A DNA stretch of 36,421 bases, taken from a virus. The translations under genes and the position numbers were made by a program. A model generated the notes under the pieces. That model was not told where the DNA came from. It worked only from the letters and a program-made list of their open reading frames with translations, and searched no databases. How positions within the stretch are numbered: position 1 is the stretch's first letter; every line of letters begins with the position of its first letter. The stretch is taken from the IMG/VR virus record IMGVR_UViG_3300025164_000390, positions 1-36,421 of that record. One strand, given 5' to 3'. Shown here piece by piece: positions 1 to 36,421 of this stretch.

Positions 1-138
1 GGGGTGAGGGCGGGGGCGGGCCGGTCGAGGCATGGCGGCAAGGGGCGGCCGGATTGGGGACGCATCTTGAGTGGGCCGGCGGTGAACGCGGATGCGGCGC
101 CAGAGATTCTTCGGCCCGCCGAGCGGGCCTCAGAATGA
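1..138 (+). CDS. Possible C-terminal end of an upstream gene (partial)
   Basis: Frame 1 is open from the left edge to a TGA at 136-138 and would encode about 45 residues of Gly/Arg-rich sequence. The last 12 or so residues (EILRPAERASE) are a translation of the dispersed ATTCTTCGC-type repeat, which also supplies the stop codon. The same happens at the end of the large terminase nuclease ORF. Frame 3 is also open here, so the assignment is weak. No family is recognised. Confidence 0.25.
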   Translation, partial: GVRAGAGRSRHGGKGRPDWGRILSGPAVNADAAPEILRPAERASE

Positions 139-140
139 CA
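103..140. repeat. Dispersed ATTCTTCGC...CAGAATGA repeat, copy 1
   Basis: Imperfect inverted repeat with outer arms GATTCT and AGAATGAC and a GC-rich centre (GGCCCGCC/GAGCGGGCC). Related copies lie at 2562-2620, 9750-9818 and 28718-28746, with a GATTGC/GCAAT variant at 27385-27423. This is a repeat type common between bacterial genes, and its presence in a phage is notable. Here it is followed directly by a copy of the bipartite element. Confidence 0.7.
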
Positions 141-151
141 AGGCTGGCATA

Positions 152-177
152 GGGACATAACGCGGATTGTTTTACCC
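152..177 (-). repeat. Bipartite dispersed element, copy 1
   Basis: On the - strand it reads GGGTAAAACAAT, five bases, then TTATGTCCC. It lies upstream of the small terminase gene, in the opposite direction to it. Confidence 0.75.
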
Positions 178-231
178 GTCAATTGTTCGCGTATTCATTG
201 CGATCGCAAGCAGTTTTCTCTTTTTCTTTAA

Positions 232-1014
232 ATGGCAGAAGCAATTGCAACCGTTTGGCAACTGTCGGATGAATTGAAAGCGGCGCTGGGTAGATTAAGC
301 CAGGCCCAGGCGCGCGCGGTCATTCGCATTGTCGAGGCCGAGGTCACGGGCCAGACGGTCGAGGCGCTGTTCTCGGGGAAGAACAAGATTTGCAATCGGG
401 CGACGTATTATCGCCCGCGCGGATGGAGCCACAAGCCGGCTTTCGTTTTGGCGCTCGACCTGGCGCGGCGCGAGGTGCGGGCACAGCGGATGTCGAGCAT
501 TGTCAACGAGGCGCTCGACGAGCTAAAGGCGGCGACGCCGCTGGCCGCGCAGGATTTGCGGCGGCAGATCGTGGGAGACGAAGCGGCGATTGATATGCTG
601 GCATCCATCGCGCGTGACCCGAAAAAGAAGGCCGATGAGCGCTTGATGGCTGTGACGAGCCTGGGCGTGATCGGGACGCAGCGCGCGACCGAGGCGCTGC
701 TGGCCGTGGCGAATGATAGTCATGCCGGGATTCGCCTGCGCGTGCTCGAGGTGATGGGCGTGTCGGCGGCGGGCATCAGCCCGCAGCGCCGGCGGGCAGC
801 GGTGGATGTGCTGGATCGCGCGGATGAGCTGACGGCGGATAAGGGCGGGCAGACCGATGACGAGCTTGACGCAGAGATTGAGCGGCGACTGGCACAGTTG
901 GCCCAGGGCGGCCAAGCTCAGGCTGCTGGATCGGCTGGAGCGCCCGCTGCCGAATCTGCTTCGGGACAAGATCCAGGCGGCGGCGCTGAGTACAGCGGCG
1001 CGGCTGACGCCTGA
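232..1014 (+). CDS. Putative terminase small subunit with HEAT-like repeats
   Basis: Likely recognises phage DNA and delivers it to the large terminase for packaging. The N-terminal third has a helix-turn-helix-like segment (about residues 15-70, with NRATYYRPRGW, a phage-terminase-like recognition motif). Residues about 105-185 form short alpha repeats of HEAT type (DERLMAVTSLGVIG, then ATEALLAV). The C-terminal tail is Ala/Gly/Gln-rich and low complexity. The assignment rests mainly on position just upstream of the large terminase, plus the HTH. The start has no Shine-Dalgarno and sits behind a T-rich leader, so a leaderless or different start is possible. The 3' end overlaps the next ORF by 158 bases and includes one GTAC hairpin. 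Confidence 0.6.
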   Translation: MAEAIATVWQLSDELKAALGRLSQAQARAVIRIVEAEVTGQTVEALFSGKNKICNRATYYRPRGWSHKPAFVLALDLARREVRAQRMSSIVNEALDELKAATPLAAQDLRRQIVGDEAAIDMLASIARDPKKKADERLMAVTSLGVIGTQRATEALLAVANDSHAGIRLRVLEVMGVSAAGISPQRRRAAVDVLDRADELTADKGGQTDDELDAEIERRLAQLAQGGQAQAAGSAGAPAAESASGQDPGGGAEYSGAADA

Positions 1015-1810
1015 TGTGGTGGCGGCGTATGCCGCACTGCACCTTACCAATGACGCGGGGAATCCCATCGAGCCGGCGGCGCATCACGCGCTGTGGCTGA
1101 GGCTGTTGTGCGATGAGCGGATCGGCAAGCTGCTGATCATTGCGCCGCCCGAGAGCGCCAAGACGACATGGGTCATTTCGGCGTTCGCGGGCTGTTACAT
1201 GGGGATGTGGCCGCAGCGGAGCGTGATCATCGGCAGCTCATCGGAGAGCGTGGCGGAGAAACGGTCGCTCTCGCTCAGGACGATGGCGCAGACGGCCGAG
1301 TGGCAGGCGACGTTTCCGGGGGTCGAGCGGGCGCGGGGGATGAAGTGGGATAGCGTGGAGTGGTCGCTGGCGCCGAACGGCTTGTCGACGCCGGGGCGAT
1401 TGCATCCGACGATCGCGGCGTATGGCACGGGCGGGAGCGTGACGGGCAGCCGGGCTGACCTGGTGATCGCGGATGACTTGCTGGATTTTGAGAACAGCCG
1501 GACGGCGCACCAGCGCGGCTTGGTGGAGCAGTGGCTGCACAATTCGCTGCTGACGCGGCGCAAGAGCCAGGTGGGGCGCGCAATCGTCATCGGGACGGCG
1601 TGGCATTGGGACGATATTTACAGTCACGCTCAGCAGGCGGGCGGCTGGGTGGTGTGCCACACAGCGCTGCTGTCCGAGTCGAATGAGGTGTATGCGACGC
1701 TGACGTGGCCGGATGATTGGGGGTATGAGGTGATGGGGACCTCTCCCCCGGCCCCTCTCCCGCCGCTGGGTACAGCGCCGCTGGGTACAGCGGCAGGCGA
1801 GGGGGGTTGA
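857..1810 (+). CDS. terL: Terminase large subunit, ATPase half
   Basis: Motor domain of the packaging terminase, which hydrolyses ATP to pump DNA into the procapsid. It shows a Walker A-type motif APPESAKTT (residues 96-104), Walker B LVIADDLLD (202-210) and a coupling motif GTAWHWDD (247-254) typical of phage terminases. The ORF stops at residue 317, just where the nuclease domain should begin. Its last 22 or so residues (SPPAPLPPLGTAPLGTAAGE...) are a translation of inserted repeats, not terminase sequence. The nuclease domain continues in another frame from 1812. The start at 857 overlaps the small terminase gene. Residues 10-60 still look protein-like, so it is kept, but a later start cannot be excluded. 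Confidence 0.85.
   Translation: MTSLTQRLSGDWHSWPRAAKLRLLDRLERPLPNLLRDKIQAAALSTAARLTPDVVAAYAALHLTNDAGNPIEPAAHHALWLRLLCDERIGKLLIIAPPESAKTTWVISAFAGCYMGMWPQRSVIIGSSSESVAEKRSLSLRTMAQTAEWQATFPGVERARGMKWDSVEWSLAPNGLSTPGRLHPTIAAYGTGGSVTGSRADLVIADDLLDFENSRTAHQRGLVEQWLHNSLLTRRKSQVGRAIVIGTAWHWDDIYSHAQQAGGWVVCHTALLSESNEVYATLTWPDDWGYEVMGTSPPAPLPPLGTAPLGTAAGEGG
984..997. repeat. GTAC hairpin CGCTGAGTACAGCG (single copy)
   Basis: Five-base-pair stem CGCTG/CAGCG with loop AGTA. It lies in the overlap of the small and large terminase genes and is translated in both frames. Confidence 0.75.
1741..1807. repeat. Composite repeat inserted in the terminase gene
   Basis: A CCTCTCCCCCGGCCCCTCTC-type element (1741-1760) is followed by two GTAC hairpins with GGTA loops (1764-1777 and 1779-1792) and a GGCGAGGGGGG tail that pairs back to the left arm. 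It lies between the ATPase and nuclease domains of TerL, ends the first ORF and shifts the reading frame. Confidence 0.75.
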
Positions 1811-1811
1811 C

Positions 1812-2597
1812 GTGCCGACGACGACGCGGGTTCTTTTACATTCTAACGGCCCGGCGCTATGGCCGGAGCACAGACCTCTGGCGGAGGTGAAGGAGCTGGA
1901 GGCGACGACGCCGGAGCCGATCTGGTGGTGCACATACCAGGGCCGGCCGACGCCGCCGAGCGGGCAGGTGTTCCGGCGGGAGTGGTGGTTTGCGGACGGG
2001 CGGCGCTTTGACGCGGGCGACCCGTGGCACGTGAATGCGTGCGTGGCGCGGTGGCTTTCGTGGGATACGGCGTTCAAGGATACGGCGACAAGCGCGTTTA
2101 CGGCGTGCAGCGTGGGGGAGCTGTGGCCGGATTACCGGCTGGCGCTGCGGGAGGTGTGGCGGCGCAAGCTGCAGTTTCCCGATCTGCCCGAGATGATTGC
2201 GGCTTTCGCTCGACGATACAACGGCGACAGCAAGCTGCGCGGGGTGATCGTCGAGGACAAGGCGAGCGGGATCAGCGCACTGCAGACGTTGAATGCTTCG
2301 GCGGAGGATTGGCTGAGGGGGCTGCTGGTGGCCTTTCCGCCGAGCGGGGACAAGGAGACGCGGGCGAATCAGGCGGCGGTGTGGTGCAAGAATGGGAGCA
2401 TCTTGCTGCCGTTGGCGAACGAGGCGGCCGAGTGGCTGGTGGATTTCGAGGACGAGTTGTTCACGTTCCCATCGGGGGCGTTCAAGGATCAGGTGGATAG
2501 TTTTTCGCAGTTGGCGATCTATCTGGAGCATTTGTTGAGCGACGGATACCGTCAACGGTCGAGAGATTCTTCAGATTCTTCGCTTCGCTCAGAATGA
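1812..2597 (+). CDS. terL: Terminase large subunit, nuclease half
   Basis: RNase H-like nuclease domain that cuts concatemeric DNA during packaging. Expected acidic residues are visible: D85 in WLSWDTAFKDTA, E148/D149 in VIVEDKASG, and D226/D229 in FKDQVDSFSQL. The linker segment PIWWCTYQGRPTPPSG is typical of the region joining the two TerL domains. Translation could begin at GTG 1812, one base after the stop of the ATPase ORF, so translational coupling could give a two-polypeptide terminase. Otherwise the gene is a frameshifted pseudogene or an assembly artefact. The last 11 residues (RDSSDSSLRSE) and the stop codon come from an ATTCTTCGC-type repeat, so the natural C-terminus has probably been replaced. 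Confidence 0.8.
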   Translation: MPTTTRVLLHSNGPALWPEHRPLAEVKELEATTPEPIWWCTYQGRPTPPSGQVFRREWWFADGRRFDAGDPWHVNACVARWLSWDTAFKDTATSAFTACSVGELWPDYRLALREVWRRKLQFPDLPEMIAAFARRYNGDSKLRGVIVEDKASGISALQTLNASAEDWLRGLLVAFPPSGDKETRANQAAVWCKNGSILLPLANEAAEWLVDFEDELFTFPSGAFKDQVDSFSQLAIYLEHLLSDGYRQRSRDSSDSSLRSE

Positions 2598-2620
2598 CAA
2601 GGCTGCCTCAGAATGACAGG
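2562..2620. repeat. Dispersed ATTCTTCGC...CAGAATGA repeat, copy 2
   Basis: GAGATTCTTCAGATTCTTCG with the matching CTCAGAATGACA arm and an extra CTCAGAATGACA. It supplies the C-terminus and stop codon of the terminase nuclease ORF and runs into bipartite element copy 2. Confidence 0.75.
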
Positions 2621-2627
2621 GCCGCAG

Positions 2628-2654
2628 TAGGTAAAACAATGCCAGTTATGAGTC
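2628..2654 (+). repeat. Bipartite dispersed element, copy 2
   Basis: TAGGTAAAACAAT, five bases, TTATGAGTC. It lies between the terminase nuclease ORF and the portal gene. Confidence 0.75.
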
Positions 2655-2660
2655 ATCGCC

Positions 2661-4211
2661 ATGCCTCAGTGGTGGAATAACATGATCGGTCGAGTTGCGT
2701 CTGTGCTGACGGGCGGCGCGGTGTCGAGCCAGGCGGGGTATTACGCTCAGCGCTGGGCGCCGGCTGAGCCGCCAGACTGGGATACACTGCTGGCGTATTA
2801 CCAGAACAACGGTCTGTACAACCAGATGCTGACGGGCATCAAGGCGGCGGGGTATTGGACCGAGTCGCTGCGCCCGATCCGCAATCCGGCGAACGCGGTG
2901 GTGGAGTTTTACGCGGCGACGCTGTGGCCGGGGATGCTGCCGGATGCGCTGCCGATCGTGACGGCCAATGCGGCGATCATCACGCCCATCCAGCAGGTGT
3001 GGAAGTGGTCGAACTGGTCGGCGCAGAAGCAGGTGATGGCTCGCTGGCTGGCGCTGTATGGGAATGTGTTCATCAAGGCGACGACGGGCGACGGCGACAA
3101 GGTATATCTGCAGCTCATCGCGCCCGATCGTGTGCCGAATTACGAGCTGGACGAGCGCGGCTATGTGACGACTGTCCGCATTGATACGGAGATTGAGGAC
3201 AAGGAGGGCAACGAGCGCACGCACACTGAGATCTGGGACAAGGAAAACGGCTATCGCATATGGGTGCATGCCCAGGGTGAGGGTGCGAGCGAGGAGCAGA
3301 TGGGCACGCCGAAAGAGGTGCGGCCACTGAATGAAATTGGCATTGACTTTGTGCCGGTGGTGCATTGCAAGTTCAAGGACACGGGCGACCAGCGCGGGGT
3401 GGGGGCGTTCGAGCACGCGCTGGATCCGATTGACGAGGCGAATCGCCAGGCGACGCGGCTGCACCAGATGCTGTTTAGGCACAACAAATCAGTTTGGGCG
3501 CTGCGGGCGAACGGGATGGACGCGGCGGGCAGGCCACTGCCGGCGCCGGTGATTAACAACAGGGGCACGGGGACGGGCGCGAGCGACACGCTGGAGGTCG
3601 GCGACGATCAGATCGTCCGGCTGCCGGGCAACTCGCAGTTGGAGTCGCTGGTTCCAAACATCAATTATGAATCGGCGCTGAAAATCCTGGAGGCGCAGAT
3701 CGAGTTTATCAAGCGCGACTATTTGCCCGAGCTGGCGTGGTACGACCTGATCAACAACTCGCAGGCGAGCGGGCGGGCGATCCGGTTGATGCTGACGGCG
3801 GCGACGGCGCGGGTGCTGGAGGCGCGCGGGAACGCGGAGGCGGCGCTGGCGCGGGCGGAGGCGATGGCGCTGACGCTGGGGGTGAATACGCGCGTGTTCA
3901 GCGGCATCGGCGAGTACGCCGCGCTGAGTACAGCGTCCGGATTCGAGCACGTCTTTGCGCCGCGACCGGTGATCGCGGTGGATGGCGCAGAGCAGGCTGA
4001 AGAGGCGCACAAATGGACGCAGGCGGGTGTGCCGGTGGATACGGCGGTGACGTGGGCGGGCCGGTCGCAGGCTGAGATTGAGGCGATGAACGAGGCGGCG
4101 GAAGCACAGAGGGCGCGCGACCAGGCGGGCCTGGGGCAGGCGCTGTTGGAGGCGCAGCGCAAATTCGATCAGGGCGCTGGGCGCGAAGCGAGCGAGGGCG
4201 GCCAAGTATGA
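2661..4211 (+). CDS. Portal protein
   Basis: Forms the dodecameric ring at the capsid vertex through which DNA enters and leaves. At 516 residues it has the usual size of SPP1 gp6/HK97-type portals. The N-terminal part has the family's pattern (DWDTLLAYYQNNGLYNQML, then NPANAVVEFYAATLWPG), followed by a beta-rich wing (VYLQLIAPDRVPNYELD, TEIWDKENGYRIW) and the clip/stem region (DPIDEANRQATRLHQM, LENNS-like INNSQASGRAIRLML). The C-terminal 100 residues are Ala-rich. Gene order after the terminase and before a MuF protein supports the call. One GTAC hairpin is translated in frame near residue 423. The stop overlaps the next start (ATGA). Confidence 0.88.
   Translation: MPQWWNNMIGRVASVLTGGAVSSQAGYYAQRWAPAEPPDWDTLLAYYQNNGLYNQMLTGIKAAGYWTESLRPIRNPANAVVEFYAATLWPGMLPDALPIVTANAAIITPIQQVWKWSNWSAQKQVMARWLALYGNVFIKATTGDGDKVYLQLIAPDRVPNYELDERGYVTTVRIDTEIEDKEGNERTHTEIWDKENGYRIWVHAQGEGASEEQMGTPKEVRPLNEIGIDFVPVVHCKFKDTGDQRGVGAFEHALDPIDEANRQATRLHQMLFRHNKSVWALRANGMDAAGRPLPAPVINNRGTGTGASDTLEVGDDQIVRLPGNSQLESLVPNINYESALKILEAQIEFIKRDYLPELAWYDLINNSQASGRAIRLMLTAATARVLEARGNAEAALARAEAMALTLGVNTRVFSGIGEYAALSTASGFEHVFAPRPVIAVDGAEQAEEAHKWTQAGVPVDTAVTWAGRSQAEIEAMNEAAEAQRARDQAGLGQALLEAQRKFDQGAGREASEGGQV
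3922..3935. repeat. GTAC hairpin CGCTGAGTACAGCG inside the portal gene
   Basis: Same 14-bp element as elsewhere, here in frame in the C-terminal region of the portal (residues AALSTAS). Confidence 0.7.
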
Positions 4212-4519
4212 AGTCTATTCGGATCGCGGGCGTCACATGGCGCATCGAGCATCTGAGCCAGGGTGAATTGTTTGAAAAGTCTGGCGAGGATTTGCTGGGT
4301 TATTGCGCGTGGCCAGATTGTGTCATTCGGTTGAGGGCGGATATGCCGGCCGATCGTGCGGCGACCGTCTTGTTGCACGAGATCCTTCACGCGATCGCCG
4401 ACGATGCAGACTTGAATCTGCCCGAGGGCGCTTTGCGAAAGTTGAGCACGGGGTTGTTTGAGGTCATGCGTAATAATCCGGCGCTTATCAAATTGGTGGC
4501 GAATGCCCGATCCGGGTGA
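4208..4519 (+). CDS. Small HExxH metallopeptidase-like protein
   Basis: A 103-residue protein with the zinc-protease signature LLHEILHAI (H57, E58, H61), as in small ImmA/IrrE- or SprT-like phage peptidases. The N-terminal half is beta-rich (WRIEHLSQGEL, LLGYCAWPDCVIRL), resembling the strand-then-HExxH layout of phage one-domain proteases. The gene starts within the portal stop (ATGA) and its end overlaps the MuF gene, so it belongs to the head operon. A role in prohead maturation is possible, but many phages carry such proteins without a known role. No third zinc ligand can be assigned with certainty. Confidence 0.65.
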   Translation: MKSIRIAGVTWRIEHLSQGELFEKSGEDLLGYCAWPDCVIRLRADMPADRAATVLLHEILHAIADDADLNLPEGALRKLSTGLFEVMRNNPALIKLVANARSG

Positions 4520-5549
4520 ACCGCTGGTGGTGCGGGTGATGCGCAAGTTTGCGTCGCAGTTGCTGGCGCGCGAGGGCGTGCAGATGGACGAGATGGCGCG
4601 GCGCTGGCTGAGCGTGGAACGCTCACTGCAGGAGCAGATGGACGGGCTGGCGCGGGAGATCGCGGACCTGCGCGCGGCCGGGGAGACGGTGAGCCGGGCG
4701 AAGCTGGCGCGGATGGCGCGTTACCGTTCACTGCTGGCGCAGGCGCAGGGTGAGATCGGGCGGTACATTGATTACGCGGACCGCACGATCACGGCCAGGC
4801 AGCTCTCGTTTGCGGAGATGGGTTTGAATGATTCGGCGCGGGCGATCGAGGCGTCGTATCAGATGAATTATTTGGAGGCGTCGTTCAACCGGCTGCCGGT
4901 GGAGGCGGTGGAGCGCATGGCGGGGCTGGCCGGCGACGGGTCGCCGCTGAGGACGCTGCTGCGCCAGGCGTGGCCGGAGGCGGCGGACGGGATGACGACG
5001 CAACTGGTGAATGCGATTGCTCTAGGCAAGAATCCGCGCGTGACGGCAAAGGCGATGGCGGATGGCCTGGCAAATGGTTTGAATCGCTGCCTGACGATCG
5101 CGCGGACGGAACAACTGCGGGCTTACCGGGACGCGACGCGGGCGCAGTATCAGCAGAGCGGGGTGGTGCGCGGGTACAAGCGGATCGCGGCGCATCAGAG
5201 CCGGACGTGCATGGCGTGCTTGCTGGCCGACGGGAAGGTGGTGACGGTGAGCGGCGAATTGGGCGAGGGAGCGTATAGCCTGGATCAGCATTTCCAGATG
5301 CACCCACAGTGCCGGTGCACGATGGTGCCGGTGGTGATCGGGATGCCGGAGATCCAATATCGAACCGGGCTGGACTGGTTCAGGGCGCTACCGGAATCGC
5401 AGCAGCGGCTGCAGATGGGCGACAAGTATTTTGCGGCGTGGAAGGATGGGGTGTTTGACTTGCCGCAACTGGTAGGGGTGAAGCGCGATGCGACGTGGGG
5501 CGATAGCCTGCACGTGCGGTCGCTCAAAGATCTGATGCGCAAGGAGTGA
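4503..5549 (+). CDS. Head morphogenesis protein, SPP1 gp7/Mu F type
   Basis: Minor head protein of the portal-proximal type, thought to assist DNA delivery and capsid assembly. Residues about 200-285 show the MuF core: RTEQLRAYRDATRAQYQQSG, then HQSRTCMACLLADGK and the terminal HPQCRCTMVPV. The four Cys/His-rich positions are the usual hallmark. The N-terminal 190 residues are alpha-helical, and the C-terminal 60 carry a DWFRALPESQQ segment seen in many family members. ATG 4503 is chosen rather than the upstream open frame because family similarity begins there; it overlaps the metallopeptidase stop by 17 bases. Confidence 0.87.
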   Translation: MPDPGEPLVVRVMRKFASQLLAREGVQMDEMARRWLSVERSLQEQMDGLAREIADLRAAGETVSRAKLARMARYRSLLAQAQGEIGRYIDYADRTITARQLSFAEMGLNDSARAIEASYQMNYLEASFNRLPVEAVERMAGLAGDGSPLRTLLRQAWPEAADGMTTQLVNAIALGKNPRVTAKAMADGLANGLNRCLTIARTEQLRAYRDATRAQYQQSGVVRGYKRIAAHQSRTCMACLLADGKVVTVSGELGEGAYSLDQHFQMHPQCRCTMVPVVIGMPEIQYRTGLDWFRALPESQQRLQMGDKYFAAWKDGVFDLPQLVGVKRDATWGDSLHVRSLKDLMRKE

Positions 5550-5585
5550 AAATAGATTCACTCTGGAACACAAGGCAGGTGAAGT

Positions 5586-5717
5586 ATGCCAAAGAAAAAG
5601 GGAGGCTGTAAAGCCGGAACTGTGTTCAAATCGAAAGAGGCTAAGCGCAAGTATGAAGCCTACAAGCACATTCATGGCTTAGCTAAAAGTCAGCGCCGCC
5701 GCAAGAAACGCAAGTGA
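5586..5717 (+). CDS. Small basic protein, 43 residues
   Basis: An ATG with a good AGGTGA site about 4 bases upstream opens a 43-residue frame (begins MPKKKGGCKAGTVF, ends RRRKKRK). It is strongly basic, with about 40 percent Lys/Arg. No family is recognised. It sits between the MuF and scaffold genes, where phages often encode small nucleic-acid-binding or head-associated proteins. Codon use and the ribosome site support a real gene. Confidence 0.6.
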   Translation: MPKKKGGCKAGTVFKSKEAKRKYEAYKHIHGLAKSQRRRKKRK

Positions 5718-5768
5718 GACGGCGCCCGAGTCAACGTATCGAATCGCGGGCAAGAAGTGACCCGTGAC

Positions 5769-5794
5769 GGGTAACATAATCGCCCTTATGTGAC
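5769..5794 (+). repeat. Bipartite dispersed element, copy 3
   Basis: GGGTAACATAAT, five bases, TTATGTGAC. It includes a perfect inner dyad ACATAA-N6-TTATGT and lies directly before the four-copy GTAC hairpin array. Confidence 0.8.
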
Positions 5795-5795
5795 G

Positions 5796-5863
5796 CGCTG
5801 AGTACAGCGTGAGCGCTGAGTACAGCGTGAGCGCTGAGTACAGCGTGAGCGCTGAGTACAGCG
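5796..5863. repeat. Tandem array of four GTAC hairpins upstream of the scaffold gene
   Basis: Four copies of CGCTGAGTACAGCG at 5796, 5814, 5832 and 5850 with an 18-bp period (unit plus TGAG). The last copy ends one base before the GAGGAG ribosome-binding site of the scaffold gene, so an mRNA hairpin could form beside that site. Confidence 0.85.
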
Positions 5864-5876
5864 TGAGGAGATTGAA

Positions 5877-6500
5877 ATGCTACCAGAACAACCGGCCGCG
5901 ACGGCCACCACGACGCCCGTGACGGGCGCAACTGAACCAGGCGCACAGACTCCGCCCGCCGTGACGGCGGACGATTTGAAGGCGCAGATTGCCAAGCTCG
6001 AGGCGGCGGTGAAGGACGCAAACAAGGAAGCGGAGAAGCGCCGCAAGCGTTTGGAGGAGCTGGAAAAGGCGGAGACGGACCGGCAGGCTGCGCAGCTTTC
6101 CGAGACGGAGAAGCTGCAAAAGAAATTGTCGGAGGCGGAGCGAAAGGCGATCCAGCTCGAGGAGGAGGTGGGGCGCATGAGGCTGAGGAGCGCGGTGGAG
6201 CGCGCGGCGGCGCTGCCGACTGATAAACACGGCGGGTTCCAGGACCCGAGTGATGCGTACATGCTGGCGGACCTGGCGGCCGTGACGGCCGGCGAGGACG
6301 GCACGTATAAGGGCATCCAGGAAGCGCTGGAGACACTGGCGAAGGCGAAGCCGCACCTGGTGAAGGCGGCGGCCACCACGACTACTACGGTGGCGGGCGT
6401 TCCGGCCAGCCCCAAGCCGGTCACTCCGCAGAAAGTGACCCAACCGGAGGACGACCGGCGCAAAGCGCAAGTGGGTCAAGACATCAGACAAAGATTCTAG
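5877..6500 (+). CDS. Capsid scaffolding protein
   Basis: Internal scaffold that guides assembly of the major capsid protein and is then removed. At 207 residues it has the classic profile: a disordered Thr/Pro/Ala-rich start, a long charged coiled coil (residues about 35-110, rich in Glu/Lys/Leu, with KLEAAVKDANKEAEKRRKRL) and a C-terminal segment with AALPTDKHGGFQDPSDAYML, a GP20-type scaffold signature. It lies just upstream of the cement and major capsid genes. GAGGAG is placed 6 bases before the ATG, immediately after the GTAC hairpin array, which may tune its translation. Confidence 0.85.
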   Translation: MLPEQPAATATTTPVTGATEPGAQTPPAVTADDLKAQIAKLEAAVKDANKEAEKRRKRLEELEKAETDRQAAQLSETEKLQKKLSEAERKAIQLEEEVGRMRLRSAVERAAALPTDKHGGFQDPSDAYMLADLAAVTAGEDGTYKGIQEALETLAKAKPHLVKAAATTTTTVAGVPASPKPVTPQKVTQPEDDRRKAQVGQDIRQRF

Positions 6501-6510
6501 GGAGGTTACG

Positions 6511-6933
6511 ATGGCTGATCTATCAGCACAAACCGTCTGCCGCCTGGTGCGCGCAGAGGAAGGCCAACTGGAGACCGCGCCGGCGGGCGAGGCGATCACG
6601 ATTGGATCGTACGTCCAGATGGGGACGGCGGGCAAGTGGGTGAACGTGAACAGCGGCGATGGGACGGGCAACGTGGCGCACGGCGGGATCGCGCTGAATG
6701 CGGCTGCCGCTGCGAACCTGCCCGTGACCGTGGCGCTGGCCGGGGCGCAAGTGGACATGGGCAATATCTTTACCGGCATGAATTGGGGTGCGAGCGTGTT
6801 CGTGGGGTCGGCGGATGGCAAGCTGGCCGACGCGACGGCGGGCACCAATCACGTGTGCGGCCTGGTGTGGCCGCTCCAGGGCGAAACGACCACTGCCGAA
6901 GTTTACGGCAAGGGTCTACGGATTCTCGGTTAG
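6511..6933 (+). CDS. Capsid cement/decoration-like protein
   Basis: A 140-residue beta-rich protein, rich in Gly, Ala and Val, encoded between scaffold and major capsid, where decoration proteins are normally found. The pattern (AGEAITIGSYVQMGTAGKW, then GGIALNAAAAANLPVTVAL, VYGKGLRILG at the end) resembles the small beta-barrel DUF2190-type cement proteins. A strong AGGGAGG site precedes the ATG. The function is inferred from position and composition. Confidence 0.6.
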   Translation: MADLSAQTVCRLVRAEEGQLETAPAGEAITIGSYVQMGTAGKWVNVNSGDGTGNVAHGGIALNAAAAANLPVTVALAGAQVDMGNIFTGMNWGASVFVGSADGKLADATAGTNHVCGLVWPLQGETTTAEVYGKGLRILG

Positions 6934-6944
6934 GGGGATGAGAG

Positions 6945-8024
6945 ATGGCTAACAATCAAATCGCTTATGGGTTCATGGGCCTGACCGAGATGTTTGCGGA
7001 GCGCGTGACGGCGGTCAACATGGGGCTGGTGACGCGCGCGATCGAGGAATCGCAGACCGAGTATAACCGGCAGTTGAGCGCGATCATGGCGACGCTGGCG
7101 AGCCGCGTGACGCTCGCACAGGAGAAGGTGGAGATCCCGGGCAGCGGGACGCTGCAACCGCTGGACGAGTACGGCAATCCGAAGCCGGTCCCGCCGCTGG
7201 GGAACTATACCTGCGGGTATCCGATCCAGGGCGGCGGCACGGCGTGGGGCACGAACCGCGTGACGCAGGCCTTGCTGACGGTGGGCGAGGCGAACCGCGC
7301 AACGGTGGATGCGCAGGGCAAGGACCTGGACTGGATGCGCCGACATTCGCTGGCGGCGATGTTGGCGGCTGCGAACTGGACGTTTGCGGACGCCGAGGCG
7401 GGCAACCTGACGGTTGTGCCGCTGGCGAACGGCGACACGGTGACTTATCCGCGCGTGGGCGGCGGCGTCCCGGCGGTGGACACGCACCAACTGGCGCAGG
7501 CGGCCGCGATCAGCGACACGGATCCGTTCTTCCCGACGCTGTATTCCGAGCTGGCCGAGCATCCAAGCAACTCGGGGCCATACGCGGCTTACATTCCCAC
7601 CAACCTGGTCTCGTCCGTGATGGGTCTGACGTCGTTCGTGACGGCGCCGGAGATCGCGATCCAGCCGGCGGTGACGCAGGATCAGATCGTGGGCAACCTG
7701 GCGGAGGTGCAGCGAATGGGGAGCCGCGTCCTGGGGTACGTGAAGGGATACGGCTATGCCATCGAGTGGCCGGCGCTGCCGGATAATTACGGCATCGGGA
7801 TCGCGCTGGGGGCGGAGGCGCCGCTGGCGCAGCGGGAGTATGCGGCGGCCGAGCTGCAGGGGTTGTTCAGCGAGTCGCACTCGCCGGACGGGAACCGGCT
7901 GGAGAACCGGTTCATCCGCTATTGCGGGTTCGGCGGGCGGAATCGCGTGGCGGCGGCGGTGTTCCGGATCGGCAACGGCACGTATGCGGTGCCGACGGGG
8001 TTCACGCCTCCGCTGTCGGCCTAG
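6945..8024 (+). CDS. Major capsid protein
   Basis: Main shell protein, 359 residues, probably of HK97 fold. Position after scaffold and cement genes, size, and even composition typical of an abundant structural protein support this. The N-terminal part begins with an amphipathic helix (MGLTEMFAERVTAVN). The middle has the mixed alpha/beta A-domain pattern (LGYVKGYGYAIEWPALP), and the C-terminal FRIGNGTYAVPTGF suits the P-domain strand. The gene is preceded by GGGGGATGAGAG and followed by a strong GTAGGGGC-type hairpin that could stabilise the 3' end of its mRNA. Confidence 0.82.
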   Translation: MANNQIAYGFMGLTEMFAERVTAVNMGLVTRAIEESQTEYNRQLSAIMATLASRVTLAQEKVEIPGSGTLQPLDEYGNPKPVPPLGNYTCGYPIQGGGTAWGTNRVTQALLTVGEANRATVDAQGKDLDWMRRHSLAAMLAAANWTFADAEAGNLTVVPLANGDTVTYPRVGGGVPAVDTHQLAQAAAISDTDPFFPTLYSELAEHPSNSGPYAAYIPTNLVSSVMGLTSFVTAPEIAIQPAVTQDQIVGNLAEVQRMGSRVLGYVKGYGYAIEWPALPDNYGIGIALGAEAPLAQREYAAAELQGLFSESHSPDGNRLENRFIRYCGFGGRNRVAAAVFRIGNGTYAVPTGFTPPLSA

Positions 8025-8042
8025 TAAAGAGGCAACTAGCAA

Positions 8043-8067
8043 TAGGGGCGACGCAACGTCGCCCCTA
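8043..8067. repeat. GGGGCGAC...GTCGCCCC hairpin after the capsid gene
   Basis: Perfect 10-bp stem TAGGGGCGAC/GTCGCCCCTA with a 5-base loop, followed by ACACGAGG. It is the first of three related hairpins (also 10711-10731 and 11817-11839) placed between structural genes. There is no T-run, so it is unlikely to be a simple terminator and more likely an mRNA-stabilising or repeat element. Confidence 0.7.
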
Positions 8068-8083
8068 CACGAGGGGGTGAAAG

Positions 8084-8680
8084 GTGAAGTTTCAATTGAC
8101 GAAAGAACAGATAAGCCAGATTATATCCATCGTGATCTCGGCGATCATTGCGCTGCTGGCGGTGTTTGGCTACGACGTGGGGATCATGCAGCCCCGGCTG
8201 GCGGCGCTGAGCGCGCCGGCGGCGGGCAGCCAAACGCTGACCAAGTTCGACGCGCTGCAGGTGAGCAAGCTAACGGTGGGGAGCGCGGCAACGTTTAGGG
8301 GTGGGAGCACCACAGCGATTGCGGGCGATGTGACGATGGCCGGGTACTTTACGCCGACGAATCTGGTGGCTACCAATGCGACGTTTGCTCTGCCGGTGGT
8401 TCTGAGCTCGGCGAGCATTACGCCGACAGACGGCGGGAGTCTTACGATCACGGCGGACCTGGTAACGTTGACGCCGGCGGGTGCGGTGGGGACTGACCTG
8501 GCTGCGTGCACAACGGGCAAGCGGGCAGTGTTGTATAACAGCATCGCAGCGAATGTGGTGATCACTGATACTGGGAATGGGGTACTGGCAGGCAACCAAA
8601 CTCTGGGCCAGTATGATACGCTGCAGCTGGCGTGCTTTGGGTCCAAGTGGGTTCAGGTTGGGCCGGTAAGTGCGAATTAG
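8084..8680 (+). CDS. Membrane-anchored beta-rich protein, unknown
   Basis: A 198-residue protein with a charged N-terminus, one hydrophobic helix at residues about 11-30 (IISIVISAIIALLAVFGYDVG) and a long Thr/Ala/Gly-rich beta region. The segment GVLAGNQTLGQYDTLQLACFGSKWVQV resembles short beta-barrel or fibre-tip domains that recur in phage virion proteins. Encoded between the major capsid and connector genes, it is probably a virion protein or host-surface-modifying factor. The helix could be a signal anchor. No precise family is recognised. Confidence 0.5.
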   Translation: MKFQLTKEQISQIISIVISAIIALLAVFGYDVGIMQPRLAALSAPAAGSQTLTKFDALQVSKLTVGSAATFRGGSTTAIAGDVTMAGYFTPTNLVATNATFALPVVLSSASITPTDGGSLTITADLVTLTPAGAVGTDLAACTTGKRAVLYNSIAANVVITDTGNGVLAGNQTLGQYDTLQLACFGSKWVQVGPVSAN

Positions 8681-8695
8681 AATCGGGAGGCGTGC

Positions 8696-8926
8696 ATGGA
8701 TGCTGGAATCTTGGCACAACGGGACGGGCTGGCGCTGCGGCGGATGACGGCGGCATGCGACCGGCTGTCGAGGGCGCTGGCTTTGCCGGATGTCTCGGCG
8801 TCGCTTGCCGCGGTGACGGGGGAGCCGGGGGTGAAGGCGATGAAGCAGCGGGAGCTGCTGGCGGCCTGGCTGGAGACGGCCGCTGAGCACGCTGAGGCGA
8901 AAGCGAAGGCAAAGGGCAAGGGCTGA
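8696..8926 (+). CDS. Small helical protein, unknown
   Basis: 76 residues, predicted mostly alpha-helical, ending in a Lys/Ala-rich tail (AKAKAKGKG). GGGAGG lies about 6 bases before ATG 8696. Its stop overlaps the next start (TGATG), so it is translated with the connector genes. It probably takes part in head completion by position only. Confidence 0.55.
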   Translation: MDAGILAQRDGLALRRMTAACDRLSRALALPDVSASLAAVTGEPGVKAMKQRELLAAWLETAAEHAEAKAKAKGKG

Positions 8927-9354
8927 TGGCTGCACCGATGAGCTATACCGAATCCACGTTGGCTGAGTTCATGCTGGAGTGCCTGAAGGACGTGGCGACG
9001 GCGCTGGGCTGGACGGGGCTTTCGGACGTGCAGGAGGCGGTGAATGAGACGCTGCTGGCGTATGGCGTCTCGGACATCGCTTCTGCGACGGAGATCCGCA
9101 AGCTGCGGGGGCTGGCTCGCCGGGAGGTGTGGCGCCAGGTGCGCTCGGCGACGGCGGGGGATTATGACTTTTCGGCGGACGGCGGGAGTTATCACCGGTC
9201 GCAAATCCATGCACAGGCTAAGCTGGAGTTTGCGCTGGCGGAGAGCGCCGCGTCTATCTATGACGCCGAAAGCGCGCAGGCGGTGGTGATCCAGGCGGTG
9301 GAGTATGCAAACGACCCTTACGGCATCCCGGATCTTTCGGAGTATGCGACGTGA
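8926..9354 (+). CDS. Head-tail connector (gp6/gp15-like)
   Basis: A 142-residue, largely helical protein in the first connector position after the capsid genes. Features fitting adaptor proteins that bind under the portal are the N-terminal Thr/Glu-rich helix (SYTESTLAEFMLECLKDV), a central EIRKLRGLARREVWRQVR helix and DFSADGGSYHRSQIHAQAK, a segment common in connector proteins of this type. The stop is shared with the GTG start of the next gene. Confidence 0.6.
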   Translation: MAAPMSYTESTLAEFMLECLKDVATALGWTGLSDVQEAVNETLLAYGVSDIASATEIRKLRGLARREVWRQVRSATAGDYDFSADGGSYHRSQIHAQAKLEFALAESAASIYDAESAQAVVIQAVEYANDPYGIPDLSEYAT

Positions 9355-9737
9355 GGGTGTTTTCGACCGGGGAGCTGGAGGCGCTGCAGGGGACGCAGGA
9401 AGGGGCGATGCAGGACAGGTGCGTGCTGCTGACGCGCGGATCGGCGGGGACGGACGAGCACGGGCAGCCGATCGCCACGTGGACGGAGAGGGCCGCGACC
9501 GCGTGCGGGTTTGGATATCCATCGCCGCGCGAGGCGATGGGGGGCGCTCAGGTTCCGGCGACGCAGGGGCGGGTGCGCTTGCCGCTGGATACCGATGTAT
9601 CGAACGTGGATCGGGTGCGGTTGACGCATCGGTTTGGGGCGGCGCTTTCGCCGACTGAGACATTCGAGGTGGTGGGGGAGCCGAGGCGCGGGCCGAGCGG
9701 GCTGGCGCTGGACTTGAAGCGGAGGACCGGGCCATAA
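9351..9737 (+). CDS. Head closure protein (gp16/head-tail joining-like)
   Basis: A 128-residue protein starting at GTG 9351 (GTGA overlap). The beta-barrel-like pattern CVLLTRGSAGTDEHGQPIATW and VRLPLDTDVSNVDRVRLTHRFG...FEVVGEPRRGPSGLALDLKR matches SPP1 gp16-type head closure or head-tail joining proteins, where the DTDVSNVDRV strand pair is characteristic. It lies between the connector and the HK97 gp10-like gene, the standard order. Confidence 0.68.
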   Translation: MRVFSTGELEALQGTQEGAMQDRCVLLTRGSAGTDEHGQPIATWTERAATACGFGYPSPREAMGGAQVPATQGRVRLPLDTDVSNVDRVRLTHRFGAALSPTETFEVVGEPRRGPSGLALDLKRRTGP

Positions 9738-9749
9738 GGCGAGGGCGTA

Positions 9750-9818
9750 GGGATTCTTCGCTGCGCTCAGAATGACAAGGCCGCCTCAGAATGACTAGGC
9801 CGCCTCAGAATGACTAGG
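9750..9818. repeat. ATTCTTCGC repeat, copy 3, with a tandem 19-bp unit
   Basis: GGATTCTTCGCTGCGCTCAG and AATGACA form the imperfect palindrome. It is followed by two exact tandem 19-bp units CCGCCTCAGAATGACTAGG at 9781 and 9800, then bipartite element copy 4. Confidence 0.75.
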
Positions 9819-9823
9819 CCGCG

Positions 9824-9851
9824 ATAGGTAAAACAAGATAGGTTATGTGAC
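9824..9851 (+). repeat. Bipartite dispersed element, copy 4
   Basis: ATAGGTAAAACAAG, five bases, TTATGTGAC. It lies between the head closure and gp10-like genes. Confidence 0.75.
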
Positions 9852-9880
9852 GCGGATTTGTCAATCCGCTGGAGCACAGC

Positions 9881-10330
9881 ATGAGTGATGCGAGTGTGTC
9901 GTGGAATCTGGACGTTGACCGTTTGCAGGTGACGATGGCGAATGCGAGCGAGGCGGCGCTGACGGCGCTGGCGCACGAGATCGAGGGCGAGGTCAAGGTC
10001 AAGATTCGGGGGAATGATCAGGTGGACACGGGGTTCATGCTGAATTCGGTGTACGTGACGACGCGCTCGAGCAGCGGGTATGCCGAGGCATCGGCAGCGG
10101 CGGGGACGCGCGCGCGCTCGGGCAAGGGGCGGTACGTGACGGCGAGGGTGAAGCGGCGCATGGCGCAGCCGGTGAGCCTGGTGGGCCGGGCAGTGGCGGC
10201 GGTGGCGGTGGGGGCGGAGTATGCGATCTGGCAGGAGCTGAAGAAATCGTTCCTGTTCGCGGGGGCGCAGAAGGCGTGCGCGGCGGCGGGGGCGAAGCTC
10301 GAGGCGGTCTACCGGTCGAGGCTGAGATGA
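9881..10330 (+). CDS. HK97 gp10-like tail completion protein
   Basis: 149 residues with the gp10 pattern: an N-terminal helix, EVKVKIRGNDQVDTGFMLNSVYV (the DTG-F-LxxSV core is typical), AEYAIWQELKKSFLFAGAQKAC and a basic end. The family joins the completed head to the tail tube. It is followed directly by a tail terminator-like gene with an ATGA overlap. Confidence 0.8.
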   Translation: MSDASVSWNLDVDRLQVTMANASEAALTALAHEIEGEVKVKIRGNDQVDTGFMLNSVYVTTRSSSGYAEASAAAGTRARSGKGRYVTARVKRRMAQPVSLVGRAVAAVAVGAEYAIWQELKKSFLFAGAQKACAAAGAKLEAVYRSRLR

Positions 10331-10710
10331 TTGACATCGAGGCGACGCTGCGGGCGCATCTGCTGACGGTGCCGGACCTGGCGGCAAAGGTGGGGACGCG
10401 GATCTATGGCGGTCCGGATCTGCCACCGGGTTATACCCTGGCCGACGGCGCCGCGATCTTGCTGGCGGTGCGGGGCGGGCCGCAGCACTATTCATCGGGG
10501 CTGTTCACGGCTTCGGTGCAGTTCCGATGTTACGCGAACGGAAGCGTGGCGGTGCGGGAGCTGGACGGCGCGCTGTACGACGCGCTCAACGACGAACAGT
10601 TCGGGGTCGTCCGGATGGCTCGGCTGGACGATTACCCGCAGCTCTTGACCGAGCCGGAGACGGACTGGATGTTCAGTCTGTCGTTTTATACGGTGACAAT
10701 CGGATCATAA
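10327..10710 (+). CDS. Tail terminator-like protein (DUF3168/gp17 type)
   Basis: 127 residues from ATG 10327, which overlaps the gp10 stop; the longer open frame upstream is only a readthrough. The layout (IDIEATLRAHLLTVPDLAAKVGTRIYGG, LPPGYTLADGAAILLAV and a beta-strand end FYTVTIGS) fits the small alpha/beta proteins that cap the tail tube. The function is inferred from order and pattern. Confidence 0.68.
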   Translation: MIDIEATLRAHLLTVPDLAAKVGTRIYGGPDLPPGYTLADGAAILLAVRGGPQHYSSGLFTASVQFRCYANGSVAVRELDGALYDALNDEQFGVVRMARLDDYPQLLTEPETDWMFSLSFYTVTIGS

Positions 10711-10731
10711 GGGCGAGGGCGAGCCTCGCCC
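10711..10731. repeat. GGGCGAGG...CCTCGCCC hairpin
   Basis: 8-bp stem with a 5-base loop, then CTACAGGAGG, whose AGGAGG is the ribosome-binding site of the next gene. Same family as the hairpin after the capsid gene. Confidence 0.65.
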
Positions 10732-10746
10732 CTACAGGAGGTTGAT

Positions 10747-11094
10747 ATGTCGTTTTCAAATGCGGTCGAGCTGACGCCGGTTCAGGCGGTGCGCACCGGG
10801 CTGGTGCAGGCGACGATCCTGGCGGCGGCGTCGGCGAACGGGAACAAGTGGCACGACGATGGGCGGTGTGTTCTGATTGTCAAAAACGACAATGCTGCCG
10901 CGTGCGTCGTGACGAAGAATATCGATCAGACGCAGGATGGCAACGCCGTTGCCGCCCCCACAGTGAGCGTGGCGGCCGGGGCGGTGGGTTACATCGGGCC
11001 ATTCACGCCGCTGTATCAGAACGGCGGGACGGATATGTGCTACGTCACGTATGGCGTTACGGCGTCTGTCACAGTCGCCGTGGTGCGGGTGTGA
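10747..11094 (+). CDS. Small beta-rich virion protein, unknown
   Basis: 115 residues, rich in Val, Ala and Thr with alternating hydrophobic strands (RCVLIVKNDNAAACVVTKN, VSVAAGAVGYIGPF). It resembles small phage proteins encoded just before the major tail protein that decorate capsid or tail. Ribosome binding is strong (AGGAGGTTGAT). No exact family is recognised. Confidence 0.55.
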   Translation: MSFSNAVELTPVQAVRTGLVQATILAAASANGNKWHDDGRCVLIVKNDNAAACVVTKNIDQTQDGNAVAAPTVSVAAGAVGYIGPFTPLYQNGGTDMCYVTYGVTASVTVAVVRV

Positions 11095-11102
11095 GGTGAG
11101 AT

Positions 11103-11687
11103 ATGGCACACGATAGTTACAAAATCATCTTGACGCCGGCGCGGCACCTGTACGCGCCGCTGGCGACGACGCTGCCGGCAGATAGCCTGGCGGCGGGGGG
11201 GGCCTGGCCGTCGGGCTGGGTGGACCTGTACGACACGCAGGAGCCGACCAAGATCACGTGGACGATCGAGAAGTTCATCCGGTACGTGGAGCAATCGCTG
11301 GCGCCACGGCGCACGTGGATGATCAAGCGCGAGGGGCAGGTGGAGACGGTGCTGTCGGAGTTTTCGATGACTAACCTTTCCGTGGCGTGGGATGGCTCGG
11401 TGGCGATCACGTCGCCCGGGCCGGGCGTGACGGGCAAGGAGGTGTGGACGCCGCCGACGGGGGTGTTCATGACGGATCGGATGTGGGGGATCGAGGGCTC
11501 TTACGTCTCGTCTGCCGGCAACACGCATCCCATCCGCGTGATCCTGTACAAGGTGAACGTGGAGTCGGGCGGGGGTCTGACCGTGGGCAAGAGCGAGAAC
11601 GTGGGCATCCCGCTGAAGATCCAAGGGATGGACGACGACAGCGGGAACCACATGACGATCACGAAGATTACGGCGCCGGCAACATAG
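11103..11687 (+). CDS. Major tail (tube) protein
   Basis: 194 residues, beta-rich, in the slot just before the tail assembly chaperone and tape measure. It begins with tube-like strands (YKIILTPARHLYAPL), and later IRVILYKVNVESGGGLTVGKSENVGIPLKIQGM matches the conserved end of siphophage tube proteins, where a strand ending in PLKIQGMDD is usual. GAGGTGAG precedes the ATG. Downstream lies an eight-copy hairpin array, a plausible 3' stabiliser or brake between this highly made protein and the weakly needed chaperone. Confidence 0.75.
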   Translation: MAHDSYKIILTPARHLYAPLATTLPADSLAAGGAWPSGWVDLYDTQEPTKITWTIEKFIRYVEQSLAPRRTWMIKREGQVETVLSEFSMTNLSVAWDGSVAITSPGPGVTGKEVWTPPTGVFMTDRMWGIEGSYVSSAGNTHPIRVILYKVNVESGGGLTVGKSENVGIPLKIQGMDDDSGNHMTITKITAPAT

Positions 11688-11815
11688 CGTTGAGTACAAC
11701 GACGGCGTTGGGTACAACGCACGTTGGGTACAACGCACGTTGGGTACAACGCACGTTGGGTACAACGCACGTTGGGTACAACGCACGTTGGGTACAACGC
11801 ACGTTGGGTACAACG
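11688..11815. repeat. Tandem array of eight GTAC hairpins downstream of the tail tube gene
   Basis: Eight copies of CGTTGRGTACAACG at 11688, 11706, 11722, 11738, 11754, 11770, 11786 and 11802. The last seven have an exact 16-bp period (CGTTGGGTACAACGCA). Compared with the CGCTG/CAGCG copies elsewhere, both stem arms have changed together (C to T and G to A), so pairing is kept. Confidence 0.9.
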
Positions 11816-11816
11816 C

Positions 11817-11839
11817 AGGGGCAGGGAGATCCTGCCCCT
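11817..11839. repeat. AGGGGCAGG...CCTGCCCCT hairpin
   Basis: 9-bp perfect stem with loop GAGAT, directly after the GTAC array and 13 bases before the tail chaperone start. Third member of the GGGGC/GCCCC hairpin family. Confidence 0.7.
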
Positions 11840-11852
11840 ACAAGGATGTGGG

Positions 11853-12302
11853 ATGGATACGATCAAGGTCACGCTGGGCGAGCGGGAGTACGAGCTCGAG
11901 CCGCTGCCGCACAAGGCGAACAAGGTCTGGCGCAAGCTGGCCGAGGAGAAGCTGGGCGTGCTGCTGAACGGCGCGAATGCGCTGGCGGGGATGGAGCTGA
12001 ACTCGGGCGCGGACGTGGTGCGGGCGATCGAGCGGCTGGCGCGGTCGATCATTTTCGATTCGCCGGATGCGGTGTTCGAGCTGCTGATGGAGTATTCGCC
12101 AGAGCTTCGGGCGGCGCAGGGCACGATCGAGAATGAGGCGACGGACCGGCAGTTGTTCGACGCGCTGATGGAGGTGGTGCAGCAGGCGTACCCTTTGGCC
12201 GGCAGGCTGGCGGGGAATCTGCCTGGCCTGCAGGGAGTCTTGACCTCTACGAGCTCGCCCGAGCCGAATGGGGACTTGACGAAGCAGAGCTCGACGGCGT
12301 GA
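11853..12302 (+). CDS. Tail assembly chaperone G
   Basis: 149 residues starting MDTIKVTLGEREYELEPLP, the typical opening of gpG-type tail chaperones, which coat the tape measure before tube assembly. Position between the tail tube and tape measure genes is diagnostic. ATG 11853 is chosen because the upstream open frame only translates the hairpin array. A slippery site lies in the gene at 12191-12197, giving a longer product in the -1 frame. Confidence 0.8.
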   Translation: MDTIKVTLGEREYELEPLPHKANKVWRKLAEEKLGVLLNGANALAGMELNSGADVVRAIERLARSIIFDSPDAVFELLMEYSPELRAAQGTIENEATDRQLFDALMEVVQQAYPLAGRLAGNLPGLQGVLTSTSSPEPNGDLTKQSSTA

Positions 12303-12460
12303 TGCTGGCGCAGTTGACCGAATCATACATCCGGCGAAAGACGTGGGAGGCGAGGCTGCTGGCGCTGACGATTGTCAATGCGCTGGGTGGGGTACTGGCG
12401 GGCGCTGGCGGCGCACGCACAGCGTCGCTGGACGAGATGATCGCGTCTCTGAAGGATTAA
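11853..12460 (+). CDS. Tail assembly chaperone GT (predicted -1 frameshift fusion)
   Basis: In the zero frame the G gene reads C CCT TTG at 12191-12197, a canonical X XXY YYZ heptamer. Slipping back one base enters a frame open until TAA 12458-12460 and adds 87 residues, including ELARAEWGLDEAELDG and LTESYIRRKTWEARLLAL, a pattern typical of gpT. The fusion would be about 202 residues. The T frame ends two bases before the tape measure start, with no independent start of its own. This is the lambda G/GT arrangement. The slip itself is inferred. Confidence 0.7.
12191..12197 (+). promoter_or_regulatory. Candidate -1 ribosomal slippery heptamer CCCTTTG
   Basis: C_CCT_TTG in the reading frame of gene G. 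After the slip the tRNAs re-pair with CCC and TTT. It is the best X XXY YYZ match in the overlap of the two open frames; the GGGGAAT further on pairs poorly after a slip. Confidence 0.65.
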
Positions 12461-12462
12461 GC

Positions 12463-14421
12463 ATGTCCATCAAGGCGGGTGATGCGGTTCTGTATCTGGG
12501 GACGGACCGGAGCAAGCTGGAGGCGGGGCTGCGGGATGCGAAAGCATCGGTGAGCACGTGGGCGTCCGAGACGGCGGCGACGGTCGGGAATAAGATCACC
12601 GATGGGCTGAAGAAGGTGGCGGAGGTGGCGGCGGGGGCGCTGCTGGCCACGGGGGTAGCGGGCGCGGCGATCGGCGTGAAGGCGGTGCAGGCGGCGAGCG
12701 ACTTGAACGAGTCGGCGAGCAAGTCGGAGGTGGTGTTTGGGGAGTTCAATGACCGGATCGCGGAGTTTGCCAAAACCGCCGATTGGGCCTTTGGGCTGAC
12801 GAAGCAGCGAGCATTTGAAACGGCGGGGACGTTCGGCAATCTGTTTGTGAGCATGGGGCTGGGGAAAAAAGAGGCTGCCGGCATGTCCATTGACTTGATC
12901 AAGCTGGCGGGCGACCTGGCCTCGTTCAATAACCTCAAAATCGAGGACGTGCTGGAAAAGCTGCGGGCGGGTCTCATCGGCGAGGCCGAGCCGATGCGCT
13001 CAGTGGGCGTGCTGCTGAGCGAGGATACGATGAAGGCCAAGGCGCTGGCGCTGGGCCTGGGCGATCTGAAGGGCAACCTGACCGAGGGCGAAAAAGTCCA
13101 GGCACGTTACGCGATCATGCTCGAGCAAACGAAAACCGCGCAGGGTGATTTTGCGCGGACCTCGACCGGGCTGGCGAATAGCCAGCGCATCCTCAGCGCG
13201 GTATGGCAGAACACACTGACCGACCTGGGCCAGGTGTTGCTGCCGCGCGTGACGGGCGCGCTGCAAAATCTGATGCCGATTCTCCGCAAGGATATTGTCC
13301 CGATGCTCCAGGGCGGGTTTGTGAACCTGGATAAGTTCATTGACCAGGCAGGCACATCCACCAAGTTTTTCTTTGACGCGATCCGCGCGGGCACATCGCC
13401 GGTGAGCGCGCTTTCGATGGCGCTGAAGCAATTGCTGCCGCCTGAGATGGCGGGCCAGATTGACCAAATAAGAAACTTTATATTACCTATCGAGACGGGG
13501 GTGCGGAACCTGGTCGGCGCGATCATCGGGAGCGGGCCGGAGGTGAAGCGGGCGATCGAGAATATGGCGACGAGCGCGGGGAAGCTGACGTCGTACATCA
13601 GCCCGCAACTGGCCAAAAATATCGGCGATGCGCTCACTTCGATTGCGAATCTGTGGACGGCGCACAAGGGCGAGATCCTGGCAGTGGTGGAGATTGTGTG
13701 GAACGGCGTGGTGGCGACGATCGGAGGGGCGCTGACGCTGGCGAGCGGCGCGCTGAGCGCGGGCCTGAAGATTTTGGAGGGTGACTGGGGCGGCGCGTGG
13801 GAGACGATGAAGGGATCGTTTGATTCGTTCAACCGGATGGTGCTTTCGCTGGTGGGGACGACGCCTGAGCAGGCGAGCAAGGTGTGGGCGGATAACTGGG
13901 GGATGTTCAAGATCATCGTCAAGGAGGGATGGGACAAGCTGCAAGATATGGTCTCCACGTCGCTGGATCTGGCGACGAAGGACATTCAGAACTGGATCAT
14001 CGGGCTGGGCCAGAACGTGATGAAAATCAAGGACCTGGCGGTGGAGTTTTCGAAGGCGGGTTCGGCGCTGATCGAGGGACTGAAGGAAGGCATCAAGAAG
14101 AAGTTTGATGAGGTGATTGCATGGGTGTCGCAACTGATCGGGCAATTGCCGCTGGTGATCAAGAAGGCGCTGGGCATCAGCTCGCCTTCGGCGGTGTTTG
14201 CGGCGATTGGCCGGCAGAGCATGGAGGGGCTGACGCTGGGGCTGCAGCAGTCGGCGAGGCTGCCGCGCCTGGCGCTGGCGGCGGTGTCGGCGATGCCGAG
14301 CGAGTCGCGGGTGTATACGGATAACCGGCGGTTCAACATTGTGAATCAGGATGCGCTGGCGGCGCAGGCGCACCTGGCGTGGATCGAGCGGGAGCGCCGG
14401 CTGAATGATTGGATGGGATGA
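12463..14421 (+). CDS. Tape measure protein
   Basis: 652 residues from ATG 12463. It sets tail length and takes part in DNA ejection. It has the usual traits: long helical and Ala-rich regions, an N-terminal segment MSIKAGDAVLYLGTDRSKLE, a tape-measure core (AGALLATGVAGAAIGVKAVQ, SKSEVVFGEFNDRI, AFETAGTFGNLFVSMGLG) and the C-terminal KKALGISSPSAVFAAIGRQSMEGL, a signature of siphophage tape measures. At about 1.5 angstrom per residue it predicts a tail near 100 nm. One bipartite element (13463-13490) is embedded in frame. Confidence 0.9.
   Translation: MSIKAGDAVLYLGTDRSKLEAGLRDAKASVSTWASETAATVGNKITDGLKKVAEVAAGALLATGVAGAAIGVKAVQAASDLNESASKSEVVFGEFNDRIAEFAKTADWAFGLTKQRAFETAGTFGNLFVSMGLGKKEAAGMSIDLIKLAGDLASFNNLKIEDVLEKLRAGLIGEAEPMRSVGVLLSEDTMKAKALALGLGDLKGNLTEGEKVQARYAIMLEQTKTAQGDFARTSTGLANSQRILSAVWQNTLTDLGQVLLPRVTGALQNLMPILRKDIVPMLQGGFVNLDKFIDQAGTSTKFFFDAIRAGTSPVSALSMALKQLLPPEMAGQIDQIRNFILPIETGVRNLVGAIIGSGPEVKRAIENMATSAGKLTSYISPQLAKNIGDALTSIANLWTAHKGEILAVVEIVWNGVVATIGGALTLASGALSAGLKILEGDWGGAWETMKGSFDSFNRMVLSLVGTTPEQASKVWADNWGMFKIIVKEGWDKLQDMVSTSLDLATKDIQNWIIGLGQNVMKIKDLAVEFSKAGSALIEGLKEGIKKKFDEVIAWVSQLIGQLPLVIKKALGISSPSAVFAAIGRQSMEGLTLGLQQSARLPRLALAAVSAMPSESRVYTDNRRFNIVNQDALAAQAHLAWIERERRLNDWMG
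13463..13490 (-). repeat. Bipartite dispersed element, copy 5, inside the tape measure gene
   Basis: On the - strand ATAGGTAATATAAA, five bases, TTATTTGGTC. It keeps the spacing although the right arm is degenerate and the site is coding (IRNFILPIE). Confidence 0.65.
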
Positions 14422-15845
14422 TGGCGGCGATCTCTATACTTGAGTTTGCGATTCGCTATATTGACGAGACGGAGGCGGATTCGCCCGCAGCGGCGGAGGT
14501 GAGCGCGGTGAATCTGCTGTACGGGGCGGGCTACACGCTGGCGCAGAACGGGTTCAATCCGCAGACGGCGACGAGCGAGGACGAGCGGGTGATCGAGACG
14601 ATCACGCTGGACGTGGAGGGGACGACGACTGACCTATTGGCTTCACGGCTGGCGACGCTGACGGACGAGCTGCGCAACGTGCAGCGGATGGCGGCGGATC
14701 CAACGTCGCCGTTTGGGGCGTGGCTGCGGCGCAAGCTGAAGGACGAGACGAATCCGCTGCAGGCGATCATCCACGACATGCGGGTGGATACGCGCCAGCA
14801 CATTTTCACGCCGGCGACGGAGCGAGGCAACTATGTGATTGACGTGGTGATCACGCTGACGCGGGGGCCGTGGGAGGCGACGGCTTCGATGGCTACCATT
14901 ACCTTGCCTAATTTGTCGAGTTTTTGCGGGGCAGGAAATATCTATTCTATTTTAGGGGACGCCCCGGCCAGAGTAGTGAAGGCATTATTTAGAAGTGGTC
15001 AGCCTCCATCACCAACGATGGGACAATTGTGGGCTGGCATCAAGGCTAAAGAGGATCTTGACCTATCAAAATTCTTACCCGTGTGGGAATTGGAATTGGG
15101 TGTCATGGGTACAGATACCTCAGTCGTTGCGGATGGAAATGCGAGTGGAGGAAATGTAGCACGATGCACATTCGCAACGGTGAGCGGATTGAGTGAGCGT
15201 GTAGCCATAACGAACGCTATGGCATGTGGATATGATACGACCAAGTACGTTCACCAACGTGGCAACTATGTCGTGCTCTTGCGGTTCAAGGGAGGAACAT
15301 CAACATCGTATCGTTTCCGGCTCGATCACGGGAGCCGGATACCTGGTATTGTCGAATACATCACAGGTAATCTAGTCGAACAGTCAACGGATTCGAGTTC
15401 AGCCTATTACGTGGTAAACCTTGGGGTTGCGCGAATCCCACACGTCGAACGCGGGTACATGGCATTGAACCGTGGACAATTTGCATTTCGCATGATGGCT
15501 GAACGAGTTTCTGGTTCTGGAAACTTGGATATGGATTGTTTGGGATTGATACCTCTTCCACCCCAAAATACATTTGGCGGGTTCTTTTATGCCTGTTTCT
15601 TTTCAACTGGCGATGATGGATTTTATTTTAGACATTATGCCGATGACGCCAAATCTGTTACAACACGTCAATATAGCTTGCATGCTGATAGCGAGATGCT
15701 GGGTGGAATACCGCCAGGTGATTCACAAATGGTAGCATGCATGACGTCTGAAACCGGAGTGAGTCTATTGACTGAACATACTGACGTGACGATCTCGGCG
15801 GCGTTTGCGCGGTATGCCAGCCGGGTATTGAGGGGGGCGGCGTGA
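14418..15845 (+). CDS. Distal tail-like protein with an AT-rich, probably acquired, C-terminal region
   Basis: 475 residues, the first gene after the tape measure, where siphophages encode the distal tail protein. ATG 14418 overlaps the tape measure stop (ATGA); ATG 14421 is an alternative. Residues 1-155 (FAIRYIDETEAD, ADPTSPFGAWLRRKLKD, NYVIDVVITLTRGPWEA) look like the tail-ring part and have the high-GC codon use of the neighbours. From about residue 160 to 457 the DNA becomes visibly richer in A and T and codon use changes, returning to normal in the last 20 residues. That region is beta-rich (FRLDHGSRIPGIVEY, MALNRGQFAFRMMAE) and is probably a carbohydrate- or receptor-binding insert. 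Confidence 0.68.
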   Translation: MMAAISILEFAIRYIDETEADSPAAAEVSAVNLLYGAGYTLAQNGFNPQTATSEDERVIETITLDVEGTTTDLLASRLATLTDELRNVQRMAADPTSPFGAWLRRKLKDETNPLQAIIHDMRVDTRQHIFTPATERGNYVIDVVITLTRGPWEATASMATITLPNLSSFCGAGNIYSILGDAPARVVKALFRSGQPPSPTMGQLWAGIKAKEDLDLSKFLPVWELELGVMGTDTSVVADGNASGGNVARCTFATVSGLSERVAITNAMACGYDTTKYVHQRGNYVVLLRFKGGTSTSYRFRLDHGSRIPGIVEYITGNLVEQSTDSSSAYYVVNLGVARIPHVERGYMALNRGQFAFRMMAERVSGSGNLDMDCLGLIPLPPQNTFGGFFYACFFSTGDDGFYFRHYADDAKSVTTRQYSLHADSEMLGGIPPGDSQMVACMTSETGVSLLTEHTDVTISAAFARYASRVLRGAA

Positions 15846-17341
15846 GGCTGCCTTACGAGATCGTGATGGGGCCGCTGTTGACGGAGACGAGCGGATTGCA
15901 TACGATCGTGACGAAGCGATTCCCGACGTGGTCGCACACGAAGCGGCGGGTGGGCGGGGACTGGATGGGCGGCGGCGAGTTCGTGGGCAGCGCGCTGGAA
16001 AAGGTGTCGCTGTTCACGTATGGGCTCGGTCGCCGGATATGGGTCAACGTCGGGGCAAATCGAGTCTGGGACGGTTTCACCGGCGAGATGGAGCTGGACC
16101 TGGGCGGGACGGTGCTGCGGCGCAGCCTGATTGACGAATCGTTTGGGAATGCCGTGCAGGCGTATTTTACGCGCTCGATGGGCGAGAATCTGCTGGCGAA
16201 CGGCTCGGCGGAGCTGGGGGATACGGGGTGGGGTTTCATTACAGGCTGGCATCCCAACCGATCTGCGATCTGTCCAGATGGGCTGCCGGCCGATCAGACG
16301 CCGTGGGTGGCGCACGGGCAAAAGTCGTTTTGGATGGAGACAAAAACTGATAAAGCTGGCGGCAGGAAATTCACGTGCGGCAACCTGGTGGCGGGATCGA
16401 GCTACGAGGTCAATTGCATTCTCAAGTCATACGGCTGGTGGAGGGTCGAACTGCGGCGCAGTGATACGAACCAATCGCTGGGCGAGGCGGAGACGGATGG
16501 ATCGGACGCCGTTCACCACATTTCATTTTCTTTTTATAACGGCGACTTTAGCGGGGGAGTTTACTTGTGGATCTTTGGGCAGGAGGATTGCACGTGCTAC
16601 GTGGACGGGGCCGGCGTATATCGCAAGGGCTATCCCTCGATGACGGGGTGGCAGACCGAGGCGGATTCCATCTCGCGTTTCGGGCGGGTGGAAAAGATTT
16701 TGTCGCTGGGGGCGCTGGAGGACGCGGCGGTGCTGGCGCACGTTCAATCGGTGCTGCCCAAGATGGCGTGGGCGCGGCCCAAGCCACCCGACGAGTTATT
16801 TGCGCGCTCAACGGGCGAGCAGGAGAACAAGCAGATCAGGTTGACGGTGCGCGCGGTGGGGCGCGTGTGGACGATGGCCTGGCTGTACATGGCGATCAGC
16901 GGGACGGGGACGGTGTCGGACCGGCTGACGCAATTGGCGACGGGGATGCCGTATTTCAGCGTGGGGCACATCACGACGAACGCGACGGCGCTGAAGGTGT
17001 ACGACCAGGGGATCCCAGCGCGGCGCTGGGACGCGGCGGAGGCGGCGATCTCGATGGCGGACTCGAGCGGCAACTTTTATCGTGGGGGAGTTAATGCACG
17101 TTATTTTACCTATGATGCGCTGAGCACAATTGACTGCCCGCTGTTCGACCGCGGGCGGCTGCTGGAGCGGCCGGCGCGCCGGGAGGCGCACGCGCTGCTG
17201 GCGGAGCCGGGCTGGGTGGAGGTGTTTCGCTCGCCGATCTGGGGGGGCGGGCTTTCAGGCAAGACGGAGCTGGCGCTGATCAGCGAGGTTGGCTTTACGG
17301 CGCCGGATAAGCTGACGTTGAGGCGGGAGCAGTTGCAATGA
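15842..17341 (+). CDS. Tail tip/baseplate hub-like protein with a carbohydrate-binding insert
   Basis: 499 residues from GTG 15842 (GTGA overlap). The N-terminal strands (ETSGLHTIVTKRFPTWSH) and the C-terminal half (RLTVRAVGRVWTMAWLYMAI, EPGWVEVFRSPIWGGG) suit a tail-tip protein. Residues about 115-265 form an insert starting NLLANGSAELGDTGWGF, the usual opening of CBM4/9-type jelly-roll domains, with VYLWIFGQEDCTCYVDGAGVY as its closing strands. It may bind host surface sugars. A bipartite element lies in frame at 17086-17113. No enzyme motif is seen. Confidence 0.62.
   Translation: MRLPYEIVMGPLLTETSGLHTIVTKRFPTWSHTKRRVGGDWMGGGEFVGSALEKVSLFTYGLGRRIWVNVGANRVWDGFTGEMELDLGGTVLRRSLIDESFGNAVQAYFTRSMGENLLANGSAELGDTGWGFITGWHPNRSAICPDGLPADQTPWVAHGQKSFWMETKTDKAGGRKFTCGNLVAGSSYEVNCILKSYGWWRVELRRSDTNQSLGEAETDGSDAVHHISFSFYNGDFSGGVYLWIFGQEDCTCYVDGAGVYRKGYPSMTGWQTEADSISRFGRVEKILSLGALEDAAVLAHVQSVLPKMAWARPKPPDELFARSTGEQENKQIRLTVRAVGRVWTMAWLYMAISGTGTVSDRLTQLATGMPYFSVGHITTNATALKVYDQGIPARRWDAAEAAISMADSSGNFYRGGVNARYFTYDALSTIDCPLFDRGRLLERPARREAHALLAEPGWVEVFRSPIWGGGLSGKTELALISEVGFTAPDKLTLRREQLQ
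17086..17113 (-). repeat. Bipartite dispersed element, copy 6, inside the tail-tip gene
   Basis: On the - strand ATAGGTAAAATAAC, five bases, TTAACTCCC. It is coding (VNARYFTYDALS). Confidence 0.65.
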
Positions 17342-18999
17342 AGGGGATGGGGCCGCCACCGGAATTCCGGGGGGCACGGAACACATCGGAGCAGTTGCCT
17401 TCATCAGACGTGCCCGGGCTGGTAGCCACGCTGCTGGGCGAGCATCGCAATGGCGGCGGGCGGATGCGCTTCGCATGGTTCGCGGACGGGCCAGGGATTC
17501 TGGTGCCAGATGTCTCTACGGTGACGACTCATGCGTTATTGTCTGCGTCTCATAGCGATACGACGGCGCAGGCCGTCTCGCGCGGCAGCTTGATCTATGG
17601 CAATGCCACGCCGACGTGGAACGAGCTGACGCTCGGGGGCGCGGCGGGTTCGTTTTTGCGCCGGGACGCCAACGACGTGATGTGGAGCACGCTGGTACTG
17701 CCGAACGCGGCGACGCAGGGCGATTTGTTGTATGCGAGTGGAGCGAATACGATTGGGAACCTGGCGGACGTGGCAGTGGGGCAGGTGCTGGTCTCGGGTG
17801 GGGTCGGAGCCGCACCAGCGTACAGCGCCAGTCCGACGCTGACAGGGCTGATGCTCTCCGGGCTGACGGCTTCCACGCTCATTTACTCCAATGCAACCAA
17901 GGCGATCACGAGCCTGGCGAATGCGGCGGGTTATCTGTACAACAATGGGGCGGGGGTGCTGTCGTGGGCTGCGACCGCTGCGCCGACGGCGCACAACTTG
18001 TTGAGCACGAGCCACGGGGATACAGCGGCGGCGGCGGTTGCGGATGGTGACATTATCATTGGCAATGCCACGCCAGCGTGGTCGAGGCTGGCCATCTCTG
18101 TCCCGGCGGCGGGGACGCTGAATTATCTGGGCGTGAACAATGCGGAGCTGCGGCCAAGCTGGAAGAGCGCGTCGAGCAACCCGGGCGCGGCGGCGAATAT
18201 TTTGCAATCTGACCCGAGTGGGTATCTGCAATTGACCAGGTTGGGGGCTGGCATAGCACCATCGTATCCATTACATTCTCTCTCAACTGCTGGGGCGCAA
18301 TTGTGCCTCAGCTATAACGCGAACGCTTACACAACTTTCCAAACGAGCACCGGATGGATTAAGATCAGCAATATCTATACAGCCGGAGATGGGCACACGG
18401 CGATTGATTTGGTTTGTGGTCAATCTTCTCCATCCAAGTCTGTAGTTGCTGTTTCTAATTATAATGGCGTAATCGCTTGTGTGGACACGGATACAGGGGC
18501 AACCCAAATGCACCAGTGGTGGAAGGCGACTGGCGCTGGCGGCGGGACTGTTTTTACTACTCTAGGACAGCTTGATCAGGATGGTGATTTGCGTGTGCTG
18601 GGTGGTTTACACGTCGGCTCGACAGCCACAGATCCTGGCGCGGGAGAGATTTTCCTCAATGGCAACCGGGTGCGCGGCAGCGTCTCTAGCTCGAATTTCA
18701 GGATGAAGTATATTGATGCACTGGCGGTGGATGCCGTCGCAGCGCTGCTGCACTCGGATGCGATTGCGGCGTTCGTGATCATTCATCACGTGGGGGCGGG
18801 GACCTTCGCGCTATATCACACATCGGGCGGGGTATACACGACGACCGAGTGGCAGGATCCAAGCGGCTTGTTCACAACGACCAAAGACAATGCCGGGACC
18901 ATCAACATCTATTGGGATGCAGGCGGGGCGCGCTACGAGGTGCAGAACAAAACGGCCGGGGCGATCTATCTCGGAATTTATTATTTCACGAATATCTGA
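17338..18999 (+). CDS. Tail fibre protein with an internal repeat
   Basis: 553 residues, rich in Ala, Gly, Ser and Thr, with beta-type repeats typical of trimeric fibres. A roughly 60-residue unit is duplicated: HALLSASHSDTTAQAVSRGS...IYGNATPTW at about residue 62 and HNLLSTSHGDTAAAAVADGD...IIGNATPAW at about residue 219. The central part (LLYASGANTIGNL, LIYSNATKAITSL) has the shallow repeats seen in T4-like and Chloroflexota-phage fibres. Residues 300-400 are from more AT-rich DNA. It starts at an ATGA overlap and probably contributes to host binding. Confidence 0.7.
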   Translation: MKGMGPPPEFRGARNTSEQLPSSDVPGLVATLLGEHRNGGGRMRFAWFADGPGILVPDVSTVTTHALLSASHSDTTAQAVSRGSLIYGNATPTWNELTLGGAAGSFLRRDANDVMWSTLVLPNAATQGDLLYASGANTIGNLADVAVGQVLVSGGVGAAPAYSASPTLTGLMLSGLTASTLIYSNATKAITSLANAAGYLYNNGAGVLSWAATAAPTAHNLLSTSHGDTAAAAVADGDIIIGNATPAWSRLAISVPAAGTLNYLGVNNAELRPSWKSASSNPGAAANILQSDPSGYLQLTRLGAGIAPSYPLHSLSTAGAQLCLSYNANAYTTFQTSTGWIKISNIYTAGDGHTAIDLVCGQSSPSKSVVAVSNYNGVIACVDTDTGATQMHQWWKATGAGGGTVFTTLGQLDQDGDLRVLGGLHVGSTATDPGAGEIFLNGNRVRGSVSSSNFRMKYIDALAVDAVAALLHSDAIAAFVIIHHVGAGTFALYHTSGGVYTTTEWQDPSGLFTTTKDNAGTINIYWDAGGARYEVQNKTAGAIYLGIYYFTNI

Positions 19000-19034
19000 A
19001 TCAGGGCGATGGCGGGCAACTGGGTAGGAATGTA

Positions 19035-19691
19035 ATGATTGCTTTGACTGAAGTCGGAATCACAGATGCGGACTATGCGGCGGCGGCGAATGGCGGGCCG
19101 TACGTCACGATTGACTCGACCGGCAAACATCTGACTGCACCAGATGCCAGTTGGCAGGAGCCGGGGGCAAATACATTTCTGGTGTGGGCATGGTGTTATA
19201 AGCATGGCGAGCCTGGCGCAGTCCGCTTGCCCATTTTGTCCAAGTACGATACCGGCGTGGCGGCAGACCGGGCATGGTACCTGGATATGAACGGGGCTGA
19301 TCCGCTGTATGCCACATTGGGGGTTTACAATGCCGCGCTGGCGTCGCTGATCACCATCACGTCTACGCGCCTGATCCCGGCGGATGCGTGGGCCTTTGTG
19401 GCGGGGTATTTTCAGCCTTCAATGTTGATGCGGGTGTACGCTGGCCTGGCGGTCGAGGTGGCTGTGACGATTAATTCACTGACGAGCAATGTGCCGGCAT
19501 CTATTCAAAATGGCGCTGCTCCGTTCGCGGTTGGCGCTCGTCACGCGAGCGGGGTGGTGGATACCACGAATCACTTTTTCGGGCGCATCGGGATGTTCAA
19601 GGGCGTGTGCAACGTGCCAGCGACTTGTGTGGACGAGCACGTGGCGCGGGTTTTCCGGTCAATGCGGCATTACTATGCCGATTTGGCGTAG
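19035..19691 (+). CDS. Concanavalin A/LamG-like lectin protein
   Basis: 218 residues from ATG 19035, which has TAGGA about 6 bases upstream; the open frame further left is only a shadow of the fibre gene. The pattern NTFLVWAWCYKHGEPGAVRLPILSKYD, RAWYLDMNGADPLYATLGVY, AWAFVAGYFQPSMLMRVYAG and a terminal NHFFGRIGMFKGVCNVP is that of LamG-type jelly-roll lectins. It is probably a fibre accessory or receptor-binding protein, by both fold and location between tail fibre genes. Confidence 0.7.
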   Translation: MIALTEVGITDADYAAAANGGPYVTIDSTGKHLTAPDASWQEPGANTFLVWAWCYKHGEPGAVRLPILSKYDTGVAADRAWYLDMNGADPLYATLGVYNAALASLITITSTRLIPADAWAFVAGYFQPSMLMRVYAGLAVEVAVTINSLTSNVPASIQNGAAPFAVGARHASGVVDTTNHFFGRIGMFKGVCNVPATCVDEHVARVFRSMRHYYADLA

Positions 19692-19704
19692 GGGGAATAG
19701 AGAC

Positions 19705-20040
19705 ATGATCATCAATCTCAAAACTCAACTGGTAGATTTCAAGGGCCAGCCCATCGAGATGGACGAGCAGATTTGCCCGACGTGCCGCAGACCAATTGCG
19801 CCGACGAAAACCATCCTTGGTGATGTGCTCCTGACTGCCATCAATGGGCACAAGGAACGCGAGGAACTTTCGCTGGACGAACAACGGCGACGGTTCAGGC
19901 TAGGAGTTCGGATTGCATCTGCCGATGAGATTGAATTTTCTGCGGCGGAGATTGTGCTACTGGAGGATCAAGTGCGTAAATTTTATGCTCCGGTGGTCAC
20001 AGGGCAAGTGTGCGATCTGCTCGAGCCGCCAAAATCATAG
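19705..20040 (+). CDS. Small tail-region protein with a CPTC knuckle
   Basis: 111 residues from ATG 19705. It begins IINLKTQLVDFKGQPIE, then CPTCRRPI, TILGDVLLTAINGH, and ends with two helices (AAEIVLLEDQVRKFYAPVVTGQVCDLLE). A layout of N-terminal strand, TLGDVL helix and C-terminal helices is seen in small siphophage tail proteins of unknown role. The CxxC pair could be half of a zinc site. A longer upstream frame reads across the lectin gene and is rejected. Confidence 0.6.
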   Translation: MIINLKTQLVDFKGQPIEMDEQICPTCRRPIAPTKTILGDVLLTAINGHKEREELSLDEQRRRFRLGVRIASADEIEFSAAEIVLLEDQVRKFYAPVVTGQVCDLLEPPKS

Positions 20041-20074
20041 GGGGGAAGGGGGTAAGAGCTGCACTCACCCGCTT

Positions 20075-20100
20075 CTCATAACAACTATTATTTTACCTAT
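20075..20100 (-). repeat. Bipartite dispersed element, copy 7
   Basis: On the - strand ATAGGTAAAATAAT, five bases, TTATGAGAA. It abuts the AGGAG ribosome-binding site of the gene at 20112. Confidence 0.8.
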
Positions 20101-20111
20101 AGGAGAAAAGC

Positions 20112-20333
20112 ATGATGGGCGACTTGAGTGGAATCAGTTTGCCGGAACTGTACTTGCGAGTTGGCGTGCTCGATCGAATCATTGCGGAAAGCCAGGGCGA
20201 TCCACGTGTGGTCGAGCCTAAACGACAGCGGGAAATACTTGTCGCGGAAATTCAACGGCGGAATCCACCCGCGCAGGTTATTGGTGTCAGGCCGATTGCC
20301 ATGATAGGCAAACAGCCTGGCGTAAAGGAGTAA
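20112..20333 (+). CDS. Small protein, unknown
   Basis: 73 residues with AGGAG 7 bases upstream. A predicted helical start (SLPELYLRVGVLDRIIAES), then a basic segment (EPKRQREILVAEIQRRN). No family recognised. It is co-directional with and four bases upstream of the next gene, so probably part of the same tail-accessory transcript. Confidence 0.6.
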   Translation: MMGDLSGISLPELYLRVGVLDRIIAESQGDPRVVEPKRQREILVAEIQRRNPPAQVIGVRPIAMIGKQPGVKE

Positions 20334-20337
20334 AAAA

Positions 20338-20781
20338 ATGGCTGAAGGCGATGGAGCGATCTATAACAATTTCAAGGAGCAGGTCTTGGAGGGCGTGTTC
20401 AACCTGGCCAGCGGCGGGCACACGCTGAAACTCACGCTGCACACGGGCTACACGCCGGATATTGACGCCCACACCGTGTGGGCCGACGTGAGCGCGACGG
20501 AGTACGGCACGGCCTCTGGTTACACAGCCGGCGGCGCGACGCTGGCCGGGCAGGACGTGACGCAGGACAATACGAACGATCGGGGTGTGTTCGATGCGAC
20601 CGATGTAACCTGGGCAAGTCTGGGGCCGCTATCGCCTGCCACGCCGAGCCACTGCATCCTGTGGGACGACTCGGTGGCGGGCGATCCGCTGATCGCGTAT
20701 TGGGCGCTCGGTACCACGGCAACCAATGGAGGGAACTATACGATTCAATGGAACGCGAGCGGCATCATCACGGTTACGTGA
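20338..20781 (+). CDS. Phage virion-associated beta protein
   Basis: 147 residues with AAGGAG upstream. The opening YNNFKEQVLEGVFNLASGGHTLKLTLHTGYTPDIDAH, then the DNTNDRGVFDATDVTWASL core, PLIAYWALGTTATNGGNYTI and the final ASGIITVT match a family common in tailed-phage genomes (small beta-sandwich structural proteins, often next to tail genes). The exact location in the virion is not known to me. Confidence 0.65.
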   Translation: MAEGDGAIYNNFKEQVLEGVFNLASGGHTLKLTLHTGYTPDIDAHTVWADVSATEYGTASGYTAGGATLAGQDVTQDNTNDRGVFDATDVTWASLGPLSPATPSHCILWDDSVAGDPLIAYWALGTTATNGGNYTIQWNASGIITVT

Positions 20782-20810
20782 GTATGCAAAGATGAACGCG
20801 GTCAGGAGGC

Positions 20811-21407
20811 ATGATGACGGTCAGGTTTTACATCATACCGATTGAGCAGGTGGGCAATTATCGCGGGCCAGAGTATTTCACGTGGCGCAACGATGCAAAT
20901 CCGCCAAGCATCGATTGTCCATGGAACATGATTGACTATGGTCTGGTGAACCGCGCGGTCATTGCAGCAGACGTGACGACAACCCAGCACAGCGAACTGG
21001 TTACACATGGCGACGTTTTGGCGTTGCCTGTGAACCTGGATCAAGCGATGACCCAGGCGGCTGTCAATACGTCGCAAACATTCCTGGAGAATGCCGGCGT
21101 CCCTGCCGGCTGGATCAACACCAGCTACACCTACCGTGAGGTATTGCGCATTGTCACATCTATGTTCCTCTACATCCAGCGCGTGACCGCGATCCTGGAA
21201 CACCAGATTGTTCTCACGGGTGGGGTGCTCAATCGGCAGATGAACGAGATAAGCGCAGAAATCCGGGACGCAATGGCGCAAGCGGCTGATGAGATGGAGT
21301 ATGACTATTCGTGGGTAACAGGCGCGACGACCGTGCGGCAGTTGCTGAAGGCGATGGGCGATGCCTGGGGTGACAAGCCGATCTACTTCGGGTTCGTGGA
21401 ATTGTAG
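20811..21407 (+). CDS. Unknown protein in the tail-accessory region
   Basis: 198 residues with a strong AGGAGG 4 bases before ATG 20811 (ATG 20814 is also possible). The first 85 residues are alpha/beta (VRFYIIPIEQVGNYRGPEYF, WNMIDYGLVNRAVIAADV) and the rest is helical. The Arg/Pro-poor composition suits a virion protein. It is the last gene before the repeat-rich fibre. No function is inferred. Confidence 0.55.
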   Translation: MMTVRFYIIPIEQVGNYRGPEYFTWRNDANPPSIDCPWNMIDYGLVNRAVIAADVTTTQHSELVTHGDVLALPVNLDQAMTQAAVNTSQTFLENAGVPAGWINTSYTYREVLRIVTSMFLYIQRVTAILEHQIVLTGGVLNRQMNEISAEIRDAMAQAADEMEYDYSWVTGATTVRQLLKAMGDAWGDKPIYFGFVEL

Positions 21408-21427
21408 GTAAAACAATGGCTTTACCC
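21405..21427 (+). repeat. Bipartite dispersed element, half copy
   Basis: TAGGTAAAACAAT is intact and contains the start codon of the next gene (CAATGG). The right arm is reduced to TTACCC. Half sites also occur at 24385-24397. Confidence 0.6.
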
Positions 21428-22822
21428 GCGACCGATAGTTTTACCGGAACGAACGGTACCCAGATCGAGGTGTATTCCGCGAACTGGACGCTGAACGCGG
21501 GCGCAATCGATATTCAGAGCAATGCAATCGCGCCCGATAATCCGACCGATGAGAGTGGAGCGCATTGGAACGCCGATTCGTTCAGCAATGATCAATACGC
21601 CGAATTAACGCTGGCTGCCCTGGCAAGTGGATACCAGATTGGGCCGGCGGTTCGCGCCCATGTCAGCGCCGCGACCTACTACATTTATTACACGGACGGC
21701 GGCGCAACGCAGATCGCCAAAATGGTTGGCGGGGTTTGGACACAACTCGGCTCTGATTTGGCGAACCCGGCGAATGGATCGGTTCTAAAGCTAGAAGTAA
21801 GCGGCACAACCCTTACGGCCTATGATGATGACGTCAGTCAGGGAAGCCGCACAGATTCCTCCATCGCATCCGGTTACGCGGGCGTAGCTGCATACGGCGA
21901 CAACACGACTACACGTGGAGATAATTTTGAGGGCGGCAACCTGGGAGTTACTCCGGTGTCTATCGCCGTGGATGCGCTGGCATTGGCGGGCGCGGCGCAA
22001 GCGGCGGACGTTCAACCAGGTGCGGTATCAGTTGCAGCCGATGTACTGAGCCTGGCGGGCGCAGCGCAGGCAGCGAGCGTCCAGAGCAGCATCTCGATCC
22101 CAGCCGACACGCTGGGTCTGATCGGCGCGGCGCAAGCGGCGGACGTCCAGCCGGGTGCGGTGTCTATCGCCGTGGACGCGCTGGTATTGGCGGGCGCAGC
22201 GCAAGCGCCGGATGTCCAGCCGGGCGCAATCTCAGTTGCAGTAGATGCACTAACTCTTGCCGGCGCGGCACAAGCAATGGATGTCCAGGGTGTTGTGTCC
22301 ATCGCCGTGGACGCTCTGACTCTGACCGGTGCTGCTCAAGCGACGGATATTCAACCAGGGGCAGTGTCGGTTGCCGTAGACGCGATCGGCCTGGCGTGTG
22401 TGGCGCGGGTAGCTGGCGTCCAGATCGGCGCCGTGACCGTGGTGGTCAATGCGCTTACGATGACCGGAGCAGCGCAGGCCACTGATGTTCAGCCAGGGGC
22501 GGTATCCGTCGCCGTAGATGCGCTGGATTTTGCCGGTGCAGCGCAGGTCCTGGATGTCCAGCCAGGGGCGGTGTCAGTTTCTGCTGATGCGCTGGCTATG
22601 AATGCGACCCCATTGGCAATGACTGCCTTCACCGCCGGGGGCGTCGTTCTGGCGATGGCCGTGCTTGGACTGACGCTCTCGGCCCGTGGTATCGGAGCAC
22701 TCTCCGTGCCAGAGGTGCGGATCGCATTGATTGACAACCTCACACCGATTAAGAGTGCCGCCGACTTGACGGCCATGAAGATGGTGGATGACTTGACAGC
22801 CAGGAAATCAATAGTTTTTTGA
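21416..22822 (+). CDS. Fibre protein: lectin-like domain plus tandem 22-23-residue repeats
   Basis: 468 residues. Residues 1-178 resemble a LamG-type lectin domain (TDSFTGTNGTQIEVYSANWTL, then ADSFSNDQYAELTLAAL, VLKLEVSGTTLTAYDDDV, GYAGVAAYGDNTTTRGDNFEGG). From about residue 181 to 415 there are nine clear tandem units close to SVAVDALTLAGAAQATDVQP and two degenerate ones. Such a regular period with Gly/Ala turns suggests a beta-solenoid or fibrous shaft. The last 50 residues (ALIDNLTPIKSAADLTAMK) may anchor the next protein. Its start codon lies in a bipartite half-element. Confidence 0.7.
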   Translation: MALPATDSFTGTNGTQIEVYSANWTLNAGAIDIQSNAIAPDNPTDESGAHWNADSFSNDQYAELTLAALASGYQIGPAVRAHVSAATYYIYYTDGGATQIAKMVGGVWTQLGSDLANPANGSVLKLEVSGTTLTAYDDDVSQGSRTDSSIASGYAGVAAYGDNTTTRGDNFEGGNLGVTPVSIAVDALALAGAAQAADVQPGAVSVAADVLSLAGAAQAASVQSSISIPADTLGLIGAAQAADVQPGAVSIAVDALVLAGAAQAPDVQPGAISVAVDALTLAGAAQAMDVQGVVSIAVDALTLTGAAQATDIQPGAVSVAVDAIGLACVARVAGVQIGAVTVVVNALTMTGAAQATDVQPGAVSVAVDALDFAGAAQVLDVQPGAVSVSADALAMNATPLAMTAFTAGGVVLAMAVLGLTLSARGIGALSVPEVRIALIDNLTPIKSAADLTAMKMVDDLTARKSIVF

Positions 22823-22829
22823 GGTGGCC

Positions 22830-23186
22830 ATGGAGACTTTTAAGATACGCGCCAAGGTGACAGATCCGATTATCTTTCAGTGCCAGCAGCAAGTTGGCAA
22901 TGATGCCCCCCCTGTTCCGGTTGATTTGACCGGTGTGGATGCGGTCGAATTGCACGCACGCGAGCGAACAACTGGCGCTGTCTTGACGTTTAAGTCATCC
23001 GATGTGCCACCCTTGATCGCAGTCACCGATGAAGACAATGGCGAGGTGACATTCTCGCCACTCGCTACAACGTTTGTGGCGGCGGCCCAATACAATGGAT
23101 GGCTGAGGGTGACTGATGCGCTTGGGAAGATCATCAGTTATCCCACGGGTGAATTTTTTACATTGGTCGTGGTTGAAGAATTCTAG
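22830..23186 (+). CDS. Baseplate-upper-like protein (BppU N-terminal type)
   Basis: 118 residues from ATG 22830, with GAGG 5 bases upstream (GTG 22824 is an alternative). The order FKIRAKVTDPIIFQCQQQ, PVPVDLTGVDAVELHARE, EVTFSPLATTFVAAAQYNGWLRVTDALGKIISYPTGEFFTLVV is typical of the beta-sandwich domain of baseplate upper proteins that attach receptor-binding proteins to the tail tip. It is the last structural gene, directly before the terminator region. Confidence 0.68.
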   Translation: METFKIRAKVTDPIIFQCQQQVGNDAPPVPVDLTGVDAVELHARERTTGAVLTFKSSDVPPLIAVTDEDNGEVTFSPLATTFVAAAQYNGWLRVTDALGKIISYPTGEFFTLVVVEEF

Positions 23187-23198
23187 CATAACAAAAAT

Positions 23199-23219
23199 AC
23201 GCGGCGTGGAGCGCCGCGT
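23199..23219 (-). terminator. Hairpin terminator for the leftward (integrase) transcript
   Basis: 8-bp perfect stem ACGCGGCG/CGCCGCGT with loop TGGAG. Read on the - strand it is followed by ATTTTTGTT, so it suits the leftward direction. Confidence 0.55.
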
Positions 23220-23255
23220 GTTGGGCATTACTGAATGTTCCTAGCATCCAGCCTG

Positions 23256-23272
23256 CGGGCGGGACTCGCCCG
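23256..23272. other. GC hairpin between convergent operons
   Basis: 6-bp stem CGGGCG/CGCCCG with a 5-base loop. It lies between the two terminator candidates and has no T-run. Confidence 0.35.
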
Positions 23273-23282
23273 GCACTGCCAA

Positions 23283-23330
23283 AATAGGCTCGGCAAGGCC
23301 CCTTGTCGAGCCTATTATATTCTATTTGTT
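23283..23330 (+). terminator. Strong terminator of the structural operon
   Basis: A 16-bp stem AATAGGCTCGGCAAGG/CCTTGTCGAGCCTATT with one G-U pair and a 2-base loop (23283-23316), then ATATTCTATTTGTT. It ends the rightward head-tail transcript before the opposed integrase gene. Confidence 0.7.
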
Positions 23331-23374
23331 ATGTAGTGTCAATGGGACACTAAAGCACTCCCCCTCATCCCCAA

Positions 23375-23415
23375 CCCTTCTCCCGATTCACCCAAAGCAT
23401 GAATCGGGAGAAGGG
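23375..23415. repeat. CCCTTCTCCCGATTCA inverted repeat after the integrase stop
   Basis: 16-bp perfect stem CCCTTCTCCCGATTCA/TGAATCGGGAGAAGGG with a 9-base loop, preceded by CCCCCTCATCCCCAA. It belongs to a common bacterial intergenic repeat type. It starts 3 bases past the integrase stop, so it may also act on that transcript. Confidence 0.6.
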
Positions 23416-23417
23416 AG

Positions 23418-24341
23418 TTATAGTCGCCAATGCTCGACCGGGGAGGCGAGGCGATGGGCGGCCTGCACATCGGTCTGGGCCAGGTCGAGATAGTGCCTGA
23501 CCATTTCCATTGTGGAATGGCCAAGTATCTTTTGCAGGGTGAACACGTCGCCGCCGTTGCGCAGATAGTTGATAGCGAAGGTGTGGCGAAAACGATGGAC
23601 ATGCGCGCCCTGGACGCCGGCGCGGTCGCCGATATCGGCGATCATGTGGGCCAGCTCGTCGCGGCGGAGTTGCTGGCCGGTGCGGGTGACCATCAGGTAA
23701 TCGCTGACGCGCGCCTGGGGGCGCGTGGAGAGGTAACGCCAGATCGCCTGGCCGGTGCGCGGGCCGATGGGGATCTGGCGTTCTTTGTCGCCCTTGCCCA
23801 TGACGACGATGTGGCGATTGTGCAGGTCAACTTGCTTGATGCGCAGCTCGCTCAGCTCGCTGGCGCGGATGCCGGTGTCAAGCAGGATCAGGATGATGGC
23901 ACGGTTGCGCGTGGCGTTGACGATGGTATGGTTGCACTCGCGCTTGCCGGTGCGAACGTAGGGGCGCGATTTGTCTATGGCGCGGAGGATGGCTTGCACA
24001 TCGGATTCGGTGTATGGGACAATAGCGCGTTCTTCCGGCTTGGGCGGCTCGACCTGGCGGACGACGTTGGCAGCGGCAAGGTTTTCACTCACAGCCCAGC
24101 GCCACAATGATGACAGGCCCGTGTGGTAGTTGAGCAGCGTTTTGTCCGAGACGGTTTGCTCGGCGAGGAAGGCGCGCACGTGGGCGGCGGTGACGTCGCA
24201 GATCGGCGGATCTGTTTTCAGGTGCGCAGTGAATTTGTTGAAGGTGGTGGAATAGTCGCGCAGTGTGTTTGAACTGAGACGGCGAGCCTGGGCATAGAGC
24301 AGGTAGCCTTGAATGGCTTGAGTGAACTTGATGCGATCCAT
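23418..24341 (-). CDS. int: Tyrosine integrase (XerC/D-like)
   Basis: 307 residues from ATG 24341, preceded on the - strand by GGAGGT; the longer frame adds 10 residues without a better site. It joins attP and attB DNA. The N-terminal core-binding domain (residues 1-95) includes LSSNTLRDYSTTFNKF. The catalytic domain shows R159 (TGIRASEL), K185 (GKGDKER), H249-x-x-R252 (HRFRHTF), H275 (LGHSTMEM) and Y284. All residues needed for activity are present. It lies directly next to the tRNA-derived attP-like site and reads away from it. Confidence 0.9.
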   Translation of the reverse strand: MDRIKFTQAIQGYLLYAQARRLSSNTLRDYSTTFNKFTAHLKTDPPICDVTAAHVRAFLAEQTVSDKTLLNYHTGLSSLWRWAVSENLAAANVVRQVEPPKPEERAIVPYTESDVQAILRAIDKSRPYVRTGKRECNHTIVNATRNRAIILILLDTGIRASELSELRIKQVDLHNRHIVVMGKGDKERQIPIGPRTGQAIWRYLSTRPQARVSDYLMVTRTGQQLRRDELAHMIADIGDRAGVQGAHVHRFRHTFAINYLRNGGDVFTLQKILGHSTMEMVRHYLDLAQTDVQAAHRLASPVEHWRL

Positions 24342-24384
24342 GTGACCTCCGGTTGATCGCCCCCAGAACACATAATTTGAAAAG

Positions 24385-24397
24385 CAGGTAAGATAAT
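24385..24397 (+). repeat. Bipartite element, left-arm half copy
   Basis: CAGGTAAGATAAT. The right arm is not seen. It lies in the integrase leader, between the gene and the tRNA-like core. Confidence 0.4.
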
Positions 24398-24511
24398 TGT
24401 GCGGGGGCTTTTTTTTGAGTCATCCGTGTGCTCTGCGGTTGGAGGTCCGCCAGACCGATGCCCACAGGGAATGGGGAATTGAGTGACCGTGTGGGCGTCG
24501 GTGATGGAAAG

Positions 24512-24553
24512 TGGGCGGTAGAGGGCTCGAACCTCCGGCCTCACGGATGTCAA
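24512..24553 (-). other. attP-like core: 3' half of a tRNA-Val(GAC)
   Basis: On the - strand it reads anticodon loop TTGACAT (anticodon GAC, 24551-24549), stem CCGTG, variable loop AGGCC, T arm GGAGG-TTCGAGC-CCTCT, and acceptor ACCGCCC plus A at 24512. The 5' half of the tRNA (acceptor GGGCGGT and D arm) is absent upstream, so it is not a working tRNA. This 3' half is the typical identity block used by phage integrases at tRNA genes. Confidence 0.75.
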
Positions 24554-24665
24554 GAGTGTGAGGCGAATGGGGAACCGCTATGCACACGGAGACGGTTTTG
24601 ACGTTTCCGCGTGCTGGTGGGTTGGCTCATACGTGTGTCAGTGGGTTGATGTCTTGCCTCGCAAG

Positions 24666-24693
24666 ATAGGTAATATAATTTGTCTTATGTCCC
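24666..24693 (+). repeat. Bipartite dispersed element, copy 8 (best consensus)
   Basis: ATAGGTAATATAAT, five bases, TTATGTCCC. It lies just past the 3' end of the Excalibur gene. Confidence 0.85.
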
Positions 24694-24698
24694 TATGG

Positions 24699-25316
24699 TT
24701 ATGGCAACGATTCACACGCGATGCCATCCTTGTCGCTGTCCAGTCCCCACAGGTTGTTGGTTCGATTGCCTCCACAGAATTCCCAACATGCCTGCGCTGC
24801 CCGATGCGTTGAAAAGTCCGTGCAGTTATAGTCACTGACAGCGCAGTTGCATGGCGCGGCTGCCGGCGGCGGCGACGTGGGCACGATCACCTTGGCGGCC
24901 GTGGCCGTAGGCTGCGCCGGGTACGGCGATGGCCTGGCTGTCCATGTGGCCAATGGCCTGGCTGTCCATGTCGGGAGTGCCCGCGTTGGCGCAGCGGTCC
25001 GCGTGGCCGAAGGTGCTTGGGTCAGTGTCGGCGGAATGGCGGTTGGCATGGGCGTGATGGCCGTCGCGGTGCGCGGCTCGCCGGTTGGCTCTGGATTAGT
25101 GGGAATGGGCGAAGGCGTGTCACCTGGTTGGAGGATTGGCACTTCTATCGCTCGCGCTTCGGTGGCGCGCAAGTCGGCGCGATAGGTGGCCGTGGCGCTG
25201 GTGGGCATCTTGTCGCCAGTGATGATTGAGGCCAGGACACAGAAGCACAACACGATGGTGAACAGTGCGGCACATGAGATGATTGGCAGGCGTTTCTTGA
25301 AGCGGCCGCGTTGCAT
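24699..25316 (-). CDS. Exported Excalibur-domain protein
   Basis: 205 residues. It has a basic start, one hydrophobic segment (residues about 11-33, membrane anchor or signal), a long Thr/Pro/Ala-rich linker (residues about 60-150), and a C-terminal Excalibur domain (about 158-205) with DYNCTDFSTHRAAQACWEFCGGN and LDSDKDGIACESLP, a calcium-binding-like loop. The gene has GGGGAG before the ATG and is read with the repressor. It is probably a surface or secreted protein made in the lysogen. The role is unknown; superinfection exclusion or surface change is only a guess. The linker style is typical of Chloroflexota exported proteins. Confidence 0.68.
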   Translation of the reverse strand: MQRGRFKKRLPIISCAALFTIVLCFCVLASIITGDKMPTSATATYRADLRATEARAIEVPILQPGDTPSPIPTNPEPTGEPRTATAITPMPTAIPPTLTQAPSATRTAAPTRALPTWTARPLATWTARPSPYPAQPTATAAKVIVPTSPPPAAAPCNCAVSDYNCTDFSTHRAAQACWEFCGGNRTNNLWGLDSDKDGIACESLP

Positions 25317-25325
25317 GTTACTCCC

Positions 25326-25475
25326 CTACCCTGTCCCCAGGATAACCAGCGGCAGCCAGGCCCAGCGCCAATAGCGCGGGGCGAGGTTCCACACGGCCAG
25401 CAGGTAGAGCGTGCGACGGTCCTCAACGCTTAGGCTTGGCCACACGCGATTCAGCCGGCGCAGCCAGTGATTCAT
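25326..25475 (-). CDS. Small membrane protein, 49 residues
   Basis: Starts MNHWLRRLNRVWPSLS and has one hydrophobic stretch near the end (TLYLLAVWNLAPRYWRW, then AWLPLVILG). It overlaps the repressor 3' end and stops 10 bases before the Excalibur start. Small membrane proteins are common in such operons, but the evidence is limited to its frame, a weak GAGG upstream and its position. Confidence 0.4.
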   Translation of the reverse strand: MNHWLRRLNRVWPSLSVEDRRTLYLLAVWNLAPRYWRWAWLPLVILGTG

Positions 25476-25812
25476 CTTTGCCTGCCTCTTTTTCTGCCAG
25501 CTCCACAATGTACTTTTTGCGGCTCTCGGAGACGCGGTGCCAAATGCGGGTCATGCGACGCAGGTATGGATCGGGCCGGGGCAGGTCAACCAGATCATAG
25601 ATTTCGTCGCCGAGCTTGTCGGCAATGCGATCGGCGGTGACTTGTGACATGCTGGTCCGCCGATTATTGACAAATGCATTGAGCAATGACTCTTGGATTT
25701 CAATGTAATCTGCGAACGCGGTCAAACTTCCATGATATCGGTCTTGTGTTGCGCGCCATTCGAGAAACTTGGCGTTGAGCCAATTGGCCAGGACGCTGTT
25801 TTCTCTTGTCAT
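25423..25812 (-). CDS. CI-like repressor (HTH)
   Basis: 129 residues. The N-terminal region has an XRE-type helix-turn-helix (residues about 25-75: SLTAFADYIEIQESLLNAFVNNRRTSMSQVTADRIADKLG), and the rest is a short charged tail without a peptidase domain. It faces a small HTH gene across a palindromic operator, the classic repressor/Cro layout. No ribosome site precedes ATG 25812. The -10 of the - strand promoter ends 7 bases before it, so the mRNA is probably leaderless, as for lambda cI. It should repress its own and the rightward promoter. Confidence 0.72.
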   Translation of the reverse strand: MTRENSVLANWLNAKFLEWRATQDRYHGSLTAFADYIEIQESLLNAFVNNRRTSMSQVTADRIADKLGDEIYDLVDLPRPDPYLRRMTRIWHRVSESRKKYIVELAEKEAGKDESLAAPAESRVAKPKR

Positions 25813-25818
25813 TGTTAG

Positions 25819-25848
25819 ATTTTACGACTTTCAAATTTGCTTGTCAAC
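25819..25848 (-). promoter_or_regulatory. Leftward promoter of the repressor operon
   Basis: -35 TTGACA (25848-25843), 18-base spacer, -10 TAAAAT (25824-25819). The expected start point is at or next to the A of the repressor ATG (25812). Confidence 0.65.
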
Positions 25849-25861
25849 AAGTGTTGACAAG
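25840..25861. promoter_or_regulatory. Shared operator palindrome
   Basis: Perfect inverted repeat CTTGTCAACA-AG-TGTTGACAAG (22 bp). Each half carries a TTGACA that is the -35 box of one of the two divergent promoters. Confidence 0.8.
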
Positions 25862-25882
25862 GTTGAGAAACTGTTATACAAT
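25854..25882 (+). promoter_or_regulatory. Rightward (early) promoter
   Basis: -35 TTGACA (25854-25859), 17-base spacer, -10 TACAAT (25877-25882), a near-consensus sigma-70 promoter. A second inverted repeat ACTGTT-N10-AACAGT (25870-25891) spans the -10. Confidence 0.8.
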
Positions 25883-25921
25883 TCAAACAGTGTATGGAAA
25901 TTGACACAGTGATAGGCGGCG

Positions 25922-26206
25922 ATGATGAGCAAGATGACGATTCCCCAAATTGTCGAGAAGAGCTTGAATGAACAGGGCGGTAACGGCAAGCCTCTGCCAT
26001 TGCGAGTTTTTGCCGAGGCCCTGACGGCCGGCATCCCCAATCTTTCGATTTCCCATCAGACAGTGGCCTATTGGCTGAATGGCGAGCGCGAGCCTGGCAT
26101 AGAGACGTTGATGACGTTGATGTTCAAAACCAGGCCGGACGACTGGCGGCACGCGCTGGCGAGTGACTTGATCGCGGTCAAGATCGCCCAATCCGCCGCC
26201 GAATAG
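25922..26206 (+). CDS. Cro-like HTH protein
   Basis: 94 residues, first gene of the rightward transcript. An XRE-type HTH is visible: LPLRVFAEALTAGIPNLSISHQTVAYWLNGEREPG, with the recognition helix SHQTVAYWLNG. It probably antagonises the repressor or turns down early transcription. ATG 25922 is followed by in-frame ATGs at 25925 and 25934; the SD (AGGCGG) is weak. It lies about 40 bases past the -10. Confidence 0.72.
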   Translation: MMSKMTIPQIVEKSLNEQGGNGKPLPLRVFAEALTAGIPNLSISHQTVAYWLNGEREPGIETLMTLMFKTRPDDWRHALASDLIAVKIAQSAAE

Positions 26207-26274
26207 GTCGGCACAAGAATGCTGTGAGAATGGTGTGAGCCTTGTACAAGTGTCTCTCTCCAGGTGAGGATAAA

Positions 26275-26562
26275 GTGAGCCAATTCATCGTTCCGCATCA
26301 ATTCCTGATCGATATGCTCAATCTATTGGCGAATGAGGTTACGACCGACGAACAGCGCCGCGAGTTACACGCGACTCTGTTTGAGACGGACATGGGCGAT
26401 CAGGCGCTGGAAGCCTTTGAAAAGGCGACCGGCCTGACTCTGGCTCCAGTTGAATTGTTCGAGCGTGTGCTTGAACTTGGACCATTGACTATCGAGGTCG
26501 GGCATGTCGTCGCCCCAAGCGCCGGGCCGAAAGGAGAAATATGCACCACGAATCAGAGTTGA
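26275..26562 (+). CDS. Early small protein, unknown
   Basis: 95 residues from GTG 26275, preceded by AGGTGAGGA. Predicted mainly helical with many acidic residues (HQFLIDMLNLLANEVTTDEQRRELHATLFETD). Acidic early proteins often mimic DNA or block host proteins, but nothing specific supports that here. The 3' end overlaps the next gene by 22 bases. Confidence 0.6.
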   Translation: MSQFIVPHQFLIDMLNLLANEVTTDEQRRELHATLFETDMGDQALEAFEKATGLTLAPVELFERVLELGPLTIEVGHVVAPSAGPKGEICTTNQS

Positions 26563-26825
26563 GCGATGAGATGAAAGAGGCCATTCGGAAAGCACAAGAA
26601 TTATCGGCAGCTGCATTGGGCGCGACGGGACGATTCCCCGACGGCAAGCTAACTCCCAACGATGAGGGGGAACTCGCTTTCCAGGTTGGTGCGCTCAAGG
26701 GCAAGGTCATTCTCAATTTCGGCCAGCCGGTGGCCAGTCTGGGCCTGTCGCCAACTCAGGCACGTGAGTTGGCAAAAACATTGCGCCTGTGGGCAAATCG
26801 CGCCATTCGTCCATCGTATCAGTGA
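26541..26825 (+). CDS. Early small protein, unknown
   Basis: 94 residues with AAGGAG 5 bases before the ATG. The centre GKVILNFGQPVASLGLSP and the following helix ARELAKTLRLWANRA resemble a small conserved family seen in phages and bacteria with no known function. It lies in the early cluster, in one transcript with its neighbours. Confidence 0.6.
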   Translation: MHHESELSDEMKEAIRKAQELSAAALGATGRFPDGKLTPNDEGELAFQVGALKGKVILNFGQPVASLGLSPTQARELAKTLRLWANRAIRPSYQ

Positions 26826-26871
26826 GACTAGCGAATGGCAATCGCCTGTGTACACAGGGAAGGAGTTTGGC

Positions 26872-27111
26872 ATGACGCAGATGATCCTGAATCACCAGAC
26901 GGTGACGAACCTGGACAAGCTGATCCGGTTCACGCTCAACGGCCAGGAGATGGTCCGGCGGCTGGTGATCACGGCATTCAAGCCGGAGGAAATCAGCCTG
27001 GCGGCGCCGGTGGGCTGGAAGCTGGCGAACGCGCAGCCTGGCGCCACGTTTGAGATTCCGGTCGAGGACGAGCCGAGCATCCAGTATGAAGTGTTGAGCA
27101 TCGAGGGCTGA
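26872..27111 (+). CDS. Early small protein, unknown
   Basis: 79 residues from ATG 26872 with AAGGAG 7 bases upstream; the longer upstream frame is a shadow of the previous gene. It is mostly beta (HQTVTNLDKLIRFTLNGQEM, ISLAAPVGWKLANAQPGATF, QYEVLSIEG). No family recognised. Confidence 0.58.
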   Translation: MTQMILNHQTVTNLDKLIRFTLNGQEMVRRLVITAFKPEEISLAAPVGWKLANAQPGATFEIPVEDEPSIQYEVLSIEG

Positions 27112-27112
27112 C

Positions 27113-27379
27113 ATGACGCCGATGATCAGCCTGATGGGTTTCGTGTTGTTGGTGTGCGCGGCATTGGTGCTCAGGATCGCCGTCGAGGCGGCCTGGGCGC
27201 TTTTTGATTACAGCCTCTGGCTCAGTGCGCCTTATCCTCGCACGCGGGATGTGTTGGCCGACCAGGTGCGATCCAGGCGCGGGCGCGGCTGGCGCTGGGT
27301 GATGTGGGCTGGGTTGTTTGTCCTGGCCTTTTTGGGATCTGAATTTCTGGCGATGGCGCTATGGACGACGTTCAATTAG
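27113..27379 (+). CDS. Membrane protein with two helices
   Basis: 88 residues. Hydrophobic segments at about 3-25 (ISLMGFVLLVCAALVLRIAV) and 64-85 (WVMWAGLFVLAFLGSEFLAMAL) with a basic loop between them (RSRRGRGWR). The size and two-helix layout resemble class II holins, although it is far from any lysis gene. It begins one base after the previous stop and overlaps the start of the second recombinase by 19 bases. Confidence 0.55.
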   Translation: MTPMISLMGFVLLVCAALVLRIAVEAAWALFDYSLWLSAPYPRTRDVLADQVRSRRGRGWRWVMWAGLFVLAFLGSEFLAMALWTTFN

Positions 27380-28692
27380 GCTCTGAGATTGCTTCGTCGC
27401 AAAAGGCGCTCCTCGCAATGACAGGGCGGCCTGGAACGCAGGTATGGCGGGTCGTGGACGCCGGACCCGAGCCGACAACGAGTGACTTGATCGTCGAGTG
27501 GGGGCGGGTGACGGTGATGTGGCTGGACGGGCGGCGTCCGAACAGCCAAAAGTCGTACTTTCAGGCATGGTGCGAGTTCTTTGGGCGCGGGGTGGACCTG
27601 GGCGCGATCAAGGATCGGATGGAACGCATCCGCGAGATCTTGACTTGCACCTCGCCAATGGATAAGCGCACGTGGCTCAAGCCGTGGAGCGCGACGTCGT
27701 CGGATGCGGAGGCGTGGAAGTTTGAGCTGCGCAACACCGTGATCGCGACGGGCAAGGCGCACGGGGGCGCGGCGCTTTCGGATGCGACGGTGGGCTTGAA
27801 GCTGGCGGCGATGTCATCGTTCTACCAGTTCGCGTGCAAGTTTCCGATCCGGAGGCCGGACGGCTCCGAGGCTCCGCTGTGCGCATTCAATCCCTTTATG
27901 ATCGTCGAGCGTCCTAATGTTGATGCGTTCGACAAGGCGAGATGGCTCACGCCGGAGCAGGTCAAGGCATTCTTATCGGTCATTCCCACGGATACGCTGG
28001 GCGGGCTGCGCGATTGGGCGCTGATGCTGTTTTACGCGACGACCGGTCGCCGCAACAGCGAGGTGCGCCTGCTGCAACGCAAGCATTTTGAGCCGCAGGA
28101 CGATGGGCGGGTGTTTATCCGGCTTGAGGCCGAGATGTGCAAGGGCAAGCGCGGGCAGATGTACGAGCTGCCCGGCGAGGTGTGGACGGCGACGTGCGAG
28201 TATTTGAAGGCGGTGGGGCGGCCCTTCGAAGCGCTCAAGCCGGACGATTACGTCTTTACGGCGCTTTCCAACTGCGTGACCCGGCTGCGGAAGTCGGACG
28301 GGAGCGCGCTGGTGCAGGCGGGGGCGTATCGCTCGAGCGGGTCGCCGCTTTCGGCAAAAGAGATCGGGCGGCTGGTGAAAAAGTACGCGGTGCGCGCGCG
28401 GATCGGCGTGGTGACGATCGAGCGTGTAGACGAGCGCGGGAAGAAGCACACGCGGACGACGAGCACGGTCAAGCCGCACATGCTGCGCCATTCGTATGGT
28501 CGGGCGATGGTGGACGCGGGCGCTCAACTGCCGGTGATCAGCAAATCCATGGGGCACGCTTCGCTGGACATGACCAAGCGGTACACGGACAAGCTCAAGG
28601 AGCGGGAGCAGACCGAGTTCGACGAGCGGGTGATTGACCTCTTTGGCGTGCGCGGGCTGGTGAAAAAGCGCCACAAGCGGTTGGGGACATAA
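27361..28692 (+). CDS. Second tyrosine recombinase
   Basis: 443 residues. The catalytic set is complete: R231 (TTGRRNSE), K261 or K263 (CKGKRG), H373-x-x-R376 (HMLRHSYG), H399 (SMGHASLDM) and Y408. The core-binding domain spans residues about 45-165. It is larger than the integrase at 23418 and unrelated beyond the family fold. Residues about 9-21 (EIASSQKALLAMT) are a translation of a GATTGCTTCG...GCAATGACA repeat, so the true start may be later (for example ATG 27418 or GTG 27508). Its role could be dimer resolution, an inversion switch or a second integration module. The stop codon lies in bipartite element copy 9. Confidence 0.82.
   Translation: MDDVQLGSEIASSQKALLAMTGRPGTQVWRVVDAGPEPTTSDLIVEWGRVTVMWLDGRRPNSQKSYFQAWCEFFGRGVDLGAIKDRMERIREILTCTSPMDKRTWLKPWSATSSDAEAWKFELRNTVIATGKAHGGAALSDATVGLKLAAMSSFYQFACKFPIRRPDGSEAPLCAFNPFMIVERPNVDAFDKARWLTPEQVKAFLSVIPTDTLGGLRDWALMLFYATTGRRNSEVRLLQRKHFEPQDDGRVFIRLEAEMCKGKRGQMYELPGEVWTATCEYLKAVGRPFEALKPDDYVFTALSNCVTRLRKSDGSALVQAGAYRSSGSPLSAKEIGRLVKKYAVRARIGVVTIERVDERGKKHTRTTSTVKPHMLRHSYGRAMVDAGAQLPVISKSMGHASLDMTKRYTDKLKEREQTEFDERVIDLFGVRGLVKKRHKRLGT
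27385..27423. repeat. GATTGCTTCG...GCAATGACA repeat fused to the recombinase start
   Basis: Imperfect inverted repeat with ATTGC/GCAAT arms, related to the ATTCTTCGC family. It is translated in frame at the N-terminus of the second recombinase. Confidence 0.7.
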
Positions 28693-28711
28693 ATCAAATT
28701 ATGTTACCTAT
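28684..28711 (-). repeat. Bipartite dispersed element, copy 9
   Basis: On the - strand ATAGGTAACATAAT, five bases, TTATGTCCCC, with a perfect ACATAA-N6-TTATGT dyad. It contains the TAA stop of the second recombinase. Confidence 0.85.
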
Positions 28712-28717
28712 CTCGCC

Positions 28718-28746
28718 AGAGATGCTTCGCTTCGCTCAGCATGACA
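28718..28746. repeat. ATTCTTCGC-type repeat, copy 4 (GATGC variant)
   Basis: AGATGCTTCGCTTCGCTCAG followed by CATGACA. Both arms carry the same change (ATTCT to ATGCT and AGAAT to AGCAT), so pairing is kept. Confidence 0.65.
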
Positions 28747-28841
28747 TATATGGGCAGGTTGTTAAGGTGTTAGCTGGCATCCCTTCAGCACATATTGACC
28801 GGGGGCGCGGCTGATGTGCGGAATGGGAAGCCGACCGTAGG

Positions 28842-28870
28842 CCCTAAGGGTCTCACACAGACCCTTAGGG
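28842..28870 (+). terminator. Hairpin between early operons, possible terminator
   Basis: Perfect 12-bp stem CCCTAAGGGTCT/AGACCCTTAGGG with loop CACAC, then TTCTATG. The T-run is short, so termination is uncertain. It follows the recombinase gene in a gene-free stretch of about 250 bases (28693-28943). Confidence 0.45.
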
Positions 28871-28943
28871 TTCTATGAATCAAGAGTAGCACAGAAAGGA
28901 CGGCTTGTGACAATGTTGATGGTCAATGCAGCGGAGGTATTCC

Positions 28944-29084
28944 GTGCCTCCGAGTGAAAGATTCGTACACGAGGCGGCCGAGATCGTGTTTTGGCTGTTC
29001 CTTGCTATGACTGCTCTTGCAAGTGGAATCATCGCATTGCTTGGAGGCAGTGATGATGACTCCGGCAAGGGCCGTGGATATTGA
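28944..29084 (+). CDS. Small membrane protein, 46 residues
   Basis: Starts at GTG 28944 with GGAGG 6 bases upstream. Residues 12-33 form one hydrophobic helix (AEIVFWLFLAMTALASGIIALL), followed by an acidic then basic tail (GGSDDDSGKGRGY). It stops 3 bases before the next membrane-protein gene, so the two are probably co-translated. It could be a holin or an inhibitor, by size only. Confidence 0.62.
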   Translation: MPPSERFVHEAAEIVFWLFLAMTALASGIIALLGGSDDDSGKGRGY

Positions 29085-29087
29085 ACG

Positions 29088-29483
29088 ATGTGGAATGATC
29101 TGGATCGCAAGCTGATTTACCTGGCGGCGCTGGCGATGGCGATAGCGTTTGAGCACCACTGGTTTGCGGCTCGCTGGAAGCGGTACGAGCGGGCGCGGTG
29201 GACGATGGGCGTGGCGACGGTGCTGGCGATGGCGCTGCCGCTGGCCATCAGCGGCGTGCTGGACCTGGATACGCTGGCCTGGCTGGTGGCGGCGTTCGGG
29301 GTGGCCGGCGCGGTGACGACGGGGCTATACATCAACGAAGCTGCGGAGGTGAATCGCCGTGCGCGAGAAATTGCGCGCGAGAGCGCGGAAGCTGACAGAT
29401 GGGGAACTAGAGTTTTTGGAGAATCTGACGGCGCTGGCGATCCGGATCGAGCTGAATGCGAAGGCCGTGATGTACGGGCTTGA
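29088..29483 (+). CDS. Membrane protein with three hydrophobic segments
   Basis: 131 residues with helices at about 9-27, 43-62 and 66-84, then a charged tail (EVNRRAREIARESAEADR). It follows the 46-residue membrane gene directly. The C-terminal 40 residues overlap the next ORF by 125 bases, so either this gene ends in an overlap or the real stop context has drifted. A holin-like role is possible but untested, and no endolysin was found near it. Confidence 0.55.
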   Translation: MWNDLDRKLIYLAALAMAIAFEHHWFAARWKRYERARWTMGVATVLAMALPLAISGVLDLDTLAWLVAAFGVAGAVTTGLYINEAAEVNRRAREIARESAEADRWGTRVFGESDGAGDPDRAECEGRDVRA

Positions 29484-29586
29484 TCAGCCGGAGGACGTTG
29501 ACCTGCAGGCCCAGGTGATCACGAGCGCGCAAAGGATCCGGCGTTACGTGATTGATGAAAAGGCGCGCAGGAGAGAGCAGTGTTAA
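29359..29586 (+). CDS. Small helical protein overlapping the previous gene
   Basis: 75 residues from GTG 29359 with GGAGGTGA about 9 bases upstream. It is helical and charged (LRARARKLTDGELEFLENLTALAIRIELNAK). The 125-base overlap with 29088-29483 is unusual, but the ribosome site and codon pattern favour translation. Confidence 0.5.
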   Translation: MREKLRARARKLTDGELEFLENLTALAIRIELNAKAVMYGLDQPEDVDLQAQVITSAQRIRRYVIDEKARRREQC

Positions 29587-29591
29587 AGCGG

Positions 29592-29618
29592 GAGACTGAG
29601 GGGGCGGCCCTCAGTCTC
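29592..29618 (+). promoter_or_regulatory. Strong hairpin upstream of the zinc-finger gene
   Basis: Perfect 11-bp stem GAGACTGAGGG/CCCTCAGTCTC with loop GGCGG. No T-run follows. It lies in the 100-base leader of the gene at 29691, so it may be an attenuator or RNA-stability element. Confidence 0.5.
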
Positions 29619-29690
29619 GTGGATGGTACAAGACCACGGATGGTGGTCGTTGCGTCTGTGATTATAGCACAGATGGAAGGGAAAGGGACA

Positions 29691-30086
29691 ATGAAAGCTA
29701 AACGGGTAACGAGGATCGTGCTGTGGATGACGGAGGAAGAAGCGCAGAGAGCAGTGATAAACGTGACGGATGCGCAGATCGCCATCCATGCAGCGCTGCG
29801 TGAGAATGAGCCGCTGACCATTACAGAACTGATCGAGCAAAATGCGCCACGTCTGCTTGCCGCGCCAGGTGGCGACGGCAAAGGCAGAAAGAAGCACAAG
29901 GTAACCCGGGTCAAGTCGCCCAAGTTGCCCAGGTCGAGCAAGCGGAAGCCGATGAAGAAACCGGCGCCTAAAGAGTGCCCGTTCTGCCACGAGATGAAAA
30001 GCCCGTTTGGGTTCAAGAAGCATTTGGCGTCGTGCGACCGGCTTCACAACATGCAGCCCAAGGCGCTGGTTGAGAATGGAATCTAG
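29691..30086 (+). CDS. Basic protein with a C-terminal zinc finger
   Basis: 131 residues from ATG 29691; the upstream extension translates a hairpin. It has an N-terminal alpha/beta part (RVTRIVLWMTEEEAQRAVINV) with a helical segment (PLTITELIEQNAPRLLA), a very basic middle (about residues 78-100) and a C-terminal finger CPFCHEMKSPFGFKKHLASC. The C-x2-C...H-x4-C spacing fits a single zinc site. It probably binds DNA or RNA. No family is identified. Confidence 0.6.
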   Translation: MKAKRVTRIVLWMTEEEAQRAVINVTDAQIAIHAALRENEPLTITELIEQNAPRLLAAPGGDGKGRKKHKVTRVKSPKLPRSSKRKPMKKPAPKECPFCHEMKSPFGFKKHLASCDRLHNMQPKALVENGI

Positions 30087-30091
30087 TCCTC

Positions 30092-30598
30092 ATGGGAATT
30101 TGTGAAGCTGACCTGGAGCGGCTGCATCGGGTGAACCAGGAGCTTGACCGGCGATGGCGGCAGTGGTGGGTCTTTCGGAGCGCGGTCGAGGGCGGGGATC
30201 CACGCCGGCAGTTGGCGAACGCGGTCGAGTTGCAGGTGATGTGGCGGCTGGAGGAGCGCGGGCACCTGGCCGTGCGCCAGAGGCACAAGGCGCATTTCGA
30301 TCTGAATGTGCAGGGGGTGCGAGTCGAGGTCAAGGTCAGCCGGTGGGATGGCAGCCGGTACGAGGCGAACCTGCACAATAATGAGGCCGACGTGCTGGTG
30401 TTCGGCTGCCTGGACGGGGATGTGCATTTTTTCGTGATGCCGTTCGAGCAGGTGGCCGGGCGGACGGTGATCAAGGTGCCGTGCCACGATCCACGCGATT
30501 ACGCGCGGTGGACTATGTTCTATGAGAATTGGGAGCTGGTTGACGAGCTGGTGCGTGCCGGGCGCAATCCCTGGCAATTGAGTTTGTGGGGAGGCTGA
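30092..30598 (+). CDS. PD-(D/E)XK-like nuclease
   Basis: 168 residues. The catalytic pattern E46 (NAVELQVMWRLEERG), D70 (HFDLNVQGV) and E79-V-K81 (VRVEVKVSRW) is the classical PD-(D/E)XK arrangement, followed by EADVLVFGCLDGDVHFFVMP, a typical core strand pair. Such proteins include small restriction-like and Holliday-junction nucleases; a substrate cannot be assigned. It lies 6 bases past the zinc-finger gene. Confidence 0.65.
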   Translation: MGICEADLERLHRVNQELDRRWRQWWVFRSAVEGGDPRRQLANAVELQVMWRLEERGHLAVRQRHKAHFDLNVQGVRVEVKVSRWDGSRYEANLHNNEADVLVFGCLDGDVHFFVMPFEQVAGRTVIKVPCHDPRDYARWTMFYENWELVDELVRAGRNPWQLSLWGG

Positions 30599-30602
30599 CG
30601 TG

Positions 30603-30719
30603 ATGACTCATTTCATCGGTTACGGCACGCTGGAAGAGTGGGCGGAGGCCGTGTCGATCATGAAATGTGGGCGCGAAAGCAGAGGTGGCAAATGCTTGAT
30701 AGAACGCTCGATTATATGA
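30603..30719 (+). CDS. Small protein, 38 residues
   Basis: ATG 30603 with GGAGG 8 bases upstream. It begins MTHFIGYGTLEEWAEAV. It overlaps the next gene by 28 bases in another frame. The ribosome site supports translation; function is unknown. Confidence 0.42.
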   Translation: MTHFIGYGTLEEWAEAVSIMKCGRESRGGKCLIERSII

Positions 30720-31387
30720 AATATCGCTGGTACATGCTGTGCGCTGAGGTCTGGCTGGCATTGCAGCGCGATCGAGACCTGGCGATTGCCGAGACGCTGT
30801 TCCACGCCAACCGCTATGCCATGCAGCACAAGCACAGCGCGCAGGCAAGCCGCATCTATACGCTCAAGAATCACATCATCGCGTACTTTTACCAACATTA
30901 CTGTTCGTCTGTGACGATCTCACGCCAGTCATTCGAGTGCTGGTCGTGCGGCGGGACGGGTTGGTATGACACAGACCGCGAGTGCTGGAAGTGCGGCGGG
31001 ACGGGCGTTTACCGCTCGACGCTGCTCTACCGCTTCGTGTTCAATATCGGCAGTCAATCCTTTGTGTGGCACCAGCCCAAGGCGCTCATGATGTTCCCCG
31101 TGACGCTGACCACGGACGACGTGGGCAGGTACGATGAGCGGCAAAGCCAGCCCGTGCCTGGCCGTTTCAATCCCGATGTGGCGATTGCGCGCATGGCGGC
31201 TTACGCACCGGAGATCATTTATCACATGATGCCGTCGTTGATGCAGGCGATCCGGTGTGACGTGTTCGATTTGCCCATCAGCCTGAGAGGCTGGTGGAGC
31301 GCATTTAGTTTTGATTGGGGATACCGCCTGTCACATCGTGGTCAATCGCCCTATCGAGATGACGACGACGAAATGTCAGGGCTATAG
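30692..31387 (+). CDS. Protein with two CxxCGGTG zinc-ribbon motifs
   Basis: 231 residues from ATG 30692, preceded by AGAGGTGG. A helical N-terminal 75 residues is followed by a paired DnaJ-like motif, C83-W-S-C86-GGTG and C98-W-K-C101-GGTG, which should bind one zinc. The remaining 120 residues are mixed. DnaJ-type knuckles usually hold partner proteins or nucleic acid. No family is recognised. Confidence 0.62.
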   Translation: MLDRTLDYMKYRWYMLCAEVWLALQRDRDLAIAETLFHANRYAMQHKHSAQASRIYTLKNHIIAYFYQHYCSSVTISRQSFECWSCGGTGWYDTDRECWKCGGTGVYRSTLLYRFVFNIGSQSFVWHQPKALMMFPVTLTTDDVGRYDERQSQPVPGRFNPDVAIARMAAYAPEIIYHMMPSLMQAIRCDVFDLPISLRGWWSAFSFDWGYRLSHRGQSPYRDDDDEMSGL

Positions 31388-31396
31388 GATGATTAC

Positions 31397-31576
31397 ATGG
31401 AGAATCCAACTGCGACTGTTCTATGGCAACGTGGTATACGCCTACAGGTCATTCAGGATCAACTCGACGCGGAGAGAATTACAAAAGAAGAAGCACTCGA
31501 ACTCTTGGCGCTACCGTTGTCGCCTGGAAAAGGCGATCCGATAGATGATTCGCAATTATTGATTGTTCGCCAATGA
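31397..31576 (+). CDS. Small protein, 59 residues
   Basis: ATG 31397 with AGGA 7 bases upstream, stop TGA shared with the ATG of the helicase frame (ATGA at 31573). It begins MENPTATVLWQRGIRLQV and has a helix (AERITKEEALELLAL). Compact position and frame suggest a real gene. No function is inferred. Confidence 0.58.
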   Translation: MENPTATVLWQRGIRLQVIQDQLDAERITKEEALELLALPLSPGKGDPIDDSQLLIVRQ

Positions 31577-33105
31577 CTGGATTCTCGCCTTCGCGGGACA
31601 TAAACAGGATTACTTTACCTATGCCGAACCAGGTCAAGCAGGGTCTTGAAGTGGTTGTCATGGCGCCACATAGCATCGAGGCGGAGGAGTCGGTGCTTGG
31701 GTCGGTGTTGATTGATCCGGCGGTGCTGCGCGACGTAGGCAAGATGCTGAGTGTGTCTGACTTTTTCATCATCAAGAATGGCTGGGTATTTGACGCGATG
31801 CTGGACATTGCAGCGGGTGGCGAGCCGGTGGATTTTCTAACGCTGTGCAACAAGCTGGAGATGCGCGGCCAACTGGCCGAGGTGGGCGGGGCGGCGTACA
31901 TCAGCCACTTGATCAATGTGGTGCCGACGGCGATCCACGCGGATGGATACGCGCGGATCGTCAAGGAAAAGTCGGTGCGCCGGCGGGGACTGGGCCTGGC
32001 TTCGGACCTGGCGGAGCGGATGTATGACGAGACGGCTTCTCCCTTCATCGGGCTGGACCACTTTCACAACCGGGCCAAAGCAATGCGAGTGAGTGAGGCG
32101 GCGCGGATGGGCGGGGAGATCCCGGTCATTTCGGCGGATGAGATTTTGAGGGCCGAGTATCCAGCGCCGTACCTTGCCGTGGAGGGGATGCTGACGAGCG
32201 GGATGGCGATGCTGGGGGCGAAGGCGAAGCAGCACAAATCGTGGATGGCGCTGCAATTGTTGTGCGCGATCTCGTCGCCGAGCGGGTATTTCATGGGCCG
32301 GAAGCTGGAGCACGGGCGGGTGCTGTACGTGACGCTCGAGCTGACGCTGCGGGAATTGAAGAATCGGATGACGGCGCAAAGCTGGCCGGGCCAGTTGCCG
32401 TTCGACGTGATCACGCCCGAGACGTATCAGGAACGCCTCGGGGATATTTCCAGGTCGGGAGCGGACACGCTGTGCAAGTTGATGCTGGATAGTGATTACC
32501 GCATGGCGGTGATCGACCCGTTCAACCTGGCGATGGCGTATGGCAACACGGATATGTATGACCTGGTGGCGATGACGGAGGCGATGGCGCGGCTGCAGCG
32601 CTTTGGGGTGGAGCACGACCGGGTGATCCTGTTCGTGGTGCATTATCCGAAGGAATTGCGCGAGGCGCACGATCCATTTGCGGACATGATGGGCACGATC
32701 GGGATCGGGAACTCGGCGGGGACGGCGTGGGGCATTTACCGCGAGCGCGGCCAGCAGATGGCGGAAATGGTTATCTCGGGCCGGAATCTGCCGGAGGAGT
32801 TGTGCCTGGCGGTGCGGTTCGACCGGCAGACGTGCACGTGGGTGTACGAGGGCAAGGCGACGGACCTGGTGATGACGGAGCAGCGGGTGGAGATCTTGCG
32901 GGTGCTGGCGCTGAATGGGCCGCAGACGCACAAGCAGATCGCGGAGCTGGTGGGGCAGAACGGGGGGAACGTGTCCCGGCGCATCAGCGACTTGATGCGC
33001 GAGGAGATGATCGAGGAGGTCACCAGCGGGACACGCAGGCAATTTAATCTGACAGACGATGGCAAGCTCAGGCTGGAGGAGTTTGACCGGAGCAATCGAA
33101 AGTAG
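31573..33105 (+). CDS. Replicative helicase chimera: DnaB N-domain, RecA-like ATPase, winged helix
   Basis: 510 residues. Residues about 31-130 are the DnaB N-terminal domain (PHSIEAEESVLGSVLIDPAV, EVGGAAYISHLINVVPTA). The central ATPase is of the RepA/AAA_25 type, with a degenerate Walker A GAKAKQHKS (215-223) and Walker B MAVIDPF (311-317), and includes VLYVTLELTLRELKNRM. The last 75 residues form a winged helix (LALNGPQTHKQIAELVGQNG). It probably unwinds the phage origin, which lies just downstream. The start is uncertain: ATG 31573, 31621 or 31660. A bipartite element overlaps the first of these regions. Confidence 0.78.
   Translation: MTGFSPSRDINRITLPMPNQVKQGLEVVVMAPHSIEAEESVLGSVLIDPAVLRDVGKMLSVSDFFIIKNGWVFDAMLDIAAGGEPVDFLTLCNKLEMRGQLAEVGGAAYISHLINVVPTAIHADGYARIVKEKSVRRRGLGLASDLAERMYDETASPFIGLDHFHNRAKAMRVSEAARMGGEIPVISADEILRAEYPAPYLAVEGMLTSGMAMLGAKAKQHKSWMALQLLCAISSPSGYFMGRKLEHGRVLYVTLELTLRELKNRMTAQSWPGQLPFDVITPETYQERLGDISRSGADTLCKLMLDSDYRMAVIDPFNLAMAYGNTDMYDLVAMTEAMARLQRFGVEHDRVILFVVHYPKELREAHDPFADMMGTIGIGNSAGTAWGIYRERGQQMAEMVISGRNLPEELCLAVRFDRQTCTWVYEGKATDLVMTEQRVEILRVLALNGPQTHKQIAELVGQNGGNVSRRISDLMREEMIEEVTSGTRRQFNLTDDGKLRLEEFDRSNRK
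31595..31622 (-). repeat. Bipartite dispersed element, copy 10
   Basis: On the - strand ATAGGTAAAGTAAT, five bases, TTATGTCCC. It lies at the helicase start, where its CTAT end overlaps the ATG 31621 candidate. Confidence 0.85.
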
Positions 33106-33112
33106 AGTCAGG

Positions 33113-33502
33113 ATGATAGTCAACATCAGGTGTGCGAGATGTAAGTCACCGTTGGAGATACGCGGTGGCTCTTGGATGCAGAATGTTTCGGAATTGGAGT
33201 TTGAGGTCTTGCCATGCGAGAACTGCATCGAATTGGCAATAGAGAAATCAGCGGAGGGCCGCCCAACTCCCGTTTCAGATGACGCGGACAATGACGATCT
33301 AACTGAATCGGAATTATCGAACGATGAGCTGGATGACCCACGCATGGATGAATTTGGACGTTATGTTGTTGTAGGTTGTTGTAGGTTGTTGTACCCTGTT
33401 GTAGGTGTTGTAGGTTGTTGTAGGGTGTGGATAACTCGTGGGGGGGCCTTTGCCCCTACAACACCTACAACAAATTTCAAAAAGTTATGTACTAATCAAT
33501 GA
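33113..33502 (+). CDS. Zinc-ribbon protein running into the iterons
   Basis: 129 residues from ATG 33113. A four-cysteine ribbon is visible (IRCARC near residue 7 and PCENC near 37), then an acidic segment (VSDDADNDDLTESELSNDEL). From about residue 86 on (VVVGCCRLLYPVVGVVGCCR) the protein merely translates the 10-bp iterons, so the end is probably not functional and the gene may really finish near 33370. It resembles small phage replication or transcription accessory proteins. The start site is weak (CAGG). Confidence 0.5.
   Translation: MIVNIRCARCKSPLEIRGGSWMQNVSELEFEVLPCENCIELAIEKSAEGRPTPVSDDADNDDLTESELSNDELDDPRMDEFGRYVVVGCCRLLYPVVGVVGCCRVWITRGGAFAPTTPTTNFKKLCTNQ
33367..33425 (+). repeat. 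Six direct iterons of about 10 bp (TGTTGTAGGT)
   Basis: Units start at 33367, 33377, 33387, 33397, 33406 and 33416; five end in AGG and one is TGTTGTACCC. The one-turn period and the DnaA box right after them are typical of an origin. Confidence 0.85.
33426..33434 (-). promoter_or_regulatory. DnaA box
   Basis: TGTGGATAA, the exact complement of the TTATCCACA consensus. It is directly adjacent to the last iteron. Confidence 0.8.
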
Positions 33503-33571
33503 TGATGCGGATTGTACCCATTTTAACCGATCTACAACTCGATCTACAACAGGGTACAACAGGGTACAACA
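33455..33571 (-). repeat. Inverted iterons (CTACAACA/GTACAACA)
   Basis: CCTACAACA twice in tandem (33455 and 33464), then CGATCTACAACT/A (33528 and 33540) and GGGTACAACA twice (33552 and 33562). They are complementary to the 33367-33425 units, including the TGTTGTACCC variant. Confidence 0.78.
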
Positions 33572-33645
33572 ATATAACTGGATTAGGAATTGTAAAGTTA
33601 TTAGAGGCAAGCAAAACGGATGAGTAGGAAGATACGGAGGTATAA

Positions 33646-33897
33646 ATGCCAGCAGGACCATTGAAACGTATCGGACAATTTCTGCGTGAGGCGACGACTT
33701 GTCCAGTGTGTGGCAGGTCAAAAATGGTGATGGCTACCGGATGGCGCGGGCATGGAACTGGTCAGCATGGATCGGCTCATTATGATGCTACCAGCCATGA
33801 GCCAATCAGCACAGAAACACACTGCACTTGTCCAGGCGGGCCATGTGATGTTGCCGGACTCTTGAAATCGCAGGCGGCAAGCGAAACGGCTGAGTAG
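33646..33897 (+). CDS. Small Cys-rich protein
   Basis: 83 residues with a strong GGAGGT site 7 bases before the ATG. CPVCGRS near residue 19 and CTCPGGPC near residue 60 supply up to five Cys, plus several His (HGTGQHGSAH), so it is a probable zinc binder. It is a translated gene by codon use and ribosome site; function is unknown. Confidence 0.6.
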   Translation: MPAGPLKRIGQFLREATTCPVCGRSKMVMATGWRGHGTGQHGSAHYDATSHEPISTETHCTCPGGPCDVAGLLKSQAASETAE

Positions 33898-33918
33898 GCA
33901 GATGAGGTAACAGTCCAC

Positions 33919-34137
33919 GTGAGTATTGAACGTCGTACAACGAATCCAGGCAGGCGCGAACGAGAGGCTGGAAAACGCCATAGGCGTGCCCGTTACTGGG
34001 ATTCCAGGATGGGAGCGGGGGCGACACCGTTGAAGCTCGGGCGCAAACACGCTGGTCGTCACGCTGGTCGTTGGTTCAAGAAAAGTCTGGCTGTGGCCGA
34101 TGCGCTGATTACAGCGGATGCGCTGAGTACAGCGTAG
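33919..34137 (+). CDS. Small basic protein with a repeat-coded C-terminus
   Basis: 72 residues from GTG 33919, Arg/Lys-rich. Its last 12 residues (ADALITADALSTA) translate two GTAC hairpins. GAGG lies about 10 bases upstream. The repeat-derived end lowers confidence that the full frame is functional. Confidence 0.38.
   Translation: MSIERRTTNPGRREREAGKRHRRARYWDSRMGAGATPLKLGRKHAGRHAGRWFKKSLAVADALITADALSTA
34103..34134. repeat. Two GTAC hairpins
   Basis: CGCTGATTACAGCG (34103-34116, loop variant ATTA) and CGCTGAGTACAGCG (34121-34134). They lie at the end of the small basic gene and before the HerA-like gene. Confidence 0.75.
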
Positions 34138-34150
34138 GGCCGAAACGCCG

Positions 34151-34192
34151 GGGGGGAGCGTGCGCTGGAGTGTCGCTCGTAGGTCTCCCCCC
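34151..34192. other. G/C stem upstream of the HerA-like gene
   Basis: 8-bp stem GGGGGGAG/CTCCCCCC with a 26-base loop in the leader of the gene at 34218. It could influence translation; weak evidence. Confidence 0.3.
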
Positions 34193-34217
34193 ACGCTTGC
34201 TGCATGTAGGTTAGATT

Positions 34218-35921
34218 ATGGTTAAATCGCAGACGTTCAGCATTGGCAAAGTGGCGGATTCGGGTGCTGTGCCACTCCGGGTTGACTTGCCGCGCCTGGT
34301 GGATACGCGGATGCTGATCCAGGCGAACAGCGGCGGCGGCAAGAGTTGGCTGCTGCGCCTGATGGCCGAGCAGGTGGCCGACAAGGTGCAGATCATTCTG
34401 CTGGACCCGGAGGGGGAGTTTGCGACGCTGCGCGAAAAGATTGACATCGCGCTGGTGGGCCAGGGCGGGGAGATCGCTGCGGACGTGCGATCGGCCGCGC
34501 TGCTGGCACGCAAGGTGATCGAGAAGCGCATCTCGGTGATCGTGGACTTGTACGATTTGAAGCTGCCTGACCGGCGGCGGTACGTGCGGCTGTTTCTGGA
34601 GGCGTTGATGAGCGTGCCGCGCGCGCAATGGCACCAGGTGCTCGTCATCCTGGACGAGGCGCACATCTTTGCGCCTGAAAAGTCGGCCGGGGAGTCGGAG
34701 GCGACGAGCGCCGTGATCTCGCTGATGTCGCAGGGGCGCAAGCGAGGTTTCGCGGGGATTATCTCGACGCAGCGGCTGAGCAAGCTGCACAAGGACGTGG
34801 CGGCGGAGACGAATAATGTGGTCATCGGGCGCACGTGGCTGGACGTGGATCAGCAGCGGGCGGGGGATCTGCTGGGGATGAACAAGGCGGATCGGCAGGC
34901 ATTGCGGGACCTGGCGCCGGGCGAGTTTTTTGCGTTCGGGCCGTCGCTGAGCGTGGCGGGCGTGGTTCGATTCAGGTCTGATCAGGTGGCGACGACGCAC
35001 CCGAAGGCGGGCGAACGGCACACGATGGAAGTGCCGGAATCGTCGGCGGCAATTCGGGAGATTGTGGCGCAGATCGGCGACTTGCCGAAGCAGGCCGCGG
35101 AGGAGGCGCATACGCTGGCGGACGCTCAGCGCAGGATCGCAGAGCTGGAGCGGCAGATCAGGGCGCGGCCCATCCAGGTGGAACAGAAGGTTGAGACGCG
35201 CGTGGAGCGAGTAGAGGTTCCCGTGCTGAAGAATGACGAGGCGGGCAAGCTGCTGAATACGGCGCGGGATCTGTCCGAGCTGGGCGCTCAACTGGCGTCT
35301 CTCTCGTCCGAGATCCGGAAGGCGGTAGACGACGCGGCGCGGATGAGGACGATGCCGGTGCGTGCGATTGCGACGGTGGCGCCGCCTCGAGCGGCCGGCG
35401 GCGCGGCGCGCCTTCGACCGGCGAGCGAGGCAGGGGAGATAAGAGATATTATATTACGCTCCGGCGAGCGCAAGATGCTGCAGGCATTGGCAGCACGTTA
35501 TCCGGCCCGGTATACGCGCTCGCAGTTGGGGACGCTGGCAGGTTTCACGCCGAGCGGGGGGACGTTCGGGAATTATTTTGGAACGCTGAAGCGGATGGAG
35601 TTCCTCGTCGAAGCGGGGCGGGACGTGGAGATCACGCAGGCGGGGCTGGATTACCTGGGCGCGGACGTGCCGCCGAGGCCGGAGACGACGGGCGAGCTGT
35701 TGGCGATGTGGAAGGGGGCGCTGCGTGAGGGGGAGCGCAAGATGCTCGACGAGCTCGTGGAGGTATACCCAGATGGGCTATCGTTCGAGGAGTTGGGGGA
35801 GCGGACGGGGTTCACGGCGAGCGGGGGCACGTTCGGGAATTACCTGGGGACGCTGAGGCGGAACGGGCTGGTCGAGACGAGCGGCCGGCAGGCGAAGGCC
35901 AGCGCGACGCTGTTTGTTTAG
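34218..35921 (+). CDS. HerA-like ATPase with duplicated C-terminal winged helix
   Basis: 567 residues. The ATPase domain has Walker A NSGGGKS (37-43), the DPEGEF motif (63-68) typical of HerA/FtsK-like pumps, Walker B VILDEAHIF (143-151) and the sensor ISTQRL. A coiled-coil segment (about 300-335) precedes two copies of a wHTH unit: GERKMLQALAARYPARYTRS near residue 419 and GERKMLDELVEVYPDGLSFE near residue 505, each ending in SGGTFGNY(F/L)GTL. HerA proteins move DNA with nucleases or in defence complexes; the partner here is not evident. A bipartite element is embedded in frame near residue 410. Confidence 0.75.
   Translation: MVKSQTFSIGKVADSGAVPLRVDLPRLVDTRMLIQANSGGGKSWLLRLMAEQVADKVQIILLDPEGEFATLREKIDIALVGQGGEIAADVRSAALLARKVIEKRISVIVDLYDLKLPDRRRYVRLFLEALMSVPRAQWHQVLVILDEAHIFAPEKSAGESEATSAVISLMSQGRKRGFAGIISTQRLSKLHKDVAAETNNVVIGRTWLDVDQQRAGDLLGMNKADRQALRDLAPGEFFAFGPSLSVAGVVRFRSDQVATTHPKAGERHTMEVPESSAAIREIVAQIGDLPKQAAEEAHTLADAQRRIAELERQIRARPIQVEQKVETRVERVEVPVLKNDEAGKLLNTARDLSELGAQLASLSSEIRKAVDDAARMRTMPVRAIATVAPPRAAGGAARLRPASEAGEIRDIILRSGERKMLQALAARYPARYTRSQLGTLAGFTPSGGTFGNYFGTLKRMEFLVEAGRDVEITQAGLDYLGADVPPRPETTGELLAMWKGALREGERKMLDELVEVYPDGLSFEELGERTGFTASGGTFGNYLGTLRRNGLVETSGRQAKASATLFV
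35432..35456 (-). repeat. Bipartite dispersed element, copy 11, inside the HerA-like gene
   Basis: On the - strand GCGTAATATAAT, five bases, TTATCTCCC. In frame, encoding EIRDIILRS. Confidence 0.65.
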
Positions 35922-35943
35922 TTGGGTCACTTACTCAAAAGCT

Positions 35944-36147
35944 ATGAACACAAATGGGATTCGTGTAAAACCGGAGCCATATTGTCCAAAGTGTGGGGCC
36001 AAGATGGTGTTACGTCGCCCAAAGAGTAATCAACGTTGGCATCCGTTTTGGGGTTGCCCGGATTGGCCTGATTGTGATGGGAAGCGCCAAATCAATGACG
36101 ACGGTTTGCCCGAACAGGATGATGAAGAATTGGAAAGCGCGGCCTAA
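35944..36147 (+). CDS. Topoisomerase-type zinc-ribbon protein
   Basis: 67 residues from ATG 35944. The pattern CPKCGAKMVLRRPKSNQ...FWGCPDWPDC is that of the C4 zinc ribbon at the end of bacterial topoisomerase I, here as a stand-alone protein. Its acidic tail (EQDDEELESAA) follows. It probably binds single-stranded DNA. It lies between the HerA-like and ParB genes. The start is chosen for family length; the SD is weak. Confidence 0.65.
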   Translation: MNTNGIRVKPEPYCPKCGAKMVLRRPKSNQRWHPFWGCPDWPDCDGKRQINDDGLPEQDDEELESAA

Positions 36148-36186
36148 CTCACTTCATGGGCCGCCCGTACACAAAAGGAGAGTGCG

Positions 36187-36421
36187 ATGGAGATGAAAGA
36201 TTTTCGACAGGATCAGGCGAGTAATGTGCGCGCGGTGGCGCTGGTGGGGATCGTGCCGTCGCGGTGGCAGCCGCGCGCGCCGGTGTTTGACGCGCCCAAG
36301 CTGCTCGAGCTGGCCAAGAGCATCAAGGACAACGGGCTGATCAATCTGCCCTGGGTATTCGAGACGCCCACGCCGGATGGCGAGTCAGCCCACTTTGAGC
36401 TGGTGGCCGGAGAGCGGCGGG
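36187..36421 (+). CDS. parB: ParB-type partition protein (5' part, cut by the window edge)
   Basis: The first 78 codons of a ParB N-domain: VGIVPSRWQPR, KLLELAKSIKDNGLINLPWV and FELVAGERR, the box II CTP/DNA-clamp motif. AAAGGAGA is placed 7 bases before ATG 36187. ParB binds centromere sites for segregation of plasmids and plasmid-like phages, though lone phage ParB-like proteins also act in regulation or as nucleases. No ParA is seen in the window. The 3' end is not visible. Confidence 0.8.
   Translation, partial: MEMKDFRQDQASNVRAVALVGIVPSRWQPRAPVFDAPKLLELAKSIKDNGLINLPWVFETPTPDGESAHFELVAGERR

Follow-up and report, generated by a model that had tools for sequence, protein, structure and literature searches.

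What is the short element that recurs along this phage genome, and which protein, if any, reads it? A preliminary description of viral record IMGVR_UViG_3300025164_000390 claimed at least 11 copies of a bipartite element and proposed that it might be read by ParB or by a stoperator-like repressor, or else be a mobile repeat from the host. We analyzed the same 36,421 nt ("the window").

Copies of the element

We confirmed 11 full copies of a 28-bp element in the window (Table 1). With a profile built from the copies themselves, they scored 31.7–43.7 bits (22.2–40.8 bits in leave-one-out scoring), and the best non-overlapping places that are not sites reached 12.0 (position 15608), 9.6 (8106), and 7.9 bits (21404). 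In 100 first-order Markov simulations, the top score was 17.0 bits, versus 30.9–40.7 for the sites (profile in the dif register). A strict string with up to three mismatches recovered five of the copies (0.00 expected; 100 shuffles); the remaining six are beyond its reach but are recoverable by the profile. Given the large gap to the next place, the claim of at least 11 copies stands.

In a common register, seven of the positions in the preliminary description are exact and four are off by 1–2 bases (2628 becomes 2627, 5769 becomes 5767, 20075 becomes 20073, and 35432 becomes 35434). Its strand split (four + and seven −) holds, the perfect dyads ACATAA-N6-TTATGT at 5769 and 28684 are present, and the half copies at 21405 and 24385 are genuine 11-bp matches to AGGTAANAYAA (simulation expectation of 0.017 per genome; 60 runs). 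The linker, which was described as an invariant 5 bases, is 6 bases long, and the final T of ATAAT is part of a variable center. The half copy at 21405 is also a stretch resembling a ribosome-binding site, ahead of the ATG at 21416.

The preliminary description rightly placed some copies in genes. By our hand gene list, which makes the window 90% coding, three copies are wholly in genes, one is partly so, and seven are intergenic. (The list starts the DnaB gene at 31654; a longer open reading frame, from 31573, would make the copy at 31595 genic too.) Conservation is limited to the 28 bp, and the flanks of the 11 copies share nothing.

Table 1. Sites and candidate genes in the window. For full sites, the strand is read from the XerC arm to the XerD arm, and the sequence is given as arm, center, arm.
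Feature	Position	Strand	Sequence	Context	Rank with dif matrix
Site 1	150..177	+	TAGGGACATAA CGCGGA TTGTTTTACCC	intergenic	15
Site 2	2629..2656	-	ATGACTCATAA CTGGCA TTGTTTTACCT	intergenic, TerL-portal gap	7
Site 3	5769..5796	-	GCGTCACATAA GGGCGA TTATGTTACCC	intergenic, ahead of scaffold gene	2
Site 4	9826..9853	-	GCGTCACATAA CCTATC TTGTTTTACCT	intergenic	5
Site 5	13461..13488	+	TGACCAAATAA GAAACT TTATATTACCT	within tape measure gene	6
Site 6	17084..17111	+	GGGGGAGTTAA TGCACG TTATTTTACCT	within ORF 15842-17341	14
Site 7	20071..20098	+	GCTTCTCATAA CAACTA TTATTTTACCT	intergenic, just ahead of ORF 20112	3
Site 8	24668..24695	-	TAGGGACATAA GACAAA TTATATTACCT	intergenic	4
Site 9	28682..28709	+	TGGGGACATAA ATCAAA TTATGTTACCT	overlaps end of 443-aa integrase gene	1
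Site 10	31593..31620	+	GCGGGACATAA ACAGGA TTACTTTACCT	close to start of DnaB-like helicase ORF	12
Site 11	35432..35459	+	AGGGGAGATAA GAGATA TTATATTACGC	within HerA-like gene	8
Isolated XerD-type arm	24386..24396	-	TTATCTTACCT	45 bp upstream of integrase ATG (half copy 24385)	
Second, weaker arm	24365-24375		TTATGTGTTCT	oriented as the arm at 24386..24396	
Xer-type tyrosine recombinase	23418..24341	-		307 aa; candidate binder, perhaps ordinary integrase	
Second tyrosine recombinase	27361..28692	+		443 aa, PF00589; candidate binder	
ParB_N protein	36187..36420	+		cut by record end; candidate binder of preliminary description	
Tandem palindromic repeats	11690-11833				
Tandem palindromic repeats	5795-5866				

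Likeness to dif and spacing

Neither the likeness to dif nor the even spacing was part of the preliminary description. Computed directly, all 11 window copies consist of two 11-bp arms around a 6-bp center, which is the layout of bacterial dif, the site of XerC/XerD. The inner ATAA is present in 10 of 11 copies (the other has TTAA), and its counterpart is TTAT in seven, TTGT in three, and TTAC in one, again as in dif. In the consensus, the XerC-type arm ends GGGACATAA and the XerD-type arm is TTATnTTACCT. As in dif, the XerD-type arm is better conserved (15.8 bits of information across the 11 copies, versus 11.0 for the XerC-type arm) and the center is variable (1.6 bits). The adenine at dif position 25, which is described as highly conserved, is present in every copy. 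The outer arms differ from dif, as the XerD arm ends in CCT in the window and in AAT in dif. We rejected a chromosomal dif as such, a single copy near the terminus: dif occurs once per genome, versus eleven times in the window.

As an independent yardstick, which may not represent the dif of this phage's host, we built a matrix from 31 of 48 proteobacterial dif sites (PMC2731167, Table 1), with the central six columns set to zero. All 11 window copies were among its top 15 matches. The best score was 23.7 bits, versus 12.7 bits in the reversed window sequence and 6.2–14.2 bits for the best matches in 12 relatives without an array; three window copies score 9.0–10.0 bits, inside the range of these background best matches.

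Diverged arrays are present in further phage contigs (50–65% GC): G052, which is the most complete array phage (seven copies; its record ends overlap), G040/G041 (seven copies), G028, and the fragments L298 and L215. In G052, the seven copies are the top seven matches to the dif matrix, at 8.9–11.4 bits, which is within the range of background best matches (top score in the reversed sequence, 8.8). The copies rank 1–4 and 12 in G040, where one scores 2.6 bits, and 2, 3, 4, 7, and 11 in G028, where rank 1 is a non-array sequence. The arms are near-symmetric in both G052 and G040, where the XerD-type arm deviates from TTATGTTA. A motif-free search of G028 gave nothing above background (log10 P of -6.0; the top words of the 12 relatives reached -6.0 to -7.6). 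Dif-like patterns were what led us to G052, L298, and L215. As independent evidence, the dif match therefore counts for the window alone and, allowing for some motif selection, for G028 and G040/G041, which were picked partly by motif among 48 portal relatives. A literature search found no such array in tailed phages.

Three phages have evenly spaced sites, again by direct computation. In the window, the mean step is 3.5 kb with a coefficient of variation (CV) of 0.18 (P about 1e-6; 2.5e-6 in a separate run); this set omits a weak copy at 8102, and the regularity survives its inclusion (P = 2.4e-5). G052 has a CV of 0.16 (P = 1.7e-4), or 0.14 if treated as a 26,895-bp circle (P = 2e-5); that set omits 15168 and four weaker profile matches, and with these added, P is 0.004–0.005. 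G040/G041 has a CV of 0.17 (P = 3e-4). Spacing in G028 is not significantly regular (CV of 0.48, P = 0.11). The eight window copies that are not wholly genic are irregular when taken alone (CV of 0.59, P = 0.10); it is the in-gene copies that maintain the rhythm. Such regularity, upheld by copies within genes, strongly suggests that the distance between sites is under selection. To our knowledge, such selection is not known from other phage site families.

Candidate binders and competing explanations

From these comparisons, the element is probably a binding site for an Xer-type recombinase, akin to dif, and eleven such sites would form the evenly spaced array in the window. Could it instead be a small mobile repeat, derived from the host and strewn through the phage? 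Our insertion test covered two in-gene copies of G040, in TerL and portal, in place of the window's own. The TerL copy aligns without gaps to six homologs. At the portal copy, G040 is 1–2 residues shorter than two homologs and 2–4 longer than ten, and these differences are too small for a 28-bp insert. The lack of insertion at both sites speaks against a mobile repeat, as do the even spacing and the lack of conservation outside the 28 bp. When we scanned a collection of genome contigs with one exact pattern, the 13 stretches found had one match each, and none had several. In favor of a mobile repeat, the small repeats CCTCAGAATGACnnGG and AGATGCTTCGCTTCGCTCAGCATGACA lie 2–10 bases from four of the 11 copies; we take these to be of the type that the host guessed in the preliminary description would carry. 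Overall, this alternative is not supported and seems highly improbable. The idea that these are dispersed sites for a dimeric DNA-binding protein fares better: it is supported by conservation of the 28 bp only, by other phages' having their own versions, and by the uninterrupted G040 genes.

If the sites are dif-like, XerC-type and XerD-type arms facing each other across an unconstrained 6-bp center would allow two Xer-family subunits to bind as a dimer. We infer the binder's identity and the effect of binding; the binder could be either the host's own XerC/XerD or an Xer-like recombinase that the phage encodes. The window and G052, the two array phages that cover the integrase region, each encode two tyrosine recombinases. 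The window's 307-aa protein (counted from an ATG that we picked for its ribosome-binding site; the reading frame opens at a GTG, 24371) retains the catalytic R, K, HxxR, H, and Y by alignment. In the 443-aa protein, HxxR, H, and Y are retained by alignment and R and K by eye. The 301-aa Xer of G052 has GD instead of GH. Shortly upstream of the Xer-sized recombinase is an arm in the window and a full site (10907) in G052. The integrases of G007 and G030, in neither of which we saw an array, share 55% and 49% identity with the window's Xer-like integrase; the latter may thus be an ordinary integrase instead of the binder. Two tyrosine recombinases are likewise present in G007.

Two known systems resemble this arrangement in part. 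The master repressor of prophage SPbeta, MrpR, has the tyrosine-recombinase fold and dispersed prophage sites (SPBRE; ten ChAP-seq peaks). The SPBRE motif spans 15 bp and lies in promoter regions, versus 28-bp sites in the window. In MrpR, recombinase residues have been lost, whereas the window's recombinases, which are candidate binders, keep theirs. Filamentous phages also have dif-like sites on their genomes. As far as these attachment sites are described in PMC3025954, they are single, function in integration, and frequently show a longer center and a degenerate XerD arm; in contrast, the window has many copies, with a 6-bp center and a conserved XerD arm.

The preliminary candidate, ParB, would bind each of many dispersed parS-like sites, spread as a clamp, and coat the whole genome for partition or long-range silencing, in the manner of KorB on plasmid RK2. 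Sites every 2–4 kb would suit uniform coverage. The window encodes a ParB_N protein, and in G052 there are a ParA gene and a long protein resembling ParB (by PHROGs; the match is weak and below the cutoff by Pfam). Both ParB proteins match PHROG 4715. However, ParB_N is above the Pfam cutoff in five relatives without an array (G002, G007, G014, G015, and G020), and a search with PF02195 (ParB_N) found none in the array records G028, G040, G041, G052, and G054 (apart from G052, these are clearly fragments). The window, whose record is a fragment, yielded no ParA, and its tandem palindromic repeats look more like a centromere or origin than the dispersed sites do. ParB also fits worse because a parS-type site would leave the likeness to dif unexplained, as a coincidence. 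We therefore think this candidacy unlikely. The operators of KorB on plasmid RK2 are similarly one protein's sites dispersed over one replicon, some of them kilobases from promoters. These operators are palindromic and have no similarity to dif, and KorB is a ParB-family clamp.

Alternatively, an unrelated dimeric repressor might block transcription at the sites and keep the prophage silent, as at stoperators. In its favor, seven of the 11 copies are intergenic by our hand gene list, several of them just ahead of gene starts, and the motifs vary from phage to phage. The stoperators of cluster A mycobacteriophages, as summarized in PMC6550527, are likewise genome-wide, mostly away from promoters, and divergent in motif between phages. 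But they are asymmetric 13–14 bp sites, predominantly in one orientation, at 20–30 per genome, whereas the element is a 28-bp dyad in mixed orientation (seven and four), even though the structural genes run one way. Two further points against a stoperator are the regular steps between copies and the specific resemblance to dif. The dispersed and phage-specific character thus agrees with the earlier stoperator-like idea and the symmetry, orientation, and spacing do not, and we consider it quite unlikely.

The sites could also be crossover points at which XerC/XerD swaps cassettes in and out, as in the dif modules of Acinetobacter plasmids. There too, one replicon carries many dif-like sites with differing centers and the identical 28-bp 11-6-11 layout; for pALWED2.3, of 22.8 kb, PMC6449649 lists 6 + 5 pdif sites. 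Those modules are plasmid-borne and the window array is in a tailed phage. Its orientations (+ - - - + + + - + + + for sites 1–11) do not alternate between C/D and D/C, the spacing is even, some sites are in the middle of core structural genes, and the two in-gene sites of G040 are without insertion. No pair of window centers is identical at 5 or more of 6 positions (0 of 55), nor is any in G052 (0 of 21) or G028 (0 of 10), though 2 of 21 pairs are in G040/G041. Cassette exchange of this kind is improbable. Differences between centers within a genome are at chance level, so they do not demonstrate selection. In the pdif cases presented in PMC13141974, the sites that recombined had spacers that were identical or agreed at 5/6 positions; by these rules, most copies are predicted not to recombine with each other because the centers differ within each genome.

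Possible roles of the array

On the preferred reading, a dif-like array, differing centers would leave most copies unable to exchange strands with one another, and crossing over would be confined to a given site and its counterpart on a second genome copy. The array would then mainly be a set of bound sites distributed evenly over the genome, as a prophage or during replication. By analogy with MrpR or stoperators, these might act as transcription roadblocks and as anchors for DNA organization. Given dif-like sites, silencing or organization is a plausible function, if short of a probable one; same-site recombination (multimer resolution or block exchange) is a more doubtful one, and other functions take the remaining probability. 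More speculatively, and somewhat unlikely in our judgment, the arrays could represent a new way for temperate tailed phages to organize their genomes: dif-like sites set in a regular ring, at one every 2–4 kb and with private centers, where a Xer recombinase bridges all sites and crosses over only between two genomes at the same site. If so, the ring would split the genome into blocks or loops that can be exchanged, and would prevent self-deletion. Arrays in several phage contigs would carry multi-copy Xer-type sites into a new setting, and they hint that virus genomes can be marked out in a manner not described before.

An eleven-copy dif-like element

The preliminary description reported eleven copies of a two-part element with a constant five-base linker. 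Motif and profile scans of the window recovered all eleven. They score 31.7–43.7 bits in their own profile (22.2–40.8 bits in leave-one-out scoring), and no non-overlapping place in the window exceeds 12.0 bits; simulating the window 100 times with a first-order Markov model gave a maximum of 17.0. A motif-free search of all gapped 4-mer pairs also put a word from the element, GTAA-N11-TTAT, on top (11 copies versus 0.21 expected). Two places, 8102 (9.6 bits) and 15608 (12.0 bits), were excluded from the eleven.

The element has the layout of dif, the 28-bp target of XerC and XerD. We built a matrix from 31 of the 48 dif 28-mers in a table of PMC2731167, zeroed the six columns of its centre, and applied it to the window. 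The copies took ranks 1–8, and all eleven were inside the top 15, although those at ranks 12, 14, and 15 scored just 9.0–10.0 bits; the excluded place at 8104 was rank 10. The best score was 23.7 bits, versus 12.7 bits in the reversed sequence. In the dif register, the XerC arm carries 11.0 bits, six variable bases carry 1.6, and the XerD arm carries 15.8, so the linker of the preliminary description is really part of a six-base centre; the strand it assigned is also the opposite of the dif convention. The window consensus is identical to E. coli dif at 7 of 11 bases in the XerC arm and 8 of 11 in the XerD arm. Excerpts of PMC2731167 describe dif sites as better conserved in the XerD arm, most conserved in the inner parts, and highly conserved at position 25. 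Similarly, the XerD arm is the more informative one in the window, and position 25 is A in 11 of 11 copies.

Beyond about 28 bp, the flanks of the copies listed have no sequence in common, save small repeats (CCTCAGAATGACnnGGCnGC, and AGATGCTTCGCTTCGCTCAGCATGACA) that lie 2–10 bases from four of the sites. Three of these four repeats are only 2–3 bp from an arm. Acinetobacter is known to carry IS elements that use dif sites as targets, at a 5-bp distance (PMC10132070, in part).

Even spacing and dissimilar centres

The intervals between window copies range from 2475 to 4593 bases (mean 3528, coefficient of variation [CV] 0.18), and random placement gives an equal or lower CV with P of about 1e-6 to 2.5e-6. 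When eleven positions were picked from the list of gene starts, none of 400,000 draws was equally regular. Including the weaker copy at 8102 gives P = 2.4e-5, and including the half copies as well gives 3.5e-4. The eight copies that are not wholly in genes are not regular by themselves (CV 0.59, P = 0.10), so the three in-gene copies are placed where the rhythm requires.

If in-gene copies had arisen by insertion, a 28-bp insert would add nine or more residues. In the related contig G040, TerL and the portal gene each contain one copy. The TerL copy aligns without gaps to six homologues. In the portal, the corresponding segment is 11 residues long in G040, 12 and 13 in two homologues, 7–9 in six (including the window), and 7 in four others. 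The absence of such an insert at either place favours an origin of these two copies by point changes.

No pair of centres matches at five or more of six bases in the window (0 of 55 pairs, maximum 4 of 6), in G052 (0 of 21), or in G028 (0 of 10); in G040/G041, 2 of 21 pairs match at 5/6. These differences are at chance level, so there is no sign of selection for difference. In excerpts of PMC13141974, pdif recombination took place between sites whose spacers were identical or 5/6 identical; under this rule, the dissimilar window copies should not recombine among themselves, but each could do so with the corresponding site on a second copy of the genome.

Arrays in other contigs and the host-repeat reading

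Five loci came from a portal search and 48 relatives from an alignment search; many of the latter are short fragments, and three of the 48 (L143/G028, L155/G040, and L156/G041) have an array. G028 is syntenic with the window (identity 72% and 64% for the TerL parts, 47% for the portal, 49% for the major capsid protein) and has five full copies of a diverged form; this contig was noticed through three window-profile matches (24.9, 17.7, and 17.3 bits). A half copy at 4562, a window-profile match at 8874, and the top dif-matrix match at 5557 were left out. The overlapping, nearly identical contigs G040 and G041 have seven copies together, noticed as ATAA-N6-TTAT topped their palindrome count. 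Two other relatives, L126 and L145, have one weak window-profile match each (14.9 and 15.4 bits). In a motif-free gapped-word search of 16 sequences, ATAA-N5-ATTA was on top in G040 and G041 (log10 P of -9.7 and -9.6), and no dif-like word was on top in the 12 array-less relatives; the dif-like word in G028 (log10 P of -6.0) was no stronger than the array-less background.

Searching for the G040 form of the pattern returned 11 stretches, including G052 and G054, a near-identical contig that overlaps it. The first 401 bases of G052 are repeated as its last 401 (93% identity), which makes a circular or terminally redundant genome probable, with a length of about 26.9 kb (circle ~26,895 bp). It has seven copies, 2993–4830 bases apart. 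We left out the place at 15168, an exact ATAA-N6-TTAT core whose arms do not match, and four places (2670, 8814, 16029, and 21512) with 26.5–31.4 bits in an iterated profile, which are at rank 13 or outside the top 16 of the dif matrix. A final pattern scan matched at least 120 stretches, including two GC-rich fragments that look like further arrays: L298 (three copies) and L215 (four copies, one with a mismatch; one-mismatch cores at 1680, 6649, and 7631 were left out). G049, which has three cores, was set aside because its iterated profile drifted. Several ATAA-N6-TTAT cores also occur in AT-rich contigs (L072, L045, L037, L320, and others), which we judged to be chance or near-kin sequence.

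Spacing is regular in three genomes: the window, G052 (P = 1.7e-4, or 2e-5 as a circle; 0.004 if 15168 is included and 0.005 if the four omitted profile matches are), and G040/G041 (P = 3e-4). It is not regular in G028 (P = 0.11), where a block of reverse-strand ORFs lies between two copies. L298 (P = 0.047) and L215 (P = 0.056) are fragments too short to judge.

The preliminary description's main alternative was a mobile repeat from the host, which it guessed to be one of the Chloroflexota. We rejected this reading. One exact pattern matched 13 stretches of the genome_contigs collection, once each, none of them in a record with Chloroflexota in its title. In a 918-kb megaplasmid of Thermomicrobium roseum (taxonomy line Thermomicrobiota), considered as a possible yardstick for Chloroflexota, ATAA-N6-TTATG occurs once. 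A looser pattern hit 98 stretches of viral contigs, with one match apiece among the matches listed and GC not above 50.3% in any locus examined; we judged these to be chance. As search probes, the first TerL half found no relatives, and the portal had zero matches among 50,697 annotated phage records.

Window genes, putative binders, and possible function

The window is a 36,421-base virus contig with open ends, the right one of which truncates its ParB gene. PHROG and Pfam matches include TerL (two ORFs; the two parts are ~3 kb apart in L024), portal, head and tail genes, tape measure, integrase, a DnaB-like helicase, a HerA-like ATPase, and a ParB_N protein. Rfam and ARAGORN found no RNA in the window. 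We know of no other fusion of a DnaB-like helicase to a winged-helix domain. The tandem palindromic repeats may serve as a centromere, as origin iterons, or as a further array of operators. Internal repeats of 135/204 nt occur in a large ORF (21416–22822) that follows the tail genes.

Features of the window other than the eleven dif-like sites
Feature	Position	Strand	Basis
TerL, split over two neighbouring ORFs that match successive parts of a single profile	857-2597		
Small repeats beside dif-like sites	127-150, 2586-2628, 9764-9823, 28720-28746		
Tandem palindromic repeat, 18-bp GCGCTGAGTACAGCGTGA, 4 units, abutting a dif-like site	5795-5866		
Tandem palindromic repeat, 16-bp CGTTGGGTACAACGCA, ~7 units	11690-11833		
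Degenerate copy of the tandem palindromic repeats	34102-34137		
Second tyrosine recombinase (307 aa, Xer-like)	23418-24341	-	catalytic residues by XerA alignment
GC-rich hairpin then T run, terminator-like; loop with two isolated XerD-type arms	24354-24419	+	by eye
Stretch like a tRNA 3' end (GGTTCGAGCC ... CCGCCCAC), upstream of the Xer-like integrase	~24500-24540	-	by eye
DnaB-like helicase with C-terminal winged-helix domain (HTH_24)	31573-33105		

Candidate binders of the sites are host XerC/XerD, the 307-aa Xer-like recombinase, and a 443-aa recombinase. When aligned to XerA, the 307-aa protein retains R, K, HxxR, H, and Y. We counted in its favour that two arms lie as a direct repeat 24–55 bp upstream of its ATG, and that in G052 a 301-aa Xer-like gene is preceded by a full site at a distance of 67–100 bp. 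Against it, integrases that are 55% and 49% identical to it occur in G007 and G030, in which we saw no array (the whole G030 record has one core and one control match). The tRNA-end-like stretch, probably attP, suggests that the 307-aa protein is the ordinary integrase, and this stretch could point to the host. PF00589 matched in 15 of 27 records, with two recombinases each in the window, G052/G054, and the array-less G007, and none in five array records that are all fragments (G028, G040, G041, L298, and L215). In the second recombinase of G052 (L208, 13090–14328), additional sequence (13848–14116) separates the two halves of the catalytic domain; this sequence reads SPSPQSGEGLGVG in part, contains the dif-like site at 13900, and is perhaps an inserted small repeat.

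The preliminary description had proposed ParB or a repressor as the binder. ParB_N matched (E up to 0.01) in 11 of 41 records, 8 of them above the cut-off and array-less relatives among them; this search found no match in the array records G028, G040, G041, G052, and G054. The ParB-like protein of G052 is visible to PHROGs and weakly to Pfam, and a search for its relatives returned only itself. Of 27 records searched for ParA, three have it (G052, G054, and G042). KorB offers a ParB-type comparison for the array (PMC11790492, in part). As for a repressor, excerpts of PMC10516654 report ten ChAP-seq peaks for MrpR, all of which are inside SPbeta and at promoters, with a motif of 15 bp, so a tyrosine-recombinase fold is able to act as a prophage repressor; stoperators are dispersed phage-specific sites that can silence a prophage (PMC6550527, in part).

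The best-ranked papers from a search of mainly open-access literature concerned dif, integration at single sites, plasmids of Acinetobacter, and unrelated topics, and we found among them no multi-copy or regularly spaced dif-like array in tailed phages. Dif-like sites themselves are already known; their regular, multi-copy arrangement here appears to be new. Xer dimers bound every 2–4 kb might block transcription, anchor loops, or provide crossover points between sister genomes.

Follow-up and report, generated by a model that had tools for sequence, protein, structure and literature searches.

The cluster of short repeats at positions 33367-33571 of the window (the whole 36,421-nucleotide virus record IMGVR_UViG_3300025164_000390) is probably a phage replication origin, with the product of the neighboring gene (31573-33105, + strand) serving as initiator and helicase in one protein. 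The record possesses genes for terminase, portal, minor head, scaffold, major head and tape-measure proteins. The iteron-type origin proposed for this site in a preliminary description has good support, chiefly from the comparable arrays that relatives of the neighboring helicase carry at the same place, though the dependence on host DnaA that had been attached to it is not supported (see below).

The repeat cluster itself is real, with boundaries exactly as first given. The heptamer TGTTGTA occurs in it eleven times without a mismatch, first in six forward and then in five inverted copies. The first set (33367-33422, + strand) has starts at 33367, 33377, 33387, 33397, 33406 and 33416, i.e. 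a start-to-start spacing of 10, 10, 10, 9 and 10 bp. The second set, on the - strand, opens with two inverted copies (33457-33472, starts 33457 and 33466) and resumes at 33533-33571 with a one-mismatch copy (33533-33539) followed by exact inverted copies at 33545, 33555 and 33565. A composition scan of the window placed its most AT-rich 60-mer within the array (33466-33525), a candidate melting region. The AT-rich stretch reported earlier is thereby borne out, as are the inverted copies beyond it (three exact and one degenerate, with two more before). The repeat unit had been described as roughly 10 bp, but the conserved core is 7 bp, and TGTTGTAGGT is exact in only three of the six forward units. 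The window has 15 copies of TGTTGTA in total, 11 of them in the array, against an expectation of 1.28 from dinucleotide shuffles (maximum 4 in 100 shuffles). The array region also folds as a single strand far better than its shuffles (z -6.5), a value for which the inverted copies alone can account. The GC skew is positive along the whole window with no inflection at 33.4 kb, and hence speaks neither for nor against the site. Searches with the array DNA against phage records returned no match. A small cysteine-containing open frame (33113-33502, + strand), with no match in Pfam or PHROGs, runs through the first iteron set in its 3' part. Further small cysteine-rich frames occur near the array at 33646-33897 and 35914-36147, the latter matching a topoisomerase-type zinc ribbon (PF01396, E 4.4e-9). 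A 28-bp direct repeat, with 89% identical copies 270 bp apart, is found just before the former of these frames (33606-33633) and at its 3' end (33876-33903).

The array lies next to a helicase gene, as originally described, and begins 261 bp past its stop with the small frame in between, which is farther than in most relatives. The 510-residue product combines a DnaB N-terminal domain (residues 31-132, 31663-31968; PF00772, E 2.9e-27), a RecA-type ATPase domain of the AAA_25 family (residues 192-361, 32146-32655; PF13481, E 6.1e-14, and alignments) and a C-terminal winged helix (residues 429-490, 32857-33042; PF13412 or HTH_24, E 8.7e-8, and alignment with relatives), all on the + strand; the last of these is the proposed iteron-binding domain. 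It is not a canonical DnaB, which would have the DnaB N-terminal domain and the DnaB C-terminal RecA domain over its full length: its N-terminal domain matches, but its ATPase is AAA_25, it bears an extra winged helix, and PDB sequence matches to DnaB cover only residues 25-182. Pfam searches recovered no DUF927 or D5/Primase_Cterm helicase domain in it. Its Walker A motif is deviant, with HKS in place of GKS, so that the lysine and serine are kept but some caution is due regarding its predicted ATPase activity; one relative (L345) shows RKS at this position. A medium-quality structure model (mean pLDDT 55, with residues 1-205 below 50 and the winged helix at about 80-87) can be used for no more than the ATPase core and the winged helix, the latter modeled with a helix-helix-helix-wing order; an earlier model from a two-sequence alignment (mean pLDDT 35) was useless. 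A fold search with the model ranked DnaB structures first, but as the N-terminal half of the model is of low confidence, the result contributes little that the sequence match does not already show.

Relatives were chosen by the ATPase/winged-helix protein alone, ignoring repeats, and comprise 14 phage contigs and one plasmid. The ATPase-winged-helix part, used as query against annotated phages and plasmids, retrieved four gut-phage records together with pATHE01, a plasmid of Caldicellulosiruptor bescii, and an IMG/VR scan with one gut-phage relative yielded eleven further loci; the gut-phage record L346 was excluded on account of its truncated frame. A scan with the window protein alone found no close relative, and the comparison draws on proteins 20-26% identical to it. 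When the stretch between the end of the protein match and a point 520 bp past the stop was scored, a heptamer repeated beyond shuffles was observed in 12 of the 15 relatives (0-2 of 100 shuffles reach it), and only 1 of about 736 segments elsewhere in the loci with a significant array and in the window was equally dense. As L347, L348 and L351 share a heptamer and are closely related, the 12 loci amount to approximately ten independent cases. No significant array was detected in L344, L352 and L353, that of L352 being a decayed form of the L350 array. The arrays are situated at the 3' end of the helicase gene, either inside the coding tail after the winged helix or just past the stop, usually with heptamers in both orientations. 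The heptamers are GGTAACA (8-9 copies, three loci), CGTAACG (12 copies), CCCTTAC, AGTGAGG, CGTCACA, CTCACTC, TGTCACA, ATCATTG and AGGGACG, along with GAGTGAA in pATHE01. The window and these 12 relatives thus fit a common plan of a RecA-type ATPase, a C-terminal winged helix and a 3' heptamer array. The winged helix can be aligned across the window protein, pATHE01, L200 and the IMG/VR relatives; near-identical winged helices go with a common heptamer, and other lineages differ. The N-terminal part is variable, with mostly weak matches to Toprim or CHC2-like domains in L345, L348, L349 and L200, a Prim-Pol domain in pATHE01, the DnaB N-terminal domain in the window protein and no match in L350 and L353.

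These observations bear on which protein reads the repeats. The preliminary description had placed an exact DnaA box in the array and taken it to imply host DnaA use. Such a box (TTATCCACA) is indeed present at 33426-33434 (- strand), between the two iteron sets and beside the AT-rich stretch, as would suit a DnaA-dependent theta origin, in which DnaA opens the AT-rich stretch and a separate plasmid-type Rep binds the iterons. However, the single match to TTWTNCACA in the 36.4 kb window compares with 0.98 expected by chance, none of 25 related arrays has the box, unlike the conserved boxes of DnaA-dependent iteron plasmid origins, and its density is 0.13 per kb in arrays (this one included) versus 0.11 elsewhere. 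The box was therefore rejected as a conserved origin component. It may be a chance occurrence or a local addition, probably not part of the conserved module, and alone does not imply use of host DnaA. The ten ORFs scanned around the array (27361-36147) gave no match in Pfam or PHROGs to a plasmid-family iteron-binding Rep, and the helicase has a DNA-binding domain of its own. On these grounds a DnaA-dependent theta origin is unlikely, and the repeats are most likely recognized by the helicase itself and not by DnaA. The iteron-binding protein for which the preliminary description proposed to look is likely to be the helicase, through its C-terminal winged helix, and not a separate protein.

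Operators and centromere-like sites, at which a regulator would repress the replication operon or partition the prophage, also typically have inverted sites in multiple copies, and in mycobacteriophages parS repeats may directly follow repA (PMC7157519). Nevertheless, no ParA/ParB gene was recognized among the window genes scanned, and across lineages the arrays follow helicase genes, often at the 3' end or in the coding tail, where an operator is less expected; such a role is consequently quite improbable. Still less probable is a minisatellite or repetitive coding DNA with no replication function. The first half of the array does overlap an open frame, and 9-bp coding repeats make up many of the TGTTGTA repeats seen in virus contigs, but the array shows both orientations and an AT-rich spacer. 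Moreover, the arrays of the relatives do not look like the variable minisatellite DNA considered at the outset: they keep their site 3' of the helicase, and each element has one uniform heptamer that changes from lineage to lineage. Finally, although there is a tyrosine integrase gene at 27361-28692 and several genomic TGTTGTA arrays adjoin integrase genes, arm-type integrase binding sites near an attachment site can hardly explain an array that adjoins the helicase and is separated from the integrase by 4.7 kb, when pATHE01, which has no annotated integrase, carries an array tied to its helicase.

The best reading of the above comparisons is that this self-contained origin-plus-initiator module would work like the origins of staphylococcal pathogenicity islands (SaPIs) and other PICIs while falling outside their helicase family. 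In SaPI and Cch2 helicases the C-terminal domain binds iterons located 3' of their own gene (PMC7581432), and in PICI origins an AT-rich region is invariably enclosed by two sets of iterons, directly 3' of rep (PMC6092414). These rep-ori modules and the SCCmec Cch2, whose helicases are proposed to self-load, resemble the window in possessing iterons around an AT-rich region 3' of the helicase gene, here with the gene ending at 33105 and the array at 33367-33571. In the window, too, two sets flank the AT-rich region, although inverted copies occur on both sides of it, making the layout close but not identical. The C-terminal winged helix of the window protein would be the counterpart of their iteron-binding domain, binding in this case being a prediction. 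The differences lie in the helicase, which is DUF927 (Cch, SaPIbov1) or D5/Primase_Cterm (Cch2, SaPI5) in those systems as against AAA_25 with a DnaB N-terminal domain in the window, and in the genomic setting, which is a satellite or cassette in the former and a contig with phage structural genes in the latter. With these genes the window does not qualify as a PICI, a satellite that lacks a full structural set of its own. The lambda O origin similarly has iterons by an AT-rich stretch, placed within or alongside the gene for the initiator, but lambda O only binds the iterons, and the replication helicase is the host DnaB delivered by lambda P; in the window the putative binding domain and the helicase form one protein. 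The AAA ATPase of pATHE01 (WP_012660750.1) is 27% identical to the window protein over the ATPase and winged helix and has an 11-copy array after the latter, but differs in having an N-terminal Prim-Pol rather than a DnaB domain and in the location of the array within the gene. The array of this plasmid (L339:6381-6553) is translated as a SIH repeat directly following the winged helix; no experimental definition of the pATHE01 origin was found in the accessible literature. ORF904 of the Sulfolobus plasmid pRN1 is likewise a primase/helicase with a C-terminal winged helix and an origin directly downstream of the gene (PMC4234260), but its helicase belongs to superfamily 3, its primase is of the archaeo-eukaryotic type and its origin is a large stem-loop instead of iterons.

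That the site acts as an origin, and that the helicase binds the iterons and loads itself, are inferences. Each subunit would use its C-terminal winged helix to bind one TGTTGTA heptamer, and two inverted sets of about six heptamers would gather two hexamers in opposed orientation; by analogy with the PICI origins, a total of six heptamers in the forward and six in the inverted direction (one of them degenerate) would dock the two hexamers head to head. This stoichiometry is not general, as some relatives have four or five copies. The AT-rich stretch would then melt and the RecA-type rings would load and unwind, with host DnaA being accessory at most. In DnaB the N-terminal domain contacts DnaG, and this domain in the window protein might recruit the host DnaG primase in place of the primase domain of several relatives. 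More tentatively, and with rather less confidence than the assignment of the origin, the window protein could represent a one-polypeptide initiator of tailed phages that finds the origin, self-loads and recruits the host primase, as part of a wide group in which winged helices and heptamers change together. No report pairing an AAA_25-winged-helix gene with such an array was found in the literature on iterons, origins and helicases (with few subscription journals covered). Phage-inducible chromosomal islands have been described as the only elements with this origin layout, which appears here in phage contigs and a plasmid, with a different helicase fold. If so, a search 3' of AAA_25-winged-helix genes could locate origins of uncultured phages by sequence alone. 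Winged helices and heptamers that vary in pairs provide a natural data set for a DNA-recognition code, which could be read from sequence were the one-polypeptide reading true. The exchange of a primase for a DnaB domain, if functional, would offer a compact test of a helicase working without DnaA and a loader, and the modules could yield small portable replicons for poorly tractable hosts.

Beyond the AAA_25 relatives, virus contigs and the genomes of several phyla were observed to have non-coding TGTTGTA arrays in two orientations 3' of VapE, DUF927, DUF5906, DUF6371, DUF3987 and AAA_25 genes; in each of ten cellular genomes checked the pattern is present at a single place. Arrays directly 3' of VapE, DUF927, DUF5906/DUF6371 and DUF3987 primase-helicase genes occur in L191, L201, L211, L222, L260, L062, L139, L129, L040 and L091. 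High-copy non-coding TGTTGTA loci are enriched in helicase neighbors (8 of 16 versus 3 of 75, hand-classified; Fisher p 2e-5). As these wider loci were found by searching for the heptamer itself, ascertainment weakens the idea of a universal TGTTGTA iteron across unrelated helicases, and the sharing may in part be coincidental; a control heptamer gave about two array-like loci in 15 hits. The loci recovered by the control heptamer are L306:12452-12600 and L307:977-1100, with GTATTGT and TGTTACA units. Among 13 VapE loci taken regardless of motif there was one TGTTGTA array, in addition to one clear and one possible array of other sequence. An array recovered without a motif search comprises ten copies of GTGATAG in both orientations at L321:2392-2585, just downstream of a VapE gene. 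The layout with an array 3' of a helicase is general, but these data do not establish that the heptamers of different helicase families share an ancestor. A 12-copy TGTTGTA array (L127:2161-2351) also lies beside a small gene (L127:1725-2120) coding for a DnaA C-terminal helix-turn-helix domain (PF08299, E 1.5e-20), which might be another iteron reader.

On the 3' side of the array in the window is a gene for a HerA/DUF87 ATPase, which was rejected as its partner, given that a 55% identical homolog in the virus contig L005 has no array 5' of it. Elsewhere in the window the terminase large subunit occupies two adjacent frames (857-1810 and 1812-2597), which could reflect a frameshift, an error in sequencing or a gene that is truly split, and these match consecutive parts of phrog_38 (positions 287-496 and 484-715).
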